A stretch of 64,000 nt of DNA, from the NCBI GenBank assembly GCA_036320915.1, contig JAXBDG010000016.1, positions 1,054,001-1,118,000 on the forward strand, in the 5' to 3' direction. Positions 1 through 64,000 of the stretch are shown one piece after another. Source of the DNA: Linnemannia elongata (lineage: Eukaryota; Mortierellomycota; Mortierellomycetes; Mortierellales; Mortierellaceae). The notes beneath the pieces are model-generated. The model was given only the letters and a program-made list of their open reading frames with translations. It did no database searches and was not told the origin of the DNA. Each line of letters begins with the position of its first letter. Within the stretch, counting starts at the first letter, position 1. A program made the position numbers and the translations under genes.

Positions 1-1069
1 AAAGCGGGAAATAACATATGTAACCGCAGCCAAGGCAGACACACACCCACAGTCGAAAAAAAAAGGGCCGAGAAGGGACGCATAGACAGATTTTGGGAAC
101 AGGGCAGGGTAAACACACCGTCCATTGAAAAGAGAGATGAACAACAACGATGATACACACTCACTCAACACAAAGACTCATACATAGAATGGAGAAGGAT
201 CTCGCTGCGCCATAGTTGTTTACTTGGAGCATATAATTCAATTGACACTGACCATCATTGCCCTTCATTCTCTATCTCTATCTCATTTCTTCGTTCGCCT
301 CCTTCCAGTGCGAGAACCCATATCCAACAACCAAAGCCAACATGTGGCAGTGACACGGTCCCCCCTCCCCCCCCCCTCTCTCTCTCTCTCTCAAACACAC
401 ACCACTCTCATACTATTACAACATGCTGCTCACTTGTCTCTTTTCTCTTGTCCAATCCAGGGTCCCCTGCTCATTCGCAGTCACGCCTTTTTAAATGGTG
501 CATGAACACACACACATGGATGGCCCTTTCACTCCTCCTTCGTTGATACCCCTGTCGACTGTTTGCCACTGCGGTCTGGTCTACGCCACCGACACTCGCA
601 TCGTTTAATCCCCTTCCCTTTCTCCTTCCTTATGCACTAAGCCCAGCATACACAGCACGCATTGGTCTTGATCATTGACCTCATACATTATGACCGCACG
701 TAGTTCTCGAACACCCTCGAGCAAATACAAACAAACAGGACCAGTAGTGCCGCAGAACATTCTGATACTTTTGGTGATGACACACAGACGGTGAAGGGGG
801 CATTGGAGCAGAAGAGTATCAATCGGTCCATTGACTCTTCTTGGAAAGTGGCAGTGGTAGAGAGTCGACTCCCTCTTTTCTTTCCCTTTTTTTTTATCCC
901 TTTTGGACAATTCTTTCTGCTCCAATCGAATCGCAAAAAGAAGGAAAATTGTCGGTATCTTCTTATTGTGTGAGGTGAGGAGGTCATTTGCCACCGTTTC
1001 CCTTTTTACTCTCAGAGACAAACTGACACAAAGACATGAACGAAATAAAAGAGATATGGACCTTTATTA
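1..1069. other. Intergenic, low complexity
   Basis: No supportable gene. The stretch holds short CA/TC microsatellites (a C run followed by TC repeats near 360-392, CACACA near 510) and pyrimidine-rich sequence. It lies downstream of the minus-strand F-box gene ending at 1070, so its right end should contain that gene's 3' UTR. Short open frames here lack family features or codon character. Confidence 0.6.
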
Positions 1070-2761
1070 CTAATCATGTGAACAATCCCAGTGTATTCTC
1101 CCAACGTCTATCCTCTCCAACAAAGGCCACGTCTCCTCTACCCACGCCTTCTCGATATCCCCAAACGAAGGCTCAAATCCCGCCAACCCCACGACTTTCA
1201 ACGCCTTCATCCCCTCCCACTCATCCAATCCATTCGCCAACGAAAAATCTGTGAATCCTGGACTACCAGTGCTGTTGTAGTTCATATACTGATCGTTGAA
1301 GAGGCGGAGTTCTGTGAGCTGGTGGAGGCGACCGATTTGGCGCATAACCAGGCGTTGTTGGGCAGGGGTCAGAGGTGCGGTTGGAGTGCGGATTGCCAGC
1401 CAGAGAGTTCGGAGTGTTCTCTCGCATGCCCATGGCACTTCGATAATTCCTTGGGGTTGTGGGGGAGAGGAGATGAGTTGAAGAGAGTTGATCCCAAAAA
1501 TTCCTCCCCGATCTGGGACGACTTTGAATGTGTTGAGGTTGGGGGACTGGAGAAGGATTTGGTATTGGGTGTCCGCGTCCATGATCTTCCCGTCCATGAC
1601 AATGACTTTTTCGAGGGTCGGTGTGTGTGCCAAGAGGGCTTCGGTGCTCAAAGGTCCCATTGATGGTATGTGTGTCAATTCAATCACCTTCCACTTTGCT
1701 CGTCTCTCTGTTTGTTGTTCCTGCAATGAGAGAGATTCGATCAGGGGAGTGAAATTTGTGTCGTTTGTGTCACCTCCAACAGAAGATGTGTCGTTTGTGG
1801 TGTGGTCGTCACAAGCAGATAGGAGCTGTGCCAAGTACGAATCCGTGATACATCGTCCCGCTTCCGTCAAATGCAACTCCTCCAGCTTCGGACAATACCG
1901 CTGCATGATATCGACAATCCTGCCAACATTCCAGTTCATCATGTTCCCTGACACCGAAAACGACCTCAATTCATGACACTCGCTGAGGAAGGACGACCAG
2001 ACAGAGGGGTCGGTGTTCGCTGCTGAACCACGAAACAACAGAGACTTGATTGCTCGGAGACGCATGGGCTTGGGTAGAGGTGGTAATTGAGCAGTGATGT
2101 TGTTGTTGTTGTTGTTACTGTTGTTGTGAGAGAGGTTTCCTTTGAGTGAGCAATCGATCGATAGGGTCTCGACAGACAGGGGGACATACTTGAGCAACTC
2201 ACAAAAGGCTTCCAGTGGCAACAGATCCGGCGATCCTGCAAACATGGTCAACGTCTTGAGATGCTCCAGTTTTCCAATCAATCGAACCAGTCCCAACTCC
2301 GAGTCCTCTTTACACCATCCGTACAGGTGCAACGACCGCAGTTCTGGACTGAATTCGACAAGACGCAGGACAAGACTCTCTTCCAAAAGATAATCCCGTC
2401 GTAACTCTCTCAGTTCCGTACACTTATCACTATCGCTCTCCTTAGATAACTGCAAAGGATCTACAGTGTCCATCGATTCGACAATGAGTTGGCTGCCGAG
2501 AGTCTTGAGGGAGGAAGGATAAGGGCCGGAGAAGGACCGGATAAATCGACGGTAGCGACGAATAGCTGTGCGTGTTGCTGATTGTGAGAACGCAGCATCC
2601 TGAAGCGGGGAGGAGATCTTAATCTTGGACCAAAGCTTTGGGGTGAATCCTTCGTGCCATGATTTGGAGACACGAACACAGTTGACGAGGTCTGTCTGGG
2701 AGAGGCGATCGTTGAGGAGGTCTCGTAGCTCTGGGATCTTGATCAGTACTGTTGAAGACAT
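1070..2761 (-). CDS. F-box/LRR-like protein, 563 aa
   Basis: Single-exon gene. An F-box-like segment is seen at about residues 8-50 (IPELRDLL, then VNCVRVSKSWHEGF and LWSKIKI). A long region with leucine-rich-repeat character follows, with recurring L..LxL strings and endings such as LRSLHLYGW, LEELHLTEAG and LTELRLFN. F-box proteins recruit substrates to SCF ubiquitin ligases through Skp1; the LRR part would bind the substrate. An Asn-rich tract (about residues 211-222, DNA 2092-2126) interrupts the protein and is encoded by a GTT/ATT microsatellite. It is clearly more distant from the other F-box genes here than they are from each other. Start chosen at the ATG immediately before the F-box. 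Substrate unknown. Confidence 0.8.
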   Translation of the reverse strand: MSSTVLIKIPELRDLLNDRLSQTDLVNCVRVSKSWHEGFTPKLWSKIKISSPLQDAAFSQSATRTAIRRYRRFIRSFSGPYPSSLKTLGSQLIVESMDTVDPLQLSKESDSDKCTELRELRRDYLLEESLVLRLVEFSPELRSLHLYGWCKEDSELGLVRLIGKLEHLKTLTMFAGSPDLLPLEAFCELLKYVPLSVETLSIDCSLKGNLSHNNSNNNNNNITAQLPPLPKPMRLRAIKSLLFRGSAANTDPSVWSSFLSECHELRSFSVSGNMMNWNVGRIVDIMQRYCPKLEELHLTEAGRCITDSYLAQLLSACDDHTTNDTSSVGGDTNDTNFTPLIESLSLQEQQTERRAKWKVIELTHIPSMGPLSTEALLAHTPTLEKVIVMDGKIMDADTQYQILLQSPNLNTFKVVPDRGGIFGINSLQLISSPPQPQGIIEVPWACERTLRTLWLAIRTPTAPLTPAQQRLVMRQIGRLHQLTELRLFNDQYMNYNSTGSPGFTDFSLANGLDEWEGMKALKVVGLAGFEPSFGDIEKAWVEETWPLLERIDVGRIHWDCSHD

Positions 2762-3773
2762 CGTGTCTGCTTTGTTTTCCTGTGAGAGGGGTATGATTGG
2801 GAGAAAGGATGAGTATGGGCGTTGTTATTTGTTGAGGAAAGAAAAGAGAAAGAGAAATAAAAACAAGTGTACAATTTAAGCAAATGTGGAATGATTCTGT
2901 GGATTAGGCTGTTGGGTGGGGGCGTTCGTTTTGTTTATTTTCTGTGTATCCTTGAACAAAAGGAACGAAAGCCCGCGCTGGAGGATGATGACGCTTGTCT
3001 GCATGCAGAACACCAAAAAATGCCCGTTGATGGTGTTAAAGTGACTCATCTGTCAAGAGACCTTTGAACAAGGGCTGTTGCTTTGATCAAGAAGGGAATA
3101 TGTCTCCGCACTGTCGTGCGCCAAGATGTCGTAGGAGGAGCAGCTGATAAGTAACTAGAACAGGAGGCGAACGCGTACTACTGGTGATCTTTGAATGCTG
3201 GGGCCGCTTTATTTTTTTCTTGAACGCCGTGTGGGAAGCGTGTAATAAATAAGGTTTGGCACGTGACGTCTTACAGCACCTGTGATGTTCTTTGTTTGTA
3301 TGGGCCAGCCTCCACCTTTTCTTCCTTTTCTTTGTTCTCTTATCAAACCACTCTCAGTCGACAGTAGAGGCAGCAGCCAATCGCGCATAACAAAAGGAGC
3401 ATAAGTCACCATGAGGTCTGATCGATGGTGCCAATACTTTCAATGGGTAAATAAAACATAGGGGTAGATGGTTGCAGAGTAGTGTAGCCTCAAATCGCAA
3501 ATCAATTTATTGGTCTCACCTTCCTTTTTTTTGTTCATACCTCATGGTGTTGCATGAATGACAACGCAAAGCCGCTTTTCTTTTTTCTCCCTCTTTGCTA
3601 TTCATGTCCTCCATAGCATGCACTTTTTCTTTTTCTTCTTTTCCTTTCACTTCCAACACACGACACATTTTCACAAACACCACTTCCTCCCTTACCCCAT
3701 ACTCCCTACTCTCCACTTACCCTTGCTACCCGTACGTCCTCCACCACTAGTATCGTCTCCCTAACCATCCAGG
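2762..3773. other. Divergent intergenic region between two F-box genes
   Basis: About 1 kb separating two divergently oriented F-box genes, so it should hold both promoters. The right end (3640-3773) is a pyrimidine-rich leader typical of a 5' UTR here. No further coding region can be supported. Confidence 0.6.
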
Positions 3774-5177
3774 ATGCAAGTCGTTACAATCAGCCCTCCG
3801 ACCAAGGCACTTGACCTTCCAGAGATCCGAGCCCGGGTTGCTTCCTTCCTCCCACGCAGGGACTGTCTCCAGTGCATGCGCGTCTCTCCAGCATGGTTCC
3901 AAGACTTTGCACCCCTGGTTTGGCACACTATCGATTTTGACAAGGACGCCACTGCCTTTGCTGCTGTCACTCCTGAAATCCTCGACAAGTACGGCGGCTT
4001 CATCTCTCAGACCCTCAACATCTCTACATTTGAGCACATTCAAGCCCTCCAGCATGTCAAAGTGAGCTCCATCGCGTCTATGAAGATCCAACTACCTAAT
4101 AACTGGCTTTGGCGGGCTACGTTGTCAGACCTCCTCCGACGTTCTCAAGGATCCATCACGTCCTTGAATTTCTGGTGCCTTCCGCCACAACCCAATACAT
4201 TTGTGGAGCAGAGGAATTGGGCTGCCCACTATATGCAGGTCAACGACGTATTTGCGCCTTTTCCTTCTTCAACGGACCCCAGATCGAATACAAGCCTAGG
4301 AAATCGATTGAAGTCGCTGTCGCTGACGAATATATGCCTCACTCGCGAAGGCTTCTCCTCGCTACTGCAATACTCTCCATTACTGGATGAGTTGACCCTT
4401 GAACGAGTCATGCTCATATACCACAAGCCTGGCATTCCTCTCTACACGGGATCTGCGCTGCGATACCTCTCTGCAGACTTTGCACAGGTCTGGTGCAATG
4501 ATAACTTGGATCTGTCTGCGCCATGTCTACTCCTCCACTTTCCACTCCTCGAAAAATGGCATTTAACCTCAATGATCCGACCCAGCAATCGAACAATCGA
4601 CCTGAACAACCTAGACTTCTCTTCATGGTGCCCTTTGCTCAAGACTATCACCTTTGGATCGTACGACACCGACACTGAAGCCATGTCAGCCTTGCTTCTC
4701 AGCAACTTCAAGGACTTGGAGTCCTGTACCCTTCCAGCCAAGACCTTGGTAATGTCCACGACTCTCGGGCTAGTTTCCCTTGTGGACTCACTGACTACGA
4801 TCAGGATCACTGGCGACGCGCAGGATGCAACAACGACTCGATTTCTCAGTGTGATCATGAAACTGTGCCGTAACCTTCAAGTTCTGTCCTTCGAGACCCT
4901 TGTCTACGATGTGGAAGCTGTCGAAAAATCCCAGTGGAAGTGTAAGGACCTAAGAGAGCTGCGAGTGAGATTCAAGGGTCTCGACACGCCTCAAAAGATC
5001 GATGGATGCATCAAGAAGCTGTGTTCTTCGAGACGATCTGGCGGCATCGCATTGACTCGACGCAAGGATGTGGATATGATCTCAACTCGGGTTGTTCAAC
5101 ATCTGCTTCAATTTAAGAAACTAAGGACTCTTTGGCTAGGAACAGAGGGCTACTACCTCCCTCGTTCACCTGCTTAG
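3774..5177 (+). CDS. F-box-like protein, 467 aa
   Basis: Single-exon gene with an N-terminal F-box-like motif at about residues 14-55 (LPEIRARVASFLPRRDC, then CMRVSPAWFQDF and VWHTIDF). The rest is a leucine-rich region with a conserved C-terminal block (RVVQHLLQFKKLRTLWLGT). Its closest relative in the window is the next gene, and both resemble the minus-strand gene at 23914-25326; all three keep the same length, the same F-box and the same C-terminal signature. Likely an SCF adaptor. The tandem arrangement shows a local duplication. A pyrimidine-rich leader precedes the ATG. Confidence 0.82.
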   Translation: MQVVTISPPTKALDLPEIRARVASFLPRRDCLQCMRVSPAWFQDFAPLVWHTIDFDKDATAFAAVTPEILDKYGGFISQTLNISTFEHIQALQHVKVSSIASMKIQLPNNWLWRATLSDLLRRSQGSITSLNFWCLPPQPNTFVEQRNWAAHYMQVNDVFAPFPSSTDPRSNTSLGNRLKSLSLTNICLTREGFSSLLQYSPLLDELTLERVMLIYHKPGIPLYTGSALRYLSADFAQVWCNDNLDLSAPCLLLHFPLLEKWHLTSMIRPSNRTIDLNNLDFSSWCPLLKTITFGSYDTDTEAMSALLLSNFKDLESCTLPAKTLVMSTTLGLVSLVDSLTTIRITGDAQDATTTRFLSVIMKLCRNLQVLSFETLVYDVEAVEKSQWKCKDLRELRVRFKGLDTPQKIDGCIKKLCSSRRSGGIALTRRKDVDMISTRVVQHLLQFKKLRTLWLGTEGYYLPRSPA

Positions 5178-5593
5178 TGCATGTCCAACTTTTTCATTCC
5201 TCTTCTCCCTAACATCTTCGTATACATCCTTTTTTCGTCACAGCCGGAAATCTGTTTTTCTTCGTTTTTCTTCGTTTTTCTTCGTGTCACCCATACCACA
5301 TTCACTTTTCTTCTATGAGCATTTTCTTCTTTGGTCCTTTTCCCAAGAAATAAACTGAGATATGAAAATTTCTTTGGTTCAATTCGAATGATGATAAGTG
5401 TCAGGCGCCAATACTTGCATGGCTAAGAGGACGCTTGAAGAAAGATGAGAGGATTTTTGGAGCAGTGAAGCTATTCCGCCAAGCAAGGCATAGGAGTCCA
5501 CAAAACAAAGCACAAGGTGTTTCACCAAGGTTGTTGCACAGTAAACAGAACCTGAATTTCAAAAAGGACAAAATCATTTTAATGATAATGGCT

Positions 5594-5624
<31 letters not shown>

Positions 5625-5808
5625 GCACAATGCATCCTTCCATGGTGACGCATGGTCATTTCTAAGCCGAACCCTTTTTCTTTGTCTTTCAAACTTTTTA
5701 CCCATCTGTATTTTATCTCTTTTCACATCACATCTAGCACATACACACTGACACGTCACTTCTTTTCCGCCTCACACTCCCTCTTACACTACCCTCCCCC
5801 CATCCAAG
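5178..5808. other. Intergenic between tandem F-box genes
   Basis: Holds three tandem copies of an 11-nt TTTTTCTTCG-type unit (about 5253-5286) just after the upstream gene and a T tract of about 25 nt at 5599-5624. The right end is a pyrimidine-rich leader like that of the upstream F-box paralogue. No gene seen. Confidence 0.6.
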
Positions 5809-7233
5809 ATGAAACTCGTTCCTAATAACCCTCCAAATTACCCCTTTGACCTTCCAGAGATCCGCACCCGTGTCGCCACTTTCCTCATGCGTAAAGACTG
5901 TCTCTCCTGTATTCGCGTCTCCCGAGATTGGTTCCACGACTTTGTACGCTCTGTCTGGCACAATATCGACTTTAGAACGGATGCCGCTGCCTTTACCGCC
6001 GTCACCCCGGAAGTCCTTGAAAAGTGCGGAGGGTTCATCGCCCAAACCCCCGATGTTGAGGGTCCCGAGCGTCTTTCGGCCCTCCAGCACTCTAGAGTAG
6101 ATTCTATCAGGACCATGGATGTTTGCCTTCCATCAAGTTGGGTTTATCGAGAGTTGTTGTCGGATCTTATGTTGCGGTGCAGTGGGTCTATCAAGGACTT
6201 GAGAATCCGGAGTTCCCCTCCGGATCCTGACACATTTGAGGAGCAGCGGAAATGGGCGTGCCATTATATGCACGTTAACGATGTCTTTGCGCAGTTTCCT
6301 CCTTCGCCAGGACAAGGATTAACACCAAACCAAGGAAGCTGTCTTAGGGTATTGTCACTCAGTCGTGTATGTATCACACGAGAGGGCTTCTCTGCATTAC
6401 TCCGAGGCTCTCAAAATCTTGAGGATTTGGCGCTCTTCCGTGTCGTGATCATTCGTCACAAGCCCGCTGTGACTCTTTACACCGGGTCCAACCTGCGATA
6501 CCTCTCGGCGTCGGTTGCTCAAGTCTGGTGCAACGATGAAGAAGATCCCTTGGCGCCCTGTCTCCTGCTTCATTTTCCGCTCCTCAAGGCATGGGACATC
6601 TTGCTTTTGGATCGACCAAAGCATTGGACCTCCAAAATCAGTTCTCCACCCGCCAACTTTTCTACATGGTGCCCATCTCTCAAAACTATCAACTTTGGAG
6701 TCTTACTCGACAGGTTCGGAGCTAAGCGTATCAAGATCATGACCGACCTCCTCCTCAACTCCTTTGAAGACCTAGAGACGTGCATCTTTTCTGCAGGAAA
6801 CCTAGACTCGTCCTCAGCACTCGGCCTGATCTCCCACCAAGAGACCCTCACCTCTGTCACGATCACCAACAGGATTCAGGATGCTGAAGATGCTACAGCA
6901 ATGCGATGGGTTCACTTGATTATGAAATTGTGTGGTAACTTGGAAACCTTTTCATTTGAGGGCATGCAATGTGATGTGGAAAAGTGCGTATGGGGGTCTC
7001 GGGATTTGAAGGAGCTGAGGGTGATGTTCGAGGGTCTGGTGGCTACGCAGGATATTGAGGGGTGTGTGAAACAGCTATGTGGGTTGAGGCAAGCGGGTGG
7101 TGTTGTGGGGGCTCAACCCATGGCCAAGGATACGATCTCGACTCGAGTTGCTAAGCATCTTGTGCAGTTCAAGAAATTGAGGACTGTTTGGCTCGGGACC
7201 AGGGACTACTACCTCCCTCCATTCAGCGCGTAA
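5809..7233 (+). CDS. F-box-like protein, 474 aa (tandem paralogue)
   Basis: Single-exon paralogue of the gene at 3774-5177. F-box-like motif at about residues 15-56 (LPEIRTRVATFLMRKDC, CIRVSRDWFHDF, VWHNIDF) and the same C-terminal signature (RVAKHLVQFKKLRTVWLGT). The middle region keeps family blocks such as LYTGSNLRYLSA and QVWCND, also present in the other two paralogues. Predicted SCF substrate adaptor, target unknown. The open frame is intact, and divergence from its neighbour lies mostly in the middle region, as expected for substrate-recognition surfaces. Confidence 0.82.
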   Translation: MKLVPNNPPNYPFDLPEIRTRVATFLMRKDCLSCIRVSRDWFHDFVRSVWHNIDFRTDAAAFTAVTPEVLEKCGGFIAQTPDVEGPERLSALQHSRVDSIRTMDVCLPSSWVYRELLSDLMLRCSGSIKDLRIRSSPPDPDTFEEQRKWACHYMHVNDVFAQFPPSPGQGLTPNQGSCLRVLSLSRVCITREGFSALLRGSQNLEDLALFRVVIIRHKPAVTLYTGSNLRYLSASVAQVWCNDEEDPLAPCLLLHFPLLKAWDILLLDRPKHWTSKISSPPANFSTWCPSLKTINFGVLLDRFGAKRIKIMTDLLLNSFEDLETCIFSAGNLDSSSALGLISHQETLTSVTITNRIQDAEDATAMRWVHLIMKLCGNLETFSFEGMQCDVEKCVWGSRDLKELRVMFEGLVATQDIEGCVKQLCGLRQAGGVVGAQPMAKDTISTRVAKHLVQFKKLRTVWLGTRDYYLPPFSA

Positions 7234-8778
7234 ATTTACTGTGCCTAGCACTGCTTTCATCGCTTTTGCGTCTTGTGTCGCTCGACAGCATCGCTTATTT
7301 TGCATCCCACTTCATTGTTTCTTCGTCCGGCAAACGAAATAAAAAAATAAAGGACAAACAGGCTCTTACTACTAGTAAGAAAAAATACACACAAAGGACG
7401 AGGCATTTCTTTAGATTTTGGATACCATTTGGGGGGGGGGGGGGCACTTTCGGATAGTGAACTGTTATACTCCTGCAAGTAGAAACGAAGAGGTGGGGAA
7501 AAGAGAGTTACAAGAGCTAGCCGAGCAGGCAAAAAAAAAAAAAAGAAATCCCAAGATGCAAAAAAAGAAAGACATGGAGACCATTTGTGTACGGGGGATT
7601 TTTAATGGTGTAGTGAACCCCCTCACTGGATTGGATCGAGCGAAAAGAAACAAAAACACAAACACAGAAAACGGGTCCTCTGGAGTGGGTTAGTGGAAAC
7701 CCCCGATTCAGAGATGGCTCCCGCGAGCTTCATCGCGAAACCCCCGCGCTTATTCATTTTTCATGACCATTAGCAGATTAGACATGAATCTGGCTAGCGG
7801 GTGGTCTGAAAGGTAGGCCTTACGGAAGCAAGGATGATGCCCATGGGAGGGGGGAATGCACTCGGATCACAAAGGTAATTTTTTTGCAGAACTAGATGTG
7901 CGGATTCTGGTGACACCAACCCCACTTAACATTCTAGAGCTACATAGTTCTCTAGAACATAAATTATTAATACTAGCAAGTGCCCTTGCGGAATCGTGAA
8001 CATTGCCAACATTTCTGTAGACAATGCATTGTGCTAAATTTACTTCTGGCCAGGTTTTTGCGAAATATTTTATATTTGAAGTTCCATTAGGCCTTGATCT
8101 ATGTGGTGCGCTAAAGCGAGAGAAAGTGTTGGCGGTTTTTAACTCCCTTAAGCTACCTAGTATAGAAGAAGCCTGCTCGCGATCAGAAGGAACAGCACCT
8201 TTTTTTCTGATAACCCGAGCAGATATGCACAATACTGTTCGTGTTCCTAGCAGTATGATTAGACCATTTAAACGTAGTACTTCTTAACATAAAGCACCTT
8301 TCTTTCTGATAACCGAGCAGATTGTGAGAGTGATCATCTTTTACTTGCGTCTTAGAGAAAGGGAGACATCTACACATACATACACACACACACACATACA
8401 TTCTCGCGTCTGCAGTTATCTGAACTATGCCCGCTGGTCCTGATGACATGCCCCCGTCTGATGAGGTTATAGGAGGGGATTCCGCTCTTCCCTCTCCTTC
8501 CTCCTGGTCGAGCAACCCCGACATACCTGGCTTTGTTCCTGACACCTTGGCCAACCAAAGATAGCTCCCATCGATCCCCCTCACAAACATCGTGCATCAC
8601 GTGACTTCACCCACGCTCGACTGCCGCGACGCCCAGAATTTTCCAACATGGCCACTAGATCTCGCGATACGACTGACGACTAACCTAGTTCGAAAAAGTT
8701 CCTTAGTATACGACGGTTACTAAGCCCGCTCTGGAATGGTCCTCATCACAAGTATATATAAACATTAGTAGTTCATGG
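7234..8778. other. Intergenic with decayed repeat sequence
   Basis: No supportable gene. It contains a G tract (about 7431-7444), several A tracts, and a 30-nt direct repeat (about 8196-8225 and 8292-8322, sharing TTTCTGATAACC and GAGCAGAT). A minus-strand open frame of 121 codons at 7867-8232 has no recognisable motif. From about 8427 a short plus frame (PAGPDDMPPSDEV...) ends at 8562 and is followed by a TATATAAA at 8754. This could be the tail of a decayed retroelement polyprotein plus LTR, but I could not confirm it. Confidence 0.4.
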
Positions 8779-8889
8779 AAATGACTTACCTTGATCCACA
8801 GCTCTCGTCTCTGATCTCTGACCCTCTTCCTCATCGCCCATCATCCGATAAACTTATACCTCAAGTTTATTACATCTTTCTGCTCTGCA

Positions 8890-9135
8890 AGATAACACCA
8901 TGTTCGTAAGATTCAGGACCGTAGATCTTTTTCGTATCCATCTAAAAATGGCATACAGCGATAATCGTCGCATTTTAGCATGGGTTTTGAGTTGGAGGCG
9001 TTTTAGCCATAGCCCAGCGGATGATAGCTTCGGGCCATTGCCTGCCCAGGCAGGCCCATATACCGATTATCCGAAAGAACGGTTCCTATTGTACCAAGTT
9101 CAATTACTACTGCAACAAAGATTTCGTTACGATAG
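8890..9135 (-). pseudogene. 28S rRNA 3'-end relic (copy 1)
   Basis: On the minus strand this segment resembles the 3'-terminal domain of nuclear 28S rRNA. Recognisable blocks on the plus strand, as reverse complement, are TTCGTATCCATC, TTAGCATGGGTT, GGAGGCGTTTTAG, GATGATAGCTTCGGGCCATT, AACGGTTCCTATTGTACC and TTACTACTGCAACAA. It is heavily substituted and only a short piece, so it cannot be functional rRNA. It lies upstream of, and antisense to, the KP4-like gene at 9620. The same piece occurs in both arms of the palindrome. Confidence 0.7.
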
Positions 9136-9143
9136 TGAGAATA

Positions 9144-9193
9144 TTCCTGTGTCAAGGCAGTGCAGGCATTCCTGTGTTAAGGCGTTGCACTTG
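9144..9193 (+). repeat. 25-bp minisatellite, 2 units
   Basis: Two adjacent 25-bp units beginning TTCCTGTGT.AAGGC. The same unit is expanded to five copies in each palindrome arm. Confidence 0.75.
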
Positions 9194-9421
9194 GTAATTG
9201 GCCGCAGATTTCTTGTTCGCATAATTGGCAGTATTAATATATTGAAACTCGTTTGTAACAGTAGGGTACACCATATGATACCTCTTCTTTTAGCAAGCCC
9301 CTTTTTTCTCTGCATCGATATTTTTGTGTCTCATCTCTCCACTTGCCCAAGTTCTCTCAGCATCCCTCATTTTGTCTTTGACCTTGATCTTTCTTATTGC
9401 TTGCTACTCCTATGTGGAGCG

Positions 9422-9520
9422 GTGTACTCCTGATCTGTTATCTCTCTTCGCACCCCCAAATGACAATAACACGAGTCATCTCTTTTCTCTCACGACTCTC
9501 TTCGCCTATATAAAGAAGGG
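9422..9520 (+). promoter_or_regulatory. Secreted-gene promoter module (KP4-like copy 1)
   Basis: A block containing CTGATCTGTTATCTCTC, then AAATGACAATAACAC, then CTCACGACTCTCTTCG and a TATA box TATATAAAG at 9507-9515, followed by GAAG. It is about 105 nt upstream of the ATG, a plausible TATA-to-ATG distance. Homologous blocks precede the other KP4-like copies and unrelated secreted genes near 20.7, 37.7 and 55.6 kb. Confidence 0.7.
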
Positions 9521-9619
9521 GGTATTCCCAATCGCTCTTATCGGCAATATACTTCTCAAGTCTCAACAACTCTCAATAACACCACTAGCAACATCAATTG
9601 AAACTCCACCTTCAACAAA

Positions 9620-10000
9620 ATGGTCAAGTCAATCACCTTCTTCATGGTCGCCATCGCCACTGTCGCTGGATCTGTCTTCGGCTTCTTCGATACCTGCAAC
9701 GGCTCCTACCGCTGTAACAATGAGGGTATGAGTATCACTTGTAAGGAAGCCTTTAACCGATTCAATGACGACACCGTCTACAACAGCTTCACTTCACTCA
9801 CCAACCGTGACTGCGCCGCCATCTACCAATGCATCGGAGATTACCCCGCATTGACCGGTAGACAGATCAAGGATTTGTTCGCCCCCATCAACGCCGGCCA
9901 GGGATGCAAGGGCTGCGGAAGTCACGCTTTCAATGGTGGCAGTTGCAGGGTCACTCTGAACTACTGTTACAGCTGTCTTGATTCTGGCAACCCCAACTAG
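9620..10000 (+). CDS. KP4-like killer-toxin-family secreted protein, 126 aa
   Basis: Signal peptide at about residues 1-21 (hydrophobic core FFMVAIATVAGSVFG). The mature part is small with ten cysteines at 26, 32, 41, 65, 71, 96, 99, 109, 116 and 119. The spacing, with a GCKGCG element after an amphipathic segment (IKDLFAPI) and a C-terminal beta-strand block (VTLNYC), resembles the KP4/KP4-like killer-toxin family. Known KP4 is a secreted protein that inhibits competing fungi, reportedly by affecting calcium channels; fungal genomic homologues are thought to act in antagonism. Family assignment is by pattern only. This copy is roughly three-quarters identical to the two palindrome copies and keeps every cysteine. 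A conserved promoter precedes it; its 3' flank is also shared with the other copies. Confidence 0.6.
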   Translation: MVKSITFFMVAIATVAGSVFGFFDTCNGSYRCNNEGMSITCKEAFNRFNDDTVYNSFTSLTNRDCAAIYQCIGDYPALTGRQIKDLFAPINAGQGCKGCGSHAFNGGSCRVTLNYCYSCLDSGNPN

Positions 10001-10399
10001 GTGGCTGAATTTCTTGGACCCGTTTTTCCACAGCGGTCACAGGCTGTTCCTCTGCAAGCCATCACATATTATATCAAACGCGATTACGAGTTTTGTTTCC
10101 TTCCAGCAGTGTACTTTTTGAACACTTCACCTCCTCGCACTAAGAAATAAATAAATAAATAAACAGGGCGTGTTTAAAAAAAATTTCCATCGCTCATGAC
10201 ACTTGCAAAAAATACCTTTCCGTTTCCTGTGTGAAGTAGAAAAAGATGTGAAAGTGATAAGGTGAAAAAGAGATAGAAAATGTGTATGTGTGCGACTGTA
10301 ATAGGAAGTAGATGAGCTGGACAAGAACGTACCGTCTTTTATTTTCTAGCTGTCTTTGTTTGATTGTCTTCTCCTATCACGCGAGTAGATTCATCGCTC

Positions 10400-11930
10400 C
10401 TTTTCACCAATAGCTTGTTATAGCATTGCACCAATGCCCTGATTAGAAGCATCTGCAGCAATAAAGAAGGTTGCCTGAGATTTGGGAAAGAAATCACTAC
10501 AGAAGATGCCAACAGCAATTTCATTGTAAAAAAAGGCGTGCTGTTGTTCTGCTCTCCAGACTTTCAAAAGATTACTGGTATTCTTTGTCGGTTCGAAAGG
10601 AGCACTTACTTTTGAGTACATTGGGTAAATGGTCTCCAAAGTAGTTTAGCAATCCAAGATAATTTTGCAATTCTTAGGTATTCTTAGACTCTGGCCATGT
10701 AGTTGCATCATCCAACTTTACTGGATCAACTCTGATCCCTGTACTTGAAATGATGGAAGCAAGAAGCCTAAGTTTTGTGCGGAAGAAATTGCATTTATCT
10801 TTATTTATGATTAGCTTTGATTTATTGAGTCTGGTAAACACCTCCTCAGAATGATCAAAATGCTCCTCATAAGAATTGGAAGAGATAACTATATCATCTT
10901 GAAAAACTAGCACAAACAAAAGATCACCCAACAAGGACGACATAAAACTCTGGAAAATACTTGGCATGGTTTTCAAGCCAAAAGGTGCGCCTTGAAAGTC
11001 ATACTGCACATGTTTCCAAGTGAAAGCTATTTTGCGAATGTCTTTTTCTGCCATTCTAAATCGATGGTATGCCTTTTTGAGATCGATAGTACAAGATATC
11101 CTGTTACCAGCAACTGCTCTGAAGAGATCACGAACTAAGGCCAATTCGATATTTTTTCATCTTCAAGTAGTACGTTAAAATGACGGAAATCAAGGCACGG
11201 ATCAGTCCTCTTGCTATTAGCGTCATTTTTGGGTACTATAGTCAAAGGGGTATTAAGGACGAGCGTGATTAGAGTTTTGAAGCGAATAATGGTGCCACCT
11301 GCTAACTATTTCTTAATCGCTTTATCTACAAATCACTCATGATGAAATGGATATAGGGTGCTATTAATTTCCATGCTGTAACACCATCAAGTGTTTTCAG
11401 TCGCACTACAGCTTCATCCAGCGTACAAAAACTCTGCGGCGAAATAGCTGCATTCTCATCAATCAAAAACCACGAATGGGTTGAAGAAATCCATCCCTCA
11501 AAGCAATGAAGGCAGGAGCTTTCTCTGCTTCTCGGATCTGGGTTGGTACAAGAGCTTTAAACTCGTCTTCCAATGGATGCGGAGCAAAATGTTTTTGCAT
11601 CTTTACCAAGGCCGGGCAATCTAAAGATATCAGACCCAAAGACGAAAAATGTATCCAAACTAATCAGTAAGTCATAGCCATAAGGCATATCCAAGACTTC
11701 ACATGCATGAATTACTACTTTTTCTGTAGTGTCTAGAGCCACAGGTACAGTAGCACCAATACGAGGTACAGTAATGCTAGCATGTGCCAATTGAATGGGG
11801 TCATCATGTTGTCTGTATGAATGGCCATTACTTCTAATGTTTTGACTAGTCTAGTTGATACACACCTAACAGTGGTGTTGTATATGCGCACAACATGTGT
11901 GAAATATTTAGCCTGTGCTAGTCGTAGCAA
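10400..11930 (-). mobile_element. Ty3/Gypsy-like pol fragment (protease, RT, RNase H), decayed
   Basis: Reading on the minus strand from 11930 to 10400: a retropepsin-like stretch (VALDTT; later YDLLISLDTF), then reverse transcriptase with LKKAYHRFRMAEKD, QGAPFGLKTMPSIFQ and the catalytic FQDD box (about 10674-11144), then an RNase H start (FFIAADASNQGIGAML, 10418-10639). The frames are interrupted and no integrase or LTR pair is visible, so this is a dead fragment. It separates the 3' sides of two KP4-like genes. The part from about 10.68 kb onward is the outer left arm of the palindrome. Confidence 0.8.
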
Positions 11931-12324
11931 TTACAAGTTCACTCGCATGATATGAGGAGACAATAAAACAAAGACGGCTAGAAAATAAAGGGTACGTTTC
12001 TGTCCAACTCATCAACTTCCATGTGCAGTTGCACACATACACATTTTCTATCTGTTTGTCACCTTTATTACTCTCACATCTTTTTCTACTTCACAAAGCA
12101 AATGAAAAGGTATTTTTTGAAAGTGCCAAGAGCGATGAAGAATTTTTTTAAACATGATGTGGTTATTTATTTATTTATTTCTTAGTGCGAGGAGGTAAAG
12201 TGATCAAAAGGTACACTACTGGAAGGAAACAAAAATTCGTAATCGCGTTTGAAATAATATGGGATGGCTTGCAGAGGAACAGCCTGTGACCGACGTGGAA
12301 AAATGGGTCCCAGAACGCACTCAC

Positions 12325-12702
12325 TTAGTTGGGGTTGCCAGAATCAACACAGTTGGAACAGAAGTTCAGAGTGACCTCGCAACTGCCGCCATTGAAAGCG
12401 TGACTTCCGCAGCCCTTGCAGCCCTGGCCGCCGTAGATGGGGGCGAACAAATCCTTGATCTGTCTACCGGTCAGTGAGGGGAAGTCTCCGTCGCATCGGT
12501 AGATGGCGGTGCATTGGCCGTTGGTGCGTGAAGTGAAGCTGTTGTAGACCGTGTCGTCGGTGAAGCGGTTGAAGGCTCCAGTACAGTCGCCACTCATACC
12601 CTTGTTACAGCGGAAGGAGCCGTGGCAGTTGTCGGAGAAGCCGAAGACAGACACAGCGAGAGTGGCGATGGTGACCATGAAGAAGATGATTGACTTGAAC
12701 AT
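12325..12702 (-). CDS. KP4-like killer-toxin-family secreted protein, 125 aa (left palindrome arm)
   Basis: Mirror copy of the gene at 15515-15892; the proteins differ at one signal-peptide residue (Thr versus Ala at position 11). Signal peptide about 1-21. Ten cysteines at 26, 32, 40, 64, 70, 95, 98, 108, 115 and 118, matching copy 1 after a one-residue shift, including the GCKGCG element. Family assignment (KP4-like) is by cysteine pattern and moderate. It is transcribed away from the axis of the palindrome, divergently from its twin, with its own TATA box at 12808-12814. The frame is intact. Confidence 0.6.
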   Translation of the reverse strand: MFKSIIFFMVTIATLAVSVFGFSDNCHGSFRCNKGMSGDCTGAFNRFTDDTVYNSFTSRTNGQCTAIYRCDGDFPSLTGRQIKDLFAPIYGGQGCKGCGSHAFNGGSCEVTLNFCSNCVDSGNPN

Positions 12703-12801
12703 TTTGTTGAAGTTGGAGTTTTGCTTGATGTTGCTGGTGGTGTTATTGAGAGTTGTTGAGACTTGAGAAGTTTGTTGCCAATAAGAACGATGGGGATACC
12801 T

Positions 12802-12900
12802 CCTTCTTTATATAGGCGAAGAGAGTTGTGAGAGAAAAGAAATGACTCGTGTTATTGTCATTTGGGCAGCATGAAGAGAGATAACAGATCAGGAGTACAC
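12802..12900 (-). promoter_or_regulatory. Secreted-gene promoter module (left arm)
   Basis: Inverted copy of the module at 15319-15415. On the minus strand it reads CTGATCTGTTATCTCTC, AAATGACAATAACACG, then TCACAACTCTCTTCG and a TATATAAAG box at 12806-12814, about 105 nt before the KP4-like start. Confidence 0.7.
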
Positions 12901-12976
12901 CATTTCACATTGGACTAACAAACAATAACAAATCATCAAGGTCAAAGAGAAGATGAGGGATGCTAAGGGAACTTTG

Positions 12977-13560
12977 GCAAGTGGAAAGAAGCGGCATAGA
13001 AACATCAATGCAGAGAATAAAGGAACTTTTTAATAGAAGTAGGGGCAAGTCGAGAGATGAGGCACAGAAACTTCGATGCAGAAAAAAAGGGGTTTTTAAT
13101 ATAACTTAGGCAAGCGGAGAGATGAGGCACAGAAATATCTATGCAGAGAAAAAGGGACTTGTTAATATAACTAGGGCAAGCAGAAAGATGCGGCATAGAA
13201 ACATCGATGCAGAGAAAAAAGGGGTTTTTAATATAACTTGGGCAAGTGAAGAGACGAGGCATAGAAACATCGATGCAGAGAAAAAAGGGACTTGTTAATA
13301 GAACTAGAGGTAAGTGGAGAGATGAGGCACAGAAACATCGATGCAGAGAAAAATGGAACGTACTAATAGAACTAGGGTAAGTGGAGAGATGGGGAATAAA
13401 AAAATTAATGCAGAGAAAAAAGGACTTGAAAATAGAAGTAGGGCAAGTAAAAAAATGCGGCATAGAAACATCGATGCTAAGAAAAAAGGGACTTGTTACT
13501 AGAACTAGGGCAAGTGGAGAGATGAGGCATAGAAACATTAATGCAGAGAAAAGAGGGACT
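12977..13560. repeat. 67-bp minisatellite, about 8.7 units (left arm)
   Basis: Mirror of 14657-15240. Recurring GATGAGGCATAGAAACATCG and GCAGAGAAAAAAGG blocks with a 66-67 bp period. It lies between the promoter module and the 25-bp minisatellite. Confidence 0.85.
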
Positions 13561-13661
13561 TGCTAAAAGAAGAGGCATCATATGGTGTGCCCTAGTGTTA
13601 CAAACGCCTTTCGAATTATTAAAACTGCCAACTATGCGATTAAGAATTCTGCGGCCAATTA

Positions 13662-13786
13662 CTAATTGCACCGCCTTAACATAGGAATACCTGCACTGCC
13701 TTGACACAGGGGTAATTGCACTGCCTTGACACAGGAACATTTCTACCGCCTTGACACCTGAACATTTGCACCGCCTTGACACAGGA
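13662..13786. repeat. 25-bp minisatellite, 5 units (left arm)
   Basis: Mirror image of 14431-14555: five 25-bp units of the type GCCTTGACACAGGAA read on the plus strand. Confidence 0.85.
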
Positions 13787-13802
13787 ATATTCTCACTATC
13801 GT

Positions 13803-14030
13803 AACAAAATGTTTTGTTGCAATAGTAATTGAACGTAGTACAAGAGGAACAGTTCTTTCGGATAATTGGTATTTGCGCCTGCTTGAGCAGGCAATGGCCC
13901 TAAGCTATCATCCGCTGGGCTATGGCTAAAACGCCTCCAAATCAGAACCCGTGCTAAAACCTGACGATTATCGCCGTATGCCATTTTTAGATGGATACGA
14001 AAAGATCTGCGGTCCTGAATCTTACGAACA
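13803..14030 (+). pseudogene. 28S rRNA 3'-end relic (left arm)
   Basis: Inverted copy of the relic at 14188-14415, here in 28S sense on the plus strand (CGCCTCCAAATCAGAACCCG, GTGCTAAAACCTGACG, GATGGATACGAAAAG). Compared with canonical 28S ends it is substituted and truncated. It is antisense to the KP4-like gene of its arm. Confidence 0.72.
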
Positions 14031-14060
14031 CGGTGTTATCTTGCAGAGCGGAAAGGTGTA

Positions 14061-14158
14061 ATAACTTACCTTGATCCACAGCTCTGACCTCTGACCTCCG
14101 ACCTCTGACCTTCTTCCTCTTCGCCCATCATCCGATAAACTTATACCTCAAGTTTATA
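14061..14158. other. Palindrome spacer
   Basis: About 98 bp not inverted-repeated, containing short CTGACCT/CCGACCT tandem units. A homologous, non-palindromic stretch lies at about 8782-8868 in copy 1, which shows the pre-inversion order of this sequence. Confidence 0.75.
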
Positions 14159-14187
14159 ACACCTTTCCGCTCTGCAAGATAACACCG

Positions 14188-14415
14188 TGTTCGTAAGATT
14201 CAGGACCGCAGATCTTTTCGTATCCATCTAAAAATGGCATACGGCGATAATCGTCAGGTTTTAGCACGGGTTCTGATTTGGAGGCGTTTTAGCCATAGCC
14301 CAGCGGATGATAGCTTAGGGCCATTGCCTGCTCAAGCAGGCGCAAATACCAATTATCCGAAAGAACTGTTCCTCTTGTACTACGTTCAATTACTATTGCA
14401 ACAAAACATTTTGTT
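14188..14415 (-). pseudogene. 28S rRNA 3'-end relic (right arm)
   Basis: On the minus strand it resembles the 28S 3' terminus. Plus-strand landmarks are TTCGTATCCATC, GGTTTTAGCACGGGTTCTGA, GGAGGCGTTTTAG and TTACTATTGCAACAA. Antisense to the downstream KP4-like gene, as in copy 1. Confidence 0.72.
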
Positions 14416-14430
14416 ACGATAGTGAGAATA

Positions 14431-14555
14431 TTCCTGTGTCAAGGCGGTGCAAATGTTCAGGTGTCAAGGCGGTAGAAATGTTCCTGTGTCAAGGCAGTGC
14501 AATTACCCCTGTGTCAAGGCAGTGCAGGTATTCCTATGTTAAGGCGGTGCAATTA
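14431..14555 (+). repeat. 25-bp minisatellite, 5 units (right arm)
   Basis: Five units beginning at 14431, 14456, 14481, 14506 and 14531, each like TTCCTGTGTCAAGGCGGTGC. Copy 1 at 9144 has only two. Confidence 0.88.
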
Positions 14556-14656
14556 GTAATTGGCCGCAGAATTCTTAATCGCATAGTTGGCAGTTTTAAT
14601 AATTCGAAAGGCGTTTGTAACACTAGGGCACACCATATGATGCCTCTTCTTTTAGC

Positions 14657-15240
14657 AAGTCCCTCTTTTCTCTGCATTAATGTTTCTATGCCTCATCTCT
14701 CCACTTGCCCTAGTTCTAGTAACAAGTCCCTTTTTTCTTAGCATCGATGTTTCTATGCCGCATTTTTTTACTTGCCCTACTTCTATTTTCAAGTCCTTTT
14801 TTCTCTGCATTAATTTTTTTATTCCCCATCTCTCCACTTACCCTAGTTCTATTAGTACGTTCCATTTTTCTCTGCATCGATGTTTCTGTGCCTCATCTCT
14901 CCACTTACCTCTAGTTCTATTAACAAGTCCCTTTTTTCTCTGCATCGATGTTTCTATGCCTCGTCTCTTCACTTGCCCAAGTTATATTAAAAACCCCTTT
15001 TTTCTCTGCATCGATGTTTCTATGCCGCATCTTTCTGCTTGCCCTAGTTATATTAACAAGTCCCTTTTTCTCTGCATAGATATTTCTGTGCCTCATCTCT
15101 CCGCTTGCCTAAGTTATATTAAAAACCCCTTTTTTTCTGCATCGAAGTTTCTGTGCCTCATCTCTCGACTTGCCCCTACTTCTATTAAAAAGTTCCTTTA
15201 TTCTCTGCATTGATGTTTCTATGCCGCTTCTTTCCACTTG
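14657..15240 (+). repeat. 67-bp minisatellite, about 8.7 units (right arm)
   Basis: Units start with AAGTCCC or a variant at 14657, 14724, 14791, 14857 and so on. Shared blocks are TTTTTTCTCTGCATCGATG, TTTCTATGCCTCATCTCTCC and ACTTGCCCTAGTT. The non-palindromic copy 1 (about 9293-9360) has a single unit. Strongly pyrimidine-biased on the strand coding for the KP4-like gene. Confidence 0.88.
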
Positions 15241-15318
15241 CCAAAGTTCCCTTAGCATCCCTCATCTTCTCTTTGACCTTGATGATTTGTTATTGTTTGT
15301 TAGTCCAATGTGAAATGG

Positions 15319-15415
15319 TGTACTCCTGATCTGTTATCTCTCTTCATGCTGCCCAAATGACAACAACACCAGTCATTTCTTTTCTCTCGCGACTCTCTTC
15401 GCCTATATAAAGAAG
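15319..15415 (+). promoter_or_regulatory. Secreted-gene promoter module (right arm)
   Basis: Same order of blocks as copy 1: CTGATCTGTTATCTCTC, AAATGACAACAACAC, CTCTCGCGACTCTCTTCG and a TATATAAAG box at 15404-15412. The KP4-like ATG is about 105 nt downstream. Confidence 0.7.
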
Positions 15416-15514
15416 GGGTATCCCCGTCGCTCTTCTCGACAACAAACTTCTCAAGTCTCAACAACTCTCAATAACACCACCAGCAACATCAAGCAAAACT
15501 CCAACTGCAACAAA

Positions 15515-15892
15515 ATGTTCAAGTCAATCATCTTCTTCATGGTCGCCATCGCCACTCTCGCTGTATCTGTCTTCGGCTTCTCCGACAACTGCCACGGCTC
15601 CTTCCGCTGTAACAAGGGTATGAGTGGCGACTGTACTGGAGCCTTCAACCGATTCACCGACGACACGGTCTACAACAGCTTCACTTCACGCACCAACGGC
15701 CAATGCACCGCCATCTACCGATGCGACGGAGACTTCCCCTCACTGACTGGTAGACAGATCAAGGATTTGTTCGCCCCCATCTACGGCGGCCAGGGCTGCA
15801 AGGGTTGCGGAAGTCACGCTTTCAATGGCGGCAGTTGCGAGGTCACTCTGAACTTCTGTTCCAACTGTGTTGATTCTGGCAACCCCAACTAA
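15515..15892 (+). CDS. KP4-like killer-toxin-family secreted protein, 125 aa (right palindrome arm)
   Basis: Twin of 12325-12702. Signal peptide about 1-21, then a compact mature domain with ten cysteines and the GCKGCG element. The start is the first ATG after the TATA box and the AACAACTCTCAATAACACC leader shared by all three copies. The 3' flank (15893-16260) is also conserved among the three copies and runs into the Gypsy fragment. Predicted secreted antagonist by family analogy; function not shown by sequence alone. Confidence 0.6.
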   Translation: MFKSIIFFMVAIATLAVSVFGFSDNCHGSFRCNKGMSGDCTGAFNRFTDDTVYNSFTSRTNGQCTAIYRCDGDFPSLTGRQIKDLFAPIYGGQGCKGCGSHAFNGGSCEVTLNFCSNCVDSGNPN

Positions 15893-16289
15893 GTGGCTGC
15901 GTTTCTGGGACCCATTTTTCCACGGCGGTCACAGGTTGTTCTTCTGCAAGCCATCGCATATTATTTCAAACGCGATTACGAATTTTGTTTCCTTCCAGCA
16001 GTGTACCTTTTGAACACTTTACCTCCTCGCACTAAGAAATAAATAAGTAAATAAATAAACACATTGTGTTTGAAAAAATTCTTCATAGCTCTTGACACTT
16101 GCAAAAAATACCTTTCCATTTTCTGTGTGAAGTAGAAAATATGTGAGAGTGATAAAGGTGACCGTCAGATATAAAATATGGATGTGTGCAACTGTGCATG
16201 GAAGTAGGTGAGCTGGACAGAAACGTACCCACTTTATTTTCTAGCTGTCTTTGTTTCATTTTCTCCTCTTATCACGCGAGTAAGCATGC

Positions 16290-17570
16290 AATTGCTACGA
16301 CTAGCACAGACCAAATGCTTCACACATGTTGTGCGCATATACAATACTACTATTAGGTGTGTATCAACCAGACTAGTCAAAACATTAAAAATAATGGCCA
16401 TTTATGCAGACAAAATGATGACCCCATTCAGTTGGCACGTGCTAGCATTACTGTACCTCGTATTGGTGCTACTGTACCTGTGGCTCTAGACACTACAGAA
16501 AAGGTAGTAATTCATGCATGCATGTGAAGTCTTGGATATGCCATATGGCTATGACTTACTGATTAGTTTGGATACATTTTTCGTCTTTGGGTCTGATATC
16601 TTTAGATTGCCCGGACTTGGTAAAGATGCAAAAATATTTTGCTCCGCATCCATTGGAAGACGAGTTTGAAGCTCTTGTACCAACCTAGATCCCAGACGCA
16701 GAGAAAGCTCCAGCCTTCATTGCTTTGAGTGATGGATTTCTTCAACCCATTAGTGGTTTTTGATTGATGAGAATGCAGCTATTTCGCCGCAGAGTTTTTG
16801 TACTCTGGATGAAGCTGTAGTGCGAATGAAAACACCTGATGGTGTTACAGCATGGAAAAAACACAGTACCCTATACCCATTTCATCATGAGCGATTTGTA
16901 GATAAAGCGATTAAGAAATAGTTAGCAGGTGGCACTATTATTCGCCTCAAAACTCTAAACACGCCTGTCCTTAATACCCCTTTGATTTTGGTACCCAACA
17001 AGGCGCTAATGGCAAGAGGACTGATCCATGCCTTGAGTTCCGTCATTTTAACGTATTACTTGAAGATGAAAATATCGAGTTGCCCTTAGTTCGTGATCTC
17101 TTCAGAGCAGTTGCTGGTAACAGGATATCTTCTACTATCGTTCTCAAAAAGGCATACCATCGATTTAGAATGGCAGAAAAAGACATTCACAAAACAGATT
17201 TCACTTGGAGACATGAGCAGTATGACTTTCAAGGCGCGCCTTTTGGCTTGAAAACTATGCCAAGTATTTTCCAGAGTGTTATGTCTTCCTTGTTGGGTGA
17301 TCTTTTGTTTGTGCTAGTTTTTTTCAAGATGATATAGTTATCTCGTCCAATTCTTATGACAAGCATTTTGATCATTCTGAGGAGGTGCTTACCAAACACA
17401 ATAAATCAAAGCTAATCATAAATAAAGATAAATGGAATTTCTTCCGAATGAAACTTAGGCTTCTGCTTTCATCATTTCAGGTACAGGGATCAGAGTTGAT
17501 CAAGTATAGTTGGATGATGCATCTACATGGCCAGAGCCTATTGGGCATTTCACATAAAATATTTTATTTT
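16290..17570 (+). mobile_element. Ty3/Gypsy-like pol fragment, right arm, decayed
   Basis: Inverted counterpart of 10680-11930. A protease-like part lies near 16400-16640 and reverse transcriptase blocks at 17080-17337 (LKKAYHRFRMAEKD, QGAPFGLKTMPSIFQ). A frameshift just before the catalytic FQDD destroys the active site (the frame reads LVFFKMI and stops at 17337). It ends within RT near 17545, where the palindrome ends, and lacks the RNase H present on the left. Confidence 0.8.
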
Positions 17571-17617
17571 GGCGACTAAACCCCGATTAGCCAGCTATTC
17601 AGGGCAACATTTTTGTT

Positions 17618-17692
17618 CCACACCCATGCAAACCTCGCTCACAGCTGGATTGGTGGTTAATTTTTTATTCATTTTGGTTGAAAGGCACAATA
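17618..17692 (+). repeat. Dispersed 75-bp repeat, copy A
   Basis: Matches 44378-44452 with a few substitutions (shared strings CCATGCAAACC, CTCATTTTGGTTG or variant, GAAAGGCACAATAT). Flanks differ. It sits just outside the palindrome. Identity unknown; it may be an end of an unrecognised element. Confidence 0.6.
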
Positions 17693-17782
17693 TGACAAGG
17701 TTTGATGTAGAGTCCCAATTTATGGGATATGCGTTTATAGCGTGTGTATAGGAGGCACATCTGCGAGAATATTAGGCATTCA

Positions 17783-18238
17783 TCAATAATGGTATTTAAT
17801 CGAAAGAGGTAAATTGGAAGAGGCCGAAGAGCCATGGCCAGAACTACTGTCAGAGTTAGGATTGTTATAAGTGGTGACGCTATTGATCCCCCAAGGATTA
17901 TTGGAATAGCCAGAAGACCCAGCATTGACGCCGTTGGAGGCGCTAGAAAGGTAGCCATAGCCTGTGGAAGAACCTCCAGCACCTGAGTTGGAGGAAGTAG
18001 AAGCTGCACCAGGAGCATTGTAACTGCTGGCGCCAGAAGAGCCAGAGGAGCTTGAGGAAGCATATCCACCAAGTGAGCTAGCACTACCTGAGTTACTGGC
18101 AGCACTGTTGGCAGCAGTTGATTGCCTACGGAGCTTGACAGTGACTTGCCCGTCATTAGTTACTTTAGGGCCCGGAGTGGGAGCAGCAATTGCGACGGCT
18201 GCAATCAATATCAAACCTAAGAAGGGTATGTGCAGCAT
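17783..18238 (-). CDS. Ser/Gly-rich small secreted protein, 151 aa
   Basis: The preferred start at 18238 gives a good signal peptide (MLHIPFLGLILIAAVAIA then APTPGP). The mature chain is low complexity, dominated by Ser, Gly, Ala, Asn and Tyr (for example SSSSSGSSGASSYN), with no cysteines, consistent with an extracellular matrix or wall-associated protein. An upstream in-frame ATG at 18361 would place a long hydrophobic leader first and is less likely. A TATA box (TATATATATATG on the minus strand) lies at 18447-18457. A possible 5'-UTR intron donor GGTAAGC lies at about 18370. No homologue recognised. Confidence 0.5.
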   Translation of the reverse strand: MLHIPFLGLILIAAVAIAAPTPGPKVTNDGQVTVKLRRQSTAANSAASNSGSASSLGGYASSSSSGSSGASSYNAPGAASTSSNSGAGGSSTGYGYLSSASNGVNAGSSGYSNNPWGINSVTTYNNPNSDSSSGHGSSASSNLPLSIKYHY

Positions 18239-18639
18239 TGCGATATCGTCTTTGTCCATATGCCATGTTAACAGAAAGATTTGAGAAAATTTTAGTGTAA
18301 GAATGGAAAGACAAAGGGAAACAAGATAATAGATGCAGAGTAGCAAGAAAAGGAGTGTCATTAGCTTACCTTGTCTGTTTTCTGCTGGGGTTTTGGGTGA
18401 TTAGTGCTAAGGAAGAATAAGGAAGAGATGAGAGGAGTATGGAATCATATATATATAACAACAAAGTGGCTTAACTCTGACAATTATCACAACTCAACAC
18501 TATTGCTGATGTTCACAACTCATACAGCGTAGAGCAGATAAATTATCATTTTATTTCAATGCTTGGCATTATCAACTGAACGGACAGGAGAGTAGAGACG
18601 CAAAAAAAGTCGATAGCTCTGAACAAAGTAGTAATCGGG

Positions 18640-19185
18640 AGTACATTAAAACGAGCAAATAGAGGTTCGTGGAGGTATAAGAGATTGAGGGATGGAGTCT
18701 GAGTGCCAATGTGATAATGAATCAAGCGAGTTCCGGGCTGTCAGTAAGGAGAGTCACCCATACGACCCAACTGCTGCCGAGAAAGGAGGGACGTAAGATA
18801 GACCAAGGGGTGCGAAAGATGGATACAATTATCGCATCAAGGGGATGCCGAGAAAAAAGTACATTCACAGCCAATAGTATTGAGGAAAGTTACAATCAAG
18901 GGATGAAAAGGCGAGTAAAATAACTCAAAATCAAAAGGAAAAGGGTTGCTGAAAAAATGGAAGTGTGTTCAAAGATAAGGGGTGGTCCAAAAAGAACAAC
19001 TCATGACCAAGGGGTACGGAAAAATAGCATACCGAAAAAAACGGAGTATGCTCAAAGAAATGGGTCGCTAAAAAATGGGAGAAAGTTACCAGGATCAAGG
19101 GGCACTTGAAATGGATTTAAGGATGCGAAGAAATAGTGAACAATCAAAAGGAGGGATTTTGAAAAAAAAAGGAATGTGTCTAAAT
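18640..19185. repeat. Degenerate purine-rich minisatellite
   Basis: Irregular repeats of the type (A)TCAAGGGGATGC...AAAAA on the plus strand, so pyrimidine-rich on the minus strand, upstream of the Ser/Gly-rich secreted gene. Units vary from about 25 to 45 nt and are too degenerate for an exact period. Similar material occurs upstream of other secreted genes here. Confidence 0.5.
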
Positions 19186-19194
19186 CAAAGAGGA

Positions 19195-19383
19195 AAGGAG
19201 GGCTTATGGGCTCCTTTGGCAAAATCGATTGTGTGCCAGACAGATGGGCAAAGTCGTGGAACAAATCTTGAGATACTAGCATGCAAAAAAGGCATCATTG
19301 CAGTTGAGGAAAATGGCACTGCGGGCTCGCAGGTGAGTCGGCTCGAGGGAGCTGTTGAGAGGGTCTTCATAGTCAGGTTGCAT
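19195..19383 (-). pseudogene. F-box gene N-terminal relic
   Basis: The minus-strand frames spell a decayed version of the N terminus of the F-box family at 3774, 5809 and 23914. They run from MQPDYEDPLNSS and LRARSAIF to DLFHDFA and SVWHTIDFAKGA, spread over three frames. Frameshifts and the lack of the remaining roughly 400 codons show a truncated pseudogene. Confidence 0.7.
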
Positions 19384-19399
19384 TTTTACCGGATGGGTT

Positions 19400-20039
19400 G
19401 TGGTAGCTAAGAGAAGCGCGCGGTGAGTGAGGTCAAATTTGTAAAACGATGGACGGCAACAGATGGCAAGCAATAGATGGGGTAACGGATGGTAATAAAG
19501 AAAAGGCGTTGGTGGATTGATAATGGAGTATGGATAGGGAAGAGGAGCACGGAAGACGAGAACTATGAAGAAGGAAGGGTTGAAAAGATATAAACAAGAG
19601 ACGTGATAGGTTTTGATGGCTGCTTATCATGATGAACAAGGAGAGATAGCCGAAGCTTGGAAGCAAGGCTTCAAATTACAACTTTAGGGATATCAAGGGA
19701 GGCAAGTATCACTCTCCAGTTCCAACGAGCACGCATAGGTCAGGCGGAACACCAATGGTTAAAATGCAATGGAGTTATTGAATCGGCACACCCGAAGCAA
19801 CTGTAATGCGGCCTTCGAAAGTATTATGCTGTCTCGTTCAGCTTACACTTGTCCACACATTAACTTCGTTAAATAAATAAAAAAAAAAAAAGCGTGATTG
19901 TTCTTACAAACGTGATCACGATGATGCAGGTAGTGACCTTGGATGCAGTCCATAACGGTTCGACTCTAAGAAGATAATTCACAACTGAAAAAAAGCCACA
20001 CTACTAATTTGAATAATCGCGATATCAACACACCAGCTA
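19400..20039. other. Intergenic
   Basis: No gene supported. Contains an A13 tract near 19880 and pyrimidine/purine-skewed sequence. The right end is the 3' flank of the minus-strand secreted gene. Confidence 0.55.
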
Positions 20040-20282
20040 CTAGTTGGGACAGGTCGGGGGACAGCTACGACCTTCCGATCTGCAAATCCTGTCGCACTCG
20101 GCCTTTGCGACGCGGCAGTTGTTCTTGAAAACACTGCACATATTCGAGTTGGAGTCCAGGTACCATCTCTTGCTCTCGCCAACCCGTTCATAGAGGTGAT
20201 CCATGGCACCAGCGCAGCTCAAGGCAGCAACCATCTGCAAGCAGACGGCAAAAAGAAAGAGGGCAGCGGCGAAGAACTTCAT
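20040..20282 (-). CDS. Small secreted cysteine-rich protein, 80 aa (weakly Kazal-like)
   Basis: Clear signal peptide (about residues 1-20, FFAAALFLFAVCLQMVAA). The mature part has seven cysteines at 23, 49, 56, 63, 67, 74 and 78. The central stretch MCSVFKNNCRVAKAEC recalls the C-x-x-F-x-N-x-C core of Kazal-type protease inhibitors, but the typical N-terminal cysteine pair is not obvious, so this is only a hint. A TATA box lies at 20394-20401 on the minus strand. Further upstream (20600-20795) is the shared secreted-gene promoter, which suggests either two start sites or a cassette inserted upstream. Confidence 0.6.
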   Translation of the reverse strand: MKFFAAALFLFAVCLQMVAALSCAGAMDHLYERVGESKRWYLDSNSNMCSVFKNNCRVAKAECDRICRSEGRSCPPTCPN

Positions 20283-20599
20283 GATTTCTCGGTTAGGAAA
20301 TGAAATCAGTTGGTTTGAAAGGCAGTTGAAACTATGGTTCGAGACAGACGCATTGGAAGAATTAGATCAATCATGAATAAGTACTGTCACCCGTTATATA
20401 GTCGCGAAAGTCCTGTAAACTGTGACTTGAAAGTGATAAAGTTGTGCAGGTGTGTACTTGGGCTGTGTGGGTCTTTTTGTGAGCGTTCCCGTGAGTGTTC
20501 TTGATAGGGTTCTGTGGTGTTCTTGTAAGGATTTTGTGAAGGAGGTTGTTTATGTGGCAACTCTTGTGATCGGTGATGTGATGGTTCTTGCAGTAGTTG

Positions 20600-20795
20600 T
20601 TATGTGCGCCGTTGGGAGTATAGACTTTTGAGGTAGGATAAGATGTCTATTGATACAAGACGCTGAGCGGGTGCGACTTCTTTATATGTGTGTAGAGGGT
20701 CGTGAAAGTAAGAAACGAGTCGAGGTGTTGTCATTTAGGCAAGGGGAGAGAAAACAAATCAGGGGATGCACCATTTCCATTTTGGTCACGAATGA
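20600..20795 (-). promoter_or_regulatory. Secreted-gene promoter and 5' leader module
   Basis: On the minus strand: GGTGCATCCCCTGATTTGTT, CTAAATGACAACACC, ACTTTCACGACCC, a CATATAAAGAAG TATA-type box at about 20677-20688, then the leader CAGCGTCTTGTATC and CATCTTATCCTACCTCAA. The first half matches the KP4-like promoters; the leader matches those at 37.6-37.7 and 55.6-55.7 kb. Confidence 0.65.
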
Positions 20796-21190
20796 GATCA
20801 ATCCAGGGGGAGAAACATTCAGGGCGTGCTGAAAAAAATGGAGACTGGAAGCGGTCAAAATCACACGGTGAACTGTAGCATAAATCTGAGAAAAACCAAG
20901 GAGGAAACCAAGAAAAATAAGGGGGCGGAGAGAAAGCAAAGGAGGGTGGGAGAAATCAAGGCAGATTAAGGAGGGACGTAAAGAACGTGAGCAGAGAAAG
21001 GACGGATACAAGGGTAGTTGGAGAAAGGATCAGAAAGAAAAGAAAAGAGAGATAAAGGCAAAAAGGCCAGGGATCAACGACAGAGAGAGAAGATAACAAG
21101 AGAAGATTAGGGGCAGAGAGAGGAGGAAAGGAGGAGGGGGCACGGAGAAGGGGGCAGGAAGTGTTAGACAGTCGCGCACAAAGAGGGTCA
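20740..21190. repeat. Degenerate purine-rich repeats upstream of secreted gene
   Basis: Plus-strand purine-rich sequence with loose AATCAGGGGATGC, CAGGGCGTGCTGAAAAAAATG and GGGCAGAGAGAGGAGG units; pyrimidine-rich on the transcribed side of the minus-strand secreted gene. No clean period. Confidence 0.45.
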
Positions 21191-21461
21191 ATGAAATGGT
21201 AGAGTGGCAACAACGAAACGCGAACTCAAAAATGATTTTCCAATCATGGGCAAATCTTCACTACCCTGTCTAAGGAGAAAAAATGTAACTTCACAAACAT
21301 CAATGGCACTCTCTCTACCATGACAAAAAGGAAGGCTTTACGAATGTATGCCTTTTACGTCAAACTGTGAGCAAAGCATATTATACCACCATATGTCCTT
21401 TAACGTTCCTACTGTTTCTTTTTGCTTTTTCTGTTTTTTTTTTTGGCGAGCAACTTATATA

Positions 21462-23775
21462 CAGTCAAACCTCTCCTATAGCATACGCTTTTGCCGCAAG
21501 GGTTGATATGCTATAGGAGAGGATATGCTACAGGGCTAAGCCGCAGTCACATAGCCCTTAATAAATTTGAATACGCCCCTTAACAACTTTGCAAATGAGG
21601 TACGCTCGCACCACCTGTACGGAGATGACATCGCCTCATTCTACCATGGAGTCGCCTGATGAGTTGTTTTCGAGGAGCATCGCTTCCTCTCCCATTTCTG
21701 CTGCTTCGTCGTCAGAGTCCTCATCTGATGCAGAAGAGTCTACGCCTACGCAAGGGATAACAGCTGCAAAACAAACTTCCGCAAAAAGGGTAAGCGATGC
21801 CAGATATTTCTCAAACGTTGCTTGATGAATCACAAGCAAATTCTAATATGTCTGTAACATAACTTTTTGTGTAGTGTGCGAAAAGTTCTCTTACCAACGA
21901 GCAGAGAAAACGACTTTGTGAGAGGTTTGAAGGGGGAGGAATATCACAGAAGGCTTTAGGTGTATGGGGTATGCAAGAATTCAAATTATCAAGACCCATC
22001 CAGCAACCGGCACTTAGTCGTATTCTCCAAAAAAAAAAAAACGCTCAACAACTTGACCCCATCCCAATTGGATTCAAAGCGAGTAAACGAGGTCACCAAC
22101 AAGCAACTGGACGATGAGCTTGCCGCCTGGGTTTTGAATTGTCAGAGGATAGGGGTGGCTGTCACCGGCAATATTATCATTGAAAAGGGCAAGCAACTCA
22201 GTGAGACTAGGACACCCTGCCCGACCTTTTCTACAGGATGGCTTCAAAAGTTCATCAAGCGACACAACCTCCAGTCTATCAAGTTGCATGGAGAGTCAGG
22301 ATCTGTGGACCAAGCAGCCTTACAAGCAGCCTTACCGATGCTACAACAAACGATCGCTCAGTTCGCCCCCGTAGATGTTTACAACATGGACGAGACTGGA
22401 CACTACTATTGTCTTGCACCCACTCGCACGATTGCATCCGGCAAAGTCGCCGGGTTCAAAAAGTCCAAGTCAAGAATCTCTATTGCATTGACGTCGAACG
22501 CGACTGGAACAGACAAGAGACCGCTACTTTTTATCGGAACCGCAGTAAACCCCAAGTGCTTTGGCCGCAAGACTGCCAGTCAGCTTGGGCTTCAATACTA
22601 CCACAACAGCAAGGCTTAGATGACAGGTAATACAGATATTATAGACAAGGACGGAGCAATCATTCATTATTATGTTCTAGATTGATTTATTGATATATGA
22701 TAAAGGTGTCATTTTTCGGTCCTGGTTGAAGAAGTTTGATAGGGCAATGCAGGTCGAGAACCAAAATATCCTTTTGATTCTTGACAATGCTTCTTCCCAC
22801 AACTACACAGGATTGACCCTCAACAATATCACCATATTGATGCTTCCGCCAAATATGACGTCGGAAATTCAACCCATGGATGCAGGGATTATTGCTGCTT
22901 TTAAATGTCATTATCGTCGTCGCCACTCCCAGGCCGCTGTCAACAAAGCAGATCGAGGTGAACGCAACATCTACAAGGTCCATGTTTTGCAAGCGATGGC
23001 TTGGAGCAGACGAGCATGGGCTTCTATTGAGTCGGCCAAGATCAGGAACTGCTTCAACCACACCAATTTGATGGGTCCCAGCAACGAGATCCCTTCAATC
23101 GACCAACATTTGCAGGAGGCCCTTGATGATATCGATCATAACCTAAGCCTACTTCCAAAGGACCTGCGGATTCCTCGAGAGGCGTTCATTGATCCAGTGG
23201 GCGAGAACGGGAGCATACATATCCAACTGAGTGACACTGAGTTGTTGGCCTTGCCTGTTGACGGAACTGACAGGATGGATAAGGACAACGGAGAGGACAA
23301 GGGGCAAGAGGAGGAAGAGGAGGACGAGGAGCAAGATGATGAACCCCCATTGCCAAGCAGGGCAGAGATTCTTGCTGCCATCGATCTCACTATGCAGTAC
23401 ATCGATGGAGATCTTGGCCCGATTGAATACCCTGAAGAAGGAGACACCTTTGCAGTTACACTCAAGAAATTGAAGGGTTGGCGTGAAGCCCTGCACAAGA
23501 GCATCCTTTCGAGCATGACTCAACCCACCCTCCATTCGTTCTTTCGGCCCCAGTAGGATATAGGTCAACAGAGCTGGAATAAATATGTGAATACTCAGTA
23601 CCCTACTCTATTGCTTATAGCATATTGCAACAAGGTCGACATGCTATAGGAGAGGTCGATAGCATACCCACATGGTATGCTATAAGCCCAGTCTAAATTT
23701 CATTTTTCAACAAAAAAATATGCTATAGGGGAGGTTTATGCTATATGAGAGTATGCTATAGGGGAGGTTTGACTG
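21462..23775 (+). mobile_element. Pogo-type (Tc1/mariner superfamily) DNA transposon, copy 1
   Basis: 2314 bp bounded by terminal inverted repeats starting CAGTCAAACCTCTCC and ending GGGGAGGTTTGACTG, flanked by TA target-site duplications (21460-21461 and 23776-23777). Subterminal ATGCTATAGGAGAGG-type motifs recur in direct and inverted orientation at both ends, as expected for transposase-binding sites. It is nearly identical to the element at 56617-58928, so both moved recently. Confidence 0.93.
21595..23556 (+). pseudogene. Pogo transposase, inactivated (copy 1)
   Basis: Inferred exons 21595-21789, 21875-22626 and 22706-23556, with GT-AG introns of 85 and 79 nt. A psq/CENP-B-type HTH segment starts at exon 2 (LTNEQRKRLCERFEGG, GISQKALGVW), followed by a second DNA-binding segment (FSTGWLQKFIKRHN) and a DDE-type catalytic domain (YNMDETG, ILDNASSH, IQPMDAG). 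Two lesions are seen. An A13 tract at about 22029-22041 puts the frame one base over, and a TAG at 22617-22619 replaces the Trp codon found in copy 2. Exons sum to 1798 nt, one more than a multiple of three. Confidence 0.85.
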
Positions 23776-23913
23776 TACAAAAGTGACCGAGAAAAAAAAC
23801 CTCCAGAGAATGGGGATAGAGGCCCAAAAATAAAAAAGGATGTAATTGAAAATGAAAACCAAGATGCCATTGTCAGCAAGGCAAACATGATCGTAGTGAG
23901 GGTAGGAAGATAA

Positions 23914-25326
23914 TCACGGCCGTGGTTCGTACAAAGGAGAGAGGTAACAGTCCTTCGTCCCAAGCCAAACCGTCCTAAGACTCTTGAACTGGAACAAAAA
24001 TTGGCAGACTCGGGTCTCGGCGTTCATGTTGTTCTTGTGCGGGGTCAAGGCACCTCCGCCGAACCGACGCCAATCGCACAACTGCTTGAGACACCCTTCA
24101 ATCTCCCAGTCGTCGTCCAGGTCCTGGAATCGAACTCTCAGCACCTGCAGGTCCTTGCATCCCCACTTGAACGTGTCAAGCGTCTTGGAATCAAATTTGA
24201 AGGATACGAGAGAGAGTATCTGGAGTTTGGTGCATAGTCTAGGGATCATATGGAACCATTGCGTCCAAGTCGAATCCTCCTTAATGCCTTTGACGGTAAC
24301 CGACGTCAGGGTGGTTTGATGGGCGATCAAACCAAGGGCGGTTGCTGGTGTCAGATCCTCGGAAATGAGGGTGCAGGTCTCGACATTTCGGAAGGTGTTG
24401 ATGAGCAGGTTCGATGTCAGTTCGCAGCCCTCCTTTTCAAAGGTAATGGTCTTGAGGTCTGGGCAACATGTAGAGAAATCCTCGCGGACAGGGCCAGTCG
24501 GCCAATGACACGGTTGATTCATCCACGATATGTTCCATTCCTTGAGGAGAGGGAAATGGAGTAAGAGGGAAGGGGCATCCTCGTCATCGACGTCCATGGC
24601 GTAAATTTGATTCAGCGAAGCGGAAAGATACCGAAGGCTGGATCCACTGTAGAGAGGAACTGACGACTTGTGTCCCACTACGACAACTCGTTTCAAGGTC
24701 AATTTGTCTAGACTTGGAGAACCTCGGAGCAACGTGGAGAAGGCCTCACGCGTGAGACATGCAAATTCGAGTTTTAGTGTCACAAGACAATTTCCACATC
24801 TTGTAGTGATCCTGTTGTCGGTTGAAGAGGAGAAGGAGGACGTGGCGATAATGTCGGCAACGCGCACATAGTTCTCTGGCTGCTCTTTCTGTTGATTCCA
24901 CGTGTCCGGAACTGGAACGGGATAATGAATCTCCAAGGCGAGGATGGACCCACTGCACCGCAACAAGAGGTCCGATAGCCTCTCTTGAAGGTGGTGATCA
25001 CCAGTGCGACGAACTTGAATGGACTTGAGAGCGCTCACTTTGTGGTGCTGAATTGACTGGAGGTCCGATATGTGTGTAATGTTGCGAACCTCAGAGATGA
25101 ATGAGCCATACTTGTCGAGGAATCTTGAAAAGGCGTGGTCATCGCAGTCATCCACGTCAAAGTCAATGGTGTGCCAGACAGAGGGGGCAAAGTCCTTGAA
25201 CCAGTCCCGGGATACGCGCATGCAGGAGACACAGGTCTTACGGTCGAGAAAGGTGACGATCCGGGCTCGGATCTCGGAGAGGTCGAGAGCACTTGTTGAA
25301 GAGGGGTTGTCCTTGGTTATTTTCAT
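23914..25326 (-). CDS. F-box-like protein, 470 aa
   Basis: Single-exon paralogue of 3774-5177 and 5809-7233. The F-box-like motif spans about residues 14-56 (LSEIRARIVTFLDRKTC, CMRVSRDWFKDF, VWHTIDFD), and the C-terminal signature is FQFKSLRTVWLGTKDCY. It shares the middle blocks LYSGSSLRYLSA and LLLHFPLLKEW with its paralogues. Predicted SCF substrate-recognition subunit, target unknown. Only about 140 bp separates its stop codon from the end of pogo copy 1, so the transposon landed in its immediate 3' flank. The frame is intact. Confidence 0.82.
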   Translation of the reverse strand: MKITKDNPSSTSALDLSEIRARIVTFLDRKTCVSCMRVSRDWFKDFAPSVWHTIDFDVDDCDDHAFSRFLDKYGSFISEVRNITHISDLQSIQHHKVSALKSIQVRRTGDHHLQERLSDLLLRCSGSILALEIHYPVPVPDTWNQQKEQPENYVRVADIIATSSFSSSTDNRITTRCGNCLVTLKLEFACLTREAFSTLLRGSPSLDKLTLKRVVVVGHKSSVPLYSGSSLRYLSASLNQIYAMDVDDEDAPSLLLHFPLLKEWNISWMNQPCHWPTGPVREDFSTCCPDLKTITFEKEGCELTSNLLINTFRNVETCTLISEDLTPATALGLIAHQTTLTSVTVKGIKEDSTWTQWFHMIPRLCTKLQILSLVSFKFDSKTLDTFKWGCKDLQVLRVRFQDLDDDWEIEGCLKQLCDWRRFGGGALTPHKNNMNAETRVCQFLFQFKSLRTVWLGTKDCYLSPLYEPRP

Positions 25327-26169
25327 CTCTTGGGTTGTGAGTGATGGCGCGAGGACTGTTGAGACTGGGCGTCAAAAGGCCGGAGGAAGATTAGACGTTC
25401 AAAATGAGTGATGTTAGGGTGTTGGTGAGGTTTGACTGAGAGGAGTGATGGTTGGGGAGAAAGAGATAGATGGCAAGGATGGATGGAGGGGATGAATGCG
25501 AGAGCAAGTGAGAGAGAGGAAGAATGAAGGTGATGAATAATAAAAGCAAGAGTGCAAAGAGAAAGGTTTGAAATATTTGTTGGTGCCCAGAAAAAGGAGA
25601 GGGGAAGAGTTGGTTGTAGAACAGTAAAGGTAAATCACGAAGCATTGCCCCCATGACTGAGCCCTGTTGGAAAAAAGGAAGGTGGAAGAGCCCAGCGCCA
25701 CGTGCGATTCAAACCCAGCACAGCATTGAACGACGACTTCCAACAACGTAAATCAAAATAGAAGGAACAAACAAGTGGGAACAACTCTTGCTTGCTTCCC
25801 TTCCCTTCCCTGTTAAGCCATTGAAGTGGCAACGACGCTTCAGATGATAGACAGAACTCAACTCCAAACAGCGCTGGGTCACATTTCTCGAAAGCAAGGT
25901 ATTCTAATTTCAAGATTAAAACAGGCAAAGGGTGTGGCTGTTGGGGAAGGCGTGGGAGAAAAGGAAGAAAAAAGAACCATGGCGAGAAAAGCAAACGAGA
26001 AGGTTCAATTATCACGTGTAGGTCAACTATCGCACATCATTAAGGATGGGTCCCAACAATACGAAAAACAATTTTGCCTTCTGTACTCTACTTTTATTTT
26101 TCAATCTGGTAACAACAAGATCAAATAATTGAATGGGTGCTGTTCTTTTGTACCTTCCTATTCTCACCA
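25327..26169. other. Intergenic
   Basis: No gene supported. The first 100-300 bp should hold the promoter of the minus-strand F-box gene. A GATTCAAACC string near 25707 was checked as a possible tRNA T-loop and not accepted. Confidence 0.55.
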
Positions 26170-27389
26170 TCACCGCCTGCACGCTGTTGTTATTACTGAA
26201 AGGCACTGGATAATTGACATAGGTACAACAGGGAGAGGTCCATAACTGGGTTCACCAACAACGCCGCTGGATAATACTGTCCATCCATCGCAGTGGAACC
26301 TGTCCATTGCAACATTTGCGCCATCGCCGTTGCCGGGTACTGCGACACACCCATCGTCACTGGGTACTGCACCTACACCTGATGCTGGTACTACTGCTGT
26401 TGATATTGTCAGCCGGATTGGAGGGATTGTTCTTGCTCTTCGAGCATGAAGAGCTGCCGCTTCAATTCGATCAACCTTTTTGGCTCTCGAGTTCACTCAG
26501 TCGTATTTGGATGTTGCTAGCGGTTTGAAGACCCTGCGGACTTTGAGAGTCCACTGCTGTTCCATAGACAGATTCTTGTGGGTTTTGGTTGTAGGGTGCT
26601 GTTGCCAAGGCTGTTGCTGCGTTTGTTCTTGGTCCAGCAGGGATGAAGGTTTGTGGCTCCTGGTAATCAGCATCATCATCTTTACTTCCACCAGCTCCTA
26701 TATGATTGAGAGGTATCGCCTTGACCTTGCCGGTATCGGTGTTCGCTTTGACAGGGGAGGGAAGGGGGCGCTTGGTGTCTTTGTTGTTGTCGTCGTTGAT
26801 ATACCAGGAATAAAACAATCAAACCAATCAAAGATAACACACCCAAAATACCTCCAATGATGCCACTAGCATTACCTCCTCTTCCTCCTGCGTCAGGAGA
26901 ACCCGCCCGCGATATCCCAGACACAGTCGTATTCTTCGATGGTGCCGCTCCAATAGCATCTGGAATAGGTGGGACCGTCTGGCTTCACCCAGGTATTACT
27001 CATTACTCTTCAAGTCATAGATCTCAACCTTTCCCCCAGGAGTTGGTCATCTGCGATAGTGAGAGCAGAGTAGATCCGGGGTAAGGAGCTGGATCCTCCT
27101 ATGGCTCAGGCTCCGGTAGCGATTTCGAGGATAAAAATTTCGTTACTGAAGGCGTTTGACTCGAGTCGGTTACCATTCACTACCAGTTTTGTTCCATCAT
27201 CGTCTGTCGTGTCGCGTCGGCAGTTCAAAAAGTGACATGATTAGAGGTTTTTTTTTTTTTTTTTTTTTTTTTGCATGTAAAGGTTATCCGTTGGTTGCAA
27301 AAGAGTGAGAGAGGCGGAGGGAAAACTTACTGATGACCATGCAGTGATCAGCTCTGTGGGCCGGAACACGTCCGTCCGTAGGCTGCTAA

Positions 27390-27423
<34 letters not shown>

Positions 27424-28330
27424 GATAGCATTGGTGGGCAAGAGCGCAAAAAAAAGCAAGATTCACAAAGAAAAATTGAGAGCACCATTGCCCATTTATG
27501 CCTTGTTTAAATCGCTGCAACTGCTACTCTTTTTACACTTGCATATCAGCTGTGACATGACCCTTTCTTTTTCCTTTTCATGCACCATATCATTGTCATG
27601 ACACACCCTACCACATTGATCCGCCACTCTCAAATAACAACATTCGCACAAACAAACAACGCCCGGAACAAAAACCAAAGCGAACAACTCACCAGGGTAG
27701 ACCAAGAATTAGGCGGCCTCAGCTCACTCACAGAACTCGATCAATTCGCTTTCACTCTAGAATACCTACCCAAAAACAATAAACTCCTTATCGCTTACAT
27801 CACCCACTCATATATTATGTCCGACCGCAAACACCCCTGTCGCCACTGTTCCTAACACTTCCAGACCTCCAATCCCAAACATCTAACAGCCCATGGTCTT
27901 TATCTATATACCCGCCCCTCAGGTACACAAGGTCTGTGTTCGGATCTGACACAGCCCCGATCCCTTCCTCAGTCGTGACCGCGAAACTTCTCTGAGCGTG
28001 CGGTGACCAATTGCCAGTTTCTAAAGAGAACTGGTACACAGAGTAGAGTCCTGAGATCCGGAAGAAGATCAAGTTTTTTTCGTCTGCAGATATAGTGTCA
28101 GGGAAATCTACGGATTCTGGGCCGGAGCGGAGCGGAGTTGACCTATGCTGGAGAGGTGGTGGACAAGAGGAGCGAGAAGTCGAGGTAGAAAAACTGTGAG
28201 GTTATGGGATAGCTGTTTTGGGTGGCAAGGGCTGGTTCGCCAGAGAGGATGTCGAAGCGGGTTGGGGTGCGTGTTGCATAGGGAACCCAGACTGGGAGTG
28301 GGGTAGGGTTTGTAGATAGGGCATTGATAT
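26170..28330 (-). pseudogene. Kelch-TM gene, decayed (cluster member 1)
   Basis: It follows the same plan as its intact neighbours. The N-terminal kelch part is seen as SQFFYLDFS and VYQFSLETGNW, GIGAVSDPNTDLVYLRGGY (about 27880-28240). A 52-nt exon 2 is preserved at 27382-27331, with the family DHCM motif, an acceptor AG after a 31-nt T tract (minus strand) and a GTAAGT donor. Exon 3 starts near 27185 with the equivalent of the FIL.TGAW block, but Trp is replaced by TGA. Further on, the transmembrane segment (GIIGGILGVLSLIGLIVLFL then YQRRQQQ) and the C-terminal GEPSYG block survive. Stops and frame breaks occur in exons 1 and 3. The boundaries are approximate. Confidence 0.75.
27246..27272. 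repeat. T homopolymer tract
   Basis: About 26 T within intron 2 of the decayed kelch gene. A second tract of about 31 A lies at 27390-27421 in intron 1 and acts, on the minus strand, as that intron's pyrimidine tract. Confidence 0.8.
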
Positions 28331-29045
28331 AGTAGGATATGATTGTGATTGCGAGTAGGAAGAGAAGGAGGAGAAGGAGGAGAAGGAGGCGGGACGAAAT
28401 GAGACAGGACTAAAGAGGCGTCGAGAATATCGCAGCCCTGCAGAGATATTAATTTCAGATGATGAGTTTAAGGGATGGATGGATAGATGGAAGCATGAAA
28501 AAATCGTGACGCATGCTTGCGAGGGGTGGAGTAGGCAAGAAAGAATGAGGGATGGGAAGTGTGAGGGAACGAAAGAGAAAAACCTGGAGGGGAAAAGAAA
28601 TGATGTTGGAAAGTAAGAAAATGGATCGCCTTCTAGTTTGATCTGGACAATTTTTGATAAGGAGCGAGAAAGAAGCAGAGGGCGAAGGCGAAGACTCATC
28701 TCTTCTACTGTCATCACAAACGACTCAAGTGACTGTACTTCTATTGTTGCTTGTTGACACAGCGAAAAACACGTCTCCGTCCCTTTTTTCATCTTAACTT
28801 TGACACCGCATCTTGGTAAGTTCTAATCTGGAATAGATATTCGAGACAAGGGGGGACATGCAAGCGGACATTAATAGCACCCTAGGGGAGATAAAAGTAC
28901 CTACACAGCAACAAAAAAATTCATCTAACCCAGTCATTTTTGGACAATCAAACATGCGCAGGCAAGAACAACAAAACCAAAGAGATAAATGTGAACAAAA
29001 GAGAGCGCAAGGGCGCTTGTGATTAAATTACTAGGTAGGTATCTT
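28331..29045. other. Intergenic
   Basis: No gene supported. Contains GAGAAGGAG repeats (about 28361-28390) and the 5' flank of the decayed kelch gene. The 3' flank of the next kelch gene lies at the right end. Confidence 0.5.
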
Positions 29046-31420
29046 CTAATTGAAAGTCTGGGGGTTGTGCCCACGATGAGCCGACCCAGAGTCCGCGTAC
29101 CCGTATCCATAGTTACTGCTGGTTGGCCGCTCTGGATACGACTGCACTGTTGGGTACTGCATGGCCGCTCTTGGAGGAGGAGGAGGAGGAACATACTCAT
29201 CTCGCTGCATATACTGGGGTTCTCCAACCACAGGCGGGGGTTTTGGCCATATTCCTCTGCCACCACTACCACCTCCACCGCTTCCATCGGACGAAATGCT
29301 GCCAGCATGATTGAGTTCTGGCCTCGGAGGCGACGATCGACCGACGACTCGTTGTCCTTGCCGCTGCTGAAGAACCAGCAGCTGTCGCTTCAAGTCCAAC
29401 TGCTTCTGCTGGTTCTCGATTTCCTCCAGGTCCTGTTCAAACTCTTCGTTATCGTCAATGTCCTGAGGGGCTTGGGGTGGTCTCTTATATTCGCCTTGAG
29501 TTTGCTGGGGTGCACCAGACATTTGGCGTCCTATAGCAGCTGCATATGGTCCATCATCGCCTCCATCATAGTCGTTTTTGGTGCTCGCCTGAGGTCTTCC
29601 GGGCTGCGACTGCGCGTTCCACTCATCCTTCGTCGATGGTGACGCCGTGGCCGCATACTGGTCACCACGACCATCTTCACCACCAAGCTGTTGCTCCTGT
29701 CGCCTTTCCTCCCGCTGCCTCTGCCGTCGATGGTAAAATATATATCCGACAATGATACCAACGACTACAATGGCAGCCACGATACCCCCAATAAGTCCGC
29801 CCTTGCTTCCATCATCTTTCTGTCCATTACCACCTCCAGTTCCTATGGAACTCGTAGCCGTTGGTGGAGACGTTGGAGGTCCTGTAGAGTTTGGTGGTTT
29901 GGGAGTCAGTGTGCTGTTGGCAGGTGGCACCAGAGGATATAAGGGTTTTCCAATCGACGCTGGGGGGTTGTACAGGCTGAGCCACTGCCCTTTGACATAA
30001 TCGTATATCAAAGTCGAGTTGGACACCTGGCCTTTATCGTCCGTTCCACCAATGACCAAGAACAGGTTGCCAACGATTGTACAGACCGCGTTGGCACGTG
30101 GTGGGCTTATGCCAGGGGGCTGTGACCACAAGCCTGAAATGGTGTTGAGCTGGGAGAATTCTCCGCTCACGCCACCACCAGCTAAGTTCTGGCCTCCATA
30201 GATTAACACCACCGACCCATCGTCAGCTATAGTATTTTTTGAGAAGGGAAGGAGGAGACGGAAGGAGGGTGAGTTGATGAAAGAAATATCAGATTGGAGA
30301 TGTAAAGATAGTATCGTGAAAGTCGAAAAAGTAGTAATGTAACTTACATGCAGCCATGCAGTGGTTGACTGAGTTAGGTGGAGGGGCGCCAAAAGTTGTC
30401 TGTTGCGTTACAACAACGACGAAAGAGGAGTGTGTGTGAGAAGGAAGGAAAGAAAGATGATATTATGAGCCTCGGAAAAAGATTATATTGATCAACAGTT
30501 AGAAAAAAAAATGATTCTGCATCGAAAGGCGAAAGAGGCAGGAAGAAAAGAACGTTTCCTTGCCCCTCCCCCGTTATGTCCTTGTTCTATTTTCTTGTTA
30601 CTCTCTTCTCCAGCCGGGTTCTTACCATCGTTGTCAAGGCGTAAGTGGTGCCATTCAACACCGTGACCGTACTGTCCGGCTTGATCAATCCATATCCTCC
30701 AAAATAAAGGACACTTTTCAGCGCTTCGCACCACACATTCGCATAATACGATCGCGACTGGAAAACACCAGCGGGTCCCGATATCGGCACTGGGGAGAAG
30801 GGTTGTGGAAAGTCAATACGCCTCACTAGGGTTGGCTTAGAAAGGTCCCAGATTTGCACCCTCCCCTTTCCATCTTCTGTACAGCCACCCGCACAGATGA
30901 TCTCCCCTGTCAATGGGTTTGTAATCGCCCCGACACCTCCCACGTCTCCAGATATGGAGCTACCCTCCATAGCCGCCCACCTTCCAGTCTTGACGTTGTA
31001 TTGGTACGCCGACGAAATCGGAGGGCTTGTCGCCGCAGTGATATGGAAAGCGTAGAAAGTCAAAAAGTCTTTTGAGAAGACAGCCGGAAACTTGGACTGC
31101 TTAGGTCCAGGTTCGAGCTGGGTCCATGCAGGGGCAGCAGCGGGCCAGGCTACAGAGAGGTCGAGGGCCATGAACTGGTCGGTAGGCGGTGAATCAACGG
31201 CTGATGTCGGACTCCCGCCATGAACGAAGAGATAGGCTCCTGCACGAGCATAAGCGGCACCGGTCACTGGTGTAGGGGTATAATATTTTGTTGCTTGGGC
31301 GTCGGTGAAGGTGGTCGAAGAGAGTAAAGCGGGGAGGAGGAGGAGAGTAGAGAGGAGAGTGGAGGTCAGGGAGAGGGGATGAGAATGAGGAGGTCGATGT
31401 GACCTCGAATGGGGGGCCAT
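29046..31420 (-). CDS. Kelch-repeat single-pass membrane protein, 675 aa (three exons)
   Basis: Exons 31420-30626, 30399-30348 (52 nt) and 30226-29046, joined at GT-AG sites with the frame kept (2028 nt in total). An N-terminal signal peptide (LLSTLLLLPALLSSTTF) is followed by kelch beta-propeller blades, seen as repeated GG and W/Y motifs (LFVHGGS, YQYNVKTGRW, VLYFGGYG, LIYGGQ, FLVIGGTDD). A Pro/Thr-rich stalk comes next, then one transmembrane helix (GGLIGGIVAAIVVVGIIVGY) with a basic stop-transfer (HRRQRQREERR). The cytoplasmic tail is disordered and Gln/Pro-rich with a short coiled coil (EEIENQQKQLDLKRQLLVLQ). It is probably a surface receptor or adhesion-like protein; ligand unknown. Tandem with the genes on either side. 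Confidence 0.82.
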
Positions 31421-32735
31421 GAGGTCGATATGAGAGGGCAGAGAGGTAGAAGGAAGAGGAAGAGGAAGGAGATAAGGGAGAGGAAGGAGAGAAAAAAGAG
31501 AGAGGAAAGAGTGGGGTCGACTGTCCTTTGATGGGAAAACGAGAACGGCGATGTGGCAAATGAAGCAAAAAGGAGAAGAAGGAAAAGAGAGGGGAAAGGA
31601 AATCGACAACAGTTAGAAGGGAAGAGGGAAAGGAAGGAGGAAGGGAGGAACGAGAAAGGAACCGAAGGAATACAGTAAAGAGACAAGGGGCAGATGGGTA
31701 CCCATTGGTGTAAACCTGTCCCAGAAAACGAGGGTGAGAGGCGGGATGGCGAGGCGGAGGTGGAATAATGGGATGGGGGTGTGTGGAAATGCTATGTTTC
31801 AGCCGATTTTCGATTCTTCCCTTTCTACCTCCTTCCTTTTCTCATTCTTTTTCTGTGCTTTCTCTCATCCGAGCATCGCACCAGCCAAAAAAGCAATCTT
31901 GTGCTCACACAGAGAAAAAAAAGAAAAAAAGAACGAAAAGCAGCATAGAGTTTCGCTAGAGCCTTTTTCTTTGAAGCGAACTGTGCGTCATTTCAATTTG
32001 GGAAGAAAGGAGAGGGGGGAAGGGGAGAAGGAGAAAGAGACAAGGAGTAGGGATGGGGTGTCGTCCTGTTCCAATTGGTAAAACCTTATTTTTTTTTGTT
32101 TTGGAGGTGTTGCTCTCGTTTCCTCCGAGGAAGTACTCCTCAGGTACCCTACAGCTGTCGCGGAGAGAGGGAAGTGAACACAAAAGGCAGAGCAAAGAAG
32201 CATGGGGTGAGGGAGGGGAATGTAAGGACGGATGGGTACCATGCAAGGTGAGAATGTACCCTGGAATGGAAAAGAGGGTACCCGTCACTCACCACCCTTG
32301 AAATTAACGAGAGAGAGAGAGAGACAGAGAAATAGCGAATTAGTCCCACAGGCCATGGTCAAGCGAGGGTAGAGAAAGGGGAGTGCGTGGTGAGAGGGGA
32401 AAAGGAAGGGTGTGAGCGTGAGTAACTTCACATGCCATCAGGTTAGCACAGGATCACCTTATGAAAATATGTAAGGGTTTCGCTGTCGGATTACTCTCAG
32501 GCCATGGTCTTGGAAAATGCCAGTGATTGATTCGCAGAGGGAAGAGGGAGGGGGGTGGAACAAAATCACTTCGTAAGACTTAACCTCTTGACCAATGACA
32601 ACCCTTTTTGCCTTTGATTTACTCATTCTTCTCTTTGGATCCCTTGCTCCACCCTCCACCATCCTCCCCTTTTTACAAACAGGACATGGAATCACGACAT
32701 TGAACCAGAGAAAAAAGGAGAAGTCTATCCTGCTT
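31421..32735. other. Intergenic between tandem kelch genes
   Basis: Purine-rich sequence upstream of the 31420 start (pyrimidine-rich leader on the minus strand) and a GA microsatellite near 32310-32330. No gene supported. Confidence 0.55.
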
Positions 32736-35072
32736 TTAATGTGGGACATCCGTGTGAGGATTGTTCGGTATCCGCTGGGGTTCAATATCGAGCTTACTAT
32801 ACGCCCTAGCTAAAAGTCCTGTATCCGGAACAGTATGCACCGTGGGAGCAGTCCGAGAATAACTCGAGATGTCATCGTATTCTTGCCGTGCATATGGACC
32901 AAGTGATCCTATATTGCTATTGCTTGTTTTTGGGATTGGTCGGAAATGGGCGGTAGTGGGGGTGTTGGTGTTTGTGGTTATGGTACTCGCACTTACTACA
33001 GATGCCTCATGTCCTTGCCCTCCGAGTGGATGGGTTTGCTGCTGGTTAAATCGTTGCTGCTGCTGATACTGGAATGCTTGTTGTTGTAATTGTTGATGTT
33101 GTTGCATTTGCTGTTGTTGTTGGAGCTGTAGTTGCTGTTGCTGCTGGTGGTACTGTTGCTGCTGAAGAGGTGACCAAAGTTGTTGTTCCTGTTGTTGAAG
33201 CATGAGGAGCTGCCACTTCAAATCTAGTTGCTTCTGCTGAATCTCTAGATCTCGCATCCTCATGTCTATGGCACTGTTTCCCGTCGGCACAATAGCCTGT
33301 GGCCCTTGCTTGGGAGTGCCGACGACAGACTTGAAATCATATCCGCCTCCACCTGCAGCGAGATTCTGCTTATCCTTGATTGAGATCGTTTGGACGGGTC
33401 CAAATCCTGCGGCGTACTTCTTGGCGTTGTCTTGTTCTTCGTCATCATCCTCGTTGCTGTGGTTATTGATATTATGCGCGCTATTGTTGTCGCTGTGGGC
33501 TGTTTTGATAGAGAGTAGTGGTATACCCTTTTGTGTTGGTCTTTGCTTTTGCTTCCGACGGTACACCAAGAAACCGACAGTTGCACTGATCACTGTCAAT
33601 GAGCCGACCACTCCACCAACTATCGCTCCTAGGTCGGTCGACGATTCCTTATTATTAAATGGTGTGTTTGTACCATAAGGTGATCCTGAGGGGGAGTCGG
33701 GTGTTGACGCTGTTGATGAGGGTGATGAGAGAGCCGACGTTGACGAAGGGACAGCTCCAGGACCTGCAGTGGTAGGGATTTTGGGTGGCACAAGACCCTG
33801 GTAGGAAGCTGGAGGCGTATAAGAGGTGAGCCATGTCGAGTTGACATAGTTGAAGATTAACATGTCTCCATTTGCGACCAAATTTGCAGAGTTGGTACCA
33901 CCCCAGATAAGTAGGAGGTCTCCTGCAATGGTACAAGCTGGGTACATCCTAGCGTCTGCTGATGGTCCCTGTGTCCATGCTCCTGTTGCCGTGTTGAGGA
34001 TAAAGACTTCGCTGCTGGGTACATTGTTGACTCGTCCTCCGAAGACCACCATCCTTGATCCGTCCTCGCCTAAATTGTTTGTAAGGGGGGAAGATAATGA
34101 ATTAGATGAGGTAATACTAGGGTTAAGTATTTGGATAAAGGAGGAAGGAGGTCATACTTATTGCCATGCAATGATCTGCCCTCATTGAAGGGGGGTTTCC
34201 TGTCGTTTTCTACATAGAAGGAAAAAAAAACACAGTCCAAAATTAGATTTCATCAGCCCTCATCGATCCAAAAAAAAGGCCAAGCCCTCAAAGACACACA
34301 CTGACAACTGATAAGTGTACCAACATACCAAGTTCGACCAAGTCATGGTATCAACAATGAACTCCGTAACAACATTCTCCGTAGGCATCTTGTTCGTCGG
34401 TTGGTAACCTCCCCAATACAAGATACTCTTCCTCGACTCACACCAAACGTTCCCATAAAACCATCTCGCCTCAAACCGAACCGTCCCTGCAGGCCCAAAC
34501 GGATCCGGGAGTCTCGAGTGTGTGATATTCTGCGTAGATGGATTAAGGATATCCATGGTCATCCTTCCAGGATCTGTATACCCCGTCGCCAGGTACACAA
34601 GCCCGGTCCTCGGATCCGTGACCGCCCCCACACCTTGCCACTTCATATCCGCAAACGCCAAGTTCGACTGCACCCAAACCCCGGTCTCTACCCGGAACTC
34701 GTAAACAGCATTCGAATTAGGCAAATGGAACACCAACATGCGTTTCTGGTCGGATGTAAAAGTCGCAGGGTAGATGGAGTTTGCAGGACCCGGGTTGAGG
34801 ACTGTCCATGCTGGTTGGGTGGCGGTCCAGGAGGTAGTGAGGTCTAGGGTAATGAACTGGTTGGTTGGTGGGGTGTTTGGGTTTTGGGAGGCGGATCCGC
34901 CAAGGATGAAGAGGTTTGTTTTTGTGCGTGCTACTGCTCCTCCTGAGACTGGGTATGCCGTGGATTGGGCGGAGGTTTGGTGCAAGAGTAAGGAAGAGGA
35001 GAGGAGTGCAAGGGAGACAAGGGATGTGAGGAGATTGATCTTCTTGGATCTCCTATTCCTTGATGTGGTCAT
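32736..35072 (-). CDS. Kelch-repeat single-pass membrane protein, 709 aa (three exons)
   Basis: Exons 35072-34329, 34209-34158 (52 nt, with the DHCM motif) and 34069-32736, for a total of 2130 nt in frame. Signal peptide (LLTSLVSLALLSSSLLLHQT), kelch blades (LFILGGS, VYEFRVETGVW, ILYWGGY, MVVFGGR, LLLIWGGT), a Ser/Thr/Pro stalk, then a transmembrane helix (LGAIVGGVVGSLTVISATVG, FLVYRRKQKQR). The long cytoplasmic tail has a coiled segment (LEIQQKQLDLKWQLLMLQQQ) and a Gln-rich tract interrupted by H, L and M. Same family as 29046-31420 and 51878-54302. The Gln tract is coded by mixed CAA/CAG codons, so it is not a simple recent triplet expansion. Confidence 0.82.
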
Positions 35073-35901
35073 GGTCTTATGCGAAGGTGGAGAGTGAAAA
35101 GTAGAATTGGTCAATGGATGTTTAGAATGTACGTATGATGTGCAAAGGGAACACGGGAAGAGAAAATGTGTCAGGAACGGGGCATGAGGGGATAAGGAGC
35201 GAAAGGAGGATAAGGATGAGAAAGAAAGGTAAAAGTGGGCAAACAAGGGAGGAAGAAGAGGGAAACGTTAAAAGAAACGACAAGAGCTGAAAGCGACGGG
35301 CGAGGTCGACTCAGCACCTTTTTGCATCCATGATCGAAAGACAAAAAAAAAGAGATAGCATGACCAACTGTTAGTTCACATATGCATCATGCAATAGACC
35401 ATGGACCACCTTCCATCTTTCCCTCCCTGTTCAATCCTAACAAGGCGCTCACAAAACCATAAATAGCCTTCCTACAGTGGAGAAAAATCTTTCCGTTAAT
35501 CTACTGTTTTCCTTTGTTCGTCAAAGCGATCGAAAATCCAACGAGCGCCAAGGAAGACTTGTGAATAAAAGGGGCAGAAAAGCAAAGTGGCAATTTGACA
35601 TGCTGTGCATGCAATTTACGGACAATCGATGTTTGTGAGTTCCGAGGAGGACTCTTGTAGTGGATGGGTGAATTCCACGTGAGGGAAACCAACAAGTGTA
35701 CCCGTCTTGCTGAATGGTGTCTTTTTTTCTCTCTCCCTTTCCTTTTGCGCTCTGGTGCACTGGCCGACTTTCTTCCTGATGAAGGACTGTGCGTGGGTGT
35801 CTGAGTGCAGACAAAAGAAGAAAATATGCAACGACAGCATTAGCCATTTAAAAGTTGCGCACCTTTGGGTGAAAACAAAACGAGGGTGAGGGGATGTAGA
35901 A
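35073..35901. other. Intergenic
   Basis: The left part is the pyrimidine-rich (minus-strand) leader of the kelch gene. The rest shows no coding or RNA features until the 18S-like sequence starts. Confidence 0.55.
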
Positions 35902-36775
35902 GTCTACTTGGATAACCATGGTAATTCTAGAGGTAATGCTATATTCAGACTGCTAGAAGGGATATATTTATTAGGTAAAATACCAATGCGGGCAACCAGT
36001 TCTCAGGTGATTCATAATAACTTTTCGAATCGCATAGCCTTGTGCTAGCGATGTTTCGTTCAAATTTCTGCATTATCAACTTTCGATGCTAGGATAGAGG
36101 ACTACCATGGTTTTAACGGGTAACGGGGAATGAGGGTTCGATTCTGGAGAGGGAGCCTGAGAAACGGCTACCACATCAAAGGAATCCAGCAGGCGCGCAA
36201 ATTAGCCAATCCCGATACGGGGAGGTAGTGACAATAAATAACAATACAGGGCTTTATTAGTCTTGTAATTGGAATGAGTACAATTTAAATCTCTTAACGA
36301 GGGGCAATTGGTAGGCAAGTCTGGTGCCAGCAGCCGCGGTAATTCCAGCTCCAATAGAGTATTGTTGCAGTTAAAAAGCTCGCAGTTGCATTTTCGGCCT
36401 GGTTAGACGGTCTGCTCTAGGGTTTGTACTGTCCTAACTGCGTCTTACCTTCTGGTGAGCTGTCGTATTGTTTACTCAGTGCGGCAGGGAACCAGGACTT
36501 TATATTGAAAAAATTAGTGTTTAAAGCAGGCATTCGCTTGAATAGGTTAGCATGGAAGAATAGAAGAAGAATTTGGTTCTATTTTGTTGGTTTTTGGGAC
36601 CGAAATAATGATCAATAGGGATAGCTGGGGGCATTGGTATCTAATTATCAAAGGTGAAATACTTGGATTTATTAAAGAGTAATTTCTGCGAAAGCATTTG
36701 CCAAGGATGATTCCATTAATCAAGAACGAAAGTTAGGGGATCGAAGACGATCAGATGCCATCGTAGTCCTGTGAG
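35902..36775 (+). pseudogene. 18S rRNA relic (partial, degenerate)
   Basis: Plus-strand match to the 5' and central domains of nuclear 18S rRNA. Landmarks are TACTTGGATAACC, CCCGATACGGGGAGGTAGTG, TAATTGGAATGAGTACAATT, GGTGCCAGCAGCCGCGGTAA, TTAAAAAGCTCGCAGTTG and GGTGAAATACTTGGATTTAT. It starts about 140 nt into a normal 18S, has substitutions and small deletions (for example just after CTCCAATAG), and loses similarity after GATGCCATCGTAGTC. The 3' half is missing. A dispersed pseudogene, not part of an rDNA unit; no 5.8S or ITS follows. Confidence 0.88.
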
Positions 36776-37097
36776 GCCCTCTAGATATAAGATGTAGAGA
36801 GAAAAAAGAAGGGCTAGATAGGCGAATATCCAGCGGATGATGAACATCAAGAACAAGGAGAGAAATTATATGGGAAAATGATATATATTTATGCGTAAGA
36901 ACGAAAAAGAGCTAAAGGGGATTCTAAGGTAATGCTTGCTATTTATGTGGAGGTGAGGTTTGGCTCAAGTCCGGGAGGGTTGAAGTCACGGGATCGGCAG
37001 AGCATCAGAGTCCTCGGGAGAACTTCCTGGATCGGAGTTGTCAGGGCCTAGGGGAGAGTAGGGACGTGGCGACCAGATAGACTACAGGAGGACATGC
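36776..37097. other. Intergenic
   Basis: No longer rRNA-like; no coding evidence. Forms the 3' flank of the minus-strand secreted gene. Confidence 0.5.
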
Positions 37098-37429
37098 TTA
37101 GGGGGAAGCAGGGACTCCTGACTTAAGACCGTAGTAGAGAGCTCGGATACAATCTAACTGACAAGCTACATACCTCTCGGTATGATCTTTGGAACCATCG
37201 CCCTGGGGGCAGGAGGCAACACAGTTATTGGTTGCGTTCACTTGGCTATTATCGGTGGCAGGGACGTGAATGCAGCCTGATCTACACGCAATGTCATCTT
37301 CATAGCACGCTTGAAGGCATTTGCCAGCAGAAGATTCTGGGGGGGGGGGGCCGAGGTAACGTCAGTCGTGGATGTGGCGTCGTTGGTCGTGGATGCGGCT
37401 ATGACAACCATTATCCACAGGATGGACAT
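37098..37429 (-). pseudogene. Secreted cysteine-rich protein gene, frame broken in a 12-C tract
   Basis: The ATG at 37429 starts a signal-like leader (MSILWIMVVIAAS) and a Thr-rich stretch. Within a run of 12 C (minus strand, 37339-37350) the frame must change for the downstream part to make sense. In the other frame it encodes eight evenly placed cysteines in four C-x3-C pairs (CLQAC, CRSGC, CVASC, CQLDC) with QVNATNNC, PQGDGSKDHTE and CIRALYY, ending at a TAA (37098-37100). This layout resembles a family of fungal secreted or cell-surface proteins with four CxxxC pairs. Either the tract length is misread, or the gene is really shifted by one base. A shared promoter lies upstream. Confidence 0.6.
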
Positions 37430-37599
37430 AGCATAGCGGGTACATGCCAACATAATAGGTTAGGTTTGGTATCCTGGGCAGGCTTCAAGTGAAAGTAAAT
37501 GCTGGTTAATTTAGTAAAAGGACCTGTTGCGAGAGTCAATTCTTATTGATCGCAATCATACAATAGCAAGGTGCTTACTTTTCTGGTTTTAGACGAGTT

Positions 37600-37815
37600 C
37601 TTACGTGTGTTTTTTGCGGGATTTGTGCAAGTGTCCTTGTAGTGGTATTGCCAGCTTGGAGTCTTGAGGTAGGATCAGATGTGTGTCGGTGCAGGACGCT
37701 GGGTAGGTTCTACCTATTTATATAAAAGAGATGAAATAAATGGAGTTATTTTCATTTGGGCATAGAATAAGGAAGTCAATCAGAACTGCATCTTTTGCTT
37801 TGGACAAAGAACGAG
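37600..37815 (-). promoter_or_regulatory. Secreted-gene promoter and 5' leader module
   Basis: On the minus strand: AGATGCAGTTCTGATTGAC, CCCAAATGAAAATAACTCC, CATCTCTTTTATATAAATAG (TATA at 37719-37727), then the leader ACCCAGCGTCCTGCACC, GACACACATCTGATCC and TACCTCAAGACTC. The leader closely matches 55630-55690 (plus) and 20600-20670 (minus), although the downstream proteins are unrelated. Confidence 0.68.
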
Positions 37816-37929
37816 AAAGGTTAAGGGGATGCACAAGAAAAGGAAAGAGGAGGGACGTCAATCAAGAACAAGTTAGGACAGAACGAACAGAAAACATAAC
37901 AGTACATGCATTTCAGGATAGAAAACATC

Positions 37930-38660
37930 AACGGCGAGCTGGGATGACAGGGGCATGCTGAAGGAGAGTCCGATCAAAAATTTGAAGGCATACAAATGAA
38001 CCAACCTGAGAGAAAGAGAAACTAGTGAAACCAAACGTCCAAAAGGTGAACGAAGTGCAAATATAAAAGAAGATACGGTCGTCGAGAAGATCAAGAGATG
38101 GCTGCCAAAAGGGAGGGATGCAGATAAGATTAACGGCAAGAAGATACTGGAAAAAATATGATAAGAGGACAAATGAAAATGGAAGTATGATAACAAAAAT
38201 CAAGGGCGAGAACCAAGGGACAGAGTGACAATATCAAGGGAAACATCAAGGGACAAAATCAAGGGACAAGACCTAGGAACAATATCAAGGGACAATATTT
38301 AGGTAAAATATCAAGGGCCAGCATCAAGGGACCCGGAGTGAAACACAGAGAGGGACACAGAGAAGGACAAGGACAACATCGAGGGGCACAGGCACATCAA
38401 GGGACAGAGAGAGGGACAACACCAATGGACAATGCCAAGGCACACAGAAAGGGAAAACATCAAGGGATAGCACCGAAGGCCAACACCTAAGGTTAACATC
38501 AAATTCATAGGATGTTGAAAAAAGACCTAGCGAAGCTGGCATGAATAGCTGGAGATGCTGAAAAAGGGTCAAAGATCAATGGAGGCCATTTAGAGAAGGG
38601 AAACCTAGGAAAGATCAAAGGACAACACTATTGGACAACACTAATAGACAACACTAATCT
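37930..38660. repeat. Degenerate minisatellite, ATCAAGGGACA type
   Basis: Many short tandem units such as ATCAAGGGACAAAATCAAGG and, at 38620-38660, three GACAACACTA units. It lies on the upstream side of the minus-strand secreted gene and reads TCCCTTGAT on its coding strand. The same unit, in the matching orientation, occurs upstream of the plus-strand gene at 55862. Confidence 0.65.
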
Positions 38661-39289
38661 TTATTTTTTTTTTTTTTTTGAATGTAATATTGGGCTTGAC
38701 CAGCCTTGATCAAGTTATTCTGTACTATGGTTTTTGCTAATTTCCTGTAGTATGGTGTGGATAATATCACTGCGAGATTGTGTATGTTGGTGTAGAAATA
38801 GAACAGTATTGGCTGTTGAAATGCCGATTACTTTACAAGCCAGGAGTTGTGGGACGGTGATATTGAATTGGGGTTTGATAAATTAAAATAAATTCCCACT
38901 TTCATGGTCAAAATACAGTACAGTAACAACAAACGCCCACAAAAAAGACAACCCACAAGCAACAATAATGATGAGCGACTCTTTCGTAAAACCCGCAAAA
39001 TGAAAAAAGACACCCCTCATCCGACTATCACCACGCCTGCCGCTGTGGTCAGGATTCTCTTTTCTTCTCTCTGCCTGAATAACCTCCCTCTAAACCAACG
39101 AACCCTTGTTTCCCACATTCGCATCATCATGTGTTTGTCCAATTCATGTTTATTAGTACGAAGTGTAGATCCGTATCCTGAAAAGAAATGAAGAAAATAA
39201 TAAAAAAAAAGGGGGGGAAGAGTCGCTCCTGTTCATCCTGCATGGAAGGGAGGGCTATGTCCTCCTCACAAAAAAAAAAAAGGTCTTGT
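38661..39289. other. Intergenic
   Basis: A T tract at about 38663-38680, then AT-rich sequence. Holds the 3' end of the Sel1/Hsp70 gene at its right side. No gene supported. Confidence 0.5.
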
Positions 39290-42200
39290 TTAGTATATCT
39301 TGACGGCATCGAACAGGATAATGGCACTGTACACCTTGTCGCCAACAACCGCCTCGGCCTTGATCTCGTTCAGTCCAAAGTTCATGTTCACCATCACCTT
39401 GACCTATTATTCAAAATACAAATAATTAATTAGCTAATCCAATATCACAAGGCAAAGTGAGACACATACCAACGCTCAAGTAATGAAATTGAAAAAGTGC
39501 AAGTGTAGTAGTAGTTACCAAAGATCCAAGGCGGGAGGAAGGCAGGTGTGGACAGGGGATGGGAATTTCGGCAAGCTTGAATACTTTGGCATCGGTGGTA
39601 TATCGGGGTGGCTCGTTGTCGGTATCGGTGGCATAGAGGGCAATTCTGTAGTCCTTGGGGGCCTCCGAGTACTTTGTGAACGAGAACTCGCGCGAGATGC
39701 ACTCGTCGACGTTTACCTTTTGACCTCTCTTGATATAGGGCAAGAAGCGGTCGATACACCAGACTTTGTTGAGCTCAAACTTACGTTTGGCCAGGGGATC
39801 TTTATCCTTCTCGAAGGGCTGGTCCGACGAGATACCGTAGCAGCGACGGGCAATACGCGAAGTAGCCGCACGGAGGTTAAGACCAGCATAGACAGCGCCA
39901 CGGACAACAGCCAACTCGGGACAAGGGGGGATGAAGATGAGACCAACCTGGCTGCTGAACTGGGCTTTGACTCTACTATAGAGGTAGTTGGAAGAACCGA
40001 ATCCTCCGACGAGGAAGATGGCACCGCAGTCCTTGGCCTGAGTCAACTGTTCCTGAATCAGCGAGAGCACATCCTTGATGACGGGCTCAAAGACGTTTTC
40101 CTTGAGCTCGGCAGCAGTCAAGACCAAGTATCCGTCATCGATATCAGCCGCCTCGGGGTCCTCCAAGTCTTCAAAGCAGCGGTTGGCGGGGAGCTGGAGG
40201 AATTGATCCTCGAGTCCGTCGAACCGGGGCTTAATCGAGTCGGCAAAGGCGTCGACGAGGTTGGGGATGATGTTGGCGGGGAGATTGGCAGCGTCGTGTC
40301 CGAACTTTTTCTCTAGCAGTCTGCGCATTTGGCGGTCAAGGAAGACTGAGCCGCAGGAGGCACTGTGGCCCTTGGTGACTTCGGAGAGGCGACGGCCAGC
40401 GGTGGTGACGGCGATTTCAAAGACGATGACATCGACGGTTTCATCACCGGCATCGCAGATCATGAATCGGTCGCCATTGCCGGGATTGAACTGATCGCAC
40501 CTGCGCTCGCAGTAGAGGGCAGCGGCCTCGGGCTCGGAGATGAGCATGAGGCGGTCGGGGTGGTCGGTGTCCTTGATGAGGTTTGCTTTGACGGCGGCTT
40601 GTCGCATGACGTTCTTGCCTCTGTCGGACAACATTGCGGGGACGGTCAGACAGTAGCGGAAGTGGTCGCGCTGAAAGTTTTTGGCGAATCCACGCATGAT
40701 CACGCCGACGACGTACTCGTGGAATGCGTCGAGGTAGTGGGAGATTGCCTCGAGGACAGAAATGTCGACGTCGAGGGGGGAGGATTGCTGGTTTTCATCG
40801 AGGTGGCGTTTGTATCGGTAGAGGAGGGTGTAGTGTCTGGCGGAGGGTTTGAGGGCTTCCATCTTTGCGTGCCAGCCCCAAGCGACCAACTTGTTTTCTG
40901 GGTCATCTTTCTTGTACAAGTTGAGGGTTGGCGTCATTGGGTACTGCATACTATGCTTTGGCCTAGGATGGAGGGAGAGGCCGTTAGAGCGATTTGTTTT
41001 CCAAAGATCCAGTTGGGCTAGATTTTATTGTTTGTTGGATGTGTGTTGTTGTTGCTGTTGTGAAGGGAGATACTTGTTCAACCTTGTGTAGCAATACAAG
41101 TGTAGCACATGGCTAAAGGATACATACCAGTCGATGATGTCGATGACCTCCTTGTCGTCCTGGGTGTAAGCGTATGAGCAAGCCCTATTAGAGAGCAGCG
41201 ATGATGAAGATACACAGTGCAAGTGAGCAAAATGAAGTTGTTGTAGCTGTTGTTGTTGCTACTGCGATAGAAAAGAAATGGAAACGAAGGATTACGAAAA
41301 GGTGGTGCCAAATTCGATGGCAACGACGATGGAGTAGTTCCTGGGATTGAAAGACTGAGACTGCATCGGAGGAGTGGAGAACTGGGAGAGCGCCTCAAGG
41401 TTCTTTTGTTTAGCCGCCTTGTAGTCTCGTGGGACGCCCAGGCCATTCAGAAACATGTCATCCATATGACGCTGGCTCTTTGCATCACCTTGGAGAGCCG
41501 CTTTGGAAAACCACCGGACGGCGCTCTCGCAATGCTCACCGCTAGACGTCCGCATGTACATGAGTCCCAGTCTGACTTGAGCCTCAATGTCGCCGTATTC
41601 GGCGTTCGCAAGCGTCTGTTCAAAGTTGCTGGTGTCGATTTTGGGGTCACTTGGTTTGCCACCGTACATTGGATGTGGACCGAACCCAAACATATCTCCA
41701 TCAGCCTGATCGGGATCAACGGGCAACATCTCGACATAAGCATCGTCCGTGGTGTGAGAGAATTGTTCCCAGTATGCCTGTTCCTGAGCTGTTGCATCGG
41801 TAGAATTCTCACGAAGCATCTCCTCCGTCTCCACAAATATATCCTCGGGCGCTTCTTCAGATTTCTTCCCAGGTAGTGTCCCCAGTCTCTCCAATTGCGT
41901 TTCCGCACGCCTCTCCTCCTCTTTCAGTTCCTCTTGAGGCTCCATATGCGCCTCCTCTATGGGTGAAAAGTTTTCCGGTTCGACCAATGGTCCTTGGACG
42001 TTGTCCAGAATAGCCTCGGGAGCAGCGGTCGATCGATTGGGCTGGTTGCTATAATCAAGGTAATAGATACGAGAGTAAACAATATTTAGCAGCCTTGTTC
42101 ACAAGTCAATATTCATTCTAAAAAATAAATACAATCTCCATTCGACTTACACAAGGATACGCGAAATCTTACGCTGAGCAACGGCATTACCTTGGTACGC

Positions 42201-43175
42201 CGCTTTTAGATACCACTCGTACGCTCTGGCCTCGTCCTGGATAACACCTTTGCCTTGAGCAAACAGTTCCCCTACACTCAAAAGCGCATGTCCATGGCCC
42301 CGACAGACCGCCTTCAAGTAGCACTCCAGCGCCTTGGTAAACTCCTCTGGCGTGCCCTCACCCTTCTCCTCGAGCGTAACCAGGTCGATACGGACAATAA
42401 ACTTCCTGAACGCCTCTATGACATTCTTCCGGTCCTTGGGCTTGGATGGTGGGGCGAGACGGGAGGATGAGATAGGAGGACGAGAAAGAGTAGGAGGACG
42501 AACGGAAGAAGAAGGATAAGGAGGAAGAGGAGAGGGAGTTCGGGTTTGATGAGAAGCCGGTTGGGTATATTGATTCCAGAACACCGGGGTTGACATTCTC
42601 TGGTAATTGGGCGTATCGTATGAGTAGTCACTCGATGGGGACCTCGAATGGCGTGGAGGAGGTGTTGGGTGGATCATGTCGTAAGAGTTGTGGGCTGTGT
42701 ACTGTGAGGTTCGGTTGGCAATCTTTTCGAGCGTAGCCTGAACTAGCGGTGGGTCCGTTGAGGTGAACTTGCCGTCAACAACAATGTCCAATATCGCATC
42801 CGGAACAGCATTGAAGCGAAGTGGGTCGAGGCTATCAGTCGAACGTAAACAGAAGAAAAAGATAGTATTGTTGGCCAATTTAAGTTCAAACGGCGCTTTT
42901 TTCAACCAAGAATGCGTGGTAGTTATTTAGGAACATACATACCATTTGAGGTCAGGGCCTTTTAAGAATGGTATGGACTTGGTGCCATGTCTAGGATGAG
43001 AGGCATCCTTGAAGGCTTGTAGTATGTCATCCCAAAGGATGACTTTCCTTCCGCCAATAGGGTCGATGGTTATGACGACATGGGCGACTGGTGCTAGGAT
43101 AGTCGGGAACAGGTTATTCTTGTGCACTGGTCGGACCGCCTGGAGAAGCTCGTCTTGAGGGTTATTCTGCTCCAT
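39290..43175 (-). CDS. Sel1-repeat / Hsp70-like ATPase fusion protein, about 1093 aa (six exons)
   Basis: Exons 43175-42943, 42831-42151, 42048-41296, 41184-41128, 40962-39519 and 39403-39290. All are GT-AG and give 3282 nt in frame. The N-terminal domain is unassigned (GRKVILWDDILQAFKDA, RFNAVPDAILDIVVDG), followed by a Pro/Ser-rich linker. Sel1-type repeats lie at about 230-305 (AYEWYLKAAYQGNAVAQ) and 440-525 (AVRWFSKAALQGDAKSQ). Then comes an Hsp70-superfamily ATPase of the HSPA12-like branch: phosphate-1 VVAIEFGTTFS at about 546, phosphate-2 region ICDAGDETVD at about 743-752, and adenosine loop LVGGFGSSNYL at about 890-903. Phosphate-2 normally carries consecutive glycines; here two are replaced by Asp-Glu, so ATP turnover may be impaired. 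It may link Sel1 scaffolding to a chaperone-like or sensing ATPase. Exon 1 start chosen at the first ATG of the conserved frame; the first acceptor (42832) is the least certain splice site. Confidence 0.78.
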
Positions 43176-44867
43176 TTGCTGCGATTGCGAAAGCAATGTT
43201 AAGATCGAATGCAGTCGTATGATGGAGTGACAATGGATGTCGGAGAGAGTGAGAAAGAGATGCGAGACGATGAGCGAGGACTTTGAAGTGTGAACTGGCA
43301 GGCGTGTGATGTGTGTGTGGCTGGGAGCGGAGTTGCAATTTTTTGCCAGAGGCATTTTTTTATTGGTGTAGGTGAGGAGGGCGACAAATATCTATTAAGA
43401 TTTCAGGCACGCGCCCACTGTTACAAAATACCTGCATTCAGAGACGGCAGCCTGGTCAGCTTATGCCTGATCCCTGGATAATTTGATCCGCGTTATCATT
43501 TCCTTGCTCAACTGCACTTGATTGCTTATCATGCAATGTAAAACATCAATCCACTCAAGACGGGTATTCTTTGCATACTATTATATCATTGACTTAATGG
43601 CGGGACAAGCCGGAAAAAAGGGCGCTGCATGTTATCTACAGCCACTAACGAAACGGTTTCCGAAAAGTGCCACCGAACGAACTCTCGTTCTCGGTTTTCT
43701 GTTGTTACTGCTTTTGTTGTTTTGGTTGTTGTCGCTGTAATGCCCCCTCCTCAAGCCGACCATTCTTCAGCAACAAACTAACGTTCTTCTGAGTCTCCGG
43801 ATAGTAGTAAAAGAACATATTATTTTGGACGAGGATCCTAGGTTTTGAGATCTGGAACCTTTCAAGAAAGGAAGCGCCCTGGCTTTGTGTTGCAGGTAGA
43901 GGATATCTGGAAATACCACAAGGATATTCTCCCAGAGTGCAAATATTCTTGTCGATCAAATCGATGTAAGGGTGGCAATATCAACTGTCTGTCTCCTAGC
44001 TGAACAAACGAATTGTTTGAATGCCTTTTTCTTCTGGCTGGTCTATGTGCACCATCCGGTATGGATTTCTGTTCCTTGGTTTTAGGTATGTCTTGTCTTG
44101 GTGCGATGCCCTTTTTTATCATCACCAAAAAAGGCTTGAGGTTTATGACTTTTTGCAAGAAAGGCGGAGGGGAGAGAAATGGAGAGAGAAAGAATGAGAA
44201 AAGTCGAATGGCGAGTGAAGGCAGAAGTGGAGTGACAAGTGAATGGCGACTGAAGAGGACTGAGGAGGAAAAAGTGAAATAAGAAAGCGGTGTCATCTGG
44301 TATGGAATTAGGTTCCAAAAAAGATCTTAGTTCTTGGTCAAACCTTATTTGTCTTACTTTTCGAACCCAGGTAATGGATCCATGCAAACCCCGCTCGCAG
44401 TTGGATTAGTTGTTATTTTTTTTACTCATTTTGGTTGAAAGGCACAATATTATTATAATTATTATAACCATATTGATCTTTTGTCATTGGCAACTTCTCT
44501 TCGCTATTTACACGATCGTTGTCACCAGAGATCGCAATGAAAGGGGTACTGAACAAAAATAATGTTGGTTGAAATGAGAAATAGCGAGCCAGCTCGATCT
44601 TTGCTGATTCTAAAAGACAACCTCATGAAGAAACTGATTGAGTTAGCTGACGCCGTTTGTTTAAGTGGTTATTGTGTGCTTGCGTGTTGTACCTTCTACC
44701 ATTATTTACAACATCAACCTCAACTGTGGGTGTAACAACCACTCCACAATATCTCCACTGAACCGCCCGATCCGGAAACAACGTGGCCATTTTCAATCGC
44801 GATTTGAGCATGAAGGACCCATTAAATGAAAAATTATTATAGACGCACAAAATATCACAACGCGCCT
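43176..44867. other. Intergenic with possible gene remnant
   Basis: The upstream region of the Sel1/Hsp70 gene. A minus-strand stretch at 43730-43990 has coding-like character (LGEYPCGISRYPLP, FYYYPETQKNVSLLLKNG) but no recognised family and no complete gene model. A dispersed repeat lies at 44378-44452 and an ATT-rich run at 44450-44470. Confidence 0.35.
44378..44452 (+). repeat. Dispersed 75-bp repeat, copy B
   Basis: Matches 17618-17692 (CCATGCAAACCCCGCTCGCA, CAATAT end). Flanks unrelated. Confidence 0.6.
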
Positions 44868-44975
44868 AAGAATTCTACTGCAAGGACAGAAGGAGCCGAC
44901 ATTGAAGGATCAAAATGCAACGTGCTATGAACATTTGATAGCCACGAGCCAGTTATCCCCTATGGTTAATTTGAT
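44868..44975 (-). pseudogene. 28S rRNA relic
   Basis: Minus-strand similarity to the late 28S region. Plus landmarks are GAATTCTACTGC, AGGAGCCGACATTGAAGGAT, GCTATGAACATTTGATAGCC and ACGAGCCAGTTATCCC. About 100 nt, heavily substituted. Confidence 0.75.
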
Positions 44976-45172
44976 GGTGCCGTTCATATTCCCAATTATA
45001 CATAATAGTCTCCATTTCTTTGCTTGGCTGCTGCGGCCTTCTCATTTGACCATACAGTTCCCACCCCAGTTGGCGTCGATTTGATTTAAAATTAAGCACT
45101 GCAAATGGATTCTCAGACCCCTGCTCTCAAAACCCTGTCGGATGGCCCATTAGCTTCGACAAATAGCAAATC

Positions 45173-45600
45173 TTGGCGATTTTTGCAATGGATCTTTTTC
45201 CAAACTTTTCAAATATACTCTACATTGATGGGTGTAAGAATGATGAAAACATTGAGGTGCTTGAGTCATTTCTGAACGAGAACTCGAAGAAGATGAATAA
45301 AAATCAAGAACATCCGACATGTTTTGGAAGCCACTGTATGCAGCACAGACCCACCAAGCATTTCAAACATATCTTAGCATAAAAAAATGCGAGGACGCGG
45401 AGGATAGCTGTCTCTTCACGCTCTGCAAGAGGTACTCAGATGCTGGAGTGGGAACATGTTGTATTCCACACTCCGACCAAGGCTGTCAGACGCCTATCAT
45501 TGCTCGAAAAGTTCAAGCGGGCCGACGAAGAAGACTATCGTGATTGTGCTGAGGGTGGGATACAAGATTGGTCGATTAAGGACCAAAAGGCTTGCAACCC
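45173..45600 (+). other. Coding-like remnant, unrecognised
   Basis: Three overlapping plus frames look protein-like but are broken by frameshifts: FSNILYIDGCKNDENIEVLE, then FWKPLYAAQTHQAFQTYL, then KAVRRLSLLEKFKRADEED. It may be a decayed gene or transposon protein. I do not recognise the family. Confidence 0.3.
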
Positions 45601-46058
45601 TTCCCTTTCTTTGTCACACAGTTCACAACTCACCTTCTTTCTCCCGCACACCCTCCCGACTCATCTCTCTCATTCTCGTTCCGTTCTCAACTCTTCGTTC
45701 CCCTTCCTATAGCCTACTTTGTTCAGTATACACCAATACTTAACATAGCTGGACAAGTTTGGCGGACTTTAAATCAGTTGTTTTTGAAGAAACTCCACAC
45801 GTTGCTTGGCATCCTCACGTCCATAAGCAGCAGTGCAATAAAATAAGATGACTTAGTATCTCGAAGTCAATGAGACAGAGGAGGATTGTATCATGGCTCA
45901 CCAGGTACTTTCTTTTACACTCAGTACCTGGTGGCTTGTTCTAAACTAGTGCGTCTCTCCTATCTAGGTGTCCACAAGGTAAACATGCGACAAGCAGCCT
46001 TGGTTTACCACTTGAGCTCCTCGACATCGCTCTGCTCGACCCCTTATCCTAGTTTGTC

Positions 46059-47912
46059 CTAGATTCCAAGGATGGCCTGTGCGTCTGCATTCCCTTGCTT
46101 GGCGGCCTTGGTGACCCACTTGATCGCCTCGACATCACTCTGCTCCACTCCTCGTCCGTACTTGTACATCCATCCAAGGTTGACCTGTGCGGCTGAATAT
46201 CCTTGCTCGGCAGCCTTAATGTACCACTTGACCGCCTCGTCATCGCTCTGCTCGACGCCATGTCCTCGAAGGTACATTGCTCCAATGTTGGACTGTGCGA
46301 CTGCATGCCCTTGCTCTGCGGCCTTGGTGAACCACATGGCCGCCTTGACATCGCTCTTCTCGACGCCTTGTCCTTGAGAGTATATAAATCCAAGGTTGAA
46401 CTGTGCGGCTGAATATCCTTGCTCGGCAGCCTTAATGTACCACTTGATCGCCTCGACATCACTCTGCTCCACTCCTCGTCCGTACTTGTACACCAGTCCA
46501 AGGTTGAACTGTGCGGTTGCATCTCCCTGCTCTACTGCCTTGGTGTACCACTTGATCGCCTCGACATCACTCTGCTCCACTCCTCGTCCTTGAGAGTACA
46601 TTGTTCCAAGGTTGACCTGTGCGAGTGCATCTCCTTGCTCTACTGCCTTGGTGTACCACTTGACCGCCTCGATATCACTCTGCTCCACTCCTCGTCCTTG
46701 AGAGTACATCATTCCAAGGTTGACCTGTGCGAGTGCATCTCCTTGCTCTACTGCCTTGGTATACCACCTGACCGCCTCGACATCACTCTGCTCCACTCCT
46801 CGTCCTTGAGAATACAATGCTCCAATGTTGCCCTGCGCAGCTGCATCCCCTTGCTCTGCAGCCTTGGTGAACCATATGGCCGCCTCTACATCGCTCTGCT
46901 CGACACCTTGTCCATGCCCGTACATCAATCCAAGTTTGGACTGTGCGACTGCATGCCCTTGCACTGCAGCCTTGGTGAACCATACGGCCGCCTTGATATC
47001 GCTCTTCTCGACGCCTTCCCCTTGATAGTACATCAATCCAAGGTTGGACTGTGCGTTTACATTCCCTTGCTCGGCGGCCTTTGTGTACCACTTGAACGCC
47101 TCGACATCACTCTGTTCCACTCCTCGTCCGTACTTGTACATCCATCCAAGGTTGACCTGTGCGAGTGCATCTCCTTGCTCTACTGCCTTGGTGTACCACT
47201 TGATCGCCTCGACATCACTCTGCTCCACTCCTCGTCCTTGAGAGTACATTGCTCCAAGTTTGGACTGTGCGACTGCAAGCCCTTGCTCTACTGCCTTGGT
47301 GAACCACTTAACTGCCTCGACATCGCTCTGCTTGACGCCTTGTCCTTGATAGTACATTGTTCCAATGTTGGACTGCGCGACTGCTTGCCCTTGCTCTGCA
47401 GCCTTGGTGTACCACTTGACCGCCTCGACGTCGCTCTGTTCCACTCCTCGTCCTTGAGAGTACATCACTCCAAGGTTGAACTGTGCGGTTGCATCCCCTT
47501 GCTCTGCGGCCTTGGTGAACCACATGGCCGCCTTGACATCGCTCTGGTCCACTCCTTGTCCTTGTTCGTACATGGATCCAAGGTCGAACTGTGCGACTGC
47601 ATGCCCTTCCTCGGCGGCCTTGGTGTACCGGTTGACTGCCTCGATGTCACTCTGCTCCGCTCCTTGTCCTAGCTTGTACATCGTTCCAATGTTGGACCGT
47701 CCGGCTGCATGCCTTTGCTTGGCAGTCGTGGTGTACCACTTGACCGCCTCGACGTTGCTCTGCCCCATTCCTCGGCCAAAGGAGTACCATGCTGCGACCT
47801 TGCTCGGCACATCTCGTTGCCCGTGCTCTGCAGCCATGTAATTAGTAAGACTAGGCTTTCTTATGGCATATCTGATTACGCTTCCAAGTCGGAGCGAATT
47901 GCGGCTTAACAT
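46059..47912 (-). CDS. Sel1-like repeat protein, 617 aa
   Basis: Almost the entire protein is about 16 tandem Sel1-type repeats of 36 residues (108 nt), each like GVEQSDVEAVKWYTKAAEQG followed by a variable A.AQ and NLG.MY.QGR. A partial unit starts the array and the last is cut short. Sel1 repeats form alpha-solenoids that act as scaffolds, for example in ER quality control or signalling. The first 26 residues are basic and free of acidic residues (RNSLRLGSVIRYAIRK), compatible with but not proving a mitochondrial presequence; no signal peptide or membrane segment is evident. Repeats differ little from one another, indicating recent expansion or homogenisation. The ATG at 47912 is the first in frame; a TATATATATATA lies near 48080. 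Confidence 0.85.
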   Translation of the reverse strand: MLSRNSLRLGSVIRYAIRKPSLTNYMAAEHGQRDVPSKVAAWYSFGRGMGQSNVEAVKWYTTTAKQRHAAGRSNIGTMYKLGQGAEQSDIEAVNRYTKAAEEGHAVAQFDLGSMYEQGQGVDQSDVKAAMWFTKAAEQGDATAQFNLGVMYSQGRGVEQSDVEAVKWYTKAAEQGQAVAQSNIGTMYYQGQGVKQSDVEAVKWFTKAVEQGLAVAQSKLGAMYSQGRGVEQSDVEAIKWYTKAVEQGDALAQVNLGWMYKYGRGVEQSDVEAFKWYTKAAEQGNVNAQSNLGLMYYQGEGVEKSDIKAAVWFTKAAVQGHAVAQSKLGLMYGHGQGVEQSDVEAAIWFTKAAEQGDAAAQGNIGALYSQGRGVEQSDVEAVRWYTKAVEQGDALAQVNLGMMYSQGRGVEQSDIEAVKWYTKAVEQGDALAQVNLGTMYSQGRGVEQSDVEAIKWYTKAVEQGDATAQFNLGLVYKYGRGVEQSDVEAIKWYIKAAEQGYSAAQFNLGFIYSQGQGVEKSDVKAAMWFTKAAEQGHAVAQSNIGAMYLRGHGVEQSDDEAVKWYIKAAEQGYSAAQVNLGWMYKYGRGVEQSDVEAIKWVTKAAKQGNADAQAILGI

Positions 47913-49499
47913 ATGTTATTGGATATCTGATAAGAAACCCTAAGGAAGACTAAAAAAATAAGAACTTGTGAAAATAATGATCGTTCGTGTTGGAGATGAA
48001 AAGAGGAGTACGATGTGAGATGAGATTAGAAGAGAAAGGAAGATGAGGAAGAAATACGAGAAGGTGAGAGGGGAAAAACATATATATATATATGAGTGGC
48101 TGCGATTAAGGTTTATCAGTCATCTGTCGATTCCGAGGAGGAATGTCGACTCTCTCACCTCCAATCATGCCCTTTGTTGACGAGTGCTTTCAATTCTTAT
48201 TCCCAATTTTGGTCATGACACAATTGCTTCTCTGGCATCTGGCGTCAATAAAACACTTTTAAAGAGAAAAATATAGTCTACAGCGCAGACCCTACCTTCA
48301 AAAAGGAAATGCAAGAAAAGGAGGCGCGGCAGGCGTACAAAAAACACACCTATCCTTCGAGCCTACTTGCTTGCGTCTTCCATCTAGTATTGTTGGTTTC
48401 CCTTATTTAGGTAAAATTGGCGAATGCCAAACGGTCAAGAAAAATGATGACCATTTGGCACTAGATCAGTCCAATCATATTCGCTTAGATCGGCTGCGTA
48501 AAGCAACCTTAAAGCTAGAAGTCTATGAGACCCAATCCTCATTTAAGTCGTAAGTTACAGACGAGGGTACCGGTTTCCATTGTTTCCATCCTTGCGCAGT
48601 GTCAAAAATCCAGTCAGCGAGGTCGAAACAGCGATGGATTCATTCGATGAGGTCGAATATGTGCCTAATGAGACTGCATAAGACGTGAGGAAGTCGAGAC
48701 AGCAATAGACAGAGTTGGTAATACTGAAAAAATAAAATCATTGCTATTTCAACAATTAGAGTAATTAAGCAACGTTTGTCCACTTGCTTCATTGTGGAGT
48801 TGCTCTCATAAGCGCCTTCGATTCGATGAGGAGAGGCGGCAATAGCGTTTGTAAACATTTCGGTTACTCTGTCGCTTTGAATGCTTTATAAAGTTCACCG
48901 CGATTGACGTCTAGATTTTGTCAAGACCGTCGGAATCCGATACATCGGCTAGTGCACCCCGCGTGTGTAGACCAATATCGTTGCCCTCTGCAAAGTATTT
49001 GAGAGAGTGTGTGTGCATGTGTGTGTGCGAGAGAGAGAGAGAGAGAGAGAGTAGTAATAGAGCAGAAAACTACTTATGGTACCTAAAAAAAGCTTGTTCG
49101 GTACTAGACCCATGTAAAATTGCGCATATTGGTCGCACACAAGAGAATTGGCCATGCATGCTTCCATTTGAGCGATTTATAAGAGCTAAGGCATTTCGAT
49201 TCTGGCGATGAACTAATGTCGGTACATGTATAAAGAGAAAGCGGTGATGGATGAAGTGGCGATTGAAGAGAAGGTATGAGAGGAATCAGATTGCAGAATG
49301 TCAGAATTTGCAATTTGAGGAATCAGTTTTTTAGAGTACGGATAATTCAATCCGACCCTCCACTTCCCCTCCCCCCCAGTCTTGCAAACAAATAAAAATT
49401 AACCCTAATCTGCTTCTCCTGTCAGTGCATACCCAGAGGAGATGGTTTGTGGAGACAACAAATGCCCCCCCCCCCCCCCCCCTGTAGTATCCCAAAGCA
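47913..49499. other. Intergenic
   Basis: Promoter side of the Sel1 gene. Microsatellites: TG repeats around 49006-49025 followed by (GA)n to 49051, and a C18 tract near 49465-49482. No gene supported. Confidence 0.5.
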
Positions 49500-49725
49500 G
49501 AAGCCATTTCTTGATCTTGGTCATCTTTTATCTCATCTGACAGCCTTCCTTCTCACCCAAGCCCAGTCTTCGAGCACCTTTTTCATCTCTACCCTTGCTT
49601 CTTCCGTATCATTCCCCAGGGGAGCCACCATACTCTACGTCGTCGGAGGTGTGAAGTCTGCCGAACCAAGCTATATTACTAAACCCTTGTCATCCCTTCC
49701 TTTGTCCAATATAGAAAAACAATAG
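49500..49725 (+). pseudogene. Kelch-TM gene N-terminal relic
   Basis: The frame reads LSHLTAFLLTQAQSSSTFF, then SVSFPRGATILYVVGGV. This matches the signal-peptide end and first kelch strand of the family (for example SAQANYTPITT and FARTQTKLYVLGG in the gene at 51878). Everything after the first blade is missing and the frame soon ends. Truncated pseudogene about 2.2 kb upstream of an intact member on the same strand. Confidence 0.5.
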
Positions 49726-51877
49726 AATGACTTGAATTTCCATATGCTGTGTTGGATGGCCTGTTTGCTAGTAAGCACTACTTCTCATGTCGAAACTCGC
49801 CTTGCGATATTGCCCTTCTCGTGACCTTGAAACGTAACTACACTTTGTTCCGCACCATCTCCTCAGCATGCTTATGCTCCCGGGATGATAATTAAGACTT
49901 TGTCGACTTTTGTGAACTCTTTCTGAGCTTGGGCCATGGAATGAGTAGTCGATGCGAGGGCGAAGAAAAAAAGCCATGCGAGTTTGATTGTTTTGATATC
50001 TTTGCTTGTTTGTTAATGTTCTTTCTTGCATTTTCTGGCAAAGTAAAAGGCATGCCAGGATAGCAAGCGGGAAGTAGGAAATCTGTCTATGAATCGCGGA
50101 GAGACCGGGCAATAAAATGGTTCTGTCGATTGATTGGATTCAGGGCAGAAACAGTTGATGTAGAGTCAGCACTAGATACCTTGCTAGGATTTTCACGTTT
50201 GTATTTTGTGGTCAAATTACAGGAAGTGGTTGAGGATGGCATGCAGTGATGGTTATCGGGGATTTTAAGAGCACTGCCGATACTTTTTGTTTGTAACCTC
50301 TGAGGTGAGAGGGACGTGTAATGGCGTATTACTAAGGCAAGGCTGGGAAAAAGGGATGGTGCTGAAAATAAAGTTGCTTTGAATGAACTGCCTAGGTTTT
50401 GTTGTTTTTTTCTATGGATCCTTTGCTGCCTCATTTTATTTTTACTCGGGATGAAAGGAAAAGAGAGGATAGAAGGGAAGGGGGCGATAGAGTTGGAGCA
50501 AGAAGGAAGTGAATGAGTGTTCTGTTCAGGTACGATCAGTTTGGTTTTTATTCGTCTCACGAAGCGATAGTCATTTATCATAATTGGTGTTCCTGACTAA
50601 CGATTTAGAGCGTCGCTCCTCTTCTCTCTTCACTTTCCCTTTTTTCCCTTCCTCGTTTGTCACCCCATCCATCCAGCCAGCCACCACTAAACAATGCGTA
50701 TACAAACAGCGAGCTACCTTCTCTCTCTCCCGCTCGGTATTTTTTACTTCCAGATTCCTCTTTCATTACCTCTTCTTCCATTCGCTCCCTCATCCTCCCT
50801 CTCACACTTCCCTTCCCGCTTTCTCTCATCAACATCAGCTGAGTACACGCAAACACATTCAGAACCATTCGTCAAAAGTCAATTCCAAAGGATCAGGACG
50901 AGCTGAATGTACGCACACTAAGAGAGTAGACAGAGTATTTTGCGTCGCCATGCACACGTTTCGAGATTCCCTCTACTCGAACTTCCTCCAACCGTTTCTT
51001 GTTTTCTTCGACAATGACTTCTCGCACAGATGCAGACCTCCTAGGACTCATTAGGACCAACGACCCATTACGTCCCTCCTTAGTTCATCGACTCGACACA
51101 GCAATCATGTGTAACTGCATCACTCTTAAACTTTGATTTTCTTGTTGGCACAGTGACAATGCCCTTCCTCCTCCTCTCTCCCTCCTTTTTCTTTCTTGGC
51201 AACCAACGCTTGTTTGTTGGAAGTTTGTTACAAGCTCTCCCTTTCTCTCCCTACCTGCAGCGCAACCCCCACTGTACGAAAATGAGATGCAGCGCCTCGT
51301 CCTTGTAACAGCCGACATACAACTAGCAAACAAGCAAGCAAAACAAACAAACAAAAATAACCGCATCCAGTCTTACCACGCAGGGGTGTGTTGAGTTTCA
51401 AACATGGTTAGCGTGGTACGAAAAAGCAAATAGCACCGCCCAAACCATCTTTTCATTACATCCCACAGTCCTTTTCCACCCTATTATTGAGTGCGAATTT
51501 GTGTGGCTGAAGGGGAGGCTAGTAGTTGCAGTAGTGGCAAATTGCTTTTTTTGTGATCCTTGGCGTGCTCGCTTACGCTTCTGAACCACATCGATTCTTG
51601 TTTTTTCTTTCCGATCAGTTCTCAGCCTAGCTCTTCGTCTTTGGTTGTCCACTCCCTTTTCCCTTCCTCGTCATCTTTTGTCTTACCTATCTCACCCCTT
51701 TAATGCCTTCTCTCTTTTATTTTTTGGAAAAAAAACCGTTTTGTTCTAGCCTTTACTTTTACCTCGAGTCACAAGGAAACGACAACCTCCGAATACCAAT
51801 TTCACATTTGGACCAACACCAATAACAACAACAACAGAAAATCACAGGAAACGACATTCACATCAAGATAAAGAAGG
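49726..51877. other. Intergenic, unassigned
   Basis: About 2.1 kb with no confident gene. The right third is the pyrimidine-rich promoter and leader of the kelch gene, with AACAACAACAAC just before the start. A 40-codon ORF beginning at 51014 (MTSRTDADLLGLIRTND) could be an exon of an unrecognised small gene, but nothing confirms it. Confidence 0.4.
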
Positions 51878-54302
51878 ATGAAGTCCCTTCAATCCATTAC
51901 AGGGCCGTTGTCGTCAAGATTTCTCCTCGCATCCTCCTTCTTCCTTCTTCTCCTCACCTCCTCCCCACTCGTCCAACATCACGCCGTCTCAGCACAGGCA
52001 AACTATACCCCGATTACTACTTCCGCACCAGCCTTTGCAAGGACACAAACAAAGCTCTATGTCCTCGGTGGCAACGCAAACGCGAGCGATACAATTATCT
52101 CACAGTTCATGTATCTGGATCTTGGCGTGAGCTGGACAACTGCGGCTCCAGCATGGACGAGACTCGCCGATGGGCCAGCACAGGATCTTTTCCCGGCCGC
52201 ATTCACCTCTGACGAACAAACTATGTTTGTCTTTCACCTCAGAGACTCGGATAAGCCCATGCAGTACAACGTCAGGAAGAATACCTGGTCAGTCACCAAT
52301 TACACATTCAACAACATGATACAACAGGGGATCAACGTTGTCACGGACCCGAACACGGGTCTAATGTACCTCCCCGGAGGCTACAGCGCCTTGAATCTCG
52401 ATGGCACGACAGAGACGTTCAAGAAGTTGGAGACGTTCGACCCCCTCACGCTGAGTGTCCGCCAAACAGATCTACCGACGTCGACCGATGTATTCCCTGT
52501 GAGGTGGTACTATGGCAACGTGTGGAGCCAGGTGAAGAATGCAGTTTTGTACTTTGGTGGGAACAATCCCAATGGCAAGACATCTCCTCAAACGGTGGAG
52601 AACGTTGTCACTGCATTCTCGCCTGCTTCCATGTTATTCTTTACTTGGGTATGTTGTTTGCTTTTGTTTGATATCTTTATTATTTGAGTTCAAGTTAACA
52701 TAGGCAAAAAACATAGGCAGGATTACTATTTTCCTTCGTTCATAGTGGTGAGTGATGGGGATCATTTGATCGTATTTCTGACGGTGCTATATATTATTTA
52801 TTTTGATGATCTTTCATAGAATGCTGGAGGAACGGTACCCGAAATGAGAGTCGACCACTGCATGGCTGCAAGTACGTTTCCTGCACTCTATATACTTTGT
52901 CTCCGTCAATCCCATCAAAATGTCAACTGGGAGACATTAATGCTGAAGCCAGGATGGCACCCAGGAACTAATTTTTTTTTCCATGACTTCCTCAATTAAT
53001 TGCGTTTTAGACGAAGACGGGTCAAAGGTGCTGATTTACGGAGGACGACTGCGAACAAACGTCGTCAGCAAAGACGTATTTGTACTTGACGTCATGGGCC
53101 AGACCTGGACCCAAGGAATCTCGGCCAATCAATCAAGGATGTACACCGCCTGCACCGTCGCCGGGGACCAGCTCTTAATCTGGGGTGGGTCGAGTGCCGA
53201 TGGCGTGATGGCTCCAGCTGAGATGTTGATCTACGACTACGTAAAGAGGAACTGGACCACTCAGTATACCCCGCCCGCGAGTTATGCGTCCTTGAAACCG
53301 CCACCGCCTATTGTGCGGACTGCTCCTCCATGGGCCACTGCAGCCCCAACCTCAAGCACTAAAGCTTCAACAACCCCGACCCAGATCCCAACAGCGACAC
53401 CGACATCGACACCGACTCCTAACTCGAACACAGGAGCGATCACCGCAGGCGTGGTCGGTGGATTGGCTTTGGCCGCTGCAGTGATTGGAGTCTTCTTCTT
53501 TCGGCATCGGAGGAGTCGCAGGAAGGATCGTGGGTTCTTTGTCAAACCGTCGAGTAGTGATCCAGAAGAGGGCAAGAGCCTTGCGACCGCCGCGGCGTCC
53601 TTGGGATCTGGCCGTGGTAGTAGGGGGAGTGACAATCTAGCCAAGGATCCAATGGAGTCGAACGAGGAATATGAACTAGAGCGGACACTTATGGATCTGG
53701 AAGAGCAGAAACGGGAACTGGAGATGAAGCAACAGTTGCTGGTGTTGCAGCACCGTGCTGATAATCCGGAGCACGACTCGCAGGATGCAGCGGCGAAGGT
53801 GCATAGGCGAGGGCCTGCGGCGTATGTCGAGCCTGAGGCAGAGTATATTCCTGTCCATTCACCGGGTTCTTCAGACCATCAGCAACATCAGCAAGGAGTA
53901 CTTTCCCCAAGGAACTCAAGTACCTCAGGAACGACATTTTCGGACAAGGCCACTGTATGGGTACCACCGACAGCAGCAGTGCGGGTAGCGTCACCACCAC
54001 ACGCCGCAACATCCCCTTCCTCCTCCCTCTCGGCATCATCCTACATCTCCCCATCCAACATTATCAGGACAAGTACTAAAGGAGGCATACAAGGCGGACT
54101 CGTCCAAATGGAACTCGAGCCCTTGTACGAATCCACTCCAGGTTTCAACCCAGGGGCTCCAGATCTGGTGTATGGGCAGATGACAGGAAGTGGGAAGCAG
54201 TGGGTCCGGAGGGCACAGGGGCCACAGGTAGTTGTGTGTCCTGAGGATGGTACTGTAAGGAGTCCGCGGTCACCGGGTACTATACCCCTCCCGTCTCCCT
54301 AG
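51878..54302 (+). CDS. Kelch-repeat single-pass membrane protein, 704 aa (three exons)
   Basis: Exons 51878-52648, 52820-52871 (52 nt, DHCM motif) and 53011-54302, for a total of 2115 nt in frame. Signal peptide (FLLASSFFLLLLTSSPLV), kelch blades (KLYVLGGN, MQYNVRKNTW, VLYFGGNN, VLIYGGR, LLIWGGS), a Pro/Thr stalk, one transmembrane helix (GAITAGVVGGLALAAAVIGV), a basic stop (RHRRSRRKDR), and a disordered cytoplasmic tail with a coiled segment (LMDLEEQKRELEMKQQLLVL). Same exon structure as the 29-35 kb members, but on the opposite strand and about 17 kb away. Predicted plasma-membrane surface protein; ligand and pathway unknown. Confidence 0.83.
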
Positions 54303-54419
54303 GCGAGCGGGGATGTATATAATAAAACCCTGTAGAAGTTTTCTCAGGATCCTGGATTTTTTTATCACCGCATTTTCCCAATCCATATGCAGTTTCCTCC
54401 TTAATCCTTTCCTTGACAT

Positions 54420-54940
54420 ACCCTTCATCTTTCTAAGGTTCCTCCTTTTTTTTGCTTCTGCTTGATCCCATTAGCATCTGCCCTCTTTGTTATTCTCTCT
54501 GAGGCCTTTAATTACTGATTCGTTTGGCGTCCCCTTTTCCGTTCTCTCTCCACTCCCTTGGTCATTTTGGAGCCCCTCTTCTTTTGTCTTTTTTCTTTCT
54601 GTCTCCCCTTGATCCTTTTGGCACTCCTCTTCCCCCTCTTTTTTTGGCTTTTTTTCTTTCCGCATTCCCTTGAATTTTTTTTTTTTTTTTTTTTTGGCAC
54701 TTTCCAGATCCCCTTGTTAATCCTTTTCTGCATTCATCCTCCATTGGTGTTTTGCCTTGATTCATCCCTTGTTTTTTTCCTGTCCCTCCCCTACCCTAAA
54801 TGCCCTTGATCTTTTCCAGCATCCCTTGATCTTTTTTTTAGTGCTGTCCCTTGATGTTGTCTCTTGGCGTTCTCTATGGTGTTGTCCTATGGTATTGTCC
54901 CTTGATGTCGTTCAATAGTGTTGTCCATTGGTGTTTGTCT
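54420..54940 (+). repeat. Degenerate pyrimidine-rich minisatellite (CCCTTGAT type)
   Basis: Loose repeats such as CCCCTTGATCCTTTTGGCAC, CCCTTGATCTTTT and, at the right end, GTGTTGTCC.ATTGGTG units. It contains an 18-22 nt T tract (about 54672-54694). Same family as 37930-38660, oriented pyrimidine-rich toward the downstream plus-strand secreted gene. Confidence 0.65.
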
Positions 54941-54942
54941 TT

Positions 54943-55050
54943 TGGTGAACAATCCAACGCTTACTGATTTCTGCTTCAGTATGATAGGAAGAGCCAACAT
55001 CGAAGGATCCAAAAGCAATATGGCTATGAAACGCGTGGGTGTGACACGTA
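54943..55050 (-). pseudogene. 28S rRNA relic
   Basis: Plus landmarks (reverse complement of 28S) are GGTGAACAATCCAACGCTTA, GCTTCAGTATGATAGGAAGA, GCCAACATCGAAGGATC and AGCAATATGGCTATGAA. About 100 nt, embedded in the minisatellite region upstream of the secreted gene. Confidence 0.82.
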
Positions 55051-55237
55051 GCATAATTCTAAGAGAGCAACGACCATAACTGGATCAAATGCATTTTTGA
55101 TTCCCCTTTGCTTATGACAACCCTTTCTTCATAACGGACATACCCCTGAATTCCTAGCAACCCTCCCTTCGCAGCTTCCTTTGATCTTTTCTGTTTGTCC
55201 ATTTCACGGCTTACCATTGTTCTTTTTGGCATCCCCT

Positions 55238-55512
55238 TGTCATAACAGCAAAGCGAGGGGGTACTGACAAGGGGTGACGGGCAGGAGGATGGGCAAGACA
55301 AGGACAAGAGATGACTAAGGACACGAAGGGAAAGGCTAGAAACGGATGTGGTTTATTGTACAGAAGGGGCAAGGTATTTATACTAGATTAGAAGGAATGA
55401 GGGCGAACTAGTAACAAGCAGGGGAGGTGTAAGCGTCTAAGATCGAGGGGGTTGTCAAGGCAACCAAGGCAATAGAAAGCAGGGGTTACGTTAATCTACA
55501 ATCCTGTTACAT
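55238..55512 (-). mobile_element. Solo LTR (about 275 bp)
   Basis: Bounded by TGTCATAACAG on the left and CTGTTACA on the right, which together give TG...CA ends with short inverted termini. Read on the minus strand, it has a TATAAATA box at about 55376-55383 and AATAAACC downstream, the usual LTR order. No internal retroelement sequence is present. The 5-bp flanks (CCCCT and TCCCT) are an imperfect target-site match. It sits between the minisatellite and the promoter of the gene at 55862. Confidence 0.6.
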
Positions 55513-55589
55513 CCCTCCTCTTCTCAGTGTGCCCTTGACCTTTTTGGCATCTCTTCTGTTCTCAATACGCCCTTGATCATCCTCATCCC

Positions 55590-55700
55590 TGTTTCTTTCA
55601 CGACTTTCTTCAGGTATATAAAGAAGACGCACTTACCCAGCATCCTGTATCGACACACATCAGATCCTACCTCAATACTCTAGACGCACACCAGCACTCA
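55590..55700 (+). promoter_or_regulatory. Secreted-gene promoter and 5' leader module
   Basis: TTTCTTTCACGACTTTCTTC, then TATATAAAGAAG (TATA 55615-55622), then CCCAGCATCCTGTATCG, ACACACATCAGATCC and TACCTCAATACTC. The core resembles the KP4-like promoters; the leader matches 37.6 kb and 20.6 kb. Confidence 0.7.
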
Positions 55701-55861
55701 CAACACCTGCTACAATTGTAAGAGTCATTATAAGCACCATCGCAAGAGCCGCCACACGAACGATTTCCTCTCGCAGAACCTCTTGTAAGACAGAGTCACC
55801 AACCCGTATCAAAAACACTCCACGCACATTTTTTGACACAGACTTCCATTATACCCCGACG

Positions 55862-56281
55862 ATGTTTGTCAAATCACCCATCTTTCTCGTCGCAGTCACC
55901 TTACTGCTTATTTCGAAAGATCCGGCGGTGGCATCTCAAGACTGTACGGTACCGATGCATGGTACCTGCTTTGCCTCGGTTTCAGGTCAACCACCGCCCA
56001 CAACGACGTGCTGTGCTAGTACCACAACCGCCGGGGCAGAGCCTAAAACATGTTTCTACGAAACTGCGACTCTTTCCAGTGCCATTGCAGCTCTCGGTAC
56101 TCAGGCGCCTGATGCCTCCGACGCGTTGATGGAATTGTTTACCGATGTTCTCGTGCCTACACTTCCTTGCCCAACGGAGGGACTTCACTTTCAACTCCCT
56201 ACCGCGGCACACCCTGCAATTGTCCCTTTTGCTGCAACAATCACTTCGTGCTTGATATATCCTACATGCATCTGTGGCTAA
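55862..56281 (+). CDS. Small secreted cysteine-rich protein, 139 aa
   Basis: Signal peptide at about residues 1-25 (SPIFLVAVTLLLISKDPAVA). The mature chain has nine cysteines, including a CC pair, and is rich in Thr, Ala and Pro (TTTCCASTTTAGAEP). It ends in ICG. I do not recognise a family, and it is unrelated in sequence to the other secreted genes here even though it shares their promoter and leader. The 5' leader is about 240 nt from the TATA box. Start is the first in-frame ATG before the hydrophobic core. Confidence 0.6.
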   Translation: MFVKSPIFLVAVTLLLISKDPAVASQDCTVPMHGTCFASVSGQPPPTTTCCASTTTAGAEPKTCFYETATLSSAIAALGTQAPDASDALMELFTDVLVPTLPCPTEGLHFQLPTAAHPAIVPFAATITSCLIYPTCICG

Positions 56282-56614
56282 CTCTTAAACGCGATAATAT
56301 AACCACTTTTTCAACTCCACCATGACTGCTGTCAAGAACAACCAGTCCAAATCCAAGTTCTCGTTGGCGATTAGAGATATTGGGCATGGTTTATTGTTGT
56401 ATGATATAAAGGGCAAGAAAGAGGAGAGACGACAAGAGGGCAGGAGGAGAGACAAGTATGAAAGAACGATGGTAATAATGCACAATAAGTAGTGGAAGGA
56501 AGAAGAAAAAAAAGAAATCAACGTGTGCGAATACGAAAATCCCTAAAAACGTCCCAAAATAGAGGCCCAACCGTCCACTCATTTGACAAAATGCGCCAGC
56601 GTATTTGTTTTGAG
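56282..56614. other. Intergenic
   Basis: 3' flank of the secreted gene, immediately before the second pogo element. Nothing else seen. Confidence 0.5.
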
Positions 56615-56616
56615 TA

Positions 56617-58928
56617 CAGTCAAACCTCTCCTATAGCATACGCTTTTGCCGCAAGGGTTGATATGCTATAGGAGAGGATATGCTACAAGGCTAAGCCGCA
56701 ATCGAATAGCCCTTAATAAATTCGAATACGCCCCTTAACAACTTTGCAAATGAGGTACGCTCGCACCACCTGTACGGAGATGACATCGCCTCATTCTACC
56801 ATGGAGTCGCCTGATGAGTTGTTTTCGAGGAGCATCGCTTCCTCTCCCATTCCTGCTGCTTCGTCGTCAGAGTCCTCATCTGAAGCAGAAGAGTCTACGC
56901 CTACGCAAGGGATACCAGCTGCAAAACAAACTTCCGCAAAAAGGGTAAGCGATGTCAGATATTTCTCAAACCTTGCTTGATAGATCACAAGCAAATTCTA
57001 ATATGTCTGCACCATAACTTTTTGTGTAGTGTGCGAAAAGTTCTCTTACCAACGAGCAGAGAAAACGACTTTGTGAGAGGTTTGAAGGGGGAGGAATATC
57101 ACAGAAGGCTTTAGGTGTATGGGGTATGCAAGAATTTAAATTATCAAGACCCATCCAGCAACCGGCACTTAGTCGTATTCTCCAAAAAAAAAAACGCTCA
57201 ATAACTTGACCCCATCTCAATTGGATTCAAAGCGAGTAAACGAGGTCACCAACAAGCAACTGGACGATGAGCTTGCCGCCTGGGTTTTGAATTGTCAGAG
57301 GATAGGGGTGGCTGTCACCGGCAATATTATCATTGAAAAGGGCAAGCAACTCAGTGAGACTAGGACACCCTACCCGACCTTTTCTACAGGATGGCTTCAA
57401 AAGTTCATCAAGCGACACAACCTCCAGTCTATCAAGTTGCATGGAGAGTCAGGATCTGTGGACCAAGCAGCCTTACAAGCAGCCTTACCGATGCTACAAC
57501 AAACGATCGCTCAGTTCGCCCCCGTAGATGTTTACAACATGGACGAGACTGGACACTACTATTGTCTTGCACCCACTCGCACGATTGCATCCGGCAAAGT
57601 CGCCGGGTTCAAAAAGTCCAAGTCAAGAATCTCTATTGCATTGACGTCGAACGCGACTGGAACAGACAAGAGACCGCTACTTTTTATCGGAACCGCAGTA
57701 AACCCTAAGTGCTTTGGCCGCAAGACTGCCAGTCAGCTTGGGCTTCAATACTACCACAACAGCAAGGCTTGGATGACAGGTAATACAGATATTATAGACA
57801 AGGACGGAGCAACCATTCATTATTATGTTCTAGATTGATTTATTGATAAATGATGAAGGTGTCATTTTTCGGTCCTGGTTGAAGAAGTTTGATAGGGCAA
57901 TGCAGGTCGGGAACCGAAATATCCTTTTGATTCTTGACAATGCTTCTTCCCACAACTACACAGGATTGACCCTCAACAATATCACCATATTGATGCTTCC
58001 GCCAAATATGACGTCGGAAATTCAACCCATGGATGCAGGGATTATTGCTGCTTTCAAATGTCATTATCGTCGTCGCCACTCCCAGGCCGCTGTCAACAAA
58101 GCAGATCGAGGAGAACGCAACATCTACAAGGTCCATGTTTTGCAAGCGATGGCTTGGAGCAGACGAGCGTGGGCTTCTATTGAGTCGGCCAAGATCAGGA
58201 ACTGCTTCAACCACACCAACTTGATGGGTCCCAGCAACGAGATCCCTTCAATCGACCAACATTTGCAAGAGGCCCTTGATGATATCGATCATAACCTAAG
58301 CCTACTTCCAAAGGACCTGCGGATTCCTCGAGAGGCGTTCATTGATCCAGCGGGCGAGAACGGGAGCATACATATCCAACTGAGCGACACTGAGTTGTTG
58401 GCCTTGCCTGTTGACGGAACTGACATGATGGATAAGGACAACGGAGAGGACGAGGGGCAAGAGGAGGAAGAGGAGGACGAGGAGCAAGATGATGAACCCC
58501 CATTGCCAAGCAGGGCAGAGATTCTTGCTGCCATCGATCTCACTATGCAGTACATCGATGGAGATCTTGGCCCGATTGAATACCCTGAAGAAGGAGACAC
58601 CTTTGCAGTTACACTCAAGAAATTGAAGGGTTGGCGTGAAGCCCTGCACAAGAGCATCCTTTCGAGCATGACTCAACCCACCCTCCATTCGTTCTTTCGG
58701 CCCCAGTAGGATATAGGTCAACAGAGCTGGAATAAATATGTGAATACTCAGTACCCTACTCTATTGCTTATAGCATATTGCAACAAGGTCGACATGCTAT
58801 AGGAGAGGTCGATAGCATACCCACATGGTATGCTATAAGCCCAGTCTAAATTTCATTTTTCAACAAAAAAATATGCTATAGGGGAGGTTTATGCTATATG
58901 AGAGTATGCTATAGGGGAGGTTTGACTG
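56617..58928 (+). mobile_element. Pogo-type DNA transposon, copy 2
   Basis: 2312 bp, same terminal repeats as copy 1 (CAGTCAAACCTCTCC ... GGTTTGACTG) and TA duplications at 56615-56616 and 58929-58930. Nearly identical to 21462-23775, with a small number of substitutions and a two-base difference in one A tract. Confidence 0.93.
56750..58709 (+). CDS. Pogo transposase (three exons; one-base frame problem in an A tract)
   Basis: Exons 56750-56944, 57030-57779 and 57859-58709 with GT-AG introns of 85 and 79 nt. Ser/Glu-rich N terminus, psq/CENP-B HTH (LTNEQRKRLCERFEGG), second DNA-binding segment, then a DDE-type catalytic core (MDETG; ILDNASSH; QPMDAG, with about 31 residues between the last two Asp). 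An acidic tract (EEEEEDEEQDDE) and a C-terminal QPTLHSFF follow. The Trp codon mutated in copy 1 is intact. Exons sum to 1796 nt, one short of a multiple of three, because an A11 tract at 57184-57194 would need 12 A to join the HTH and catalytic frames. The element may be active if that length is misread, or dead if it is real. Confidence 0.8.
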
Positions 58929-58930
58929 TA

Positions 58931-59399
58931 CGTGAAATTCGACGCGCAAAAGAAATACGAAAATACGTATTCCCCCCATTTGTGTGTATTGAAATACGCT
59001 AAGTCCCTTTTCACGCCGCTCGACATGAGGTTAGGAGATCTGTCTCGGTACCATCTGTCTCGGTACCATCTTTACAAGGCCGCAGTAAATTAAGGTTTGT
59101 GTTGGGATGAGCCAGAGCATTAAGGATCACAAGACTTGACATAAACTTGGAACCGGAGCCAGGAACCGGTTCTAGGGCAAAAACGTGGCAGGTGGTTTAT
59201 GGGTAGATAAAGCTGAGTTGTACAGGTACAGGGAAGGACATGGAATAGTGTGCTTTAAAAGAAACAAAAAAGCGTTTTGCAATATTAAGAAAAATGACTA
59301 AAAGACTACTAGAAAAAAAACTAAAGTTGCCAACTCTGATCTGAGTCAAAAACTTCAACCCGTCTATAGTACTTGTAAGATCATTGTTCTTGATATCCT
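58931..59399. other. Intergenic
   Basis: No gene supported. Contains a short direct duplication (CTGTCTCGGTACCATC twice, 59040-59071). Confidence 0.5.
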
Positions 59400-59690
59400 C
59401 AGCATCCCTTGATTTTTTCGTCATTTCTTCTCCCCAATCTATGTATGTTTTCATCCTTAACCATTTTTCTGGCATGCTCTTTCTATCTCCCCCCTTTTTT
59501 TGTGCATTTGCCTAATCCCTGCTCTATTTTTTCCACTCTGGGAACCCTTGATTTATGCATTCCTATATCTTTTTTTAGTATCACTCTTCTTTTTTCTTTC
59601 TCCCTCCACTCCCTTAGTCTTTTTGAAGCCCCTCTTCTTTTTTCTTTCTCTCTCCTCTCTCTCCGCTCTTTTGATCTTTTTCAGTCTTTA
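59400..59690 (+). repeat. Degenerate pyrimidine-rich minisatellite
   Basis: Loose CATCCCTTGATTTTTTCG, AACCCTTGATTTATGCATTC and AAGCCCCTCTTCTTTTTTC units, same family as 54420-54940, upstream of the secreted gene at 60166. A weak leader-like block (AGAGGATGCACTTACAGTAT) follows at about 59693. Confidence 0.55.
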
Positions 59691-59885
59691 CACAGAGGAT
59701 GCACTTACAGTATCACTCGTCTGAAATACCTAGCCAATCATATCCAAGGGACTCTCTCTATGCACCCCCTGTTGCCAGGAGGGAACATGGAGGAATGGAA
59801 ATATCAACCTCGAACCTTTTTGGTGATGCCCTCCCCGTGCAAAACTCCAAGGGGTTTTCCCTCTTTGCCCTTTTATACTACCATG

Positions 59886-60163
59886 TATAAAAGCGATGGA
59901 GCGACGGCCCAAAAAGCTCATCATCGTACCCTTCACCTTAGCCTCACAACTACCCACCTCACGACGACAAGGTAACGAAACAAAAAGCACTTGTCCATTT
60001 CAAACGTCTTGCATGCAATTGGAGAGGGTCAATCAAGAAGAAATCTTGTGGCCACCTTTTTACGACGGAAACCTCGTGATAAACGAATATTGTTGAAAAC
60101 AACATATGATATTGTCTGTGGGTCCTTTTTCTCCTAACCCAACACTTATTTGCTTATTTGTAG
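59886..60163 (+). promoter_or_regulatory. TATA box and predicted 5'-UTR intron
   Basis: TATAAAAG at 59886-59893. A 5'-UTR intron is likely at 59973-60163: donor AAG|GTAACG, branch-like CCTAACCC at about 60133, and acceptor TTATTTGTAG two bases before the ATG at 60166. Confidence 0.5.
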
Positions 60164-60165
60164 TA

Positions 60166-60660
60166 ATGCAGCGATTGAATCGATTTTTCGCCCTCGCACT
60201 CTCGGTGGTGTTCTCCCTCCAAGCTCTGGCTGCTCAGGATCTTCCCGATGGCAAATATTTAATCGTACCTGCCGGCAACTCTATCCCCCGTCCACTCCCC
60301 GTTGGATTTAATGCGAATGGGCCCACAAGTCCTGTCATTGTCGGTGGCAAGGACCATGTCTGGAGGGTCACCCCAACGGAAGGCGGAACGTACACAATCG
60401 TATCCGAACAGGGTGGGTCTCCATGGTTAACCTATGTAGATCAAGGGCAGGTGTTCGTATCCCTTAAGCCACCACCACAGGAGTGGCGTGTGCAAAAGTA
60501 TGAAAACAACGAGTATTCGATCGAGATTCCAAGAAATATATTTCCATCCCAAGGCTGGACCTTGGATAGTACAGCGCAAGATACTGCTGTCAAACTCAGA
60601 CTTTTTGACTTTCCCGGACCCGGCCAGCTATGGAAACTTTCGCCCATAAATGAAGAGTAG
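60166..60660 (+). CDS. Secreted beta-trefoil protease-inhibitor-like protein (I66-like), 164 aa
   Basis: Signal peptide (MQRLNRFFALALSVVFSLQALA), then DLPDGKYLIVP. Three similar subdomains follow, seen as recurring W-R/K-V/L strands (HVWRVTP, QEWRVQKYENNEYSIEI, LWKLSPI) and the GW..D motif. This matches the plan of fungal beta-trefoil serine-protease inhibitors of family I66 (cospin type); a ricin-B-like lectin fold is the main alternative. The mature part lacks cysteines, as typical for that family. The start follows a predicted acceptor site. An upstream in-frame ATG at 60106 lies within the intron and is not preferred. Confidence 0.55.
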   Translation: MQRLNRFFALALSVVFSLQALAAQDLPDGKYLIVPAGNSIPRPLPVGFNANGPTSPVIVGGKDHVWRVTPTEGGTYTIVSEQGGSPWLTYVDQGQVFVSLKPPPQEWRVQKYENNEYSIEIPRNIFPSQGWTLDSTAQDTAVKLRLFDFPGPGQLWKLSPINEE

Positions 60661-62080
60661 AGACTCACAGATTGGTTGGTACACTTAGTTGCTGCTTCTC
60701 AACTATCATATTTTTGACTCTTTCAATCAAGTTTTATCCTTCTTGCTGTCTACATGACGCTCGAGCATGCAATATATCCACCATCGTTGCCAATAAAATT
60801 AAGCACACTGCATCCTACTGTTCAGGGCCGCGCCTTGTTTTTGAGTTCCGACTCTGAGAGAGCCTTGCTACCCTTCATAAGGAGTGTACTTACTGTAACC
60901 CTCCCATCTATCTCTCCACTCTGGGATGTCTTTCACTCAACAGACATTCAGCAGCAGCGCGATCTTGTCTTCCATAATCCTTGAACCCTTGTCCTGTCCC
61001 CCTTCCGGGCACGATTTGCTTAATATTGGATCAATTATACTATGTGAACCTTTTGGTGATACCTTCTGGTTCCCGGGTCACAGGCCTGTAGTCGTGAAGA
61101 AGTACTTCCTAGATTCATTCCAGTAACAGTCTCGTCTTTTCGCCTTATTGTTCTTTCGTCCCTGCCATTCATTCTCTGACTCTCACTACCTGTTCCCATG
61201 CCCATCCAGACCCTGTTCCCAGACCCTGTTGTCAGACCCGTTCCCCCTTACCATTGTCCTTCAGTGTCATAGTTTCACTCTGATATGACGCCACCAATCT
61301 AGAACTTTCTAACGCCACCAACCTTAAACACATCAACTCTCTTGAACTATCGGCGAACCCAAACGGCGCAGCTAACAAAGCAGACATACAGTACGTACAT
61401 AAAACAAACGCGGTACAGATAATGGTTTGGCGACCAAATGTTTACTGTCTTCGACTGGCCAATCGACTCTCCAGACGTCACACCATCATCGAACACGTCT
61501 GGGCATGTAACAAAATATCAATTCACCACGTAAGAACAAATCCTTCAAGACTTGCGGAAGCTCCGGGAGCGCATGCATGATATTTGAACAGGTCTCTCGT
61601 TGACCTTACTGCATGGGTTTATACGAGAGCATACCCATACCCATGGGGAAATTGTTTCGAAAAAGATGAGATCACTAGACTATTGAAGGTGTTGGCTATA
61701 CACATGAACTTTTTGATTGACATAATTGGCCATGAAAGCAAGCAGAATGTGTATAGGCTCTTCATTATGAAGTCATTTTCTAAAACCGGCTGGGATAAGA
61801 CGAGTGCACCAAGAAAAGGCATATGAATGTCAGAGAGAGATCCGAGCAACAGTGGTAAATGAGCATGTCCAAAAAAGAAAGTCAATCAATTTTTTTACCT
61901 ACCAGTTTAGCAGGAACCTCTCAAATCCTTTCCAATACCCCCACGCAGTATGACTAAGGATCTAGGGAACTCTTAGGAGGTTTCAAACCCACGCATTAGA
62001 GAGGATTCAAACCCAGGCCTTAGGAACCCATTTTCCGTTGGATGAGGTAAAATAGAATAGCCCAGAACTTTTGGCACATG
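60661..62080. other. Intergenic
   Basis: No confident gene. A weak leader-like string (AAGGAGTGTACTTACTGTAA, about 60881) suggests a decayed promoter module, and a 66-codon ORF follows (60926-61126) without known features. Near 61973-62026 two 26-nt near-copies of an ATTCAAACCCA.GC.TTAG unit stand in tandem. Confidence 0.45.
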
Positions 62081-62084
62081 CACT

Positions 62085-62185
62085 GTCCAGAACTTTCCAA
62101 ATGCGCACGGGTCCGTGCGCGGGTTGTTGTTTCAGCCCGTGGAATTATCTGGAAACGCTCATGATTTGACAAGGGTATAAAATAA
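62085..62185 (+). promoter_or_regulatory. Heat-shock element and TATA box of hsp20
   Basis: AGAACTTTCC at 62089-62098 fits the nGAAnnTTCn heat-shock-factor site, and GGAATTATCTGGAAAC near 62140-62155 adds GAA half-sites. A TATA box (TATAAAA) lies at 62176-62182. The leader is AC-rich (AACACAACACAACAACA). Confidence 0.65.
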
Positions 62186-62301
62186 CGCCGTCACCCTCCC
62201 TTGACCTTCACTCTTTCGCTTTCATTTTTACCAATCAACACCAACAAAAACAACTACCTCTTCCCAACACAACACAACACAACAACATCACACCATACAA
62301 C

Positions 62302-62775
62302 ATGTCTATGATCAACTGGACTGGAAACGATCCTTTCGACAGACTCGAACAGCGCATGAACCAAGTCTTTGACCATCTCGTCAACCCTTGGCCGACCGCC
62401 CGCCGCGGCCAACGCTCTTCAAGCGGCGACAACCAGCTCGCTACCATGGACCTTATTAGCCCCGCAGTGGACGTATACGAGACGGACAAGGGTTGGAACG
62501 TCCATGTCGAGCTTCCCGGCGTCAAGAAGGAGGACATCAAGATCGACTCTAGTGACAAGGCTGTCACCCTCTCGGCCGAGAGCAAGTTCTCACAGGACTA
62601 CAACCGCGACAATGTGCGCTACCAGGAGCGCCGCTTCGGCACTTACTCGCGCACCATTCCACTCCCCGACAATGTCGATCGCGACAAGATCGACGCCAAC
62701 TTCAAGGATGGCGTGCTGAATCTCTTCCTTCCCAAGGGCGAGGTTGCCCAGCCTCGAAAGATCACTGTCGCGTAA
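62302..62775 (+). CDS. Small heat-shock protein, Hsp20 family, 157 aa
   Basis: Single-exon gene. The N-terminal region (DPFDRLEQRMNQVFDHL) is followed by an alpha-crystallin domain at about residues 50-150: SPAVDVYETDKGWNVHVELP, GVKKEDIKI, ERRFGTYSRTIPLPDNVD and the GVLNLFLPKG signature. The GVL(N/T)L.(L/V)PK motif and length are typical. It acts as an ATP-independent holdase for unfolding proteins, in the cytosol given no targeting signal. The upstream heat-shock element supports heat-induced expression. Codon use is C-ending and strongly biased, as in highly expressed genes. Confidence 0.95.
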   Translation: MSMINWTGNDPFDRLEQRMNQVFDHLVNPWPTARRGQRSSSGDNQLATMDLISPAVDVYETDKGWNVHVELPGVKKEDIKIDSSDKAVTLSAESKFSQDYNRDNVRYQERRFGTYSRTIPLPDNVDRDKIDANFKDGVLNLFLPKGEVAQPRKITVA

Positions 62776-62924
62776 AAAACACGTTCGGAACCCCCACCCT
62801 TTCACTCTCTCGCATATCTTCCTAGCATTTCTCGCTGTTCACCCTGACGTTTTTCTGTAGCCAGCGACACAACACAACAACCTGAATAAAACTCATAGCG
62901 TTAAGCGTAAAAAAAGAAAATGTG

Positions 62925-63265
62925 ACTTTTTACAAGGGTTATCCTTGCACTTTGACACTTGGCTGTGATAATAGCTTGTTCGACCTTGCCACTTGCGACA
63001 CAAGGCTTGTTCACGCAGTCAAGTACACATTATTCGAACGAAGAGTTCCTTTTGTACTAAGGTCAATTACCGTCGGAGCAATACTTCGTCAGTTGGATAA
63101 AACTAACCTGCCTCACGACGGTCTAAACCCTAGGTCGTGTTACCTATTTGGGGTAAACAAATCTAACGCTAACTGAGTTCTTCTTCAGTATGAAAAGAAG
63201 AGCCAACACCGAATTAGCAGAAGGCAACATCGCTATGAACGCTTGGCGGCCACAATCCAATCGGT
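62925..63265 (-). pseudogene. 28S rRNA relic (3' domain)
   Basis: Plus landmarks, as reverse complement of 28S, are AGAGTTCCTTTTGTACTAAG, ATAAAACTAACCTGCCTCAC, GACGGTCTAAACCC, TTCTTCAGTATGAAAAGAAG and GCTATGAACGCTTGGCGGCC. It spans contiguous 28S sections that occur separately at 8.9, 44.9 and 54.9 kb. Degenerate, so not functional. Confidence 0.82.
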
Positions 63266-63479
63266 GTACCTTTGACATAGCTCACTCGTGGATTTGACTG
63301 GACTGCCACTACCTTCCTTGCCTCTCTAGACTATAGTTATCGCGTTTAACTACTTTGTAGGTTGTAAGGTTATGGTGTGGGTAATAATATCTCCTTTACC
63401 CTGAAAGCCCCTCTATCGTTGATTTCACCCTTGGATTTCTATTCCTCACCTTCCCTCCATTCTCACCTCTCATCCTATC

Positions 63480-63545
63480 GGCCAATGAAAACAGTTAACA
63501 CATCTGCCGTCCCTGAATCGCGTTTTCGCACGGATATAAAGGAGG
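63480..63545 (+). promoter_or_regulatory. Possible decayed secreted-gene promoter module
   Basis: CCAATGAAAACAGTTAACAC, then CGCGTTTTCGCACGG and ATATAAAGGAGGG at about 63534-63546. The order resembles the KP4-like promoters, and it again follows an antisense 28S relic. No secreted ORF is visible downstream before the window ends. Confidence 0.35.
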
Positions 63546-64000
63546 GCAATGGCCTCAGTGCACATGCCCAAAAACTGAAGAAATAGCGTGTATATGCTCT
63601 GTTACATCGGCTAACCAACATTTTGCTGCATGCAGATTTGCTTTATTTTTTGTTTTTAATCCTCATGACTCTTGATGTGCAAAGATAAGAGAACCCATGA
63701 CGCAAAAGAAAGTTGTCATAAACTGCCAAAGAGTGAGAACGACATTTCCATAAGGCCAAAAAAACTTGACTACTTCGTTGAGCTGGTAGTGATCCTCTTG
63801 CTTACAAATGTAATATTTGTGATCATACGGTGATCGTGTTAAATGTAGCATAGTGACTAAATGGACGTGTGCATGGTAAAAAGGGATAAACCAAACCGAA
63901 AAAACTTGAGAAACCTGGACGTAGAGAATGTTTTGACCATGATCGAGAACTGTTAACGAGTTAGCATCATTTAGTCATGTACTATTTTGTAGTCCACTTC
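63546..64000. other. Window end, unassigned
   Basis: No gene or RNA supported. AT-rich. Confidence 0.5.

Follow-up and report, generated by a model that had tools for sequence, protein, structure and literature searches.

A predicted promoter–leader cassette, probably copied from gene to gene, upstream of predicted secreted-protein genes of different families in Linnemannia elongata

In spliced-leader trans-splicing, unrelated mRNAs carry one 5′ leader. Terminal reassortment, a bacterial process reportedly described by Stavrinides in 2006, is said to join an end module to unrelated sequences and thereby to yield new secreted products. With regard to type III effectors, the term is explained in a passage of PMC5675462. 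In Schistosoma japonicum, a dispersed family on 34 contigs and 18 scaffolds has core promoter and signal sequence in common; recombination between repeats has been proposed for it, and other organisms yielded no homologue (PMC3434034). The mimp of Fusarium oxysporum—a 200–220 bp MITE with inverted repeats—lies in the promoters of SIX effector genes, and its deletion left the expression of SIX1, SIX3, and SIX5 unchanged (PMC3599309). In plant-parasitic nematodes, the DOG box (ATGCCA, 6 nt) is not strand-specific and belongs to genes that include sequence-unrelated families (PMC4901422), and STATAWAARS is a cis element common to secreted effectors that has been used to predict them (PMC6062891).

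The window considered here is the whole 64,000-nt stretch of Linnemannia elongata DNA that was analyzed (GCA_036320915.1, contig JAXBDG010000016.1, 1,054,001–1,118,000, forward strand). This species is a common soil and root associate. A first-pass annotation had claimed homologous blocks at six sites—A (9.4 kb), B (12.8 kb), C (15.3 kb), D (20.7 kb), E (37.7 kb), and F (55.6 kb)—and had read them as reuse or capture of a promoter by secreted-protein genes not related to one another, which would give a set of effectors or inhibitors a common control (Table 1); no such system in fungi was found in the literature searched. Single-word tests of these blocks are weak, and homology tests were used instead. 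CTGATCTGTTATCTC is present at A, B, and C; D carries it with 2 mismatches. As a lone word it is near chance (5 observed versus 1.9 expected). AAATGACAATAACAC occurs at A–E with 0–3 mismatches, the TTTCACGACT block at A–D and F, and TATATAAAGAAG at six of six sites with 0–2 mismatches. The blocks therefore exist, but not each block at each site. That they are homologous is proven not by single words but by alignments (D–F, 230 bp, 70% identity, E=9e-19; E–F, 66 bp, 83%, E=2e-14; A–D, 90 bp, 74%, E=5e-10) and by a leader profile trained on 17 loci, all outside the window, which matches F (E=2e-31), D (E=2e-24), and E (E=1e-21) and gives weak matches at C, A, and B (between 3e-5 and 1e-4; A, E=4e-5). 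Nothing in the window besides A–F is matched by this profile at E<0.01, the next match having E=0.29.

Sites D, E, and F represent a homologous 5′ cassette, in which a promoter and TATATAAAGAAG are followed by an A/C-rich, ATG-depleted leader. Of the leader words that had been ascribed to all three, GATCCTACCTCAA is indeed found in each, but CCAGC.TCCTG.ATCGACAC is confined to E and F, with a diverged copy at D. At A–C, upstream of the KP4-like/MU117 genes, homology to the cassette ends at the TATA box and the leader is absent. B and C lie within an inverted duplication (95% identity), and A, B, and C count once because they are copies of one gene. Genes A–C match PF15474 at 64.6–71.4 bits (curated cut-off 30.4), the genome has three PF15474 matches, and one database relative of gene C (P0004) is named Killer toxin Kp4. 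A paralogue of gene D at C8:1241447 carries the same leader. At site E, the TATA box and the last leader match lie ~85 nt apart, and the ORF of gene E spans a run of 12 C (37339–37350). Gene F has 5 database matches, of which the 3 named ones are in Linnemannia. Copies of one transposon adjoin D and F.

Table 1. Cassette sites, downstream genes, and distal repeats in the window
Feature	Position	Strand	Remarks
Site A, promoter part to TATA box	9422..9518	+	upstream of MU117 gene 1; word, alignment, profile matches
Gene A, MU117 (PF15474) predicted secreted protein, 126 aa	9620..10000	+	
Site B, shared promoter part	12803..12900	-	precedes MU117 gene 2; duplicated in inverted form at C
Gene B, MU117 predicted secreted protein, 125 aa	12325..12702	-	
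Site C, shared promoter part	15318..15415	+	precedes MU117 gene 3
Gene C, MU117 predicted secreted protein, 125 aa	15515..15892	+	
Site D, promoter, TATA (20677-20688), full-length 5′ leader	20283..20781	-	alignment, profile
Gene D, 80-aa cysteine-rich predicted secreted protein	20040..20282	-	without Pfam match
Site E, promoter remnant (AAATGAAAATAACTC), TATA, leader's first part	37638..37760	-	words, alignment, profile
Gene E, signal-peptide-like ORF, 71 aa as read	37238..37453	-	
Distal CCCTTGA repeat cluster, upstream of E	38206..38466	-	
Site F, promoter, TATA (55615-55626), 5′ leader	55590..55861	+	words, alignment, profile
Gene F, 139-aa predicted secreted protein	55862..56281	+	without Pfam match
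Distal CCCTTGA repeat cluster, upstream of F	54606..54905	+	

Genome-wide, 51 leader loci were located on 15 contigs of the 51-Mb genome, all of them reaching E≤2e-7 in one search or more; this number is a lower bound because 40 of 53 candidates were scored in one search. Least supported are L095 (E=4e-8 over 45 nt) and L096 (E=1e-7); the reversed consensus gave no match as a genome query. By an automatic rule, a secreted ORF lies 100–520 nt downstream at 35/50 loci (31/46 once 4 recent duplicates are removed), compared with 2/40 in antisense (Fisher p=7e-11), 2/40 at positions shifted by 1.3 kb, and 9.2% of random window positions (n=2790); loci without 1400 nt of upstream sequence were left out of the antisense, shifted, and distal-repeat counts. 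Cassette matches thus precede secreted ORFs above chance, and the condition under which the first-pass annotation would have been refuted, random placement relative to genes, fails on these counts. The rule for signal peptides is a home-made hydropathy rule rather than SignalP and skips several ORFs that look secreted by eye. When picked by hand, a predicted secreted ORF is found at 44/50 loci and, with the 51st locus, at 45/51, three of the picked ORFs being shorter than 60 aa; at 6/51 loci no secreted ORF was called. The cassette has a single orientation relative to the ORF. The 45 proteins fall into 38 families without detectable kinship (defined by BLASTP E≤0.01), some of which could be remote relatives below BLASTP detection. 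The proteins of L037 and L040 look alike by eye. Most products are short and cysteine-rich, with at least 4 Cys in 33/40, and 33 of the 36 cassette proteins scanned—L054, L055, L057, and family duplicates left out—are Pfam-negative at E≤0.01. Among the cassette products are an aspartic protease of 341 aa (match to PF00026, 9e-73) and a defensin-like peptide, and similarity or naming links products to KP4, defensins, ShKT, and aspartic proteases. Promoter reuse before unrelated secreted genes is thereby supported across the genome, and more strongly than the window alone showed.

The shared DNA stops before the start codon. Upstream of the ATG, 278 locus pairs align at E≤1e-6, pairs within one protein family and the recent duplicates L078, L083, L084, and L085 (also left out of k-mer counts) being omitted, whereas each of 10 dinucleotide-shuffled sets gave 0 pairs. 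Alignments upstream of the ATG join 39/40 loci into one connected set, L093 aligning with no other locus at E≤1e-6, and the longest extend over 236–334 nt at 65–78% identity between different families. None of 273 HSPs reaches more than 15 nt past the ATG, and coding DNA, its signal-peptide part included, gave no between-family pair at E≤1e-4 (40 loci); the signal-peptide DNA is hence not part of the cassette. The 3′ flanks gave 5 pairs (38 loci). The upstream blocks were located in 17–22 of 41 loci, and the cassette ends are not sharply defined. Three loci have 518–811 bp of upstream DNA in common, 97–98% identical. The three paralogues retrieved lack the cassette: one is the closest aspartic protease, at 65% identity, and the other two are defensin-like genes; a search for a further captured family through paralogues of L047 returned L047 itself only.

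Besides a predicted promoter, the shared unit comprises a 5′UTR-like leader and, at nine loci, a predicted 5′UTR intron. The leader sits right upstream of the CDS, is encoded next to each gene, follows its own TATA box at most loci, and carries marks of a 5′UTR: A/C make up 66% of its bases, and 36 leaders contain 21 ATGs versus 56 ± 5.5 expected. A conserved RNA structure was rejected, with no conserved pairs in the leader 3′ half (11 sequences) and the region upstream of F matching nothing in Rfam. Viral and prokaryotic contigs, in collections not aimed at fungi, held 0 exact matches to the leader. A crude splice rule yielded unspecific intron candidates and was superseded by a second analysis. 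The intron start has an intact GT at 9/46 loci (8 from that analysis plus L030), with anchors picked by eye; any role of the intron in spread therefore rests on a minority. The first 20 nt of the intron are 69% identical, the branch region 54%, and the middle 29%, near chance. In the 20 nt past its 3′ end, identity is 27.6% versus a null of 27%; sequence past this end is at chance identity in 7/9 intron loci. Over the opening 30 nt of the CDS, identity is 37.5% versus a null of 26%, which the shared ATG and signal-peptide codons may explain. Distal CCCTTGAT repeats often accompany the cassette: upstream CCTTGA occurs 159 times in sense versus 3 in antisense over 36 loci, with fewer than two copies at 13/36, and 11/17 places have the distal repeat without the leader.

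The reading that we favor, with a probability of roughly 0.7, is that a homologous 5′ cassette stands before ~45 predicted secreted genes of 38 families, was likely copied from gene to gene, and would place them under one transcription programme. It is unlikely that the cassette instead derives from a transposable element (solo LTR, MITE, or similar), a part of which inserted before genes and was kept where useful, as with the mimps of Fusarium. Transposon copies near loci, those of one element beside D and F among them, and the nearly identical upstream DNA of three loci would suit such an origin, but few copies lack a secreted ORF (6/51), the orientation relative to the ORF is single, inverted repeats of at least 14 nt are absent from 5/5 loci tested (of 51), the order of TATA box, leader, and intron is gene-like, and ATGs are depleted.

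Descent from one old gene family, in which promoter and leader were conserved while coding sequence became unrecognizably different—the pattern of toxin families whose mature parts are hypervariable—is improbable. It would account for the uniform orientation and architecture at all loci, for the preponderance of short cysteine-rich products, and for L037 and L040, which may encode distant relatives. Against it speak the named domains of the aspartic protease and the defensin-like peptide, the leaderless paralogues of both, and the failure of coding DNA to align between families whose upstream DNA is, in the longest alignments, 65–78% identical over 236–334 nt. Convergence, through selection of strong TATA promoters and A/C-rich unstructured leaders for high expression, would be in keeping with the base content and with the absence of a predicted consensus structure in the leader 3′ half; it is nevertheless highly improbable, as the empty shuffled sets speak strongly against it, positional blocks and intron sequence are held in common, and the leader profile finds no further site in the window at E<0.01.

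In the favored gene-to-gene copying, the cassette would consist of a predicted TATA-box promoter, a predicted untranslated A/C-rich leader, and at some loci a predicted 5′UTR intron; transcription would start ~25–30 nt after the TATA box, and the intron would be spliced. Promoter and noncoding first exon would have spread together, probably via ectopic recombination or segmental duplication whose breakpoints fell in the intron or the second exon. The moving part may be either the cassette or the coding exon. Recombination upstream of the start codon would thus bring mixed small secreted proteins under one control, the downstream genes would be co-regulated, and their products could act as an antimicrobial or effector-like arsenal. 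More tentatively, at somewhat less than even odds, Mortierellaceae may possess a genomic socket made up of a mobile promoter, a noncoding first exon, and an intron, into which unrelated secreted exons, old or newly born, plug by intron recombination, so that the arsenal keeps being rebuilt and co-expressed under a constant regulatory head. If the genes are co-expressed, the cassette could serve as bait predicting an arsenal of small secreted proteins in 38 families, and a transcription factor bound at it would be the master switch of that arsenal. The system would then offer a clear-cut example of how shuffling of noncoding first exons lets genes gain expression.

Compared with known systems, the cassette resembles trans-splicing in that mRNAs unrelated to one another would begin with one kind of 5′ leader, but the Linnemannia leader is encoded beside each gene, mostly behind its own TATA box. 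The module in terminal reassortment includes the secretion signal, whereas each Linnemannia family has its own signal peptide. As with mimp, various secreted genes are marked by a single repeated sequence upstream, and mimp has been used to predict new ones; unlike mimp, the cassette has a TATA box, leader, and intron and lacks inverted repeats in the 5 loci tested (PMC3599309). Nor does it occur in many copies outside gene promoters, 6/51 loci being without a called secreted ORF. The DOG box and STATAWAARS are likewise cis elements common to different secreted genes and predictive there, but they are short elements, while the cassette comprises hundreds of homologous bases plus a leader, with alignments of up to 304–334 nt between loci of different families (PMC4901422, PMC6062891). 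The S. japonicum family is similar in that a promoter-proximal 5′ piece is dispersed before different secreted products. Its unit includes signal-peptide coding DNA, however, whereas sharing in Linnemannia ends before the ATG, at the end of a predicted 5′UTR intron, and the genes downstream, unlike the S. japonicum products, include old families (PMC3434034).

A set of predicted secreted-protein genes of Linnemannia elongata carries a homologous 5′ unit, the cassette, which consists of a TATA-box predicted promoter, an A/C-rich predicted untranslated leader and, at some loci, a predicted 5′UTR intron. The first-pass annotation had described it as a promoter and leader shared by unrelated secreted-protein genes, with sequence blocks at six sites of the window (A–F). 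Word searches recover the blocks in the window, but unevenly spread over the sites; the homology itself is borne out by local alignments of 230 bp between D and F, 66 bp between E and F, and 90 bp between A and D. A profile trained on 17 loci outside the window, to avoid circularity, reached E<0.01 in the window only at F, D and E and, weakly, at C, A and B. For the last three, the proposed homology stands up to the TATA box, but nothing is shared beyond it, and local alignment identifies A, B and C as copies of a single MU117 gene (KP4-like, PF15474), two of them within a 95% inverted duplication. Of the four LSU rRNA pieces, three match one range of the model and precede the three MU117 genes, with which they were probably duplicated. 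The C run in gene E is possibly a hypermutable tract or an assembly error; beyond it, another frame appears cysteine-rich by eye. The DDE transposon beside D and F is one we take to be pogo/Tigger-like.

Coordinates of features in the window and of one cluster elsewhere in the genome
Feature	Position	Remarks
MU117 gene sites A, B, C	window, 9.4, 12.8, 15.3 kb	promoter part only
Leader gene sites D, E, F	window, 20.7, 37.7, 55.6 kb	promoter and leader
Partial rRNA matches	window 35752-36783; 8965-9118; 13814-13967; 14251-14404; 62774-63334	one SSU, four LSU pieces
Inverted duplication	window 10685-14067 and 14150-17540	3.4 kb, 95.4% identical; holds MU117 genes B and C
DDE transposon, two copies	window 21460-23778 and 56615-58931	98.4% identical; ~30-bp inverted ends; one adjoins gene D, the other F
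Run of 12 C	window 37339-37350	within gene E
Gene lacking the leader	window 59405-60660	signal-peptide-like start; CCCTTGAT repeats upstream
Leader genes L082-L085	contig C23:2400775-2409964	four genes of one family, two divergent pairs within ~9 kb; proteins 88-100% identical

When the genome (51.1 Mb, 32 contigs) was searched with the upstream region of F as sole query, 24 matches at E≤10 were obtained on ten contigs. The leader consensus and parts of the leader added further matches and, after merging by place, at least 51 leader loci were counted on 15 contigs (50 tabulated plus C1:4647001; A–C not included), a lower bound since one consensus search scored 40 of 53 candidates. The upstream region of A–C matched only itself and its two copies in the genome, and the reversed consensus, made of the same 333 letters, matched nothing there. 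The expected placement before secreted-looking ORFs is supported by an automatic rule (length ≥60 aa, a start that is hydrophobic, small cleavage-site residues, ATG 100–520 nt from the match start), which called such an ORF at 35 of 50 leader loci versus 2/40 on the antisense side, 2/40 with the anchor moved 1.3 kb upstream and 9.2% of random window positions (n=2790). With a cysteine requirement added, the corresponding values are 29/50, 0/40, 1/40 and 1.7%; removal of four recent duplicates leaves 31 of 46 under the original rule. By eye, a secreted-looking ORF was picked at 44 of the 50 loci (three of these ORFs <60 aa), and one also lies downstream of the 51st; neither approach called one at L034, L042, L045, L049, L053 or L095. 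By BLASTP the downstream proteins look largely unrelated: 45 proteins fall into 38 families (E≤0.01, the weak pair L043/L089 taken as one family). A Pfam scan (E≤0.01) of 35 of these 45 and one MU117 protein identified L031 as an aspartic protease and L041 as a defensin-like protein (22.9 bits, cut-off 20.4); L088 weakly matches a family, and L100 has no Pfam match.

Across 40 loci, 254 of 777 different-family pairs align at E≤1e-6 (three same-family pairs excluded), and one connected set joins 39 of the 40. None of 273 aligned pieces extends >15 nt beyond an ATG. Regions trimmed at the ATG yield 278 different-family pairs at this threshold versus none in each of ten dinucleotide-shuffled sets, and the coding DNA of 40 loci yields none at E≤1e-4. 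The 3′ flanks give 5 aligned pairs (38 loci) and the region farther upstream (-1450 to -100) 205 (36 loci), part of which are due to 97–98% identical transposon-like stretches. The leader (A 31%, C 34%, G 14%, T 20%) is depleted in ATG, with 21 seen versus 56 ± 5.5 expected in 36 leaders, as would be the case for the 5′UTR of a translated mRNA whose transcription start we infer to lie in the unit. Its 3′ half revealed no conserved fold; a weak 12-nt periodicity is found between TATA+110 and +300 (mean self-match 0.33 at lag 12 versus ~0.27 at most other lags).

At the leader end, a GTAAGGCTATATGACAGGA-like sequence with intact GT is kept in 8 of 46 loci and also in L030. For eight of these nine a CTAAC-like branch site could be placed, and in seven a predicted 3′ splice site lies 4–39 nt upstream of the ATG. 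Compared ungapped from anchors picked by eye, intron starts are 69% and branch regions 54% identical, and the first 20 nt past the predicted 3′ splice site 27.6% versus 27% by chance, with the ATG already inside in 5/7. Over its first 30 nt, the CDS reaches 37.5% identity versus 26% expected, an excess that may be due to the common ATG and signal-peptide codons. The top different-family alignment by identity times length, L037/L040, stops short of the ATG by 39 and 34 nt, exactly at the predicted intron ends. The homologous unit thus looks like a promoter, a noncoding exon 1 and an intron that would be spliced out, with each gene having an exon 2 of its own.

Farther upstream, beyond the promoter (-900 to -50, 36 loci), CCTTGA occurs 159 times in sense versus 3 in antisense, at least twice in 23 of the 36 loci; downstream, the counts are 7 and 9. 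Of 17 exact GCATCCCTTGATNTTTT matches in the genome (control, 0), six fall in the 0.8 kb before leader loci and the other 11 elsewhere. This distal repeat could form an array for a regulator or assist recombination. The leaderless gene near the window's end has a borderline Inhibitor_I66 match (27.2 bits, cut-off 27).

The spread of the cassette may be approached through paralogues. Among 28 aspartic-protease matches in the genome, some of them fragments of one gene, L031 alone sits at a leader locus by coordinates; the leader was not found at its closest paralogue (65% identical over residues 215–341), nor at two defensin-like paralogues of L041 (38–40% identical). These leaderless paralogues, which could possibly have lost a cassette once present, suggest that the cassette moved from gene to gene, as against whole genes having descended from one ancestor. 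Like this mode of spread, co-expression of the cassette genes and their biological role are inferred rather than shown. No comparable system in Mortierellaceae or other fungi was found in the open-licence literature, among the matches listed. All named relatives of gene F (3 of 5 matches) are from Linnemannia and MU117 is present across Mortierellaceae; thus, the cassette or its promoter part is carried by young as well as old genes.
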